A stretch of 64,000 nt of DNA from Siphonodentalium dalli (GCA_032622095.1 CP136061.1:191400369-191464368), one strand, 5' to 3'; positions 1 to 64,000 are shown, numbered from the stretch's first letter. A program made the numbers and translations. Notes: a model not told the origin generated them from the sequence alone.

Positions 1-646
1 ATAAAGTCAATTCACTCTGAGGTGGCTATACACATTTTCTTGGGTTGACGGTTAGATAGAGTTAAAACAGAAAAAAAGGTATTTGGGGGGGGGCATACAT
101 GTACATGTGTCTACTGCCAGCCAGTGTAGCCACTTGGTGCATTGCTTAATAATTTTAAAATGCTGCGAAGGCTCACAATAAAATACGAAATTTGGACGCG
201 TAACAAGATTTTTGTATTCAGTGCAGGCCAACCCTGTGTTTACCTATGGGAAATTAGCCCAATTTCTTTCAGTTTTGTCATCAGACTGCTTGCAAGTTCA
301 TATTTTGAAATTGCTTCGATAACTTTTTTTAATTTCAAATATCTTTCAATTCTATCATAGCTCTATTAGTTAGAAGAAGCCTATTTATTGACATTCATTC
401 TCTTATTGTCGGCTTTGTGGTTAAAAGTGGTTATATTTAGTCCAAAAATTGTTAAAATCTGGTGTTTTATGTTTGTAAACCAAGGGACATAACTCACTGA
501 CTAATGGTACAAACAAACCAAAATACAATAAAGACAGTTGTTAATGTCGACCATTCCTGTCTCAAATAAAAAACAATTTATGTTTAGATTTGAAGTACAT
601 TACTACCGGCCAAATTGATCTTGTATCAAATTATTGTCTCAAGTGT
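1..646. other. Non-coding flank, nothing recognised
   Basis: AT-rich sequence without a convincing exon, RNA gene or palindromic element. Short ORFs here have no family features. It is either the upstream flank or an early intron of the CEP162-like gene. Confidence 0.6.
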
Positions 647-1583
647 ATCGACAGCACAGGGGCTTGAAATATGCTCTGCTGCCCGCCCCATCCTGCACTG
701 CCTTTACACGCCATCCACCTGCTTTACGTTATGCTAGTATAAAAGAGACAAGGCGAATAATAGAATTTCCCCCGATTTATCATTTATTGGAAACTGCCAT
801 AATTTAGCCCATATATCCAAGCAATGATATTGACGTCATCATGGATAGATCAGGGAAAGATTCATTTTTAAATTATTGCCACAAACGTCCATCAATTCCA
901 TTTCTATCCATAGGATTTAATAAATTTTTGAATACTGAATATTGTCCCCGAAAATTGCTATTTATCTGAGTTGATCTTAATCAGATGTAAACAAATCTGA
1001 TTGTGAAGAAAATAAACCCCCACCGAGCCTTCTTAATAAAAAATCGGTGAATTATCTCTCTATCTTAAGGCTGACTTGTGGGCTAATAATTTATTTATGC
1101 ATACAAATCAACACATCATCATTCTTGACCTCATCTACATATTGAACATTACCCAACCTGGATTATGAAGCTGAGTGCACTGATTGCCTGGAATAAGCAT
1201 GCACGTGGATGGTGTTTGATATTATATTGATGAGATCAACTCGGATAAATGAAAATTTTTTGAGACAATATTCAGTGTTCAAAAATTTATTAAATTCTAT
1301 GGGTAGAAATGGAATTGAGGGGCATTTGAGATATTCATTGAAAGAGGAATCCTTCGCCAATCTATGTGTGACTACATGTACATGTACGTTCATGTCATTA
1401 CTATGATAATGGGCTAAAATTTGTCAGTTTCCGAGCGATGGTAATACGGGGGGAAATTCTATCATTCCCATTTCTCTTGTATACTACCATAATGTAAAGC
1501 AGGCACGTATATAGAGAGTGTGTGTAAGGGCAGTGCAGGGAAGAGGGAGGCAGTGGAGCATGTTTCAATCCCCTGTGATCGAG
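647..1583. repeat. Large fold-back element
   Basis: Two arms of about 340-370 bp (647-985 and 1215-1583) are imperfect reverse complements around a ~230-bp spacer. The outer ends pair as tcgacagcacaggggcttg against caatcccctgtgatcga. Both arms contain the block around tttaataaatttttgaa in opposite orientation. There is no ORF of note. It is probably a fold-back or MITE-like DNA element. Confidence 0.75.
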
Positions 1584-2272
1584 AATGAAGATGCGGAAGA
1601 ATTCGGAGAACACTTCGATCGGTAGTAGCTATAACAAATCAGAACATCATGAAGATAAGAGAGAATTGTCAAGGGATCATGTATTATTTAACGATATTAT
1701 AAATGTGTCTTCTGTGCAATAGACCATCTCCCACTGTTAATGTGATGATACCAGATTCAACAATAAAGCCAATATTACTAGAAAATGCATTCAGCTCATT
1801 TTCGTCATAAATACAGGAGTGTGTGACTTATGACTAATGGATGGGGAGTAATTCTGTTTATCGTGATTCTGAACTTTCACATTCAGCAATCTTAATCGGT
1901 CTCCATACGGTATACTGAAATTTGCCTTTTGAACTCCATGTCCCAGCCGAGGCTGCCAAGGTATGCCAAATGATTTGTAATTCCCTTGTGACCCACAATT
2001 CCTGGAATCAAGCAGTCCCGGAAGTAAATACAGAGATTATGCAGTCTATTTAAAGATAATATGTGACACTATTATTTGTATATTTGGTTGTTCATTCATA
2101 CCATGAAGTCTCTTTGCACCAAAAAAAAATTGGATCTTTTTAAACCATGGAAATGCACCTGGTGGAAATAATTCGATAAAATTTGAGTCCGAACAGAAAA
2201 ACAATTTTGAATCACATCAAATTGATTATCAGGTCCCTATAATGAAAGGCATATTTTTATTTTCCACTACAG
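1584..2272. other. Non-coding sequence before exon 1
   Basis: AT-rich, with no palindromic family and no clear gene feature until the acceptor at 2272. Confidence 0.55.
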
Positions 2273-2339
2273 GTTCCTGCCAAAAGAAAAAATGTGCGCC
2301 GAAATGATGCCTCGCTCAGTCGGGAGAGTTTGGAAGATA
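2273..2339 (+). CDS. CEP162: CEP162-like exon 1 of the window
   Basis: 67 nt, phase 0 to 1. It follows a ttccactacag acceptor and ends before gttagt. It encodes a basic peptide (VPAKRKNVRRNDASLSRESL) that leads into exon 2 in frame. It is short and little conserved, so it rests on splice signals and frame continuity. The initiator exon would lie upstream and was not found. Confidence 0.6.
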
Positions 2340-5300
2340 GTTAGTACTACATATCTAGATTGGATCTGTATTAATTAGAAAATCAAACTAATTATGGATA
2401 ATGATCCAAACTTTGTTTTAGCTCATTATTGTGACTAATTTCAATGGATTAATTGGCTGATGACTGATTAGACCTGTCATGTAGTCTGGAATATTTATGC
2501 ATATGTACATATATGTGATGAACAATTGCATGTTTATAAATTCACTCAGATTTCAAAGTTTGGAAACCATGTATTAATGTAAAGCAGAATGAAAAATGAG
2601 CTGATTTGTGACAAAAATCCATAACAACCCCAAGGAGGACATTATTAGTTATCTTTGGCCACATCAGAGGTACATGGAGACTTAATACCTGGATGTCAAT
2701 GTTTGAGGTATTAAATCTCCATGTATCCCACGATGTTGTCAGAGATAACGATTTTGTCCCCACAATTAATTTAAGTGTCTTTTTCATAGGTTCTATGATT
2801 AATTCACACCAATATGAATAATTCAGTAACTGACCTAAGGATCCGGCATCAGGTGACGTCAAACTGAGTGGGGGTTATTTGATAGCTTATAAGTTATCAA
2901 GAAAACATATTCATAAAATTACAAACCCTCCTTCTGCTATTAAGTTCATGCTATCAGCTACATGTACTTTCATTTTCGGAATTCCTGATTCTAAATCTGT
3001 TTTATTTATTTCCAGTTTCAGAGAAATCAGAGGAAGACAGCTCCAAAAGGTATGCCGCTTTCTTTTTTCATAAAACACTAGGGCCCTGCGAATCTCTGAG
3101 CAGCCTCCATCACGATATGGGAAAATTAAAGGATAACCCTGATGTTGATGCCCAGTATGCAAATAGTATTGAAAATAGCCCGCTCAATCATATGAATAGT
3201 TCCTTGCATCTATAATAACGAATGAAGGAGGAGAACCTGGTCCATACGCCAAACGTCCAGAACATATCCAACAATGAGACAGTCGAAAACACATTCAGTC
3301 ACAATGGCATCATAAACACGGCGCATGGAATAGAAGCGATAAATCTATATTTATGGGCGGATATTTGTTCAATATAAAAATAGCCTAAATATGCTTTAGT
3401 ATATGCTAATTTGTTTTAATGCGCTTTCAATATTTTGATAATAAATAAAAAATGTTTGGCCTTTGGGTAAATTCAGTCTGTGTTTAAGTTTACAAACAAA
3501 TTTGTTGTTGTGGACATCAAAATAACATTTGGTTTCCACCATTTTCCAACTTGACTTGTTTACCTATTGCGCCATTTACATAATATACATAACTACTGTT
3601 CACAGGGCCCTAATTTCCATACATATAGATGCTCACAATTCTTATCAGATATATATATCCTTCTACTATCTGTGGTAAATCTGTTGATTTGCTACTTTCA
3701 CTCTCAGGGTGACTATTCAAAGAACGATTCAAGATCCCATGTCTATTCTTATGGTAATGTTAATGCCAAAAACGTCAAGTAATGGTAATGCATTACATTG
3801 CAAAGTAATGGACACATCCCTGATTCCTAAGTGAAAGTTATTACTATTTACTACTGTTTTAGCTTCCTTATTAAATACTGTACAATTTTACTTTTCACTG
3901 ACAATTTTAGAATGCACTTTGATGGACAAAGTGGGTATTTGTACGGTCTTCCACTTTGAATATAATAATCAGGATTTCTAAATTTAAAGCTGTTAAAGAT
4001 GGTCTATCTTTTCCTAAAACATGTTTCATATAGTTTGCAGGGGATAAAATAATAAATATGAGTCGAAGACACCTGTCCGAAAACACTTCTATCTCCCTAT
4101 GGGAGACTCGCATATATAAGAGAATGCACTGGCATAGGATCTTTAATACTGCACCAGCGCAGTTCCTGTCATGAAAGGGTTAATATTGATTTTATATTTT
4201 CTTACGTAATGAGATAATCAAGTGGGACATTTTGTCCTTACTATTTTTAGATAGATATGTCGCATACTACGCTCTGACCGAACGCAAGCCGTAAAATGTC
4301 CCAAATTGATAGAATGTATATTATACCAGAAATTTCCAAATAAAATCAATATTAATTGATAGAAGCGACTCCGGACAGGGGTCTTTGATTCATATTTATT
4401 ATTTTATACACAGTTATACCTAGGAATCTATATAAAACTTGTTATAGGAAGAGATAGACTATCTTTAACATTCATTCAAAGTGTTGACCTTATTATAGAG
4501 CCTGGTTATTCTGATGCTATGCAGGAACTTTGTATTGATTTTCAGTGCCAACATAATTACAAGGTAGAGATCTCCTTATTAGTATGCTTTGGAATGCTCT
4601 GAAAGTCTTCGCACTGATTTATGTTCTGAAATTACCCCCTAAAACTCTCTTGCGGATGTGATAAGAAATTATAAATAACATTTATATTAATTCATAGAAA
4701 CTTTTCCAGACAAGTGTCCTCATTTCATATCTATTTTATACCCGGGAATCTATATAAAATGTTCTGGAAAGAGATAGACCATCTTTAAAGATTAAATTTT
4801 TACCATTTCACAGAAACAGGGCAGCCCCACCAATTTTCGTAACAGAATCAACAGACGACAGTCATCTGGAAGGTATGTTTTTGAGTTGCCGCTCAAGTGG
4901 CTAATTTTTCTGTCTACAGAAATCTCAGTTTATCACAGCTTGAAATTTAAAGGTACTCAATCCGATCAGATGCTCCTATATTACTATTTCTTTGGCTTCG
5001 GGGGTAAAAAATATTAGATTCGAACCCACCCATCAACCCACCCATCAAAGCTCAGAGTGATTAGATGTCAATGTTTGAAGTTTGTTAATTTTTGGAGATC
5101 TGGGCCAAAACTTCTACAGATCCACGAGCTCAAACGGACAAATTGTGGTTGTAAGATTGATAACTATTACCAATAATAACAACTTAATTTTAGAGTTATC
5201 CATCTTACAACCGCAATTTGTCCGTTTGAGCTCGTGGATCTGTAGAAGTTTTGGTCCAGATCTCCAAAAATTAACAAACTTCAAACATTGATATCTAATC

Positions 5301-8300
5301 ACTCTGAGCTTTGATGGGTGGGTTCCTCGACTCGAATCTAATATTCAGATAATAAACTGTCAAAAATCACCAAACTGATACCATTTTTAGCTCAACTTTA
5401 CTTGTAAATTTAGAACTAGTGCCATGGCTTGGTATCCGTCATCCGTGTGTTTGTGTGTTTGCATGGAGATGCCCATCAACAATTTCAATTACCACGTGCT
5501 ACAGGTCTTGCCTTTGGTCGGATCATTATGAACTTTGTCATGGCTGTTGACATTGACATGTCGATGGGAAACGAGTCATTTTGGGGTCATTCGGCAAAAA
5601 TACATGGCCACCAGTGGCCATCTTGGATTTCAAAATGCAATCCATTAGCATGGGCTACAGACCATACTGTTTGTCTGATCATCATGATATTTGTCATGGA
5701 TGTTAATATTGTCATGTAGATGGGAACGAGTCATTTTGGGGTCATTCGGCCATAAAACAATGCCGCCGGCAGCCATTTGGATTTTACTCTTTGCATGACT
5801 AAATCCTTTGGCATGGGCTACAAGTCGTACCTTTGGTCGGATCATTATGAAATTTGTCATTGCTGTTGACATTGACATGTAGATGGGAACGAGTCATTTA
5901 AAAAAACAAACATGGCCGCCAGTGTCCATCTTGGATTTCAAAATTTCTATCCATCACTATTGGCTGCAGGTGAGAGTGTTCTTCTCAAAAGTGAACCAAA
6001 TATTAAGAAACTCTGTGGGATATTGCTCAAATTATCATTTGAACAACCCAAAAACTGGGATTTATAATTTAAAAAAGGGGGCATAACTCCGTCAAAAATC
6101 ATCTGACCATAACCAAAATAGAACTTCTCATATGTGAACCATGGACCAAATATCAAGAAACTTCGTTGAATATTGCTCAAGTTATCATTCTTGACAATCC
6201 AAAAACTGATTTCTGAGTAAAAAAGAAGGCCGATAACTCGTGACAAAAATCATCGGACCGGAACTATATTCAAACTTGAACTGAATAATGAATATTTCTC
6301 ATATCAAGTTTTGTTCAGATCAATTGATATTAACTGGAATTATCATCTGGACGACATGAAACATTTCTAAAAAGGACCATAAGTTGGATAAAAATAATCT
6401 TGACTGGAACCATATTCGAACTTGACCTGAATATTGTGATGTTTATACCAAGTTTACTTGTACCAAGTTTCGTGCCGATCGGATAATACAAACCATATAG
6501 TTATTATCCGGACAACATGAAAATCACAATTTCTAAGTTAAAAAAGGGTCATAAATAATACCTAACTGTAAGTTGCAACAGTTCAAATTTTGATTTATCG
6601 AGTAATTAAAAAACTATTGAGATGGTTATTCCTCAAACCGAATTTCATTTTGATCAGATAATGTTAACTGGAGTTAACGTCTGGACAATGAATCAGACGG
6701 ACACATAGATGGATGGCCCCAGTCGATTACAATAGCCCTCATAAAATTTTGGGAAACAACAAACAGCCTGTTAAACTAATTAACTGAACATTTCCTAAAA
6801 TAATCTATTATTGAGGTGACAGCAGTACAATTTCTTGAGATTGAGTTCCCTAAAGTATGACACTGTATGATGTATTGTCTGAATGCTATTCAAGTCATAT
6901 CAGAGGAGATTATTTCTTCAAAGCTTATACACAGTATGCTTTTTATATAGATATTTTTTAATCTGATTTTTCGCCCTCATGATTATTCAGATATCCAGAG
7001 AATTGAAGAGAAGGTTGGTGCTGAAACATTGGATGAGATGGCAGACAAACAGAAGTTCTTTGAGGTAAACAGCTATTAGCAAGGTGATACAGACTTTTAA
7101 AAACTGTAGAAATTAGGATTCCCAAGTAACTATCTGATGGACCCAAGCCTAAAAGGTTTTTTTTGCTAGATCAGAGGCAAACATATTGTCTGAATTCAAT
7201 GGGCTGTTTATTATAAAACAACTGTAAATGTATATCATATACCAAAAAACTGTTCATATATACAAGCGAACATTAGGTTTGCCTCGAAGGTGGGCCAAAA
7301 GTGCCACAGGGGTGACACCCTGGTTTTGTATTTCTGTCAGTTTTAAATTCGCGCAGCACAGTCCGTGAATTCAAAACTGAGCAAAAAATAGGACTGCATG
7401 AATTTAAATAAGAGTAAAGGTATGTGTTATAGAAACTCATTGTGCATCCCAAGATTATGCTAATAATTCTCATGTCATGTTCACATCAAAATCGCATCCA
7501 AATCATGTGTCTATCAAGCAGTGCTTGATTTCAGCTGTGAAAATTAGCTTGTCTCCCTGGAGATGTCGAGAGGTCTGACACGTGATCATATGATATCAGA
7601 GTCAAAATGGCGGATAATTTGGAGGAACCTGCCACACTGCGCAAGAGTGGATGATGGAGAAGGAAGACTTGTCGATTGATTTGTGCATAACTTCTATACA
7701 ATGTTGAAGTTCCATGTTTTGCTAATAGGGACATGCATGTCCAGGCATTTGCAAAGATGACAAAACTTTTCGAAAGCATTGCAGTTGACAGGTGGGTAGC
7801 CTGTAGGTCGACATGACTGCTTTCGCAGATGACTGAGGTAGTCTAGGTGGCCTGTATGCCATCTCATCACACCGTCGTGGTGTCTGTGATATCCAAAATT
7901 CATTAAAAAAAAACAACTAAACAAAGACAAATATAAGTTGAGTTTTTATTCATATTTGTAGGGAAACTTGTTACATGCTATCATATGATCAATCACGTGG
8001 ATAACTTCGCCATACAAGTTTCTTCATCTGCTATTTTTTATCACAACCGTGTGAGGATACTCTACATTTGTCGGCCACAATTTATTTGCACCTACGATTT
8101 CATGTGAGTTTACACATAGTCACACTCATAATTTGGATCAGGAACTGTACTGTCTTAGTTGTGCGCATGGATATATAGCACTGTTCCATCTCCAGTAATA
8201 AACAGCATCTTGATTGGTCAGAGAGCCGCACAGCATATCCCATGTTTAAGTCTAGAGCCGTCAACATAAGGGAAACCAAGGCAACCGTTTCATTGTCTTT

Positions 8301-11300
8301 TGCTGGCCTGCTTTTTTCATGATTGTCCCCCGACGTTTCCGAGGACTATAGAAATGACCCTCGTCCGTCCGTCCGTGCGTCCGTGTGTCCGTGCGTCCGA
8401 GATTGGGTACCTTCATGGTGTAATCAACTCCTCCTACAGTTTTAAACGTAGAGATTTTAAACTCTGGGATATTGTTCCTAACATGTTGGTGATTTGCAAC
8501 ATCTATATAGCTAATCAAAAATATAATTTTTTCCATATTTTTGGGGGGTTTTCGACTTAGAAAATTTGGAACATTTTTTCCTTTTGGATGAGATTGGGTA
8601 CCTTCATGGTGTAATCAACTCCTCCTACAGTTTTAAATGTAGAGATTTGAAACTCTGGGATATTGTTCCTAACATGTTGGTGATTTGCAACATCTATATA
8701 GCTAATAAAAAATATAATTTTTTCCATATTTTTGGGGGGTTTTCGAATTAGAAAATTTGGAACATTTTTGCCTTTTGGATGAGATTGGGTACCTTCATGG
8801 TGTAATCAACTCCTCCTACAGTTTTAAATGTAGAGATTTGAAACTCTGGGATATTGTTCCTAACATGTTGGTGATTTGCAACATCTATATAGCTAATACA
8901 AAAATATAAATTTTTTCGCGTTTGCATGCGTTTGTTCATCGGGTTGTTTTGTCCAAGAAATTTTGCCAAGAAATTTTGCGGTGGTTTGCAACATCTATAT
9001 ACTGTATAACATTGTTGCAAATAGTATCCTTCTAACAAATCCAATCATGAAATTTACCACTCGAGTCGGGGGACATGTGGTCTGCGACCTTTTATGTCAT
9101 TTACATTGAGCAAAGCTGTGGAGAGAGCAATATGAGATTTTCACATTTTCTGCTGGTCATTCTTCAGAATAAATGTCAAATTGCTATGAATGACCAGGAC
9201 TGTTGGCAGAAAATATACTTGATTGTGGTGGATTGACGGTAACATGGTGTGACATTGATGGCTTGGAACCTATCATACCATGATGTTGCCACCACTGTAC
9301 CTTATAATCTATATAAAAAAAACATTGTCTATCTGTAACTCTGTCATGCTTTTCCAGAATTTCCTTCATTTATAACTTTTTACATCCAATATAAAACTGC
9401 GTTCTATTCCTGCATTTATAACTTTTTACATCCGATCCAGCCCAAATTTTGACCACAACCTACAAATTGTCTTAGCATATGATTAACCAAATTTCACCAC
9501 TATAGGTCAAAAAAGAACTGAGATCGATCTTATTCTCCAAAGGCCGAATTTGCACTGATGTGTACACTAATTCTTATAAATTTGCACTGATGTGTACACT
9601 AATTCTTATAAATTTGCACTGATGTGTACACTAATTCTTATAAATTTGCACTGATGTGTACACTAATTCTTATGAATTTGCACTGATGTGTACACTAATT
9701 CTTATAAATTTGCACTGATGTGTACACTAATTCTTATGAATTTGCACTGATGTGTACACTAATTCTTATAAATTTGCACTGATGTGTACACTAATTCTTA
9801 TGAAGATTTTCAAAATAATGTATTGTGATATCGCACACAAACCCATACTTGATTTGCTATTGTATGTAGGAAACTTCTATGCACTCTACGCTCTGTCTGC
9901 AATTTCTCAATGACCTTACAAACTAAAACACTTCCGATGAATATAAATGAGATTATAATAGCAAATTTGTTCCTTATCAGATTTCCTCTGGTTTTACAGG
10001 GGTTGGAAGATCACGATGATGTTGATTATGCCAAACTCAATCAAGAATTGAGCCAGACAACGATGTCTCCTGGTTATGGCACTAAACGGGCATATAGCCA
10101 TGAAGATGAGACTGCTATCAAGCCGGGACTAGATGCACCTAAGGTATGATATAGGCAATAGTCCTATTAGCTTGTTTTCTACGTGAATTCACGTACGGTA
10201 GTGCCCTAAATAATCGACTCCTTAACCACAGAATAATTATGGGTAATTTTTCAGGATTTAGTCGGAAATATGGCTTGTTGCCATTCATCGGAATTAACTT
10301 TTTGTTAATATGGTCTCTTATATAATCTCCATGTCAGTATCAATCCATATTAATTACCAAACGTTTGTGAATTCTCTCTCATATCTTTGTTGGTTTGTTT
10401 TAAATAAGAATTCTGCTTAGGTTATGGCTTTGAATTAACATGAACTAATATTGCTTATATTGTCTACACAGTCAACATCCTGGAAATAAAAAAGATTAAA
10501 AATATTGACAACTCTTTCATGGCTTATGGATGACGCCACATTCCACCCTTGGTGACTGGATGCTATCTGACGGGTTGTTTAGCTACACAAAATTGATTAT
10601 CTGTTTCTCGGACACTTTTTCTTTAAATGGGCAGGCAGGCAGGTTTTTATGCCTTCAAAAAAACATTCCGGAGCAAAGAGTGTTTGTTTTTCTGTCCGTC
10701 TAACTGTCTAGGCATCTGTTTGTCCTTGTCCTTTTCTTTTCCGCTCCATAACATCGCGATGCTTTGTTGGATTCTGTTGAAACTTGGCATAGTTGTTCCT
10801 AGTGAGAAGATGATGTGTCACGCACAATTTTTTCCCAATCATTGATGGTCAAGGTCACAGAACAATGTCACCAGACACTAACCTTTGTGTCCGCTCCATA
10901 ACATTTGTGTACACCACATGATTTCAACAGAACAAGGATGTGATGATTAACCTAAGGGTGACGGTTGTGGATGTGATGGTTGGTTCGTCCGTCCTTCTGT
11001 TAAAATTTCCGTTTCGTTTCCAGATGATAACTTTAGTAAGTCTGAATGGAATGAAATTTGGTATTTGGAGTTACTAGCACAAAATACAGGTCAAGTTCAA
11101 ATTCGGATTCCGCCCGCCAATTTACACCAGAGTTATGGCCCATTTGGTTGGAATTTGTACTCAATTTTCGTTTCTGGATGATAACTTTAGTAAATTTGAA
11201 CTGAATGGAAAGAAATATGTGAGTTTACTAGCCCAAAATACAGGTCACGTTTGAATTTGGGTTCCGCTCACCAATTTTTGCAGGATTTAATGTCCTTTCG

Positions 11301-14300
11301 ACTTAGAATTTGCCAATTATTTTGGTTTCCGAATGATAACTTTAGGTTTAATTGTCGCACTGTTTTCAAATTTGTGATGTAGATTAGCCACATGAGAATA
11401 CAGGTCAAGTTCGAATTTGGATTCGGTCCACCCATTTTTGCTGGAGTTATGATCCTTGTCAACTTAGAAATTGCCAATTATTTTGGTTTCCGGTTGATAA
11501 CTTTAGTTTTACTTATTTGATTGTTTTCAAATTTGTTATATGGATTACTCGTTTGATAATACCGGTCAAGTTCGAATTTTTAATATATAATTTACCAATT
11601 ACAATTCCTCAACTTTTTGACAAGCGAATGTGATTGATGCATGGCCTGGAAACCATGAAGTAATGACAGGGTTAACTTCTGTGTTTTTGTTTCATTTCAG
11701 GCTGCCCAACATCTGTTGTCTAATGGTATGTTCAGTATAAATATTGAGAAATATATTTTTAAGCTCTGAAAGCACCCTTAAATTTAGCTCAACATCTTAT
11801 CTCAAATGAATCATATGTCTTTGAAATCTAGAATCTGTTTTCAGTTCCCTTATGGGAGAGATCTGAGAATTAAATCTGAAGGATGTGTATATCTTTGATA
11901 GATGAATTTACTTATATCTAGATTATAAAATGTTGTTTATCATACACTGAATATAATTTCACTTGTACTTTTATCAGTAAATATACTGACATATTTATAT
12001 ACCATTGTGTATGATAGATGCATTCGGCTAAGTTATATATGAATTAATCTTATCGTGTGGGTTCGAAATCCGACATGGGGTGAAAATCGTTACTGCAAAA
12101 TAAAAATGCTTAAATTTTGACCCACTCTGTTAAAGTGCTTAAATAGATTACTCCCTTTAAAAGTACTTAAAAATCAACTGCCATCCTTGAAAAGATCTAA
12201 AATTCCACATAAAATGGTTTGCATGGGTCAATTTATTGGAAATCTTAAGCAAAAACTCAAAGCCGCGATGTTGTTCAGCCAATATTAATATTGTTGATTT
12301 TGGTTACCATAAATAGCTATCTGGATTTCCCACCTCTGCAAAACATCATCAGTGTTTATTATATGATCATAAGTTTCTGTCCCCAATTCCTATGTTAAAA
12401 TGTAATGAAAAAATCGAGATATTCAATGATGTTCACCTCATTAATGAAACAACAGGTTAATAACAGTTCGGAGTGATGTGAGATACTTCAGGGGTTAACA
12501 TAACTTATTATCAGACCTGAAAATAGATCAGGTTTTCCCAGCGACATTCAATGCCACAACGTCTTGTCAAATCAAAGAGCATTTCATATAATAAAACATT
12601 ATCGCAATGTTTCTTGGTTGACACGAGGAATTGTCAGCCCTTGGCCTTGGTTAATATTGACTTCCTTGGGTTGACAATTTCTCTCTTGAGAGATTTATTA
12701 ATTTTGAATGTAAACATGATAAAAGATTACATTGGTGTTGGATTATCTCATTATTAAAGCAAGTTGAAAGATTTTTGTCAAATTTACAGTTCAATTATTA
12801 AATGTGTTGGTAATTTTATCTCTTTGTTAACTCATGATGCAATGCATCATGCAACGATAACTCCTGTTTGGATTATTTGATCTGAATCAAAGCTGGTATG
12901 TGTATTTCCAAGATAAAAATACAGTCTAATTTCGAATATGGGTTCTGTCTGATAATTTCACATTTTGGCATTGAAATTAGGGGAATATCAGATATTCTTT
13001 ATAAGTTAAAATTTTTTTTATAGTATTTTGCATTAGTACAATTTGAAAATGAAATTTTGCCATGCCCTAGCAATGCTCTTGTTTTACATGTTGACAAGAT
13101 AGCTACAACATTGCTTTATGTAACTTGCATGAGAAAAAACCATTAGCCATTTTTGAGAATGAAATTCATCAAGTCTTATAATTTGCACAAAATTATATAA
13201 AAAGAATCAAAGAACCTGTAAACAGTCAATTATTTTACATAAATTGATTACATTTCATCTCGTCTTCCATGTATTATTACATCTGTATTACTACATGCCG
13301 AAAATGGACATAACATAGATCATTGTCCCTATCTCATCTATTGGTATTATGTCACCAATGTAGTGTTAAATATTTCATTGGCACTTGATTTTGCTGTGTG
13401 GCCATACCACAAAGTTAACAAGTCATAGCCCCCATGAATTAAAATGATTTTGCAATAGATTGATAGATCTTCAATAATATTTGCAGTTTTACTGGACTCT
13501 GTGGATTCATCTATCAATACTACACAGTCTCCTAAAGCTACAGGAAAGATTATAGAGCTGCCAGCCGAGAATGACAAGGAGCTCAATGGTTTCTCTGTTC
13601 CTAATACGATGAGAAATGGCACAGGTTAGAGTCACCATTTATGTTTATACATGTTGGACTATTCTGTTGCTTAAAATTGTATGGAGAAAATTCTTTAAAT
13701 TGGACCATTAAAAAGTCTTTGTACTCAGGCGTATTTAAAAAAAAAAATATTTCCTTAACGCCAGAAATCATACTAATGCCCTAAATAATCGACTTCTTAA
13801 CTATAGCAGAATTATGGGTAATTTTTCAGGATTTAGTCGGAAATATGGCTTGTTGCCATTCATCGGAAAGCTCTGTCATAATTAAACTGTGGTTAAGGAG
13901 TCGATTATTTAGGGCATTACCATATATCAGAATGAAAAATTTTTATTCAAAAGTTATGTTTATGTCTTAATTCCACCTTAAGACTATGCTCCAAAATTAG
14001 TGAAAATTCTGTTGTAATACAAATTCTTAACATAAACCTTCTTTATATTTATGTGATATCTTACTCAATTGTGAAACAATATGCTACATCAAACCCTGCG
14101 CTCAAATGACAGTCCAGTCTGTACCATGTTGGATTACATCATTACATCACAGGCCAGACAATGTTGGTGCAGGTTCAAATTTCAACTTCTTGAATACTTC
14201 AGTTTGAACTCAGGGTTTGATGTAGTGTATTGTTTCACAATTGAGAAATATATCATATAAAAACTTAAATATCTATTAAGGGGTATTGCATCCACTCATG

Positions 14301-17300
14301 GTTAGAAGGTCTATGGTCGGACTATGGGTAATGGCATCTAATACCTATAGTTTATGTTGTTTTGAGTTACAGAATTACCAGGAATACTGTTGTGATGTTG
14401 TCGAAAGTATAGTGAGAAGTTTTTATGTGTAAGAAATTTAACTACTGTTTACACCCATCAGTAAACCCATCCCTGAGTATAAGCCAAGTCTATGTTTTTT
14501 CTCCCAAATAAATCATGGTATGGTCCTCGTAGATAAGCCCAACCCCATTTTTAGAACTTAGAGGGTGATTATGCATTGATGTCAAGTTAACTCAGAATGA
14601 AGATGACAATAATTCATGCAGAAAAATAGCATTACTCCAGCTAATTTCCATTGCAACCTCATTGATACTACTTGCCCCATTTTGTTTCACAAAATGCTGT
14701 ATATAAGATGATTTTTGTGTCTTATTTTAAATATTTACTGTCACATAAGAAAACACAAAAAAAATTATTTAATTAAATAAAATAATATACATCATGGTTC
14801 ATCTAAAACACCAGATTAGATTTAATAGCAATATAAATGCAAACTGAGATTTTATATGTGGGGGGTGGGGGAAGGTAAGCCCAGTCCCAAGTTTTTGTGT
14901 AAAAAATCATGCCCCCACCCCCGGACAGATGGGTGTATACAGTAAGCATGTGGTACGTGAGAACTGAAGTGCTTTTAATGGCCTTGTTATCTATCAATTG
15001 GTATGCATTATTTTATTTGTGCATTTTAAGGAGTACTAGCTGTCTTAGTTTATCAGGTTATAATTTTTGTCTACAGTTATGAAAATGTTTGTCGCCAAAA
15101 CATTGTGTAGTTATTTGTTGATAACTAACAAGTGAAGTTTTCTGATATAATTCATATCAGGTATATCTCAGATACAGTAATCGACTCCTTAACCACAGCA
15201 GAATTATGGGTAACTTTTCAGTGAGAGCTTTCAGATGAATGGCAACAAGCCATATTTCCAACTAAATCAGGGGGGGGGGGGTCGGAAAAAAAATTCAGGC
15301 ACGTATGGCATTTTTCCCCTTTCGATCATTTTTTGTACCCACCCACTGCCAATTTTTTTTCCTTTTCGGCAGTTTTTTCCGACCATTTTTTGACACCCAC
15401 CCCCCTTTTAACACTAAAACAGAGATTTGTGGGGGGAAATTCACTGTAAACAGCTGTATATGAATTTATGTGCATACTATTTATCATGGATGTTAACATG
15501 GACATGTAAATAGGAATGAATCATTTTGAGGTCATTCGACCAAAAAAACATGGCTGCCAGTGGCCATCTTGGATTTCAAAATTTGCAACAAAATACAACA
15601 CGATAACTGCCTGCAGTCAGTTTACCAGTTAGATTTACATTATTTCTCTCATTCAAAGTTGTTTAAAAAAAACAGCAGGATTTTTTTTTTTTATTTGCGG
15701 AAAAAATTGCTTGTTGGTGGCTTTGACCACCCACCCACCCCGGCATACGTGCCGGAATTTTTTTTTCACCCCCCCCCCCCTGACTAAATCCTGAAAATTT
15801 ACCCATAATTCTGTGGTTAAGGAGTCGATTATTTAGAGCATTACTTTAGTTTTTGAAAGATGATTGTGGCAACAAGTTTTGAAAATGACAGGTTGAATAG
15901 TGATAAATGGCCCTAGCAATACACATCGCTTAACAACTGACGAACATGGATCATTTTACAACCAATGACAGAGCATATTAAGGCTAATTTTTGAGAAGTC
16001 AAAGGTTTCATGTGATTCCAAAAATATCTCATTATTCATGTCTGAAATGTTCAACAATTATCGTGAATTGACATAGATTTTTAAATCTTCAACTAAGGAA
16101 AGACAGAATTATGAACAGTACAGGTTAGCTCACAATTTTCATGAACATAAGCTATTCGTCTGATGAAGAAGCATATTATGTTTTACATTTATGGCCATTA
16201 ACCCTTTCAGTGCCAAGTCTGATTTTTGTATCAACCCATATTTCCTTGATCATTTTTCAAATTTATTGATTATAATAATGTGATACATTGATGGAAAGAG
16301 CTCTTAGTCAATGTATCACATTATTATAATCAATAAATTTGAAAAATGATCAAGGAAATATGGGTTGATACAAAAATCGGACTTGGCACTGAAAGGGTTA
16401 AATGTGTTTTGTGTAATTTTGATCTATGTTGTATATGTTGTCTTCTATTTATATGTTTTTCTGAAACCACATATGTTTAACAGATCTTCTGTTGAACCCT
16501 TTCTATAATAAATGGATTCTCCCTGACTCTTTCCCAAAACCGGTAAAAAAAAACCCTGATACTTTTACAGCTAAAACGGTAGACTTCTTTAAAAAAAAAG
16601 GGCTAATAGGTGTAGAATAGATTTCCAGACATTATTTCAAATTCAGAAAAATTTATTTAGTATGATTATTGGTATTATTTCCTTACAGATCGTGGAATTC
16701 CAGCCAATAAAACTCAGCAAGATCTATACTATTACAAAAGTACTGTACACTGAATCACTCGTCTGTGATCATCAGTAACACATCCATTGAATCATGGTTA
16801 CATTTTGATCACGCATCAATACTAAAATCTCTTAAATTACTACATTAACCCTTTTTATACTAAATTGTTTCTCCCACCCAGTTATAAGAGTAAACATTGG
16901 AATGGTCTACTATTCATTTGGAGGGATGTTCAGGTTAAATTACCAGACAACAGTATGACGAAAATATAATACAAGTGCAGAAGTATTTATGTTCATTGGT
17001 GGGAAATGTTTAGATAATAAGTTCAACAAACGATTGTTAAACTTATTATCTGAACATTTCCTAAGGGAACTACAGTAATGCCCTAATTTATCCATCTCCT
17101 TAACCACAGCAGAATTATTGGTAATTTTTCAGGATTTAGTCGGAAATATGGCTTGTTGCCATTCATCGGAAAGCTTTCCGATGTATGGCAACAAGCCATA
17201 TTTCCGACTAAATCCTGAAAAGTTACCCATAATTCTGCTGTGGTTAAGGAGTCGATTAATTAGGGCATTACTGTACTTATCAATGAGTATTTAGTATAGA

Positions 17301-20300
17301 AAGGGTTATTAAAACAAGATTATTCTGAACTCATGTATTGTCTGGCATTAGCAACATGCAGTTACAAACATTCTTACCCCCCCCCCCCTCCTTCCCACAC
17401 AAACAAAATTGTGGGATGGCAGATAATTTAATGGAATCCGCTTGTTATTCTGGGAGTTAGCCAGAAACTGAAAATAGTGTGTCCAAAACCATTGCATAGT
17501 CATAGTGATAGCTGATCGACACAGTATGCATCACGGAGGTGGGAATGTCACCCATTTATTTATCAAGGATCAGCGGAGGGCTCATCTCAACTTCAAATTT
17601 AGCTTTCAAATACGGTCTTCCAAAAAACATACCAGTACTTACTATCTTATACTTGCAAATTCCAGAGAGGAAGTTGAAGTATACTTTTAAATTTCAAACA
17701 AGGTTTATATTGACTAAAAATATGACCAGTCAATGATAGTCAGAAACTGGCTAATATATGCCTGTTTATGCCAAAAATCTTTTGAAAAAATATGCATGTC
17801 GTGGCCAGCTGGCTGGCTAAGCCTCTGCACCCATCGCCACGAATTGATAGAAGCTTTCAATCCTTCCTTTTGTGGTCAGTATTTTTTTAATCTCAGCACA
17901 AATACCAAGGGCAAGGTACTAGTACATACAACACATAGGTTTGGATTCTTTTGGTTTATTGGGGTTTATCGTCATTTAAGCTGCTAGACCATATCACAAC
18001 ATGGACGAAAGACTGCACAGAGAGTTAATTTCACTGGGAAATCACCTCACTACACATACAGTAATGCTCTAAATAATCGACTCCTTAACCACAGCAGAAT
18101 TATGGATACTTTTTCAGGCTTTAGTCGGAAATATTGTTTGTTGCCATTCATCGGACTATTTCCGACTAAATCCTGAAAAATTACCCATAATTCTGCTGTG
18201 GTTAGGACTCGTTAGGAGTCGATTATTTAGGGCATTATTGTAGACACCTCCAATTCATGGAAATCAACTGGCGAACTTACCAAGATACACATTTCAGATT
18301 ACCTTCCATTTGCATGAATAACATATCAAACAGGATTAATGTGTTTCATTTTGAAAATGTTTTTGACTCCACGTTTCTAATGTAATTGGCTATGCTCTTG
18401 ACTCAGAAAAAACTTGGTTATTGCAGTCATTAAGCCATATTTCCGACTAAATCCTGAAAAATTACCCATAATTCTGCTGTGGTTAGGACACGTTAGGAGT
18501 CGATTATTTAGGGCATTATTGTAGACACCTCCAATTCATGGAAATCAACTGGCGAACTTACCAAGATAAACATTTCAGATTACCTTCCATTTGCATGAAT
18601 AACATATCAAACAGGATTAACTTGTTTCATTTTGAAAATGTTTTTGACTCCACGTTTCTAATGTAATTGGCTATGCTCTTGACTCAGAAAAAACTTGGTT
18701 ATTGCAGTCATTTAATCGTATATCTGATTCATTCATCATCTTATTTAGAGTGATCTTTGTTGGTTATGTTAAGTTAAACATTTTTAGAAGAAAGCTATGT
18801 TTTATATGACATAATGAATTCTCCAAAGCAATCCCTGTAATAAATATAAAGATTTAAATAATTTATATTTATTTAAAATGAGCTGTGAACATTAAATTAT
18901 TTTCTATGGATATTCCAGTTATTAATTTTAGTACCTGCTTCGATCTAGCTATTATATTCAACCATGTCTTGAAAAATTTAAAATGATATCATCTATTCAT
19001 TTTTCTGCATGTGCTTTTTGTGCCAGTTTCACTGCTAACCCATCTTCATTTCAGCATACCACTAAATGGGATTTTGAACTCTTCATATCATTTTGTATAG
19101 CCTCATTGTTTCTCACTGGCCACATCTCTTTGGGTGGCTGTGTTTTTTCAGTATATCATTGACTTGGGATCCTTGATGCATAACTATTAACCCTTCCATG
19201 ACTGGAGCGAAAACCATCTGCCAATGTATTCTCCTATATATGCGAGTCTCCCATAGGGAGCCTCACATATATAAGAGAATACATTGCCCTAACAATATTT
19301 ACTTTGACCTTGTAAGCCAGTGCATTCTCTTATATAATTGAGGCTCCCTAAGGGAGACTCGCATATATGAGAGAATGCACTGGCACAGGATCTTTTATGC
19401 TGCACCAGCGTGGCTCCTATCATGAAAGGGTTAATCACTGTGTTCACTTGTGAATGTCTTTAATAGACGCTCAGATTTCTCCTGTGTATTTCATAATCCT
19501 TTCTTTGCGGAATGGATTCTTCCAACCTGTTATAATTGTACTCAATGGAATGGTCTATTATTCATCTGAAGGTTTGTTTTGGAGTATTAACTATTTCTGT
19601 TCTAACTGAAATCTCCCATTCAATTATAAAAGTATACATTGGAATAGTCTATTATTCATTTGGAGGGATGTCCAGGAAAAATGAGCACAGTATGACGACA
19701 GTATGACAAAATGATAATACAAGGGCAGAGGTATTCGTACTCTTTGGTGGGGTTCAGATAATAAGCTCAACAAACTTGGTCATTTGTTGAATTTATTATC
19801 TGTATATTTCCTGAGGGAACTACTTGTCAATGAGTATTTTATTATAGAGAGGGGGAAAACAGTCGACAAACAGATGAATAGATAATACCTGTACAAGTAC
19901 AGAAGGAGCCCTATTTATTGGAGGGAAATGTCCAGATAATAGTTCAACAAACGACCTACTGGGGTATTTTTATATGCCCAGTTTAAAAAAAAGGGATGTA
20001 TTATGTTATTAGTTCGTCTGTCTGTCAGGGTGTCTGTCCGACAGCCCTTACATTGGATACTTCTGTGGCTATCAATAAGCAAAATGGATATTAATGTGTC
20101 TATTTTCCATTATGTGGCTTGCCACATAACAGCATTCAGGTGAATCCTCAAAAATATTTTAAAATGGCCTAATCAGCCTATTTAATTTTGAAGTCACTCT
20201 AAAGGTGGAAACTAAAAGTCCATAGATTTAGACATCCATGATCTGTCAACAGGAGGTGTTCAGACAGTTATGTGGCTGGTCACCCAATCATGGACCTGTC

Positions 20301-23300
20301 AGTTTCTCCCAATCCACTGTCCTAGTTGCTGTATGGTAATTTATTTTAGTTTTAATCAGCTACTTCTGCTATAATTATCCCCCGCAAACGAAGTTTGGCA
20401 GGGGGTATACCGGGTAGGAATGGACTCCATCCATGAGTATATCTGTCCATAACAACTTTGAATCTCTATATCTTGGTCATCGCTAGTCGCATTTTTATGA
20501 TCTTCGGTATACTTGTGAACCAACATGGGGGGGAAGAGTATTAACAAACAGCGGGTTTCATCCATTGATTTTTTCAGGAGTTACAGCCCTTAATATTGAG
20601 TAATGGGACTTAGTGTGAACATAGATTTTACTCTTTACATGTCTAAATCCTTTGGCATACCCTACAGGCCACATCCCTTATCCGATTGTCTCCAAACTTC
20701 ATATGAATCTTTGGGGTGGCCTCTAGATGGGAGCTGTCAATTTTCCCCCAAAATTGTATTAAAACATGGCCACCATCAGCCATCTTGTTGTTTATCTGGA
20801 AATTTGGATTTTTTTGTCGGTCCGTTCATTTATCTCATCCAATGGATCTAATTGAAATTTTGCATGGAGGTTCACCATTTTGACTGCTTTCAAAAGAGGG
20901 GCAAATGATATTGTTCACATTTCCATTTTAATGTTATCTTTCTCAGCCTTGGGTTATCAGCCATTGGTTATCAGATCTGAATGAAATTTGGTATGGAGGT
21001 TTGCCATCACAAATGCTTTCAAAACACTGCCAAATGACTTTGTTTGCATTTTCATTTTGTCTTAGTTATCAAATTTTTCTTGATTTTAGTTTGTCCGGCT
21101 TGATAACTTAAAGGTACTCAATCCGAACAGAGGGTCCCCATCTCAACAGATTCCAACAACAACAATCCGATCAGAGGGTCTTATATTACTATTTCTTTGG
21201 CTTTGGGGGTAAAACATATTTGATTCGAGTCGAGGAACCCATCAAACAAAGCTCAGAGTTATTAGATATTGATTTTTGAAATTTGTTACTTTCTCGAGAT
21301 GAGTACTAATAATTGCCGTCAGTTTCGTAACCTGCGCGAGATGTGTACACCAAAACACAATTAAAACAGACAAGGATGGATAACTCTAAAATCAAGAGGT
21401 AATAATAACGCAATTTATTGAAGACTCGCATATATAAGAGAATGCATTGGCACAGGGTTTTCCCAAAAAAATCAGGAAGCGCCAGTCATGGAAGGGTTAA
21501 TAATGAATGTTGAGTGAAATCTTATATTTACCAGTTGGTTCTGTGTTTGTATTCTGATTGAATGGTTTACTATTAAAGGTACTCAATCCGATCAGACGCT
21601 CCTAAATTACTATTTCTTTGGCTTCGGGGGTAAAAAATATGTGATACGAGTCGAGGAACCCACCCATCAAAGCTCAGAGTGATTAGATATCGATGTTTGA
21701 ACTTTGCGGTTTCTTTTGTTTGTGGGCCACAAACGGATTGAAGCACGAGGGTCAAATGGACGGTCTTGCAGATAAAGATGGATAACTCTAAAATCAAGTG
21801 GTAATAATAACCACTTGATTTTAGAGTTATTCATCTTTATCTGCAAGACCGTCCGTTTGACCTTGTGTTTCTGGTAATCAAACAATTGAAATCACAAACT
21901 TCAAAAATCTATATCTGATCAATCTGAGCTTTGGCGGATGGGTTCCTCGACTCGAATCAAATGCTTTTTACCCCCGAAGCCAAAGGAATAGTAATTTAGG
22001 AGCGTCTGTTCAGATTGAGTACCTATAAATGTTATAATGATCAGATTCGTTTTAGTTTCACCTGCTAACAGAATCCAATTTTCACTCTTTAGGTTTTATC
22101 GGAACAAACACAAGCCAAGAGATTGAGGCGCTACATAAAGCACTCCGGGAAGTTGGCATGTCCACAACAGTTGTCAATGGAATGGACCCAGACGACTATG
22201 ATGTAGATGAAGTAGATGGGGAACCTAAAGGCGATACACTGCACCCAGGCTCAACTAAAAAATCTTCAGGTATTGCCACAATTCTATTATTATTTTATTG
22301 CTGCTTCTTTATTAGAAATCTAGTGACATGAGATGAAATGAAGAGATGAAGAGATATTATCTTCATTTTGTTGGGGAATGCACTGGCTTACAAGATCAAG
22401 GTAAATATTGGTAGGCCAATGCATTCTCTTGTGAGGCTCTTATGAGGCTCCCTGTGAGAAGGGATATTGTAATTTCAATATCAGGTCAATGCTGAATTCT
22501 AATAATTTCCCACCCACCATGAAATAAAATCCACCAAGTTAATTGGCTAAAATTAAGTAAAAGGCATGTGATTGCCCCTTGACAAAAGATAATTACCTGC
22601 CGCAAATTTGTTTGCTGCAGGAGGGAAATACAGTAATGCTCTAATTAATCGACTCCTTAACCACATCAGAATTATGGGTAACTTTTCAGGATTTTGTCGG
22701 AAATGTGGCTTGTTGCACTCATCGGAAAGCTCTCGCCGAGAGCCTTCCGATGAATGGCAACAAGCCATATTTCTGACTAAATCCTGAAAAGTTACCCATA
22801 ATTCTGCTGTGGTTAAGGAGTCGATTAATTAGGGCATTACTGTAGTTGACTGATGCTATTATATAGAGAGTAATCAATTGGTTCCGAGAATGACTTTAAA
22901 TAATTCTCCAGAGGCAAGAGACATTGGTAAGAAATTAGTGCGCTAACGCACACAAGTTGCTTACCTAAACATCTCTCGCCTCGAGTGAATTATTTAACGT
23001 ATTTCTCCGAACTAATTTATTACTCTATTTATTACACTTTTGCATCACTTTGGTTCGCAAAATATGATTAAAACACCCAGAATTAATGCATAAAAGTCCC
23101 GATGCGGAGAAAGATCAACCATAGAAAATTCAGTCTAGATCAGTGAGCGACGTAATGTCATTGACGTCACGAGAAATAACGTAATTCACTAGTGACATTA
23201 CCATTTTTAATCAATGGCATTTTCAATAGAAATCGCGCATAGGAGTTTGATAAAATATTATAACATCAAGGGGCTGGCTGCCTGGCAACTTAATTTCAAT

Positions 23301-26300
23301 GGGGCGTAGAGTGGAAAGATTTATGATTATTACAATATAAACAACCTTGATAATTAAGGGACATCCAGTTGTTTTACACATTTCCTGAACTGACAGCTTG
23401 AGACTAAATGTTATAGCATAGCCTGAATCTATACTTGATATTCCTTCAGGAAAGGATAGAACTGTTGAAGACATTCTTAGAGAAATGGCTGCTATTGAGG
23501 CGAAAGCAAAGCAAGAAAATCAGCAAGCTTATGACGTCAAACTAACTTCCGATTATGTTAGTCCCAAGCACAAAGTGACAAAGCCAGGTGGGTTTCCAAT
23601 CTTAATTATGAGGTTTAAGTTTGGAGAATGTTTACATCGCACGTCAAGAAATATTTGACAGACTATATACCTCTGTATACCTATGGCATGAAAATATCAC
23701 CAAGTAGTGTGACAGCTATGTTCTAATTCCATATGAAGTCTGTGCAATAGTTTCTATCAGAAGTCTACAGTTGTATCTAGTCCGTACTATATGCAACCAC
23801 TTCTCATGCAAAACATGTTGTGCTTGTGTTATGATGAGCTTTACCCTTCCTTGACTGGAGCTTCCAGAAATTTTGCGAAAACCATGTGCCAATGCATTCT
23901 CTTATATATGTGAGTCTCTGATAGGGAGCCTCGCCTATATAAGAGAATGCATTGGCCTAACAATATTTACCTTGACCTTGTAAGCCAGTGCATTCTCTTA
24001 TATATGTGAGGCTCCCTATGGGAGAATCTTTAATGCTGCACCAGCTCCTCTCCCATCATGAAAGGGTTAATGTAAGAAACAAGTTCATCTTATAGAAAAC
24101 ATTTCCAAGTTATACTTGACTTCTAATAATTTTAAATTTTAGTTTCTTCAATATAGATTGACGTGATAAAAGGTTTATTTTCCTCGAGAATGATTCAGCA
24201 AATTGGGAACTGAGCTTTTGTTATGCTACCATTGAACAGTTTTTTTTTTATGCCACAGATATGAAATGGAAAATATGGGGAACAATTAAAAATCCACCCT
24301 GATCATGCCAAATAGTATCAGCAATATAACGACCTCCCATCCTCTCCCATCCTCTCTATCAAGTCACTCTCGCCTCTTTGCAGATGACACTATAGTCTCC
24401 ACATACGTAGGAAAAAGGAACCTATAATCCATGACTACTACCTCCACCATCAGAAACAAAATAGCACAGAAAAGGCAAAATATCTAGGAATAACCATCTC
24501 TAAAGATGTCTTGGAATTCTCACATAAATAACATCACAAACAAAGCCAATGCCTCATTAATATTTATCAGAAGAAACATCAGGACAAATAACCATAAAAT
24601 AAAAGAACTAGCTTATAAAACATTTGTCCGCCCTAGTTTGGAATATTGATCAACCATATGGCACCCATGGCAAGCATACCTAAGAGACCAAATAGAAATG
24701 GTCCAACACAGAGCAGTCTGGTATACACCGAACATCTTCAACTATGCAAGCCTTGTCTCTGACATGATAAAACACCTGCAATGGCCTTCTCTAGAACAGC
24801 GCCGATTATATTCATCACTGCCTCCCCACAACATCCAGAGGTAATAAATTTGTAATGTTTTCACTGGACCCAAATACATCGCTCCTCATTCTACCCACAT
24901 ACTATTCTTGCATGGAATTCTCTTGACCCTGCTATTGCTACCCTCACAGACCTGGACAAGTTCAAATCTGATCTTTAAAGCGACCACTTCAAACTCCCAT
25001 AACCTAACCTGTTCCTAATCTGAGTTTTCAGCATGTTTTTAAATAAAATCAAAAATTCACCATAAATATTGCACATCAAAATTGTATAGCTATACACAAT
25101 CATGTGCCTCAATTCAAACTTCAACATAATGAAGGTTAGAAGAAACCTATAAATTGATAGATAAAAACCCCTCATAGAATGCATTGTGTAAGGTTAGCCA
25201 TAGTAAGTTTGTGGGCATGAAATTAGTTAAGTCTAGATGAGAAATTAAAGCCCACATCCTACTTTCCTGTGCACTGATAGTCTGTCAGTGCTTGAAGTGT
25301 GACATATACTTTCTCTGAGACTCTGATCTAAACATGGCCAGTTCTTCACCTTTATCATGACCATGTAAAAAACGTTATAAATTTTTGTTTTCTGCTAAAT
25401 AACTTTTTTCATGAAGCATTTTGGGAACATTTTACGACAAATGTTCCATTTCTAAAATAGCTTTTAATCACTTTGTAACTCCTATAATACTATCCAATCC
25501 TTTTCTAGAGACCCACATGCAACTTTTATGGTATCTGCATGTCTGAAGGTAAGGAATTACATTAACTCTTGTCATCTTATGAGCCTTCTGATTCAATTAT
25601 ATTTATTTTTAGGACTTCAAAGACAAGGTGATATTGATGATCCAGACAAACTAGACTCAGAGAAACTTTACAAAGATGTCACTGGAGTCGTGAGTTATTC
25701 TAGTTATAAAGTATACCCCGTCTTTTCTTGTAAATTGTTAGAAATTGATAGTTGTATTCTCCTAGTGATGAAGTTATGGAAAATGATCAGTTTAGCAATT
25801 AAACCTTTCCATATCTCCGTCAAAGGTATCTTGCCCACTGAACTATATGGTATATCCCCAATATTAACAAGGAAGGGTTAACAAACCCGCGTTGAAAACG
25901 GAACGAAAATTCTGTGGTACATTTTATCCTGTTTCCTGACCGGTAACCTCGGATGACGTCATCTCCCAATGTCCATTTAAACTCAACGCCAGATCGTTAT
26001 TCTTCACTTTTTCCCTTGTTAACGGAAGGAACACATCGAAGATAAGTTGACAGTTTTTTGTGTTATACAAAAAACATTATTTCCGTTAATTATTATGTTG
26101 AATTGTGCAATTGACTCGCTTTGCTATAGCGATTAGCGTCCATGTTTTTAAACGATCGAGAACGTTCATAATTCAACGAATGCATCTTTTTTCTATTTGT
26201 CGTGGAACGGATGAATAAATTATTCAATAATAGATGCACATTTGGATATGACTAAAGACGCTAAAAATCTTTATAGCACGAATCGATTGCACACATGTGC

Positions 26301-29300
26301 GATTTTCTGTGGTCGAAGCAAAAATTACCACGTGCGTCACTTGGTTAGTAACAGTATCACGAAATTAAGTGACTTACTTTCAGCGGTCTGACGGCTTGGT
26401 AAACTGTAGCTACAATTTATTTATCAGAAGAAAGCAGTATTAAAATCTTATGAAAGCGGATTGTAAGGATATGCAATATATCCCGGCTTTGTGTGAAAAC
26501 TCTTTTCGTTTTAAGTCATTTCGTTTTCCATATTTTTTACAAATTCAAAATGGCATCTGTCCAAAAAAATTTGGTAGATTATAGTCGCCAAAAGACAGAA
26601 TGATATATGCACATTGGAATATGACTAAAGACGCTCATCTTTATTGCAAGGATCTATTGCATACATGTGAAATGTATTCCGTGGTCCAAGCGGAGGGACA
26701 CGTGCTCTGGCCTGTGCGATAAGGTATCACAAAATTAGGTGACTTACTTTCGGCTTCTGACGGCTTCGTCGCTACAAGCTTTATGTATACTAGAGTGTAA
26801 ATTGACACTTGTGAATAATTTTTTCATTGTTTCAACTTAACAATATTGGTTTACAAATATTGATTTCGTGCAAAACAATCGATAGGTGCTTATCATTATC
26901 AACAATGACAACATAAAAATAACAGATTGTTAGCAATTGTCAGAACTCGGTCAGATACCAAGCTTGTCAGGCTGAAAAGTCTCATTCAAGATCACTGAAT
27001 ACAGATCAGAATGCATAATGCCGACTTCCCCCCATTACAACACTTGTCCAGGTATGTTGTCTGGGTGCAGTACAGTTGATCCGTGTACATGCCTTTGAGT
27101 GTGCACATTAAAGAATGCTACTGGAATCGCCACAGATCCCCGTGAGGGTCGCAAGAGAAGAGAAGAAACCTTTGAGACCTGGACACTGACACTTGTCGAT
27201 ATATAGTGTTCCCCTCATCGGCGTAATTAGCACTCGGGGCGATACCTGTCGAGGGTGATCCCCTCTTTGGCTTAGCAACTCGGGGCGATAGTTACCTCAA
27301 ACAGGGCGCAGGTTGGGGCTACCCATCGAACCGATTAGTCACAGTTGGTGCGCTCCCTGGACTATCGTAAGGGACGTCAATCTGCTCCCTCGGGTCGACC
27401 ATTGGCGGGTTGGCGTGCCCAGGTGCGGCCGTGGCGTCCATCTAACATTTGAACCACGCGCTGTCCATCGCTACTAGTCACTATCTTGGGGTCAGCACGG
27501 CTGGGGGTTCGCCCTGTCCCTATAATAATCCTATATGCCTTCGGTCCCTGCTGGGCTTGGGCTGGGGTTGAAATTCCCAAGCATGCTTCCTCCTTGGTGG
27601 CCAACTCCAGGTCTGTGGGCCTGGAATTCCAGTTACTGGCTGCCTTCTGATCAAATAGCAGCCAGTACCTTCGGGTTTGAATCCTATTAAAGATGCACAA
27701 GAATTTGTTCCCCGATGCCGTTCTAGTAGGAGGCATGCTTCGGATCCTGCCCCTCTTAACAACCCATCGCCAGTTCGGACTGATGGAGATCGGGATCGGG
27801 ACGAGCTGTAGCTCTATCCCCGAGGTAAAAAGGCTCTGGACATTCCTTTGGGGTCACCCATCCATGCGCTCACGAGGGAGCTCAGATAGTTGTTCAGGGT
27901 TCTCTGATGCAGACAAGTGTCGCTGTAGCCGAGTGGTTAGGCCATCGGACTGCAAACTGAGCGACATGAGAGTGGACCAGGTATTCAAAAGTTTTATTCT
28001 CGGATTGAGCAGAGTTCAGCTCCTTGCTTTATATGTTATTGTTTCTTTCAATGTGCCCTCCGGCGCCTGCAAGGTCGTGGTCATGGCTGGAATAGACTGT
28101 CACCCGTGTGGATAGTCTTCAGGAATAATCTTTGGATGATTGGTCAGTCATATCACGAAGAGCGGTACTGATACAATGGGTCACTATATGAATCCATCCT
28201 AGACATATGCTCATCTTCAGAAAGCAACTGGTTTCCTATCTTCACGATTCACATTAATAACGTTGTACGCTCTTCATACGGACAGAAGATCCTTACCAGA
28301 TGCTTCCCCTCGTGCGAGGTATTCACTAGCATTGGGTGTAGGATGCCAGATTATATGCTCCGCCCACTAGCTTCGCACTTCAGGCGATGGTTGTCTCAAG
28401 AACAAGGTGCAATCAGAGGGGCCCCCCCATCCGTCCCAGAAGGGGTACCTTGGACCATCGACCCGTCGGGGGTCCGTCAGAAGATCAAGAATAGAGAGAA
28501 AAGAAAACTGGGTCTTTGTTTTTCAATAGTTAAACCGGCCATCTGTTTCGGCTGGTTTTGGGCTTGTGCCACAATCACGGTGCATGTTTCCTGTGATTTC
28601 TCAGTTGGGTTTAACTTTGGAGCTAGCCGGTATTTCAACATATTGAATATCGCCAGGTTGGGAAATGAAAGCCTTATCGAAATCATGAAACATATAAATG
28701 CCAGGCTCCAAATGCATTTCCTTTTGGGAGAATCGAAGCGGAAGCAGGTTGGTCATACAGCACTGAACTTTGAAAAGTTTGCAAGCATCATTACGAGCAT
28801 AGGTTTCGTGGTTCTCATTGAATCTCAAGGCTTGCATCCACTTGTTGCCTACTTTAGCGGACAGTTGAATAGACGTAGCCTTTCTAAACGGTCTATCTGG
28901 TTTCTTCTCGTCCCCTTATCTTCTCTTCTTCTCCATGCCATGAGACACATTGACAGCGACGGTGGGGCTTCATTTAGACCTTTCAATTTGTGAATGACTG
29001 CTTATGGTCCATAATGTTCACTGATTCATTAGGATCCTCTTGTTCACGTATTCAATGGTTAATTACAGATGTTCCGAAATTGGTTGTATGCACGAGCTAG
29101 TGTCCACACGCGGGTGTCCCCATTGGTATTCACGGCGGTCATTCGGACTACGTAAGCCTGTAATTTGCTCAATGTTGTGGCTAACGCGGGCAGGCAGGGA
29201 CTTCCTTGACGGGTCACCGGCAATTGGGGTAATTCCATGAATAGCTTATTCCTGTACTTCCTGGTTATAGGGTCAATGCAACGTTTCCTTTCTAGTACTC

Positions 29301-32300
29301 ACTAATACTACACGGCCCTATTTGAATCTACATTGGTGGGTCATCTTGGCACATTTGATTTTTCTGGTGCTTTCTATAAACAGCATTGTCATGTGCTCTG
29401 GTCATCAGAGCGACTCTAGGTTTTCTACAAATTGTCTTTTGGTTCCAACAATTACATGTATGGTTCCCTATGTCGGATTAGGTCAGTATTCCATACATTC
29501 AAATTCTTCTGGATGTATTACAGGGGTGGTGCAATCGACTATTTCGGCGAGAGTCTCTTCCCGGTCACTAGTATAGATTCTCTGTCCATGATATCTCAAT
29601 CCTTATCGACAATGGCATATCTCGGATTACTGGGTGTCTGGGCTCTTTTTGAGCTTGTAGCCGTTTAACTTTTTTCATCGGGCTAGATCTCATACTTGGA
29701 CTATGCCCCCTCAAAAATTGACTTTGGGATTGGTTCTATGGTTTTTATAGGGGTCTCCTTTGTCCTTTGAGGCCTTTGCCTCTGGTTGTTTCTCCATGTT
29801 CCTTATAATGCTGGTTATTCCTTATAGTATTTGTCTACACATGGGGTAGCCCTTTAAATACATTATTGCAAAATCCTCAATTTTCATTTTCTATTTCATC
29901 AGGAAATAGATATTTCTTCCCTTCTCCATGTGTTTCGGGAACTACCGGTATCTACTTTATTTGCAGGATATTCAATCCAAGTCACCACTATTTGTTTAGT
30001 TTGGGCCTTCTGGTAGCTGGCCAACATGTATTAGTCTTCTCGTGTAATTACGTACATTGGCTTATGTATATATTGTAGGTTATCAGGTCAATCCAGTTCT
30101 TGCCCATATAGTTCAGTGGGCAAGATACCTTTGACGGAGATACAATATTTTTCTAAGTAAGTAAAATATATATCTCCTAGAAGTATCTTGCCCACTGAAC
30201 TCTGAGCTCCCTCCCAGGGCTTCGCACCCACCCCGCTCACGAGGAATGTCCTAATGGGGAAAAAGTGAAGAATAACGATCTGGCGTCGAGTTTAAATGGA
30301 CATTGGGAGATGATGTCATCAGAGGTTACCGGTCAGGAAACAGGATAAAATGTACCACAGAATTTTCGTTCCGTTTTCAACGCGGGTTTGTTAACCCTTC
30401 CTTGTTAATATTGGGGATATACCATATAGTTCAGTGGGCAAGATACTTCTAGGAGATATATATTTTACTTATTTACAAAAATATTGTATCTATACTCAGC
30501 TTACTAGCTGACTAGCTGAACGTTCCTACATACGATTATAAATATGTATCTAACTACTCGTCAGTGAATATTCAACATCATTCAATTATCATTTACTAAA
30601 TGGATTCTACCACCCAGTTATAAAAGTATATATTGGAATGGTGTACTATTAATTTGGAGGGATGTTCAGGAAATAAGACTAGACGACAGACAGACGAAAA
30701 GCTAATATATAAAGGGCAAAAGGACTCATATTCTTTGGTGGGAAATGTATAATATCGGTAGCTTTGCGCAAGTCGGCAATACCATACAATCGAGTAGGCC
30801 AAGTTTCTGCTGCCAACTCAAAGAGTTTTCATGTTAAATATACAGCTCTACTGAAAGTAATGTGGTGTCACTGGGGTATTATAGTTTATACGGCATTAAC
30901 CTGCAACTCCGTGGTAAGGTGACCGCTTCAACACTGCGTATTCTGTGGTTGCACCATGATTCATCATTCATGCAGTCCCAGTTCGCAGGTATGAAAATAA
31001 AATTGAGTGATCTTCATTATCATAATATGAATGCATTATTATCTGCAAAACACACTTTGCATGAGCTGTTTGTTTACACGCAGCACATAAATAGTGAGCA
31101 ATAAGAAAAACACTTTGGATTTTACTCTTTGCATGAATTAATCTTTTGGCATGGGCTACAAATCGTAACTTTGGTTGGATCATTATGAAATTTGTCATGG
31201 TTATTGACATATAGATGGGAACGATTCATTGTGAATATTAACATCCATGACAAATTTAATGATGATAAGACACTCCGGCCGGTAGCCCGTGCTAATGGAT
31301 TGAATTCTGAAATCCATGATGGCCGCTGGTGGTCATGATTTTTGCCGAATGACCCCAAAATGATTTGTTAACATTAACATGTCAAAGGAAACAGCCATAA
31401 CAGTACATTTGAGGGCTCGCAAATTACGTTTACGTATAGTCATATTAATTTCAATAACATTATCTGAACATTTCCTAAGGGAATTATCGTCAATGAGTAT
31501 TTAGTATAGAAATGGTTAATGCAGTGAAAATAAAATTCATGTCATTGTCATAATCAGGGGTCCGCAAATTGATTATTACTGGTCCATTTGAACAACTAAA
31601 CACTTAAAATCAGACCTACAATGTTGATGTGCTATAGAACTTCTGCACGTATGGTGCAGACAAATAAAATAAAAACCTGCACTATTAATATATGCACGCA
31701 CAAGTAATATCTTTACCGCCCGTAACTTAATAATCATCTTCAGAGTATGTAGTGTATATTTAAACTGAAAAAGGATAATTCGATCAATCATCATCAGACA
31801 AGGTAATGTGCATGAACAGTGATAATACTTCTCAAAGCATGATACACATAGCGGCAACTTGAAAGTATTTATAACCGGCGTCAGGAACTCGCAAAATTCT
31901 GCTCAGCTTCTTTGATTTTGCATCAACTGGAACTGGTCTCCCCATTTGCAGACAATGATTGCAGTATTGTGATGTTCCGATAATGAAACTGCCCATTGGA
32001 CCGATTTCCGATAACTGGAGGCACAGTCAGCCGATTTCAATTCCGAATGTATGTATATTGGCATTTGTTCCCATATACACTCTTTGAACACCCTATTGCA
32101 GATCACTTTCAAAGCCAAATACATCAAAGAAAGATACACACACTTGTCGCAAAACTATTTCTGCTGACGTAAGCTGCGGGCTGCCTTTGATACTTGTTTT
32201 GACAAAGAGGTCACAGGTGCCGACTCTGAGTGATGACTACCGAGTAACGTTATGACCAAGCATTAAGCACATGCACGCAGTGTAAAAGTCTTTGACTTGT

Positions 32301-35300
32301 GATTGAATACTTGTAAGTTGTGAAAATGGACAGAATGGGTAATAATTGCTTTAATGTAGACATGGAGTACTGAGCCACAGCTATATCCTACGTTCCTTTA
32401 AATGTTTTGTACTGAAGTATATTCCTTTAAAATTTGTGTTGACAGTGTTGGACTCTATTCTGTCTTTTGTTTAATGTTTATAATTATAAACATATTTCCC
32501 AAATTGTCTTGATTTTAGATATTATGCAATGTCCGTCTGACATTGGTTGTTATTGAAGATAGATCTGATTGCGACTACTAATTCATTCGGCGTGTGTCAA
32601 ATTCTTGACACAGCAGGCGATGTCACATGGCACACGCTCAACATCAAACTTTGTAATGAGGTCAGCTCACTCAGCTAATTAAAGCAATCTTTGAGTCTCT
32701 TCCATGTCCACACGATTGAACCAATAACTTCATATTCCACTGCGTATGTGGGGTTGGTGCATTGGCATACTCATCTGTAACTGTATCAGACTATTTTGAC
32801 AATGCTTATAACTTCTTTTTAGATTGTTACGGCAAACCTCATATGTTCATGTAGTAGTTCCATACATTCCATAGGGTCCATGAGTACAGAATGTATACCA
32901 TCATGTGATTATCACATGACATTGATGCATTGCACAAAGCTAAGTTACTAAGGAAAAACATATAGTACATTATTTAGTCTGTTCACGAAAGAAGGTGCGC
33001 TGTGGTTAAGCTATGTGCATTGAACACAGCATGGTGGGTTTTTCCAAAATTGAAGATGTGCTTAGAGTAGTAAAATTGGGTTAAGTGACCTTTGCATTGT
33101 CATAGAAATTTGAAAATTACTTACAAAATATAATTAAGAGGATTTACTTAATAGGAATGTTAATACCTTACTCGTATTTAAATTCACACAGTACTATATT
33201 TCGTGCACCCATCGTTGTGCGAATTAAAAACTGAGCGAAAAATATCACCACTCCTGAGTATATACCAAACCATAGGGAAAACAAGAGGGCTATGTTGGTC
33301 AGTTAATTACATGCATTACGGAAGTTTGGACTGATGACAAATCATGGTAATATCATCTGTGTTGAAATACACGAAAGCATGCCCCCCATATTCTCAACCC
33401 CAAAGTGACACCAAGACCAACAGCTATTAGTTATTTCAACACAAACCCCAACAAAGTGCTGATTTTTTCTGAAATCAGCTGCATACACTGTTGTGGCTTT
33501 ACTTCTTTTGAGTTCATTTCAATGATAACTATATAACTATTTCAATATCAGAATAATTATTTGGAGCACATAAACATCGACCTTCACAACAAACTGATGA
33601 TACAGTTTTACATTATGTAAATCCGTCAAGAAGGTGTTTATTATACACATGTATCTTGGGGAATGATTAAGAACTGAAACTGTCTTCTAATAAACAATTT
33701 TAGCTTGGTGCACGAAATTCAAAGTGCGCGAATTCAAATCTGAGCGAAAAATAGTACTGCGCGAATTTAAATAAGAGTAAGGTACCAGTGTTTCTCTTCT
33801 GAGGAGGTAACATCACTCAGATTAAAGATAAAATAATAGTCGAAATTGTTAATGTAGTTTCTCTCTGGGTGGTAATTCCAGGGAGCCTGTGAGTTCTCTC
33901 TAGCTGAAACATACATGGGGGCCCTGCGAATCGGCACTTTTCCACATATTCAAAATCTGATATTGAATCAGGAAGCCGAATCTCGAATCAAATCGGTTAG
34001 CCGTCGGTGCTTGGGGAAGGTCCTCGCATTTGATTGCGAATTCCTATAAATAGATAGGGAATTTCAGTGTTTAAACTATTTTGAAAGAAAATAGCATGTG
34101 AAAGTTTCTGGTTGTATAATTTATATACCTGTACAATCCAATTATGGTTTGGCAATGAAACTATATAATTAGTCATGCAGTAGGTATTAGGTGGATCCCG
34201 GCATTCACATGAACCCCTGAATGTGATTAATTATCTTACATGTCCACGATTAATCTGTCTTCAAAATGATATATCATTTACCGTGATAGGAAAAGAAAGG
34301 TAAAGTGATGATACGATTATTTAATATATTGTTTACATTTTCTGATACGGCAACAAATAAAAATTCTTTAGAAAACAAGGCTTTGTTTACTTATAAATCA
34401 TGTTGCTTTGAATTAAACGGACCTCTGATATACGCATATTTGATATAACTCCCGCCAATGATTCTGGGAGTAAAGTATGTTATGGAAGAGTAATGGAATA
34501 GGACTGTATCCCAAACAGCATCAACCCAAGCGACTGAGAAGACTTGCTCTATAAGGATATATTCAATTTCCCATTATAGACAGTGTCACATAGAAAACAT
34601 GAGAAAAAAGGGAAGATGATGTCTAATAGCCAAGATGTGAAAGAGAAGACAAGTGATCAACCCCACGGGAGAGGAGGTTTGTACATTTTGTATCATTCTG
34701 TGTTTCTTCTGTGTAATATATCATCTTTCTCGTGTTAAAAAAAATGGGGCATATACTGGATTGACTTTGTTCATCTGTCCGACCACCATCTGGATGTCTG
34801 TCCATCCATCCATGCATATATCTCAGATATGGGTTATCAGATAGTCTAGTTTTGTTAAGATATGTGAACTAAAATAGCACAAAAAATTCAGTACATCTGT
34901 TTTCTCAAAGTGTCTGAATCATCATGTGATAGAAATTGCCCCTTTTTTCTCCAATGATTCTGCATCAAGCATTGATATTTGTATCAAAGTGATCTCATTG
35001 GACATTTTTTGCAATTTTTCCCAAAATAAATAAATAGAAAATCTAGACTCACATTTATTGAATATTTATTAAATGTTTATAAAACTAATAGTCATATTAA
35101 CGGATTACAGATAAGAGGAGGAGGGACAAGTTTCAGCACATACAGAGTTCTGGTTATGGTCATTCATCTCCATCAAAGAGCCCTGCTAGAGGGCGCCGAA
35201 CAACTTCACCTCCAACTGATAAACCCGTTAGGCAAAGTATGATTTTACTCTTGAATTAGTTCTATTTTTCCTAATTTTGTGAAATGGCTGACAAAATATA

Positions 35301-38300
35301 ATTGAACAAATGTACAACAGATGCATGCTTCCCTTTAACAAGTGATTTGGAGAAATACATCTCCATTCTCCTTTAATTCTTTCTAAATAATCATTGTTGA
35401 GTAGTTACAGTCCTCAAAATTAGGAATAAATAACATGTTGTCATGTTACATTAGTTTACCACACCTTTTCCATGGCACTTCCATAATACTCAAATGACTG
35501 TCATTTGCCTTCTATTTTATCACATCTCTCAGCCGAGTCGGCATATATGTGATACCGCCGTGTCTTGCAACCGATGAATAACTTCCAAAACTCTGCTACC
35601 ATGGCTGTGTTCATTTAAATGTGTTGAATCACCCCCAAGATGAATAGTACAGGTACAACTGACAATGTTACCCTGTTGTCATTTGCAATAGATCCAATGA
35701 TCCAATAGATTTAATGTTTAAAGAGGTGGTGATTGGAGGTAATTCCTTTTTATACGCCCATTTGAAAAAAAACGGTCGTATTATGTAAATGGGTTGTCCG
35801 TCTGTCCGTCATCCATCTGTCTGCTTTTGTTTTCTGGATGATAACTTTAGATTGAATCGAGTGAGCTGAATAAAATTTGGTATGTTAGTTTACCACACCA
35901 AAATACAGATCAAGTTCGAATTTGGGTTTCGTCCACATGATTTTGACTGAGTTATGCCCCTTTTTCGACTTAGATTTTACCGGATATTGGTTTCCAGATT
36001 GTTGTGTTTTATTTTTGTTTTTATTTCGTCTCTTAAGTCAAAGGTTTCAAACAAATGAATTAAACCTTGCCCCACTCTACTCCACTTGTTGATGATGTAT
36101 TTAAAAGGTCAACAGTTTGTAACTTCCTTTTTGTGATACACTTTTCACATCATTGGGATGTATACCGGGTGACCCAATTGGCAGTTAACCAATCACTAAA
36201 CAGGATTTATTGTAACACAGACAGGCTATGTAAATATATTTGAATATCCAATTTATTCTTATCAGAGGAATATTGTTGCGAATTTTGCACATGGTGATGA
36301 TCAAACAGGACTGTGCATCTGCAGTAATAAATTAAGTATCTTTGAAAAATGGTACAAGAGACAGACTGTTCAAAGAGCATAGCATGATCAATCTGTAAAT
36401 CTGTTACTGATTTGTGTTACAGAGATGCGTATAGGCCTGTACATGTGAGTGTGCCTCATATTTGCAAACAATATCAATATCAACTCGCATGAGATTAGTG
36501 ACTATCTACAAAGTGCATAAATACTTCAGTTTAATTACAAAAACTTAATTGGAATGTATATGAATTACACAACCGGAGAGTTGTACATGCGATGTTATTT
36601 TCTTATAAAAATACTTTATACACTGAAATATCACAATGCTGTATTGGGAACAAATTCGCGACCTATGATATGCACAGAGGGGGCTGGACGCTCAAGATTA
36701 GTTTCGATATTGACATCGGCTTTCAATTTCGATATTGGATTTTTAATCTGTGGGAAAGTGACGATTCGCAGGGCCCTACTTTGAACTGGTATGCACATTC
36801 AATATTTTCACAGGATCTCCATCACCAAGAGGTAAAACTGTAACAAAGAGCAAAACTCAATCTAGAAACCAGGAACCAGATGCTCTTGAGCTGTTTGCTA
36901 ATTACATGAATGAGAAACATAAAATACTACCCGAGGTAAATATATATACAGTAATGCCCTAAATAATTGATTCCTCAACCACAGCAGAATTGTGGGGAAT
37001 TTGTTCAGGATTTAGTTGGAAAATCCTGAAAAATTACCCATAATTGTGCTGTGGTTAAGGAGTCGATTATTTAGGGCAATTATTGTACAAGTGTATCATG
37101 TATTCTTTTGCTCAGATTTGCCACAAGTGTTAGAAATGCAAAATATTATTACTTTTCTAGAGCTTTTAGTAGCATTCCAAATTGTGTGATGTTCTTGAAC
37201 ACTGGGCCAATAATGAAATTCTTGTTTGGCCCACCTGCCAGAACCTGATAATAATACTGGTAATAACATGAATTTGTCTGGTATTGTACGTTATTAATTG
37301 GCTCTTTCCATATTGACTGAGTTATGAGGCTGAGATCTCTCGTATGGCATCAGGCCGATATGACAGACCTAGGTCTCATAACTTGGTCAATGTGGAAACA
37401 ACCAACTTATAGATATTTTATTAATTAGCAATGGCAAATTGTGTTATTTCACAGGAAGAAAATGATAACATATATATGTTGTGTGTTTTATTAAATTAAC
37501 AATTACTCCCAACAATATTTTATACGCTTCTTGAAAAAACGGAAGTATTATGTTATTGGTTAGTCTGCCCGTCCGTTCAACTATCTGTTCGCTTTTTTTC
37601 GTTTCCGGATGATAACTTTAGAAAGTCAGAACTGAATGGAATGAAATTTGTATGTTGGTTTACTAGCACAAAATACAGGTCAATATCAAATTCGAGTTTC
37701 GCCCACCAATTTTCACCAGAGTTACGGCACTTTTTGTTGGAATTTCTACTCAATTTTCATTTTTCCGGATGATAACTTTCGTAAGCCTGAACTGAATGGC
37801 ATGAAATTTGTTATGTTACTCATTATGGACCTTTGTCGAAATTACGACGGGTGTATTTTGCCGTGCCCTAGCAATGCTCTTTTTATTCTTGTGAACTTTG
37901 TGCAGAAAATGCAGCTATTTCACAGTACTGTCTGTTTCGACTGGGAACGATTTTGATATGGATACTTCCTCGACGTATAGTTGTACCCATAAACAATGAC
38001 AGTCCGATAATAAACCAAAACACCCGTGAATGTCATGTTATTGTATTATTGACATTAATAATGTACAATTATTGAAAGTATATGGAGATTTCCATGATGA
38101 CTGTAGCAGTTAATATCACAAGAATAATCTGAGAGAACATGACAAAATTAATTACAGTAATGCCCTAAGTAATCGACTCCTTAACCACAGCAGAATTATG
38201 GGTAACTTTTCAGGATTTAGTCGGAAATATGGCTTGTTGCTATCATCGGAAAGCTCTCAGTGAGAGCTTTCCGATGAATGGCAATAAGCCATATTTCCGA

Positions 38301-41300
38301 CTAAATCCTGAAAAGTTACCCATAATTCTGCTGTGGTTAAGGAGTCGATTACTTAGGGCATTACTGTACTCTTTGTTAATTTTATAGCTGCTTGCCTTTT
38401 CACTGTGATGCAACCAAAACCCTGGTCACATCTATTTTTGTGACAAATGATCCTCCATTCAATTTGTCAATCTCTTTCAGGCCATGATATCTACTGATGA
38501 GCCATCAATAATCAGCAGCTGGCGAGAAAATCAACCAATTAATCAGTCACTGATCACAGATGTCAAGGACTGGCAGGAGCGTTATCATGAGACTAAAAAA
38601 GTGCAAGAGAAATTAAAAGGTCAGTCAAGTAAAATCTAAAATAGCATTTGGATATTATCAAGTTTTATTGAAGCCAAATATAATCAAGCCTGCAAATAGT
38701 GTGTCTGTTATTTGCAGAATGAGGTCCCCATAGGGTGAATTTAGTGACGCTATTCCCCACGGTGGGCTAGCATCACCAAATTCACCCTCTGGGAACCTCA
38801 TTCTGCTTAGGCCTCAACTGCTATGGGACACCTAGGATCAGTTGAATTTCCCCATTTGAAGTTGGTGATGTTCACCCATTTGTCACCTCAATTATGCATT
38901 TTATCTTCTGCAAATTAGGGGATATAGAAACTTCCCAGAAGGGAAAAAGTAACTAAAACAATGTTAATTTCAGACTATATTTGATACTTCCCAGATGGTG
39001 AGGCCTGAGCAGAATGAGGCCCCCAGAGGGTGAATTTGGTAATGCTAGCCCTCTGGGAGACCATATTCTGCATATATTGCAGTAAAGATAGGTTAAAGGT
39101 ACTCCATCCGATCAGAAGCTCCTAAATTACTATTTCTTTGGCTTCGGGGGGTAAAAAATATTTGATTCGAGTCGAGGAACCCACCCGTCAAAGCTCAGAG
39201 TGATCAGATATATATTTTTAAAGTTTGTTATTTCTCGTGATCTGCAGTAATAAGTGGCCCAGAAAACACGTGGTCAAACGGACAAATTGCGGATGAAGAT
39301 GGATAACTCTAAAATCAAGTGGTAATAATAACCACTTGATTTTAGAGTTATTCATCTTCATCGGCAATTTGTTCGCTTGACCACGTGTTTTCTGGGCCAC
39401 ATCTTGAGAAATTATCAAACTTAAAAAATTGATATCTGATCACTCTGATCTTTGATGGGTGGGTTCCTCGACTCAAAACAAATATTTTTAACCCCCCGAA
39501 GCCAAAGAAATAGTAATTTAGGAGCATCTTATCAGATTGAGTACCTTTAATAAATGTATAATTTCACTAAATGAAAGAAAGTAAATACACCTTTATGTCC
39601 AACATTGAGTTGAAAAATCTCTATATATTATAATAATTTTCACTTTAACCAACTACTCTAGTGTTTTCTGTGCCTTATGTTTGACAATGTATTGGTCTAT
39701 TTGTATTACTTACAATGTTTCACCATCTGTCTTCAGCTGCCATGTCCACAATGGAGAGAGATTATGAACGGAACATAGAAGCACAGAAGTTGAAATTCGA
39801 AGAAAAGATTTTAAATCTGAAACAAGAAAACTTTGTACTGGCTGCAAAGGTATTTGTTAGCCAAGCCTAATTATAGTGTGCCTTTATTTTAGAATGAGGT
39901 CCCCAGAGGGTGAATTTAGTGACAATATCCCACATAGCTGGCTAGCATCACCAAATTCACCCTCTAGGGACCTCATTCTGCTTGAGCCTCATCTGAGACA
40001 TAGACTCAGATTGAAATTTCCAAATGGTGAATATTGTGATGTACACCCATTGGGAACCTCGATTATGCAATGTGTCATCTGCCAATATGGGGGATATAGA
40101 GAAACTAAACTAAAAAATAAATAGAATCTATGTGAAGAAATTTGATAACAAAGAAACTTTCCAGAGAAGATGAGGCCTAAGTAGAATGAGGTCCCCAGAG
40201 GGTGAATTTAGTGATGCTAGCCTGCTATGCGGGATAGCGTCACTAAATTCACCCTATGGGGACCTCATTCTGCAAATGACAGGCACACTAAACTACGGCT
40301 ATAATCATTCACAATCCTGGAATTCATACACTGTTTCAAACATCAGATACAGTGATTCCGATGCACCAATCCCTGAGTTCCAGATGAGTATCTGATGGCC
40401 AACTGTTATTGTGCTCAAATAAGTCTTACTAAGTACACAGCGTGATATTCAACATTTATTTTCAGTACAGATGTATAGCAGTGAAGAGGTTAAAATTTGC
40501 CATGTGATATTCATGCAATAATTGAACAGAGGAAAAAAGGATTCCTGGTGCCTTGGGAGTTCGCCCATACACCCTCTCTTATCTTTCTTTGTCTTTTCTT
40601 TCATCTGCATGTCGGCTGTGGGTTGGGTGGAAGAGTCTTGGTTTTGGTTCTTGGTTGGGAATACGGGACGATCCAGCACTCACACTGGACTGCGTATTCT
40701 TGTCTTTCTAAACCTGCGACAATCCAATAATCCCACTGGACTACGGGTTCTGTTATGTTACGGTAGAAATAAAGGCTGATTCAGCATACCCACTGGACTG
40801 CGTATTATTTATTATCTGAACATTTCCTAAGGGAACTACTCATCAATGAGTATTTAGTATAGAAAGGGTAAATGCAAAATTATAACAAAATTATTTCAGT
40901 TGTCGGGGACAGATGCAGACATTAAAAAGAAAGTAGCAGAGGGCGGAACGTTAGAAGGAATGAGTAAGGAAGAAATTGAGAAGTTGGAGAAAGAGATTAG
41001 AGAGCAAGAAAACCTCATATCAGGTTATCAGAGTGAGAACAAACGACTATACGAGGAGATAAAGAAACTACAAACGAGCAATAAACAAACTGAGGAGAGG
41101 ATGTTCAAAGAAAATCAAAGATTGTCTGCCGAGGTTGTTAATCTCAAGTATGTATGTTTTTTAATTTTTACTTTATGAATATACTTCATTGACATAGCAA
41201 AAGGTGGGCATATATGACAGCCATGAGTTACTTGATCGCAAAGAAAGATTCGAGATTTGCCATCAAGAGTTCCTTTGTAAGATATTTCAATGACATTTGC

Positions 41301-44300
41301 ATTTTCAGTTCTAGAGTTACCCTTTTTTCACCTGGCTTTTCTAGCCTTAACTGGTAGAAAGATGTTTAATTGATGTGAAACACTCCGGTAGGGTGATCAA
41401 ATAGAAATGGAGATTAATCTTGCTCAAAGTTGATATTTTTACAAATAGCATATCCAAATTGACAACACACACCATAATTCTTATATATTAATTAAATTAA
41501 ATGACTCTCGGTGGCAAAATCATTTTCGTTAGTTTATCGCCGATAGTTGCATCCCGAATTGAGAAGTAAATATTTACAATTGGGTGTAGTTCAGACTTGG
41601 AAGTTAAAGTTTACCTTTACCCTTTCATGACATGAGCTGTGCTGGTTCAACAGTAAAGATCATGTGCCAGTGCATTATCTTATATATGCGAGTCTCCCAT
41701 GAGAGAATGTGCTCGCTTACAAGGTCAAGGTAAATATTGTTTGGCCAATGTATTCTCTTATATGCGAGGCTCCCCATGGGAAAAGAGATTGCTACAAAAT
41801 AATAATGGCTGCTGGTAACTTTGCCAGTTTTTCAATATGTCATTGAGTAAATATAATGTCAGACTTGTATCTCACAGGAGCAAATTAGAACAAAGGGAAT
41901 TAGAACTGAAGAACAAAGGCCTGATTACCTCCCCTTATATGCAGCAGCAGATAGCCGCTGGGAACACTACCACTGCCACACTTGGTGCTGAACGGATTGC
42001 TTTCCTCGAGAGTGAAGTCAAAGAACTCAGGGTGAGATTTCTGAATTGATGGTGACTCTGTTGTATATGCAATCTGTGTGTTAATGGTACCAAAACTCTT
42101 AGTGCTATACAATTTTCAAGGGTGCTAAGAGTTATTATTACCACTTTATGGGACATTCTTTACACATTATCACTGTTTTAAGAGATGGTAAAGATCAACA
42201 CTTAATGTGAGGTTAACATGTCACATGACTCGTAGGGCCGATTATGAGCTGTCAACTCATTATCGACCCTACACGTCACATAACTGGTAAAAAGAGTATC
42301 CGATAGTCCTATTCAACTTAACCCTTATTCCAACGTATCGTCTTTTGACGTCTTTTGTTGTAGCGTCCATATCGGCTTTTGACGTCTTTTGTTGTAGCGT
42401 CCATATCGTCTTTTGACGTTTTTAATTTTTTGCATTTTCAACACTCGGATTTGAGACTCGAATAAAGAGTAATAATGACAATTTACATTGATTGTGTTTT
42501 GTTCTGCTGATGGTTAAGATAATGAAGGGCACATATTAAAGCCTTTCTTCCTTTGCTAGGCTTTAGATTTGCAAAATGTTTACTTTAAATAATACTGTTT
42601 TGGCCGACAAAATGAAAACAAACGAAATAGAACACGTGGTTGCGACGAAGACAAAATTTGTTGTGAGAGACACTTCCTTTTTGATTGCGTTATGCATGGC
42701 CGCGAGGGTAATCTATGTAAAATATGACAACTTGAAATTTATATTTATATTGGATTATGTATTATTTCTTAGGTGGTGATTTTATATTTCCAAATAGTGC
42801 AATATGAACATTTCTCCCAGTCCTAATTAAATCAGCCATAGCTAAGCAAAATCTCAGCGTAATAGTTGCGGAACTGGCCATTGGGATGTTTTTCCTGTCG
42901 AGTTCCATTATGATTGTCACTTCAGTCGTGAAAAAAGATTTTTATAATAAATTTTTTTTTTAATGGGCTAAAATTATAATGAAGGCACATATTTCCACCT
43001 TGCCTTCCTAAATATTACAAAATGTTGACATAGAGTATGTACTCAGTCTAGTAATGAGTCGCATTGGCTGACAAAATGAAAACAAACGAAACAGAAACAC
43101 GTGGTTCACTGGTTGCGAATTTTCGACAAAGATGAAATTTGTCTCAATATTTAATTTAGGTGAACTTTTCCACTAACCAAATGTTGTAAAACATATTCAT
43201 TTAGTGTCATAATTGTTGTTTAATTTGAGAACTCGAACATTGCAATTCCAAATTGATGACACAAAGTGCTTTTATTACACAAATTTACTCTGCGAAATCA
43301 GGTTATGTCGGAGCATCGGAATATTATTTCCGGTTGTAATGTAACTACGGACGCACCACCCCGTTGTTGTGCTATCGGCGGGATTCTGAACACATAATTA
43401 ATTAAAACTTTTTAGATATTTAGATATTAAAAAAAGTAAATATCTCCTGGTTTGACATCAAGTCAGCCCAATGCGAGTGCTTCTAAATAAAGGAGAGTTT
43501 ACAGTTGGCATGCAAATATCTCAAATTCATCTTGGGAAGTTTCTTTGTGTGTGTGCATATATAATTACCGAGTATAAAGTGATAGGGTACTTATATCAAT
43601 GCAATGTTGATAAAACAAAGAATATCCCAAGCGGCACATTCGAGCACCTGCTGGCAACGTCTTAGTACTCTTACGGCTAAGTTAGCCCACTGCCATTTTG
43701 AACAATTTGCGCTCGTTTTCTGTCATCTAATTAGCATCAATGGGGAAACTCCACCACTAAACTTGAGCCAATGAAATCAGTTCACACTTCTAATCATTGA
43801 TGCCATTGTTTGTCAATGAAAACATTCATAGAATCAACAAAAAGTGACATTTGAACATGTGGTTTTTGCACGAAAATTGACAAACTTTCACAAAGCAACG
43901 TGACGTAATTGCTAATAATTTGCGCTTTTATCGGACGTCTTTTTACGACTTTTCTCAAATCATTGTTTATATGATTAATTCACATCAAATATAAAGACAT
44001 TTGGTTTAATTATTTTATTTATAATACGCTTTTTGTTTTAAAAATCATGAATTATTTTTTTTTCAATCAAGACAGGAGTCCGTGGGTAAACAAACTTAAA
44101 GGACATACTCGCATAGGCATACTGTAAATTTGCATAAAATGTCATTTTTTGACTCGCATGTGTGATAAAATGAAGATAAACAGTTGTTTATGGGCACATA
44201 TTTAGTTTGTCTACTGGTTTATGTTTCAATTATCGTATTCACAGATGACACTTAAGTGAGAGCATGTTTGTTGTTGCATATCTGATGATACACATGGTAC

Positions 44301-47300
44301 ATATACATGCGGCCAGTGTGGGGAAACACCCAATGATATTATAACGTCAAGTACCTGTTGGCTAACGTAATTACCTTCATACCTGGTGACGTTGGCTATA
44401 TGACATGGTTTAACTACAGGTGCTATTGGGAAAAAGGTTAAATACCTTTACTGGCAAATACAAACATTGACAAACAACAATAGATGACTTGATAATAATA
44501 ATAATAATAACATGATTAATTCGCTCCATTATCGGACCTCCTTTAGTGATCGGCTATCGCCTTAGGCCTCTAAGAGACTGCCGGGCTGCTAATCACTAAT
44601 GGAGGTCCGATAATGGAGTGCAACGCCCTCGAATCATGTTATTGTATAACTAGCGGCCTGACAGGAATAATCAACAGCCTGCGGGTCTAAATGTTAATAT
44701 GTCAAAGGGCAGTTAGTCATTGCGTGAGGGCCATTAACCCTTTGGAGAGTATCTATAACGTCATATATATGACGTCATGAGTAAATTTAACGTCAACGTC
44801 ATAGCAATAATTATTAACAAGTTCGGGTCAAAAGGGTCCAATAATTTGTTTTAATTTATGTGCATTTTTTGTTAACGTGTGTTATCATAATCGATTGCAC
44901 TTATACATTTGGGACATTATATTAATTAAAATAACTCCTATACAAATCATTTATAAATCAGATGATTTATTGAAGTTATGTCTACATAAAATAACACTTC
45001 CTGAAACAACATATATGTCGTTCTACTCCTCAACCGATAGACGACATATATGTCGTTCTACTCGCCAAAGGGTTAATAAACCATAATGCCAGACTAAGTC
45101 ATGTTATTACTATTATTATCACTGACTTGGTCTCAGTGACTCAGTGAGAGCTTTCCGATGCATGGCAACAAGCCATATTTCCGACTAAATCCTGAAAAAT
45201 TACCCATAATTCTGCTGTGGTTAAGGAGTCGATTATTTAGGGCATTACTTTACAGACATAACATTCTTTTCCCTGAACTTCATTTTTGTTCTTTTTTTTG
45301 AAATTCTTTCATGTACCGGGTGTGTTGTAGTGATTAAAATAAATTATATTGAATACTACCATAATAAGATTCCTCTAAATTTTGAGTATAATTGAGGATT
45401 ACTTTGAAATTTATGTAAAGGTTTTAGCACAAGCAGAATTTACCGGAATAAATTCAGTCGTCAGATAAGATTAATTCTGGTAAAGAACTCTGTTACTTAA
45501 TTAACTTCTTAATAAATATTCTATGGACATAGAGTACATGTAACGTGAACATCATCATTTCTTATTTTCGTAGAAAAATGAAGAATATGCAAAACGAGAA
45601 CAGTCCATATCAGATAAATCCCGGGCAGAGCTTGAACACCATCTCGAAAAACTGATCAATGATCGAGCTAATTTAGAACAACAGCTAGAGAACTCAAAGA
45701 AGATTAGACCTGAGCAAGCCAGGGTAAGTAGTGTTAACCCTTTCTTTATTAACCCTTTCAGTGCCAAGTCCAATTTTTGTATCAACCCATATTTCCTTGA
45801 TAATTTTTCAAATTTATTGATTATAATAATGTGATGAAAAGAGCTCTTAAAAAGAAGAACAACCTTCAATAAAAAGGTACCATTCTTATAGCCTAGTTTA
45901 TCTCAAAAGGCGCAGATAACTCTGTGCTGGTGAGCTGCTGCGTTTATTTAATTAGCTGAATATTGTAATATAGTTCACAACATTGATCTTTCTCAAGTTC
46001 TATGGATATTTTTCAACTAGTTGTTACATAGACTGGGAACGTTTTTTCAAGCCAAACTTCTAGCACCGGCCACGGTTCAGCAGTGCCTAATTTTGTTTGG
46101 ATTTACGTATTTTGGAAATCCCGATTTCTTAAAAACATCTTTTGATGTTTACCTTCTCGACTCTGTATTCACATAGTCTCGAAGATTAAATGCATTCACT
46201 GAGCCTATTATTTTTGACTGGATTTCTTGGTAAAAATACCATTAAGTTGGCATTAACAACATATTTGTGAAGTAAACCAGAAACTTACAAATATCAGTTT
46301 TCAAAATATCGTTTGCAAAGACATCCCATTGTCAATCATGTCCCCGGGAGACGGGGGTTCGACTAATCAATTTGTAGTCAACATCTCCTGTCGACTAGTC
46401 GACTTATGAAAACCACTAATCGTTCCAACACTACAATCAACATAGCAAAGAGGGCTGATTTATTTATGTGAATCGTTTATTATAATATACGGGGTCAAAA
46501 CTTAACCTACGGTCCAAAATGGCGGTACTCGGAAGGTCGATGTCACCCAGAAGTCTCCCGAATAGCTATGCACCAAGAACATATAGGCAAAGGGCTGGTA
46601 TGACCTATCACGCATCCCCAAATACTCAACTTCTTTGGTATTTCAATGTACTCAAATGTGTATTGTTTATGAAAAATTATTTTAACAGCTCATATTTTGA
46701 GTCCTAGTGTACCTTCTGGGTCAAATTTAGCCTTACTCAGTTTCCATTTTTTCCAATCATTGGTGGGGAAAACGGTAATCCCACATAAATGATGTCATTG
46801 TGATTAGATTTTAACAGTTGATGTGTCATTATCTACGTATTAAAACTGTCAATTTCATTGCAATATAAAATAAAATATTGCAAAATCTTTGGCTATTTGA
46901 GAATTGACGATTTTTCTTTAAATCGTTTCAGATGATTGAAGATAAATATGAACATGAGCTCGAGAAGCATCGTAATAAAATCAAATGGTATGTTAAAAAT
47001 CAGGAACTTTTGGACAAGAGTTCACAGACACTGAAAACCAAAGAAGAGGAGATAAGCCAGCTGAAGGAGCGTGTTCAGGAGTTACTCTCTGAGGTATTTG
47101 TCATCCGTGACTAATATGATTGAAGATTTGTTGTAAACAATATCTATATAAATCAACATAATTGTGATGGCACTGATGGGTGATTGTTTGTGTATGAGAC
47201 TTTAGGTCTATGTTGATTTTCCAAAATAGATTTTTCTTCTCCAAAAAATGTTAAATTACAGTTCAATTTTGATAACAGCCATAGGAACTATGAAAATAAT

Positions 47301-50300
47301 GCACACATATGTGTATTGGCTTAAGTTTGAATAAGATTTTTTGTAACACTGTTTGAATGGTGGTCAAATACAATTTTTATCAAACTACAAGTTAAACATT
47401 GCAATCATTTAAATAGTCTAAGCTAGATTCTATTCTTTATGAATTTTAACATAATAGTGTAGTCTTTATGTGATTTATTCTTTGTTCTATCTAAATTAGG
47501 CAGGACAGAAATTGGAAGAAAATAAGTTGAGATCGAGAGAGCGGGCAGCAGATGCAAAAAAAGTTCAAGATTTGGAGAGACAGGTACTGGTGTTTATCAG
47601 TTGTATAATATTATATTGATTATTTTCTTTGACAGTCTATGAGTAGGCTTCACCTTTTAACCAGAAGTTCCAGTGTCCACAGTTAGTAACATATAGTTTT
47701 TTCTTCCATTTTATATGAAATTCTCTGATAAAATTGGCGATAACGAATTGGTGATAAAAACATTTGTATCAGTACTGCAGTTGCAATACAAGGCACATGT
47801 GACGTCCTTGACTGGTTCAAATCAATGATTGAACTGACGTCACATGCAATCATGTGTAAGATCAAAACAACATTCCAATGAACAATGTATATTCTTGCAT
47901 ACTATAAAAAAAACACTTATTTTTTATCATTATTTGTGCCTACCAACTTTGGTAATGTAGTAAAACACATTACAAAGAAACTAATATATATTTGTTCAGT
48001 ATTTATTATATCATTATATAAAACACAGTTTTTGTCCATTGAATTTAATTTTCATTAGACATATGCATGTGCAATTGCAGTTTAGGATAATTTAGCAAAT
48101 CGACCTATTCGTGTGACACAGATACACTTGCAGGTTGGGAGAATTTACTCAAGAAAACTAATCGTTGGACACAAATCCAATAATTTTGGCTTTTAAAAAA
48201 AATCTTAAAATATAATTCGTGTGGTTGATTCTGTCACACGAATGGTAGATAAACATGTTTAAAATACACACAATTGATGTGTTGGTACCGATTTATGTAT
48301 CTCGACTCGGGTAGTTTTCATGGCCATATGGCAACTCGGCGACCTATATGACGCTATATGATCATAAAAACGAGTCACCGTGATACATGAATCAGTACAA
48401 ACACTTATTTAACAGCACCGTGCAAGGTTGTTGAGATCCCTGCTCAAGGAGAGCTATGTTCTTCTGGTGAGTATATTGGCGATTCTGGAGAAATGCCAGT
48501 TTAGTACAGTTACAATTGACTTAGTAAATTGGCTCATTGTATTTTCAAACAATTGGTCGGTTCGATATTGAATTAGTAAATTGGCATATTGTATATTCAA
48601 ACAATTAGTTGGGTCGATACATCTTTTTTCCGCCAAGGAGAAGCCCTCAACTGAACTATATGGATTACGTCTCCGGCCTTGTGTCAATCAGGAGGGTTAA
48701 AATTTTATTGCTGTGCCGACCCCACTCACATCCGTGTCCAGATTAGTCTCGCATGAATACACCCGCATTCTATCTATTGTCTAGCCAGTTTTTATTCCTC
48801 CTCGCCAGGACAGGATCGTTTCTATTTTCTCAAGGTTGTATCTTTCTGTGTTGCGAGTTTATCGACTCAATATTTATTGTTGATATTACAAACTTGCAAT
48901 TTATTGTACCCGATAGTTAATTAATATTTCTCACATCCGAAACGGGAACTTTTTTCGTTTCACTGTATCCGTAATTTGTTTCCGTGTTTTCTGTTTTCCT
49001 CAAGACGGCTTTTATCTTCCAACAATTGGAATTAAGATGGCCATCTTGACAATGACTAAAGAAGCACATAGCTTACTTGTGGCAAAACCACATAGTGCAT
49101 ATTGTGCCACACATACGGCGTGGTGACTATCATGACTTACAATTGAGGACGCAATGTAGTACGGTATGCGATGTCTCCTAATTTCGTGCTACACGTGTTT
49201 CACTTTACATAAGTTTCCGTCGACTCGCTTCGGTTATTTCGTAAGTTCCGTTGCTTTGTATCCTAATGTATACTGCCAAATCATACATGGCACTGCTCTG
49301 TTAATTCGCAGAAAGTTGCACAGGACAGCCATATCCTCCTTTGTAATAATTTACATGAATAAATACGAAAGATAGTACTTGTTATCACTATCAGATGACA
49401 ATTCACATTTCTTTCGACTGAGCGATCTGTAATATTGTTTTAACGATCAATACCTGCGAATCTACGCCCGCCAGTATGTATGAGCGCGTGGTCTTGTTAG
49501 ACACATGACAAATGTAATAACACATTACATCGACTTCAAGGTATTTCGAAAATTCTACCTTGTCTATCACGATTAAATATCATATAACTCATTGTATCAT
49601 CAGTACAATAGTTACTAACACTCCGTAACAGGGGGATGGTATTCGTTATCACATATATAACCACACTTCGAATTGATGTGTTGTCTGACGTTCTAAATAT
49701 TGTGTTGCATTCTTTACATCCATGTATGTACAGTTTGGGTTCCTACGAACTATTGTTCACCAACTGCAATGAAGTGAAAACTTTGTGGCCTGACACTAAG
49801 CCATCTTACCGTAGGCTCTAATATGCCTCGGCGTGGGCGAGCTTGCAATGATGTATTGCACGCCGTAATAGTTCCATACATTGTACATGACACTCATATC
49901 GTATCAGGGCCTCATGTATGCTGTCAGAACTGACTACTAGTATGCTTACATATGGTGAACAGTTTTCATCCCAATACTGACATACTTTGCAGTTTCATCA
50001 GTGAATGATAACGGCAAACAGCGAAATAGAAAGAATACATATTGTCACGTGCTCCAGATTCACTGCCAATAGTCTTTCCAGTAGAGACCATCACTTGGCT
50101 CACTAACTTCTATTTCCACATATATCAAAACGATATTCTGCCACATAGCTTTCACTCGTGTATGATGCGCAGTTACATGCAACACATTTATATTGCGCAG
50201 AAAGGACTGCATTTGTATTGTTACATGTCTAAAGCGAGCTTACATGCGCAGCGTTTATATTGCGCACATCTACTGCCAATATATTTCCGAAACCGGCCAT

Positions 50301-53300
50301 GACATGGCTCTTCGTCTATGGCGGCTGTTCTGGGTGGGGAAGACTCGTTGTCACGTGACGCTCTTGCTCTCATAGACATAGCGCACCAGCCAAATGGCCT
50401 TCTGACTCTTCCCCATGGTGCAGTGGCCCACATCATTACAAGATGGGGTCCAGTCGATCCCCTGGAATAGTAATACCTTCGGGATACATCCGGGCCTGCT
50501 CCTCCGCAGTCATGTGATCATAGTGGTATATCATCGACATATCCACTGATTATGTGACAAAACGATTCGATACAATCATGACGAAAATACAGGCATTCGT
50601 ATCTTCACGTCCGCTGTAAGCGCACTTTCCTAACGGAAACCGCCTAGTTCTTGCCTATGTGCATTCGGAACTCATCGTCCTCATATACGAGAAAAGACAG
50701 TATCTTACCTGTCATAGCAGGTAAGATCACGTGGCCAGGGGTATAACGTGATTTTATATTAACCTTACTTTATATTCAATAACCTAGGTTGTATTGTGTT
50801 ATGTGTATTAACCTTGCTTTGTTATAACTAACAGCATGTCTTGCAGTCGAACATGATTCGAATTTGATGGCCACACACCGTGCAGGTTGCTCATTCACGG
50901 GTGTATTACTTGTTATAGTTGGGTAAGGGCATATTAGTCAATGATTACCTACTTTGAGCAACCGTACCAGTCTTTACCTCGGGCAGGACCAGTTCTGGCC
51001 CCCCAGGTCCTGCTACGGCAGTTGAACCAATGGTAGGCGGGTGCTGCATGCGGTTGATTCGGGAAACCAATCTTCACGGGCGATTGCTCCGGCACCTTTC
51101 TCTCAGGTGCCTAATGGTAGTGGCAATACGATTATTAAATTTCGAAAAAATTCACATCGATATACTATTATTCCACATAGAGTGAAATTTCCATCAGTAT
51201 TTTGATTTCGGCCTGGATTCCTGCCACGAAGATCTGTTTATTGGGCACCTGGGAGTAGCCTTTGGCGGCTGTTCTGGGTGGGGAAGACTCGTTGTCACGT
51301 GACGCATATGCTCTCATAGACATAGCGCACCAGCCAAATGGCCTTCTGACTCTTCCCCATGGTGCAGTGGCCCACATCATTACAAGATGGGGTCCAGTCG
51401 ATCCCCTGGAATCGTAATACCTTCGGGATACATCCGGGCCTGCTCCTCCGCCGTCATGCGATCATAGTGGTATGTCATCGACATTTATTCCAGTTTGGTC
51501 AGGACCACCTGCATTTGGGGGATTCCATGGAAGGGGCTTCCTCTGATCAAATGGCTCATCAGAACTTATTCCCTCTGGCCTTGGGGGCGCAGCTTGATGA
51601 TGCCCCAGAATTTGAGGGGGTGACCTTGGACAGGCCATAGCTACTTATCCCAAATGCAAGAGCATTTGTCTTGCGTCGAACCATTTCAGAGTAGGCCTCT
51701 TCCACAGTCTGGTATCCCAACCTGATGCAGCCAATTCTGTTGGCGTCGATCTTGACATGCTTCTCTGCATCGCATGGCGTCGGCAGGTTTGACGACGATG
51801 AGCAAGAATCGCGGGTCGACAGTGGGTCGTCAGGCACACTGTCGGACGAGGATTCTTTTATAAAAGAACAAAGAAGAAAAGAAAAAGAAAGAAGAAATAA
51901 AAAGAAGAAAGAGAAAAAATAGCCTTTGGAGGATGTTCTGGGTGGGGTAGACTCGTTGTCACGTGACGCTCTTGCTCTCATAGTCTAGACATAGCGCACC
52001 AGCCAAATGGCCTTCTGACTCTTCCCCATGGTGCAGTGGCCCACATCATTACAAGATGGGGTCCAGTCGATCCCCTGGAATCGTAATACCTTCGGGATAC
52101 ATCCAGGCCACTCCTTCACCGGTAGGAAAGAAAGGCTGAATGATCTGGGTGGGGAAGACTTGTTGTTGCGTGCCTCCAAGTGCTGCACCAACCAACCTTC
52201 TAACTCTTCCCCATGGTGCAGGGGCCCACATCTCCACAAGATGGGGTCCAATCCCCTGGAATCGTAATACCTTAGGGATACCTCCAGGCCACTCCTTCAC
52301 CGGTAGGAAAGAAAGGCTGAATGATCTGGGTGGGGAAGTCTTGTTGCGTGCCTCCAAGAGCTGCACCAACCAGCCTTCTATCTCTTCCCCACGGTGCAGT
52401 GGCCCACATCTCCACACGATGGGGTCCAATCTCCTGGAATCGTAATACCTTCGGGATACCTCCAGGCCACTCCTTCACCGGTCATTTTGCAATTTTGATC
52501 ATTCTGCTACATTTGATCATTTCGAAATGTACCCGACACTCGTTATGTGCGCCATCATAGATCACTGATGCTTCTATGCTTGTTCATCAAGTCCGCTGTG
52601 GTGTTCTCTAATCCCATATATACTGGTATGCAATGATACCTTGGATCATGATGGCGTTCCCTGCTCTCTACATTATACGAGGCTGGAGTACAGATGTGTG
52701 GCATGATATAATGAAACCTCATACCTCGCTATGATATCTGCAGCATATCATTTTTATATCTGGTTTGTGTATCACAGGGAGCAATTTACTTTCGATATCT
52801 GATTAGCAAATAATCTCACATTGACATGATTAGATAGCATTTTTATAACATCATACATGTATAAAGAAATTCCTCGCTATTACCGGTATCCACATTTCAG
52901 TGGCAAATCGCGATGCGATTCCAGTTAATTTGCTCCCTGGTGTATCATAAGCATTCTGATATCTTATGGCCTACACAATGGCTGCATGTGACATCAGTTC
53001 ATAATGTGAACTGTCGAGAGAGCGAAGAAGATGACAAAGAGAATAGGATGCAGCAAAGTTATACTTGCTCGGTTGTCTCGCTAGCATGAATTATATGGCA
53101 CTACCTGGGATGTTTATTCCAAAAACAAGGGGGGCGGGCGGTACACATTTGAGCAATGTCGTAATCTGAATTGGGAGCTCTTTCACGTAACATAATCATA
53201 TCTGATTCATGACTAAATCACATTTACATGAATCATGTTTCGGAAGAGTACATTCCCATCGAATTTGGATATTAATTAACTTTATTGCTCGTGCCTCCTC

Positions 53301-53950
53301 CTGGGCTTGCATTCTAATCCATATAGTTCAGTTGAGGGCTTCTCCTTGGCGGAAAAATATAATATTTATAAATAATATTACTTTTTCCTTAAGGGAAGCC
53401 CGAAACTGAACTATCATAGATCCCTCCCATGGTGGTGCCATTCCCAACCCCGCGACTCGCAAATCTCATGATTAAGTCGGAAATAAAAAACTGACTAGAC
53501 AATAGATAGAATGCGGGTGTATTCATGCGAGACTAATCTGGACACGGATGTGAGTGGGGTCGGCACAGCAATAAAATTTTAACCCTCCTGATTGACACAA
53601 GGCCGGAGACGTAATCCATATAGTTCAGTTTCGGGCTTCCCTTAAGGAAAAAGTAATATTATTTATAAATATTATATTTCTACATCGGCTCAAAACTAAA
53701 ATATATGGACATTAATCTTATTTTAAACCAGGTGAAGGAAATGGACCAGATTATCAAGAAGCGGTATCCTAATTCCCTGCCAGCACTCATGATGGCGGCA
53801 GCAGCCGCTCCTAATGCTGACGAACAGAAAGCACCCTCTGTTCAATATTTTGAAAATAAAGTCAAGAAACTGGAAGCTGACTTGGCAGCAAAAGACGAGG
53901 AAATGGAAGCAAACTTGAGAGCTGTTGAGCAGAAGTACAATGTTGTTAAG
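2273..53950 (+). CDS. CEP162: CEP162-like centrosomal protein, 22 exons, both ends outside the window
   Basis: Homologue of CEP162/KIAA1009/QN1, known in vertebrates as a microtubule-binding protein of the centriole distal end that helps assemble the ciliary transition zone. The identity rests on recalled family features: a DVDYAKLNQEL block (exon 5), a TSQEIEALHKAL block (exon 9), MSKEEIEKLEKEIREQENLI (exon 17) and KKRYPNSLPALM (exon 22). Twenty-two exons, all with AG acceptors and GT donors, sum to 2598 nt and stay in one frame: 866 codons. Codons 1 to about 440 are acidic and Ser/Thr/Pro-rich with little predicted helix; codons from about 444 are Lys/Glu/Gln-rich heptad-like coiled coil. 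The human protein is about 1400 residues, so the start methionine exon and roughly the last third are missing, presumably outside the window. Introns range from about 0.4 to 8.9 kb and hold most of the mobile DNA. No promoter or polyadenylation site is visible. Confidence 0.87.
2633..2760. repeat. Small palindromic element
   Basis: Imperfect inverted repeat: ggacattattagttatctt at the left pairs with agagataacgattttgtcc at the right, and the inner arms tacatggagacttaatacct and aggtattaaatctccatgta also pair. Lies in the intron between exons 1 and 2. Confidence 0.6.
3016..3049 (+). CDS. CEP162: CEP162-like exon 2
   Basis: 34 nt, phase 1 to 2, between tatttccag and gtatgc. The encoded piece reads ISEKSEEDSSK and is acidic. 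Only the phase chain from exon 1 to exon 3 and good splice sites support it. Confidence 0.6.
3050..4813. other. Intron between exons 2 and 3
   Basis: Mostly unrecognised AT-rich intron. It contains a gggccctgcgaatc motif at about 3081 that recurs at 33918 and, inverted, at 36776, and a truncated TTAA-family B element near 4099-4179. Confidence 0.6.
4099..4179. mobile_element. Truncated TTAA-family B mini-element
   Basis: Right end only: gagactcgcatatataag, then the catgaaaggg terminus followed by TTAA. It matches the complete copy at 19191-19430. Confidence 0.65.
4814..4872 (+). CDS. CEP162: CEP162-like exon 3
   Basis: 59 nt, phase 2 to 1, between catttcacag and gtatgt. It encodes NRAAPPIFVTESTDDSHLE, which joins exon 4 as HLEDIQRIEE in the only open frame. 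Confidence 0.7.
4951..5347. mobile_element. TTAA-family A palindromic mini-element
   Basis: Left end aggtactcaatccgatcaga follows TTAA at 4947-4950. Two long complementary arms meet near 5190. The right arm stops around 5347 before the terminal aggtactc complement, so this copy is truncated. Complete copies are at 21577-22024 and 39097-39546. Confidence 0.8.
5410..6720. repeat. Dispersed repeat with diverged tandem subunits
   Basis: Repeated modules: ggtcggatcattatgaa with tggccatcttggatttc in the first half (three diverged rounds), then gataactcgtgacaaaaatc-like modules in the second. Related pieces occur at about 15480-15600, 20615-20790 and 31125-31385. No protein coding is evident. Confidence 0.65.
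6991..7064 (+). CDS. CEP162: CEP162-like exon 4
   Basis: 74 nt, phase 1 to 0, with a good acceptor (gattattcag) and donor gtaaac. It encodes DIQRIEEKVGAETLDEMADK followed by QKFFE, just before the conserved block of exon 5. Confidence 0.85.
7065..8323. other. Intron, little recognised
   Basis: Contains a copy of the gcgcgaattcaaa / gagcgaaaaata repeat (about 7330-7415), which recurs at about 33190 and 33720. Otherwise no gene or clear element. Confidence 0.5.
8324..9074. repeat. Dispersed element with 191-bp tandem units
   Basis: Three tandem units start at 8399, 8590 and 8781 (period 191), each opening gagattgggtaccttcatgg; the third is shortened. The block is preceded by a cgtccgtccgtgc-rich stretch and bracketed by gtcccccga and tcgggggac (8326 and about 9066), which may be short inverted ends. 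Parallel ORFs of 61-98 codons are by-products of the repeat. Confidence 0.75.
9549..9804. repeat. Minisatellite, 32-bp unit, eight copies
   Basis: Eight near-identical units start at 9549 and every 32 bp to 9773, each containing tttgcactgatgtgtacact. Variation is almost limited to one A/G site near the unit end. Confidence 0.97.
10000..10143 (+). CDS. CEP162: CEP162-like exon 5, conserved VDYAKLNQEL block
   Basis: 144 nt, phase 0 to 0, between ggttttacag and gtatga. It starts GLEDHDDVDYAKLNQELSQT, the best recognised N-terminal block of the family (acidic run, then DYxKLNxEL). The rest is Ser/Gly-rich and acidic (product codons 79-126). Confidence 0.95.
10198..10292. mobile_element. TA-family mini-element, left half
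   Basis: Single arm: gtgccctaaataatcgactc to ccattcatcggaa. Matches the left arm of the complete copy at 38155-38366; the right arm is absent. Confidence 0.85.
10605..10980. repeat. Dispersed repeat, 5-prime type
   Basis: Starts near ggcaggcaggcaggttttta, then tctgtccgtctaactg and a repeated cgctccataacat. Resembles the heads at about 19975 and 35750. Only nucleotide-level repetition is visible. Confidence 0.5.
10985..11580. repeat. Dispersed repeat with four gatgataactttag modules
   Basis: Four diverged modules of about 140-150 bp, each with a ttccggatgataactttag-like start and an aatacaggtcaagttcgaat-like middle. Related sequence lies at 35755-36000 and 37520-37885, and its likely 3-prime end (tgccctagcaatgctctt) at about 13065. 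Confidence 0.7.
11701..11725 (+). CDS. CEP162: CEP162-like micro-exon 6
   Basis: Only 25 nt, phase 0 to 1, encoding AAQHLLSN. It has a strong acceptor (gtttcatttcag) and donor gtatgt. Joined to exon 7 it gives AAQHLLSNVLLDSVDSS, which fits the family. Confidence 0.78.
11726..13486. other. Intron between exons 6 and 7
   Basis: Mostly unrecognised. A ggttcgaaatcc sequence near 12059 is one mismatch from a tRNA B box, but there is no partnering A box. About 12890-13085 is the end of the dispersed repeat seen at 10985. Confidence 0.5.
13487..13624 (+). CDS. CEP162: CEP162-like exon 7
   Basis: 138 nt, phase 1 to 1. It encodes LLDSVDSSINTTQSPKATGK then IIELPAENDKELNGFSVPNT and a short tail. Acceptor ttgcag, donor gttaga (the weaker of the pair). 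The LLDSVDS stretch is family-like. Confidence 0.9.
13771..13922. mobile_element. TA-family mini-element with internal deletion
   Basis: Left arm nearly complete (taatgccctaaataatcgac onward), then most of the right arm is missing apart from the outer ggttaaggagtcgattattt end. Confidence 0.88.
14045..14265. repeat. Palindromic element
   Basis: Outer arms cttactcaattgtgaaacaa and ttgtttcacaattgagaaat are complementary, as are catcaaaccctg and cagggtttgatg. Two ~75-bp arms around a ~70-bp centre. Confidence 0.7.
14443..14944. mobile_element. Small inverted-repeat element, about 500 bp
   Basis: Ends tactgtttacacccatcagt and cagatgggtgtatacagta pair, and the inner stretches with ataagcccaacccc and ggtaagcccagtcc pair loosely. 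TA at both ends suggests a TA target. Confidence 0.65.
15175..15848. mobile_element. TA-family mini-element split by a nested insertion
   Basis: Left part cagtaatcgactccttaacc to ccaactaaatcag (to about 15269), right part ctgactaaatcctgaaaatt to attactt (from about 15780). The gap is a separate insertion of about 510 bp. Confidence 0.85.
15270..15779. mobile_element. Nested insertion with G10/C12-type ends
   Basis: Starts with ten G then tcggaaaaaaaattcaggca; ends ccggaatttttttttcac and about a dozen C. The ends are imperfect inverted repeats sharing gcacgtatg / catacgtgc. It contains a fragment of the tggccatcttggatttc repeat, so it may itself be composite. Confidence 0.65.
16202..16397. 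mobile_element. TTAA-family C palindrome, near perfect
   Basis: ccctttcagtgccaagtc to gacttggcactgaaaggg between TTAA at 16198-16201 and TTAA at 16398-16401. The arms (about 85-90 bp) differ at very few positions around a short loop. A half copy lies at about 45749-45847. Confidence 0.92.
16689..16739 (+). CDS. CEP162: Probable small cassette exon 8 (51 nt)
   Basis: 51 nt, phase 1 to 1, following tatttccttacag and ending before gtactg. It encodes RGIPANKTQQDLYYYK in the same frame as its neighbours. Being a multiple of three and phase-symmetric, it can be skipped without a frameshift, giving G instead of the D...S junction. It is not confirmed by a recalled family match. Confidence 0.6.
16857..17310. 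mobile_element. TTAA-family D element carrying a nested TA-family copy
   Basis: Left end ttaaccctttttatactaaa and right end tttagtatagaaagggtta are complementary. The element contains ataataagttcaacaaacg pairing with cttattatctgaac. A complete TA-family element (17073-17273) sits inside it. Related fragments are near 19500-19850, 30598-30750, 31460-31520 and 40806-40870. Confidence 0.75.
17073..17273. mobile_element. Complete TA-family mini-element
   Basis: 201 bp, cagtaatgccctaatttatc to gattaattagggcattactg, flanked by TA on both sides. Near-perfect palindrome with a tight centre (ggaaagctttcc). Confidence 0.93.
18059..18240. mobile_element. TA-family mini-element, shortened centre
   Basis: cagtaatgctctaaataatc to ttatttagggcattattg, TA on both sides. 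The centre is deleted and the right arm contains a small local duplication (ggactcgttaggagtcg). Confidence 0.9.
18157..18718. repeat. 281-bp tandem duplication
   Basis: 18157-18437 is repeated at 18438-18718 with only a few differences. The unit starts inside the right arm of the TA-family element and includes about 200 bp of flanking intron, so the second copy carries an orphan right arm. Confidence 0.95.
18719..19190. other. Intron, nothing recognised
   Basis: AT-rich, without palindromes or an exon candidate. Confidence 0.55.
19191..19430. mobile_element. Complete TTAA-family B element
   Basis: cccttccatgactggagc to gctcctatcatgaaaggg with TTAA at both ends. Inside are repeated inverted pieces of ctcatatatgcgagtctccc and gggagcctcacatatataag. 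A second near-complete copy is at 23845-24066; fragments near 4099, 21423, 22375 and 41617. Confidence 0.88.
19500..19850. repeat. TTAA-family D-related fragment
   Basis: Shares attggaatagtctattattc, tttggagggatgtccaggaa and the complementary ataagctcaac / gaatttattatct with 16857-17310. A second partial copy follows near 19850-19960. Ends not clear. Confidence 0.6.
19975..21100. repeat. Mixed dispersed repeats
   Basis: Head-type sequence (tatgcccagtttaaaaaaaa, then cgtctgtctgtcagggtgtc), then a taattatcccccgcaaac / ggcagggggtatac hairpin near 20375, then pieces of the tggccaccatcagccatctt family. Only short ORFs, none family-like. Confidence 0.55.
21112..21420. mobile_element. Degraded TTAA-family A copy
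   Basis: Begins aggtactcaatccgaacaga after TTAA (21108-21111), contains tttctttggctttgggggta, then decays before the second arm; a gataactctaaaatcaag remnant is near 21380. Confidence 0.7.
21577..22024. mobile_element. Complete TTAA-family A element
   Basis: 448 bp, aggtactcaatccgatcaga to tctgttcagattgagtacct. TTAA on the left, ATAA (one change) on the right. Centre ataaccacttgattttagag. It lies 68 bp before exon 9. Confidence 0.9.
22093..22269 (+). CDS. CEP162: CEP162-like exon 9, TSQEIEALHKAL block
   Basis: 177 nt, phase 1 to 1, between ttcactctttag and gtattg. It encodes FIGTNTSQEIEALHKALREV followed by GMSTTVVNGMDPDDYDVDEV and an acidic, Ser/Lys-rich end. The TSQEIEALHKAL helix is a family feature. 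Confidence 0.95.
22631..22842. mobile_element. Complete TA-family mini-element
   Basis: 212 bp, cagtaatgctctaattaatc to aattagggcattactg with TA on both sides; the centre is gaaagctctcgccgagagcc. Confidence 0.93.
22843..23449. other. Intron before exon 10
   Basis: Around 22870-23000 an imperfect inverted repeat (ttccgagaatgactttaaat... with ...gaattatttaacgtatttct) surrounds gcgctaacgc. The rest is unrecognised. Confidence 0.5.
23450..23587 (+). CDS. CEP162: CEP162-like exon 10
   Basis: 138 nt, phase 1 to 1, between atattccttcag and gtgggt. It encodes KDRTVEDILREMAAIEAKAK then QENQQAYDVKLTSDYVSPKH. The first half is probably helical. Confidence 0.95.
23845..24066. mobile_element. TTAA-family B element
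   Basis: cccttccttgactggagctt to catgaaaggg then TTAA. Same inverted ctcttatatatgtgag pieces as the copy at 19191. The left flank has TTA only. Confidence 0.82.
24330..24960 (+). pseudogene. Degraded non-LTR retrotransposon (LINE) reverse transcriptase fragment
   Basis: Frame-broken translation carries SRLFADDTIVS (the catalytic ADD motif of reverse transcriptases), then KYLGITISKD, NKANASLIFIRRNIR, ELAYKTFVRPSLEY and MVQHRAV, the usual order of the thumb region in jockey/CR1-like LINEs. Stops and indels interrupt the frame (for example a stop after PSLEY, and a deleted stretch between the ADD motif and KYLG). It is a 5-prime-truncated dead copy in sense orientation within the intron after exon 10. 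Confidence 0.85.
25613..25689 (+). CDS. CEP162: CEP162-like exon 11
   Basis: 77 nt, phase 1 to 0, between atttatttttag and a consensus gtgagt donor. It encodes LQRQGDIDDPDKLDSEKLYK followed by DVTGV. The frame runs on into the intron until 25881, but the donor and the continuation in exon 12 favour splicing at 25689. The next intron contains element 1. Confidence 0.93.
25826..26015 (+). repeat. Left inverted terminal repeat of element 1
   Basis: Complementary with few mismatches to 30256-30446. Contains actgaactatatgg, shared by all four related elements, and gtcatctcccaatgtcca. Confidence 0.92.
26221..26780. repeat. Internal duplicated leader module of element 1
   Basis: Two diverged copies (about 26230-26410 and 26605-26780), each with atatgactaaagacgct, then a tatcac-aaatta-gtgactta core and ctgacggctt. 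One copy is present in element 4 (about 54830-54980). Confidence 0.75.
27200..27530. repeat. Module shared by elements 1 and 4
   Basis: cgtaattagcactcggggcg, then ggttggggctacccatcgaa and gtgcgctccctggactatcg. Element 4 has three copies or part-copies (about 55315, 55780 and 56935). Overlapping minus-strand ORFs are open in more than one frame, so no protein is called. Confidence 0.8.
27917..27990 (+). other. tRNA-like module in element 1
   Basis: gtcgctgtagccgagtggtt resembles the 5-prime part and A box of a class II (Ser/Leu-type) tRNA. It continues ggccatcggactgcaaactg, with a degenerate B box (gaccaggtattcaaa). The equivalent place in element 4 (57196-57285) has a better B box (gggttcgacc). 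It is a tRNA-derived sequence, not a functional tRNA: the arms do not close properly. Confidence 0.6.
30104..30201. repeat. Internal complementary region of element 1
   Basis: The first half (gttcagtgggcaagatacct then ttgacggagata) is the complement of 25812-25845. The second half (caatattttt to actgaact) is the complement of the right end to 30486. The junction is at the shared tat near 30139. Confidence 0.88.
30256..30446 (-). repeat. Right inverted terminal repeat of element 1
   Basis: Complement of 25826-26015. It runs outward to atagttcagtgggcaagata; the sequence beyond (cttctaggagata...) differs from the left end but matches the internal complementary region. Confidence 0.92.
30590..31560. 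repeat. Repeat fragments after element 1
   Basis: 30598-30750 matches TTAA-family D. About 31125-31385 is a piece of the tggatcattatgaaatttgt / ggccgctggtggtcatgatt repeat, partly inverted. 31460-31520 carries the family D right end (tttcctaagggaattatcgt). Confidence 0.65.
31561..33917. other. Intron, nothing recognised
   Basis: No exon candidate in phase and no palindromic family. Two copies of a gtgcacgaaattc / gagcgaaaaata repeat are near 33190 (inverted or diverged) and 33710-33790. Confidence 0.5.
33918..33985. repeat. Left member of an inverted pair around exons 12-13
   Basis: gggccctgcgaatcggcact through cacatattcaaaatctgata is complementary to about 36710-36776, with mismatches. The core gggccctgcgaatc also occurs once near 3081. 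Confidence 0.75.
34580..34676 (+). CDS. CEP162: CEP162-like exon 12
   Basis: 97 nt, phase 0 to 1, following ttcccattatag and ending before gtttgt. It encodes TVSHRKHEKKGKMMSNSQDV then KEKTSDQPHGRG. It is required by phase: exon 11 ends in phase 0 and exon 13 starts in phase 1. The region is hydrophilic and basic. Confidence 0.82.
35111..35236 (+). CDS. CEP162: CEP162-like exon 13
   Basis: 126 nt, phase 1 to 1, between acggattacag and gtatga. It encodes a basic Ser/Pro-rich segment (KRRRDKFQHIQSSGYGHSSP, then SKSPARGRRTTSPPT). SP and TP motifs suggest possible phosphorylation, which is inference only. Confidence 0.92.
35750..36005. repeat. Dispersed gatgataactttag repeat
   Basis: Head ttatacgcccatttgaaaaa, cgtctgtccgtc, then one ctggatgataactttaga module. 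Related to 10985-11580 and 37520-37885. Confidence 0.65.
36700..36778. repeat. Right member of an inverted pair around exons 12-13
   Basis: Complement of 33918-33985, ending gacgattcgcagggccct. It lies 36 bp before the exon 14 acceptor. Confidence 0.75.
36814..36935 (+). CDS. CEP162: CEP162-like exon 14
   Basis: 122 nt, phase 1 to 0. It encodes SPSPRGKTVTKSKTQSRNQE then PDALELFANYMNEKHKILPE. Acceptor tattttcacag, donor gtaaat. A TA-family mini-element begins only 14 bp after its last base. Confidence 0.95.
36949..37085. mobile_element. TA-family mini-element next to the exon 14 donor
   Basis: 137 bp internally deleted copy (cagtaatgccctaaataatt to ttagggcaattattg), starting 14 bp after the last base of exon 14. 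Confidence 0.9.
37520..37885. repeat. Dispersed gatgataactttag repeat
   Basis: Head tatacgcttcttgaaaaaac, two ccggatgataactttag modules, and the end ccgtgccctagcaatgctct. The 102-codon ORF over it is repeat-derived. Confidence 0.7.
38155..38366. mobile_element. Complete TA-family mini-element (best copy)
   Basis: 212 bp, cagtaatgccctaagtaatc to gattacttagggcattactg, TA on both sides. Arms of about 100 bp are nearly perfect complements around ctctcagtgagag. Length, TA flanks and lack of ORFs fit a Tc1/mariner-type MITE. Confidence 0.95.
38481..38619 (+). CDS. CEP162: CEP162-like exon 15
   Basis: 139 nt, phase 0 to 1, between tctctttcag and gtcagt. It encodes AMISTDEPSIISSWRENQPI then NQSLITDVKDWQERYHETKK. 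The coiled-coil half begins here (product codon about 444). Confidence 0.95.
38690..39070. repeat. Palindromic gaggtccccat-family repeat
   Basis: cagaatgaggtccccatagg with gggtgaatttagtgacgc, then the inverted caccaaattcaccctctggg and cctcattctgc. A second round begins near 39005. The same family is at 39885-40285. Confidence 0.75.
39097..39546. mobile_element. Complete TTAA-family A element (best copy)
   Basis: 450 bp, aggtactccatccgatcaga to cttatcagattgagtacct with TTAA on both sides (39093-39096 and 39547-39550). Nearly complementary arms around ataataaccacttg. TTAA duplication suggests a piggyBac-type MITE. Confidence 0.92.
39737..39849 (+). CDS. CEP162: CEP162-like exon 16, coiled coil
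   Basis: 113 nt, phase 1 to 0, between gtcttcag and gtattt. It encodes AAMSTMERDYERNIEAQKLK and then a Lys/Glu-rich heptad-like stretch ending ENFVLAAK. Confidence 0.95.
39885..40285. repeat. Second palindromic gaggtccccag-family copy
   Basis: Two inverted blocks: 39891-39980 (gaatgaggtccccagagggt / accctctagggacctcattc) and 40187-40275 (same motifs). It starts about 40 bp after exon 16. The 82- and 69-codon ORFs are repeat-derived. Confidence 0.75.
40650..40870. repeat. Short tandem units and TTAA-family D end before exon 17
   Basis: Three diverged units with cactggactgcgtatt / actggactacgggtt (about 40675-40806), then the family D right end (gaacatttcctaagggaact to tagtatagaaaggg) immediately before the exon 17 acceptor. 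Confidence 0.65.
40900..41147 (+). CDS. CEP162: CEP162-like exon 17, conserved coiled coil
   Basis: 248 nt, phase 0 to 2, between attatttcag and gtatgt. It contains GMSKEEIEKLEKEIREQENL and GYQSENKRLYEEIKKLQ, among the most conserved parts of the family. It is a continuous heptad-like coiled coil (product codons 528-610). Confidence 0.97.
41610..41790. mobile_element. Partial TTAA-family B copy
   Basis: taccctttcatgacatgagc at the left, then the ttatatatgcgagtctccca and ttatatgcgaggctcccc pieces. The right end is lost. Confidence 0.65.
41878..42031 (+). CDS. CEP162: CEP162-like exon 18
   Basis: 154 nt, phase 2 to 0, between tatctcacag and gtgaga. It encodes SKLEQRELELKNKGLITSPY then MQQQIAAGNTTTATLGAERI and a return to coiled coil. 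The Gly/Thr-rich middle breaks the helix. Confidence 0.96.
42337..42422. repeat. 34-bp tandem repeat, about 2.5 units
   Basis: Units start at 42337, 42371 and 42405 and contain atcgtcttttgacgtctttt with gttgtagcgtccat. Confidence 0.9.
42480..43260. repeat. Two diverged direct copies within the intron after exon 18
   Basis: About 42515-42670 and 42970-43145 share ctgataaaatg-like and tgacaaaatgaaaacaaacg ... acacgtggtt stretches. No coding potential is recognised. Confidence 0.6.
43261..44489. other. Intron, nothing recognised
   Basis: No exon candidate and no clear repeat. Confidence 0.5.
44490..45115. repeat. Composite palindromic region
   Basis: ataataataataacatgatt at the left and gtcatgttattactattatt at the right form an outer inverted pair. 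Inside is a hairpin (ctccattatcggacctcctt / ggaggtccgataatggag, 44523-44618) and a TTAA-flanked element at 44738-45072. Confidence 0.65.
44738..45072. mobile_element. TTAA-family E element
   Basis: ccctttggagagtatct to actcgccaaaggg between TTAA at 44734-44737 and 45073-45076. Near each end are palindromes (cgtcatatatatgacg and gacatatatgtc). Confidence 0.75.
45142..45252. mobile_element. TA-family mini-element, right half
   Basis: cagtgagagctttccgatgc to ttatttagggcattact. The left arm is absent. Confidence 0.87.
45574..45723 (+). CDS. CEP162: CEP162-like exon 19, coiled coil
   Basis: 150 nt, phase 0 to 0, between tattttcgtag and gtaagt. It encodes KNEEYAKREQSISDKSRAEL then EHHLEKLINDRANLEQQLEN and SKKIRPEQAR. 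Heptad-like throughout. Confidence 0.95.
45749..45847. mobile_element. TTAA-family C half copy
   Basis: ttaaccctttcagtgccaag to gtgatgaaaagagctctta, matching the left arm of 16202-16397. It starts 25 bp after exon 19. Confidence 0.85.
45848..46931. other. Intron before exon 20, nothing recognised
   Basis: No clear element. About 46330-46420 has gacgggggttcgactaatca-type sequence without tRNA structure. Confidence 0.5.
46932..47093 (+). CDS. CEP162: CEP162-like exon 20, coiled coil
   Basis: 162 nt, phase 0 to 0, between aatcgtttcag and gtattt. It encodes MIEDKYEHELEKHRNKIKWY then VKNQELLDKSSQTLKTKEEE. The leading ATG is an internal Met, not a start. Confidence 0.96.
47500..47583 (+). CDS. 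CEP162: CEP162-like exon 21, coiled coil
   Basis: 84 nt, phase 0 to 0, between ctaaattag and gtactg. It encodes AGQKLEENKLRSRERAADAK then KVQDLERQ. Element 2 fills most of the following intron. Confidence 0.93.
47584..48623. other. Intron sequence before element 2
   Basis: AT-rich, with a weak inverted pair (gtgacgtccttgactggttc / gaactgacgtcacatg, about 47800-47850). No gene. Confidence 0.55.
50328..52490. repeat. Five ~180-bp internal repeats of element 2
   Basis: Copies at about 50328-50505, 51267-51445, 51933-52128, 52142-52320 and 52323-52485. Each runs from ctgggtggggaagact through cttccccatggtgcagtgg and cctggaatcgtaatacctt to tccaggccactcc. The last two are direct tandems with a 181-bp offset. 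All minus- and plus-strand ORFs here follow the repeat. Confidence 0.92.
53316..53413. repeat. Internal complementary region of element 2
   Basis: ccatatagttcagttgaggg matches the complement of 48640-48665. tccttaagggaagcccgaaa matches the complement of 53622-53650. The region is itself an imperfect hairpin. Confidence 0.88.
53732..53950 (+). CDS. CEP162: CEP162-like exon 22, RYPNSLPALM block
   Basis: 219 nt, phase 0 to 0 (product codons 794-866). It opens VKEMDQIIKKRYPNSLPALM, a hallmark of the family, then an Ala-rich linker and more coiled coil ending VEQKYNVVK. The acceptor is only about 50 bp from the right end of element 2. The last 19 exon bases and the gtgagg donor are part of a 37-bp unit present three times. 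No later exon was found to 64000. Confidence 0.96.
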
Positions 53951-54042
53951 GTGAGGTAGCTGTACTTTGAAGTACAATGTTGTTAAGGTGAGGTAGCTGT
54001 ACTTTGAAGTACAATGTTGTTAAGGTGAGGTAGCTGTACTTT
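53932..54042 (+). repeat. 37-bp unit, three copies, spanning the exon 22 donor
   Basis: Units at 53932, 53969 and 54006: gaagtacaatgttgttaagg then tgaggtagctgtacttt. The first supplies the last 19 exon bases and the donor at 53951. Copies two and three contain identical donors at 53988 and 54025. Using either would retain 37 or 74 bp and a TAG right after the normal junction. Confidence 0.96.
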
Positions 54043-54043
54043 T

Positions 54044-54255
54044 CAGTAATGCCCCAAATAATCAACTCCTAAACCACAGCAGAATTATGGGTAATTTTTC
54101 AGGATTTAGTTGGATATATGGATTGTTGCCATTCACCGGAAATCTCTCAGTGAGAGCTTTCTGATGATGGCAACAAGCCATATATCCGACTAAATCCTGA
54201 AAAATTACCCATGATTCTGCTGTAGTTAAGGAGTCAATTACTTAGGGCATTACTC
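54044..54255. mobile_element. Complete TA-family mini-element
   Basis: 212 bp, cagtaatgccccaaataatc to gtcaattacttagggcatta, around ctctcagtgagag. More diverged than the copy at 38155. It lies just downstream of exon 22. Confidence 0.92.
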
Positions 54256-57195
54256 TATTTCAAGAGTCAAAGTCGGGTTGAAAAATGGGAAATTAAGTAT
54301 AATATTTACTTCTCGATTTGGGATGCATATATCTCCGTCAAAGGTATCTTGCCCACTGAACTATATGGTATATTATCCCAAGTAGGAGGGGTTAACTCTC
54401 TGAGTTGAAAAAAACGTACGGAAATTCTATGGTACATATCTTCTGTCATGTTCATGACCTGTGTAATCACGTGGTTTCTGACACGTAGTGAAAGAATCGC
54501 CATATTTTTTTCCCTCCTCACCAGGACGGGTGCAAAAAGAATCTCTCACAAAGAATACGAAGCTAAGTTGCAGTTTGTATAGCAAAAACAGTTTTGTTTT
54601 TGTTTTATACAAACAACATTATTTCTTTGCTTATAGTTGAAAATTATGTAACGATTCACATAAAGATTACGACGGTTTGTTCCGAATATAATAATATCGG
54701 AATCGGTTGACTCGTTTCGTTTTAACCGACTTTGTCTTCCATAATTTTAATCGGTCAATGATTTAATATCCGTTTTCTGTGCAGACAATGCAACGTTTCT
54801 GGCCTATTAAAGGCAGAACATTCGAGGCACCATTGGATATGACTAAAGACGCTGATCGTTTTCTTTATAACAAATCTATGGCATACAGGTGACGTGTTAT
54901 TTAAGTTACCACGTGCGTTGATGGTGGTTAAAGGTATCACGAAATTAGGTGACTTATTTTCGAGTTCATTTTTTCGTTTGACGCCTTTCTTTATACGTTG
55001 ACAATCATCGTCTGGTGTACAACTGACGGACAAAGCAGTGTTTAAACGCTTGTGAAATATGCTGATAGGATTGTAAAATCCCGAATGTCACTTTGAACCT
55101 TTTTCACCCTGGATGATCAACAATGGGGCCGTTACTGCCTTGGTTGCCACATGGTAACATAACACAACAGGTGTATTTGTGATTGTTCGCAATCACATTA
55201 ATTACTTTCACAGGACTGCTTATCGAGGTAAGACCAGGTTCATGAATCGCCTTCCCCGTAGCTCCCCTTGAAGTCGCTTCCCTCGTTTCGAGGTCCCAAG
55301 AGTTGAGAACGAAAGTCGATATATAGGGTTCCTCTAATTGGCGTAATTAGCACTCGGAGCGATAGTCACACCACACAGGACGCGGGTTGGGGCTACCCAT
55401 CGAACCCGTAGCTCACACGAGTTGCTTCCCCTAGGACACGGACAAACTCGCGGGGAAGGATCCAGAGACTTTTTGTTTGGGGACACCTGTTCTGTATTTG
55501 AGTATGTGCCCATATAAATTTGGATGTTAAAATATTCAGGACTGGATACTTGATTGTGCAAATAAAGGCTCCATATTATAGACTATATATCATCTGCGGG
55601 CTGATGATTTGCATTACTAGGACATTTTGTTGAATTGTAGAAAAATTCCTTGAAAATATGGAAGATCCAACTGGAATAAATACTATCTACATGGAATTTG
55701 GGTACATTTGGGTCTCTATAGTTTGGGCACCCAAACCTGTAACAGGTATCAAAACATCCCTGTATCCTTCTCTGACTTGCCGATATATCGTGTTCCTCTA
55801 ATTGGCGTAATTAGCACTCGGGGCGATAGTCACACCAAACAGGCGCGGGTTGGGGCTACCCATTGAACCCATGAGTCACATTGGTGCGCTCCCTGGACTA
55901 TCGAATGGGACGTCAATCTGCTTCTGCGGGTCGACCGTTGGCTGTCGACGTGCCCCGGACGGCTGTGACCACTGAGCTCTACTAAAACACTCGACACACG
56001 CCGTCCATCGCTACAAGTCGTCATCTCGGGGTCAGCGCGGCTGGGGGATACACCCTCGGTGATCCCTGACCATGCTCTCCGGTGCCTTATGATCGTAGTG
56101 TGTGGAAATTTGGGCTAAAATTACTAGTCGAATGGCCATTTTACTTTGTCTCAATTCCAATTAGGAGACTTTTTCTCAATTTATTACATTTACGCAATTA
56201 TTTGGCACCTGAAAGTTTATCCTCCATGCCTTCTGCCCCAGCTGGGCTTGGAATGGGATCACAGTTCACAGGCTTGTTTCCTCCTTATTATAAGTCCCCA
56301 CTTCCGGGGGCTTGGCTGACAGGTTACTGGCCGCATTCTGGCCAACAGCTGCCAGTAACTTCGGGTTTGATTTTAAATGAAAACAAAAGATCTTATTCCC
56401 TGACGCCATTATAGCAGGAAGCTTGCTTGGGAACTGGTACCTACTAACCTCCCATCGCCAGTTCGGTCGGTTGGATATCGGGATCGGTCCTGCTGCTGCT
56501 CCACCCCGAGATGTACAGGCTTTGGACATTCCTCCGGGGTCCCCAATGACCAGACCTCACATGCAATTAGAAATGAAGCTTGTCATGGTGTATTGTGCTG
56601 TTAACACTCCATCGACGGATGGAGATCAGGATCAGATCGAGCAGTCGCTCCAGCACGAGGTGAAAGGGCTTTCGACATTCCTTTCGGGTCACCTTTACAT
56701 GCGCTTACGAGGGAGCTCAGTTAGTTGTTCAGGGTTCTCTGATGCAGCCAAGCGCAGGAAGAAAATTAATGTCGAATTTTGATTAGCAAATAACCTCAGA
56801 TTGACATGATTTGATAGCATTGTTCTACAATCATTTACAATTTAACAGAACATCAGAGTGCTTTCCCTTGTTTAGAGGGTTCCAAGGAAGCGATAGAAAC
56901 CTTTACGACCAGGACACTGTCACTTGTCGATGTATAGTGTTCCCTTCATTGGCGTAATTAGCACTCAGGATGATAGTCCCACCAAACAGGTCGCGGGTTG
57001 GGGCTACCCATCGAACCCATTGGCCGCATTTGGTGGGCTTTCTGGACTATTGACAGGGACTCCAAGTCGGATACTACGGGACGACTGTTGGCATACCCTG
57101 GGACAGTCAAATGAGGAAATAGGATACAAGTTGCATGGCTTTTGTTAGCATTTGGGTAGCAACTTGCCCTGTGATGCCGGTCAGTTTGTACCCTG

Positions 57196-57285
57196 CTTAA
57201 CATCGTCAGAGATGGGTGGTTATGCCATCGGACTGCACACTTGGCGACCTGGGTTCGACCTTCCTGAGAGGTATTCAACCATTTT
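57196..57285 (+). other. tRNA-like module in element 4
   Basis: gggtggttatgccatcggac, then gcacacttggcgacctgggt and ttcgacc, a good B-box match. Counterpart of 27917-27990 in element 1. The 5-prime part is degraded. Confidence 0.55.
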
Positions 57286-59200
57286 ACTGTTCTCGGGTTG
57301 GGATGTGTTCAACTTTTTGCTTTAGAAGTGGTTGCTTCTTTCCATGTTCCATCCAGCTCTTTCATGGTCACAGGCTTTGCTGGAGAATGTCTATAGTCAT
57401 TCATATCACTAGATTAGTATATGACTCTCGCCCTTTCATTTTCCTGACTTTTTAAGACGTGTTCTGGACTGGTTCGGGTGCTCGATAGGGTAAATATTTA
57501 CATCTCGATTTGGGACGCAAGAATCAGAGATCAACAAGCATACATGCTTTATCTCCGACCTCGCTGTGTTTCAGTAATAGTTACGAATGACATATATTTT
57601 GTCTTCAGGTTGCTTTCAGTGCTAACTCAACATGGATTTCACTTTTGTTGTCCAGTCATACATAGATGAGTCCATTATCCATGGTTCGACATATGCTCAT
57701 ATTTCCGCTAAAGGAAGCCGTTCACACTGAACTATATGGATAGATGTCCTGCGTTTGTAAAACCATAGTAGAAAAGGGGTTAACTTTTTGTGTGTGGTCG
57801 CCTACGGTACCTCGCGGTCTTGCTCGGATTAGTCACGCATGCGCAGTCCCAATATAACCGACTGAATCCGCCAGTTTATTTTCTGCTACCAAAGAGAGAA
57901 GTCTAAAGGGAGTATTGTTCCGAATTTGTCGTTTAACAACTAGACAACAAATTCAATTTATCGATACAATAATTACTGGTCGCCTACGCGTTAGTTTTTA
58001 GAATTATTGTTTCGAATTCACGGACCGTTTTGCTTCAAAACATACAATTGTTCCGTGTTTTCGAATAGGCGGCGGACTTAATATTTTTCGAATCTGAAAA
58101 TCGACATTTCGCCATAATCAGCCGCCATTTCAAGGCCATACGAGGCGCATAGACTATTGTGAACAATTCATCTATGTAATTATTATAGAACCTATAAGGT
58201 ATGATATAATTTGTCAGATATAAAAAATGCCACGTGTTTGTTACCGGAAGTCTCCTAATTTCGTGGGAATTTATTTACGCGTGAACATTTATTTAGCAAT
58301 AATTCCCATCGCTACTGACGCTATTTATCATAATGTTATGAACTACATTCTTTCTCATAATACTTTGTTGTTTTATGGCTCAATACAACTGATCCAGATG
58401 TGTTGGTCACATTTGAACTTAAAAGTTGATTACAATTTACATCTGGGTTTATCAATTCAATGTAAAAACAGTAGTGTCATTATTACTTTAATAAATTGAC
58501 AGAGATTGATATTGGACAAGTGTTATAATTATGTTCATGGTTTGATTCTCGTAACGGAGCATCACCTTCAATGTAAAAATCTCAGCCATGTGCTAGCGGA
58601 CCGGGGATTGCACCCTGGTCAGGGTATTCTGACAGAAATCAGAACTCGGTCCGATACCAAGTTTGTCAGGCTAACAAGTCCCATTTGAGATTACTGAATA
58701 AAATCCGAATGCAAATGCCGATTTTCCCCATTACAACACTTGTTCAGGTATGTTGTCGTGGGTGCACTACGCTGCACATGTACACACCTAGGTGTGTGCA
58801 TGTTACAGAACACTACTGGAGTCGCTAGATCTCATCTAAACAACATGCTTTCACAAAATACTTTGTGTTTTCTGTTTTAATACTGTCACACATGTCTCCT
58901 ATGATTTAGATGTGTTGGTCGACGCTTGAATTTATCAGACTACAGTTTATCAATATCAGAAAAATAATGACTGTTGTCGTACTAAGATTCGTTAGTGTCA
59001 TTAATTTCAGACAGGGATTGACATCTGACAGGAGTCAGAATTCTGTTGAGTACATGATTCGATTCTCGTACAGTGCTTCAACTTCACTGTCAAAATTTAT
59101 AACTGCTAGCATTTAATGATTGCAAGCATGACACTAAAATTAATCGTGATGACAGTTTCACTATTGTCTCAATTCCAGATTTTAGTTATTCTGAATTGTA

Positions 59201-59796
59201 TCCAAAAATTAACCCATCCTTTCAAAATTGCTGGGTTGTATCTCGACAAAATGGTGTCTCCTTCCGGAATACAAACATAATTGCTTTCCTTCCTGTGTAG
59301 GTTTACCGAAAAGAAGCGGGGGGGGGGGGGGGGCTCTAATTGGGACACAAAATTACAAATCATGGGTGCTCCGGTTTGCATTCTAGAGTAAGGCAAGAGG
59401 CTTATCGTCACTCTGACGGTGTTTACTCATGGTTTCACTATCTAAAAATATATTTGAAGATACTTTGGTTTGAACAACCTTTCCCCTTCTTGATTATCCA
59501 AAAATTAACCCATCCTTTCAAAATTGCTGGGTTGTATCTCGACAAAATGGTGTCTCCTTCCGGAATACAAACATAATTGCTTTCCTTCCTGTGTAGGTTT
59601 ACCGAAAAGAAGCGGGGGGGGGGGGGGGGATATGGCTCTAATTGGGACACAAAATTACAAATCATGGGTGCTCCGGTTTGCATTCTAGAGTAAGGCAAGA
59701 GGCTTATCGTCACTCTGACGGTGTTTACTCATGGTTTCACTATCTAAAAATATATTTGAAGATACTTTGGTTTGAACAACCTTTCCCCTTCTTGAT
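59201..59796. repeat. 296-bp tandem duplication with poly-G tracts in element 3
   Basis: tccaaaaattaacccatcct starts at 59201 and again at 59497. The copies are almost identical, differing mainly by the poly-G run (about 59321 and 59616) and a few bases after it. Confidence 0.95.
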
Positions 59797-61129
59797 TCAA
59801 TTATGTGAATGATTCCAGCCTGACAGGTATTTAGAGTCGTGGTGAATTGACCCCTCCAGGTAACTGGCCCACTGGCAATAACTAGGCGACCGTGGCCTGG
59901 ATGACGTTCCCCAATGAATAACGATATAATAGCAGTGGTATTCCAAGACGAGGAAGGTGGGGGGAGACATTATTTATGACAAGTAACCATATCAAATGTG
60001 AGCTTGGTACAAGAACAGGCTGTACATCCAATACAGCATGTATTGTTCATAAAGGGCATGGTAGGTATTTTGAAGGTATTCATGGACTAGTTGGAGTCTC
60101 AATGAATTTTAAAATATATACGTGTCCCGACCTTTCATACCGTTGATATGGCGAATATACTTTCACACACGAATGAAGCATATTTACATGGAAAGCATTT
60201 ATATTGCCATGTGTCCCACGACCACTGCCAATAGCCTTTCTGACAAGAGGCCATCAGCATGGCTCTTCATACTTCTATTGCCCATATCAATTTGATTATC
60301 TGGCACATAGACAATAAAACAGGCAAAGACGTTTGCGCTGTCCAGCTAAGCTTTCGAGGAAGCTCATTGACCAGCATTACCGACCTTTCCTAAGACGCAG
60401 GCAGGGGACCACCCCGTTCGAGTGGCATCCCATCCCCATGGCACAGATGCCCGATCATAAGGGCCTGAAGCCATGCTGCCAACTGCGCATTTCGGTCTAT
60501 GCTGTCCTCTCTTCCTTAAACATGCCATAAGCGGGACCACTTAGGTCGGGGGAGTTCCTCTCTATCTTGGCTCTTCAAATTAAAATAAAACAACATTATA
60601 AAGGGATGTGTATCCTTTACTAGGAGGATGATAATTTCATTCCTTTCCTTCCTAGGGGAGCCATTTTTAGAGCGGGTCTTCCCCTAGTTTGCTGCATGCT
60701 TCACACTAACCGACCTATCACACACCTAGGTCGTTCTGCTGCATGTTTGGGGGGGCAGAGGCTCAGACCTGAATATTCCGTATGATGACCGTGAAAATTT
60801 ACCTGTGTTCATCATCTGACTACATTTTACATCATTTGAACTGATTTCGGTTGTAGAAGGCGCACCTTCATTTCTTAGAATCGGATCGCGGTGGGTATTC
60901 CGCTGGGAACGCGGACTGCTCTCAGGTGCCTAGTGGTCGTGATGGCCTAATAATAGTAATGTGTGTGGATTTAGGCTGAACATAATACTTGTGATTGCAC
61001 ATTTTGCTGTCTGTCTCCATTCCAAAGGATGGTGCTCGTTGGGAAATTTCTCCGAAATTAATACTCGTACCGACACTATTGTTTTGGCACCTGAGAGTAT
61101 GCTTTCTCATTGGATGCTCTGGTCACCTG

Positions 61130-61640
61130 CGGTGTTCGGCCATGTTCTCTGTGGGGCTATATATATATCTTTAATGATACATTGGATTGTGCCAGGGATC
61201 TCTGCTCTGGCTCCGACCATTGGATTGTTGGGCGCAGCTTTAGTAGGGTCTTCTGACATGATCTCATGATGACTTATATATCACCATGATATATCTATTA
61301 TATCATTTTATATATCTATATATGCGAAAGATTTGTGTCACCGGGTTTCTGCAATGATATCTTGTGAAACGGTGATACATAGGTACCTCAGAGACATGAG
61401 ACATGTTCTCTGTGGGGTTGTATATCTATATTTAGTGATACGTTGGATCATGACAGGGAGCTGTGATCTGGCTCCGCCCATTAGATTGATGGGCGCAGCT
61501 TTGGAAGGGCCTTCTGACATGATCTCATGAGGAAAACTTAATATGTATATCCCCCGGATATATATATTATATCATTTTATATATATATATACGCAATGTG
61601 TATATTGTGATACATAGGTACCTCAGGGACATGTGAACGT
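61130..61640. repeat. About 264-bp tandem duplication in element 3
   Basis: catgttctctgtggggctat near 61141 and catgttctctgtggggttgt near 61405, followed in both by ggcgcagcttt, cttctgacatgatctcatga and a tatatcatttt stretch. The copies are moderately diverged. Confidence 0.88.
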
Positions 61641-62578
61641 GTGATAACTGTTCTAAGGGCAGGACCAGTTCACGCTCCTCCGGTGACGTATCAATTCGTT
61701 GGTTCAACCAATTCGTGGGGATACGTCTGGTGGAGCTGCAGGGGTACTTTGGACCTCCAGGCCATTTGGCCCCCACCAGACGCTAGCGGTTCTGGGCGCT
61801 AAAGCTGCCAAATAATCGAGTGCGTACGTATCGACACCGGCTGGATGGCCTTAGGCAGCTTAAGCGTAGGGCAGGGGCCGTACCCATGAGGTAAAGCGCC
61901 GAGTCCCCCTGGTCACGATCGAATTAACGACACGGCCTTGCCTGCCACTCCTCCGTGAAGGGATCGGAGAAAAATGACCTCTCCCCACCCTCCAGCTTGG
62001 CCAGGATATTAGCTTGGGCATGACCACCTGCAGCATGCGATGGTGGGGGCTCCCTCTGATCCGATGGCTTGACTCGCTTATAGTTGTATAACCCATTGGG
62101 GCTGGTGGGCTCTCCATTTGATACTTGTACCATAGATTGGGCATCAGGTTATCTGCCATTTGCATTGGTGAACAGCAGTTAGTTAAACTCTTAATGTTGG
62201 TTGTCTTGCCATCTTTAGAGTGGGCCTCCTCCAGTGCAGGTCGTTATGTCGCTAAGGCGGAGAGGGAGTTAGTCTCCTCGAATCTCAAAATCGGCTGGAT
62301 TCTTAGAACTGACGGATGAAGAACAGAGAATTGCTCAGTTCGCTCGCAATTCTGAATTGAATGGCACCACCTGGGATGTTGCTTCCAAAAAACAAGGGGG
62401 GGAGGTACATGTTTGGGCAATATAGCACTCTAATTATATGAGTTATTTCACGTACCTAATCATAACAGATTCATTAAAGAGTTCATATTTAGGTACAATC
62501 TGTTTTAGAAGAGTGCATTCCCTCCAAAATTTGGCTATTAACTTTATTGCTCGTGCCTCCTCCTGGGCTTGCATTCTA

Positions 62579-62678
62579 ATCCATATAGTTCAGTGTGAAC
62601 GGCTTCCTTTAGCGGAAATATGATATTTTTAAAAATATAATATATATTTCCTTAAAGAAAGCCTGAACACTGAACTAT
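62579..62678. repeat. Internal complementary region of element 3
   Basis: atagttcagtgtgaacggct then tcctttagcggaaatatgat corresponds to the inverted left end; atttttaaaaatataatata to gcctgaacactgaactat to the inverted right end. Confidence 0.9.
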
Positions 62679-63799
62679 CATAGGGCCCTCCCATGGCGGT
62701 GCCATTCCCAACCCCGCAACTCGCCAATCTCCTGATTGAGTTGAAAATAAACTGGCGGATTCAGTCGGTTATATTGGGACTGCGCATGCGTGACTAATCC
62801 GAGCAAGACAGCGAGGTACCGTAGGTGACCACACACAAAAAGTTAACCCCTTTTCTACTATGGTTTTACAAACGCAGAACATCTATCCATATAGTTCAGT
62901 GTTCAGGCTTTCTTTAAGGAAATATATATTATATTTTTAAAAATATCATTTTCAGAACACTGTTGACATGAGGTCTCGTTCAGCACCCCACTCGGTCCTT
63001 TGCTGACCTCAGCGATTGCCAATGCAGGATAATGTTGCACCTGTGGGGCAGCATATGAATCGTGTTGGGCACAATTCATAAAGTTTCATTACATACCTGC
63101 CGTCGGTTTCTGCTGGTTTTGGGCTTGTGCCACAATCCTGATGCCTCGTTAGTCCAATTTTTGTTTTGTGGATTTCCACCTTAACGATATTGGAATTTCG
63201 GTTCCTGGATGCCTTTCTGTCATGGATTCAGTAGCCTGTGATTGGTCAGTTGGGTTTAACTGTGTGGGTGGGCATTTCCATATTTGGGAACGTCATCGGG
63301 GAAAAAATGTTATGGCTTATTACATCTTAGTCGGTCATATCTCGAACTCCAGGCTTCAAACTAAGTTTTCTGCTGTGAAACTCCAATTCTGAGCCCTGTT
63401 CTTCATACGGCCTGAGCCTTGCAATGTATGTCTGTGTAATACCCATTCGCTTCCCGGTCAGGCTATTGGTCACTGATACCTCCTCCTTATCGACAATGGC
63501 ATGTCTCCAAGTAGTTGGTGTCGGGCCCTTTCTTGGGAGCTTGCAGCTGGTTTTTCATCGGGCTCTCATCGTGTACTGGGACACGGCCCAACCCACTCAC
63601 GATTTGGGTCGGGGGTGGGTTCTATTGTTTTTAAGGGGGGTCTTCGTTATTACTTGCGGCTTTTGCTGCCTGGGTTAGCCTGTTAGGTGTGGTATTAGTA
63701 TTTAGCCATCCCTGGGTTTATAATACCCGGCTGGGGATTTCTTGTCAACGGGTATTTTTCTATTTCCATTTCCTTCGAACATGGATGCTTCTCCCCTTT

Positions 63800-63800
<1 letters not shown>

Positions 63801-63851
<51 letters not shown>
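63801..63851. repeat. Homopolymer of 51 G
   Basis: An uninterrupted run of G between cccctttc and tgttacccg inside element 4. The overlapping 69-codon ORF is only a polyglycine reading of it. Confidence 0.98.
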
Positions 63852-63852
<1 letters not shown>

Positions 63853-64000
63853 GTTACCCGTACCTTTCCCGGCAAGTACTCGGCTGATACATTATTAGCC
63901 CTAAGTTCCGATGCGAATGTCGTATCCGACTATCCATCTCCAGGTCTTCTGAAGCTATTTACTTTACTTGCAGGGGTCTTAAACTCTTTAAGTGGCCACT

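Follow-up and report, generated by a model that had tools for sequence, protein, structure and literature searches.

Large, LARD-like non-autonomous DIRS1-type families in the Siphonodentalium dalli genome, most likely mobilised in trans by a coding DIRS

Analysis of 64,000 nt of chromosome C1 of Siphonodentalium dalli (GCA_032622095.1 CP136061.1:191400369-191464368; hereafter the window), together with about 30 elements or ends sampled genome-wide, revealed abundant large elements that code for no DIRS protein of their own and keep the terminal anatomy of DIRS1-type retrotransposons. We consider it very probable that these are large non-autonomous families, comparable to LARDs, that descend from coding DIRS and are most likely mobilised in trans by DIRS of the type found at loci L091 to L093. 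The genome comprises 2.23 Gb in nine chromosome-size contigs, and beyond the elements of the window we read 12 complete W1-type elements, 12 3' halves from different W2/W4 subfamilies and one additional W1-type locus around its internal complementary segment. The flanking exons belong to what we take, from the translated flanks, to be a coiled-coil protein resembling CEP162.

The sequence-only reading of the window had described four related copies with full terminal structure; three of these, all on the plus strand, proved complete, namely, W1 (25812..30489; 4,678 bp, its flanks sharing TAT with the circular junction), W2 (48624..53679; about 5,055 bp, the ends uncertain by 1 to 3 bp within a T run) and W4 (57698..62949; 5,252 bp), but the copy beginning at 54330 is split by W4 and has its right end at about 64606. 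A repeat analysis of the window gave three long inverted-repeat pairs, 4.2 to 4.9 kb apart, that coincide exactly with the elements of that reading: 25811-26015/30257-30461 in W1 (95%), 48640-48793/53486-53639 in W2 (98%) and 57699-57883/62743-62927 in W4 (92%). Inverted-repeat analysis and comparison of ends placed the left terminus of W1, an inverted terminal repeat (ITR) carrying the box ACTGAACTATATGG, at 25812..26015, and its right ITR with the right extension lies at 30257..30489. Directly 5' of the right ITR, each element has an internal segment of about 100 nt (ICR; 30104..30201 in W1, 53317..53421 in W2 and 62580..62678 in W4, all on the plus strand) that corresponds, in reverse complement, to the element's own two ends, left and right, joined together.

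This arrangement is that of DIRS1, in which lITR, lICR, rICR, rITR and a right extension follow one another and a short overlap represents the circular junction (Piednoel 2011, PMC3266345). Like DIRS1-like elements, including the mollusc AcaDIRS and LgDIRS, the W elements have ITRs with divergent and conserved parts, a right extension, a two-part ICR near the right end that is complementary to both ends and overlaps at a circular junction of about 3 bp common to circle and target, no target-site duplication (TSD) and a length of about 5 kb (PMC3266345). They also share the box of at least 10 nt that is common to ITRs and ICRs in that group (PMC3266345): a stretch of at least 10 nt is conserved across the two ITRs and the two halves of the ICR, the termini of W1, W2 and W4 all carrying ACTGAACTATATGG or its core ACTGAACT. 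The full box is present in the ITRs and the left ICR half, and the right half keeps ACTGAACTAT in W2 and W4 or ACTGAACT in W1. Unlike DIRS1-like elements (PMC3266345), the W elements lack RT/RNase H, an intact gag and an intact tyrosine recombinase (YR), and their interiors are made of relics and modules. The ICR, the circular junction and the absence of a TSD identify W1, W2 and W4 as members of the tyrosine-recombinase class; a DDE transposase, which by the sequence-only reading would have changed the class, was not seen. Within the class, PAT/Ngaro elements would need A1-B1-A2-B2 direct repeats, whereas the ends here are inverted, and a Crypton would be expected to hold a single YR gene without terminal repeats, whereas long ITRs and an ICR are found here.

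Outside the box, the termini of W1, W2 and W4 are strongly divergent, yet every ICR tracks the ends of its own element. In 12 of 12 copies from mixed W2/W4 subfamilies, the right half of the ICR matched the copy's own right end best or tied for best (mean score, 45.8 versus 30.3 for the ends of other copies), and the observed total was reached by none of 20,000 permutations. The predicted circle junction of the W4 type reads ...ATATCAT-ATTTCCGC....

The left flanks of the W1 family (13 copies) have a purine and then T(AT) at the end, the right flanks start with D-T-Y in nearly all of these copies, and the core of W1-type insertions is TAT; the W2/W4 group has T-rich target sites. These flanks are consistent with recombination by way of a few bases that circle and target would have in common. 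W4 provides an empty site: GACATATGCTCAT and TTTCAG, which lie on either side of it, adjoin directly at 28202 in W1 (GACATATGCTCATCTTCAG) and likewise in nearly all of the other W1-type copies holding this stretch, the uninterrupted form GACATATGCTCAT^YTTCAG being present in W1 and in most W1-type copies; there is one CAT in the target and one at each junction, with no further target-site duplication. Since W1 holds the empty site, W4 is nested, and the stretches on either side of it, both on the plus strand, are halves of one W1-type element. The left half (54330..57697) has a left end identical to the W1 type and an interior collinear with, and 59 to 84% identical to, W1 25812-28091. The right half (62950..64000) includes 63084-63666, collinear with W1 28521-29779, and is completed 0.2 to 0.6 kb past the window, at about 64239-64606 in window numbering, by its ICR, its right ITR and its right end (locus L090). 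Once joined, the flanks of this interrupted element resemble the repeat adjoining copy L064 and so give a second, approximate empty site.

The elements are neither few nor, in all cases, old. Exact ICR patterns of the W2/W4 type matched 740 and 719 sites genome-wide, and that of the W1 type matched 475 palindromic sites, with no match for any reversed control pattern; the total of about 1,900 is approximate in that a few W1-type sites match both patterns and that copies with mismatches are missed by exact patterns. Lengths are mostly 4 to 5.6 kb, with a range of 2.4 to 7.8 kb. All 13 complete W1-type copies are without coding capacity, as are all of the 3' halves sampled from other subfamilies (12), and no DIRS protein is coded at the additional W1-type ICR locus. 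W2 is 99.8% identical over 1,263 nt to copy L084 (C1:19.04 Mb), from which 172 Mb of the chromosome separate it, and the 3' ends of W1-type copies are 95.3 to 99.7% identical in pairwise comparisons; judging from such near-identity at distant loci, some copies are young. The divergence between ITRs was dropped as a clock because the left-right differences are fixed in the W1-type family, being nearly constant (90 to 95% identity) across copies. These counts and identities bear out the earlier description of a DIRS-like, non-autonomous family of considerable size.

A coding relative with common ends is present in the same genome. A first look gave 3,593 candidate DIRS RTs and 1,447 candidate tyrosine recombinases. 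Because the first 30 YR loci were mostly Crypton-like and the termini of three other DIRS 3' ends were unrelated, we looked for copies of the box behind which the YR motif TF..FY, reverse-complemented, stands at a defined spacing; two ranges of this spacing yielded 4 and 33 matches (37 in total), and the control yielded none. In the piece of L091 that was read, 531 aa of an RT/RNase H frame are present along with a YR frame ending ..EVRAISASWAYQNSVALRDIMSAAYWSQPSTFSSFYLRDL..; an ICR lies 125 nt past the YR stop, and a right ITR that also carries the box follows. L094 is the left end of an element of this type and holds a gag frame together with the left ITR; YR is also present in two additional members, L092 and L093. 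At least 14 partner copies have both ends, mostly at a length of 5.7 to 5.9 kb and with ITRs mostly 93 to 100% identical to the query. Across the ICR and circle-junction region, W4 is 79% identical to L091 over 146 nt (E 5e-25), and the corresponding alignments reach 69% for W1 (E 2e-13) and 66% for W2 (E 1e-11). The common ICR and junction and the recent copies make trans-mobilisation by a partner of the L091 type the most likely course. A role of this partner for W1 and W2, in addition to W4, is less certain, because the sequence in common is limited to the box, the ICR flanks and part of the junction; past the box and junction, the L091 ITR is not close to W1 or W2, and other, unseen autonomous subfamilies may therefore directly help W1 and W2.

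The same resemblance of the L091-type ITR to W1 and W2 only around the box and ICR leaves some room for elements of the same non-autonomous kind that depend on another helper, such as a separate lineage of DIRS or a Crypton-like YR that would act on circular DNA, and the genome is rich in further DIRS RTs and in YR genes with a single ORF. We regard such a helper as unlikely, in that the box was absent from the first 30 YR loci fetched, mostly Crypton-like, and from three other DIRS 3' ends, as against 37 box-linked YR loci, and in that the W4 circle junction is close to that of L091. The Crypton-like YR loci were accordingly set aside as helpers for want of a common box, as were three other DIRS lineages or members (L086 to L089), which have regular DIRS 3' ends with unrelated termini.

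Parts of the interiors derive from DIRS genes. The longest interior frame, at 28172-28993 in W1, has 273 codons from stop to stop and 216 from the first ATG, as the sequence-only reading had put it; substitutions among 11 copies fall evenly on the three codon positions (38/38/42), so the frame is not maintained as a gene. A six-frame Pfam scan of all four interiors, with stops read through, gave nothing above threshold, whereas the same scan of an autonomous DIRS of this genome returned RVT_1 at 2e-19. The claim that no RT, RNase H, recombinase or gag motif is visible thus stood in the profile scan and by eye, but frameshift-tolerant protein-DNA alignment uncovered decayed relics on the plus strand of all three complete elements. 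In W1, a YR relic occupies 29549..30033 (score, 70, reached in 0 of 200 shuffles; 94 and 0 of 200 for copy L070): about 29549-29928 corresponds to amino acids 71-191, and the C terminus (about 323-347) ends at about 30033, directly 5' of the ICR, the position expected for the end of an intact YR gene (z 5.8 to 8.4 in three copies). W4 has a gag relic at 61643..62187, 69% identical to L094 DNA over 542 nt (E 1e-72) and scoring 205 versus a maximum of 60 in 200 shuffles, and W2 has collinear pieces of gag at 50842..51522 (score, 78; maximum of shuffles, 67; 0 of 200). The W2 relic is weaker than that of W4. Comparison with L094 DNA found decayed gag also in copies L075, L080, L081 and L082. A YR tail like that of W1 was not found in W2 or W4, and no RT relic was detected, the scan of the interiors with the L091 RT protein not rising above shuffles, which also ruled out an RT similarity noticed by eye in W1. 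Of the genes of an autonomous DIRS1-like element, the W elements thus have no RT/RNase H of their own, tyrosine recombinase only as the frameshifted relic in W1 and gag only as the decayed relics in W2 and W4.

Gag and YR relics might be taken to mean that these are dead autonomous copies, each of which jumped while still coding and then decayed in place, and relics of DIRS genes were what the sequence-only reading had named as grounds for abandoning its view. Such relics exist, but their stops and frameshifts are the same in copies at different loci, and coding capacity was therefore lost before the families spread; moreover, the W1-type 3' ends, 95 to 99.7% identical, are all non-coding, as is the 99.8% identical pair formed by W2 and its distant copy. 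Decay in place is thus very improbable and already refuted at the level of the family, and the relics, while correcting the statement that gag and recombinase are absent, strengthen the claim of non-autonomy. DNA transposons or foldback elements would share the long terminal inverted repeats, but an ICR that equals both ends of its own element put together, asymmetric ends with a right extension, the lack of a TSD at the W4 empty site and the presence of a coding DIRS partner, with no DDE-transposase relative seen with the same ends, make this origin scarcely credible.

We therefore return to non-autonomous DIRS1-type families with an L091-type helper. Their ancestors would have been coding DIRS in which gag, RT/RNase H and YR were lost or eroded and repeated filler was gained, the left terminus, the right terminus and the ICR being retained throughout. 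Following the DIRS model, transcription would start from the left ITR, RT/RNase H supplied in trans would carry out reverse transcription, and the circle would be closed on the ICR, which would act both as a splint and as the template of the junction; the tyrosine recombinase of an L091- to L093-type DIRS would then insert the circle through about 3 bp common to circle and target, without target duplication.

Apart from the relics, the interiors are G+C-rich relative to the genome and consist of repeated modules that are partly common to families and reshuffled, so that the earlier description of interiors built of repeated modules holds for one part, the other being decayed DIRS coding sequence. 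In W2, a module of about 180 to 225 nt occurs in five copies (50316..52482, plus strand; RNA fold not significant). Fold z-scores of modules were mostly about -1.9 to +0.7 (-3.0 for one W4 stretch) and the interiors gave no Rfam or tRNA match, which led us to reject an RNA-structure function of the modules. Among the first 100 rows of ICR matches on C1, 2 were of the L091 type, and non-coding elements therefore outnumber this helper roughly 50 to 1. We speculate, tentatively, that the non-coding DIRS could be an independent and long-lived lineage, with about 50 elements to each helper, that radiates into subfamilies, each with ICR and ends changing jointly, and in which modules are kept for a role in cis, for example in RNA packaging or reverse transcription.

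LARDs are large non-autonomous derivatives of LTR retrotransposons, with non-coding interiors of several kilobases and presumed mobilisation in trans. The W elements resemble them in a non-coding interior of several kilobases between intact terminal signals and differ in having an ITR/ICR arrangement and a tyrosine recombinase instead of LTRs and a DDE integrase. Among YR retroelements, SIRE is a known non-autonomous derivative of VIPER in trypanosomes that likewise keeps both ends (PMC6681497), but SIRE measures about 0.4 kb and VIPER is a member of a different YR group, whereas the W elements are mostly 4 to 5.6 kb long and have the DIRS1 ITR/ICR. Non-autonomous Cryptons are also known (PMC3212892); they too are non-coding, served by a tyrosine recombinase and commoner than their autonomous partner, but they have no terminal repeats, no ICR and no RNA stage. 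Because SIRE/VIPER and non-autonomous Cryptons are known, the concept of a non-autonomous YR element is not new. No described non-autonomous DIRS1-type family was found in the literature searched (Repbase and Dfam lay outside the search), and within that literature DIRS1-type elements forming a large and dominant group without coding capacity, alongside a coding partner, appear undescribed.

Surveys of DIRS rely on coding domains, requiring three simultaneously (Piednoel 2011) or a retained protein domain (Muszewska 2013). A non-coding family of about 1,900 copies is invisible to such surveys and would be filed as an "unknown repeat," whereas the ICR/box pattern finds non-coding DIRS families straight from DNA. 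The joint change of ICR and termini across subfamilies is evidence from natural variation for the model of an ICR-templated circle. DIRS mobilisation is experimentally poorly characterised, and a 5-kb element that would need only its ends and ICR may offer a natural minimal substrate for tests of how DIRS are mobilised.

The window also carries a palindromic repeat of ~217 nt, MITE-like and formed by two ~90-nt arms (arm sequence CAGTAATGCCCTAAATAATCGACTCC...), with copies at 22626-22844, 38150-38368, and 54039-54257 and partial copies at 18157-18712 and 45140-45253; three 37-bp tandem units (53932-54042) lie just before one of these copies. An 81-nt near-perfect palindrome (21766-21846 and 39287-39367, respectively) is found in each of a pair of related inverted-repeat elements, at 21163-22028 and 39093-39550. 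Other repeats include a 32-bp tandem repeat in eight copies (9547-9801) and a run of 51 Gs (63801-63851) within the right half of the interrupted noncoding DIRS1-type element of the W1 type. Elsewhere in the S. dalli assembly, at C1:35308083-35309400 (L073), several W1-type termini and palindromes like the internal complementary region are packed within ~250 nt and followed by a tandem repeat, possibly representing rearranged or nested ends.

Animal Cryptons have been described as lacking terminal repeats (PMC3212892). In the single-gene, Crypton-like tyrosine recombinase elements at S. dalli loci L032, L050-L052, L054, L055, L058, and L060 (ORFs of ~510 to 650 aa), the gene is followed on its 3' side by AATAAA and then by a near-perfect palindrome of 140 to 190 nt; other loci of this group have a weaker palindrome. 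Given that description, a conserved 3' hairpin in these elements may be worth study.
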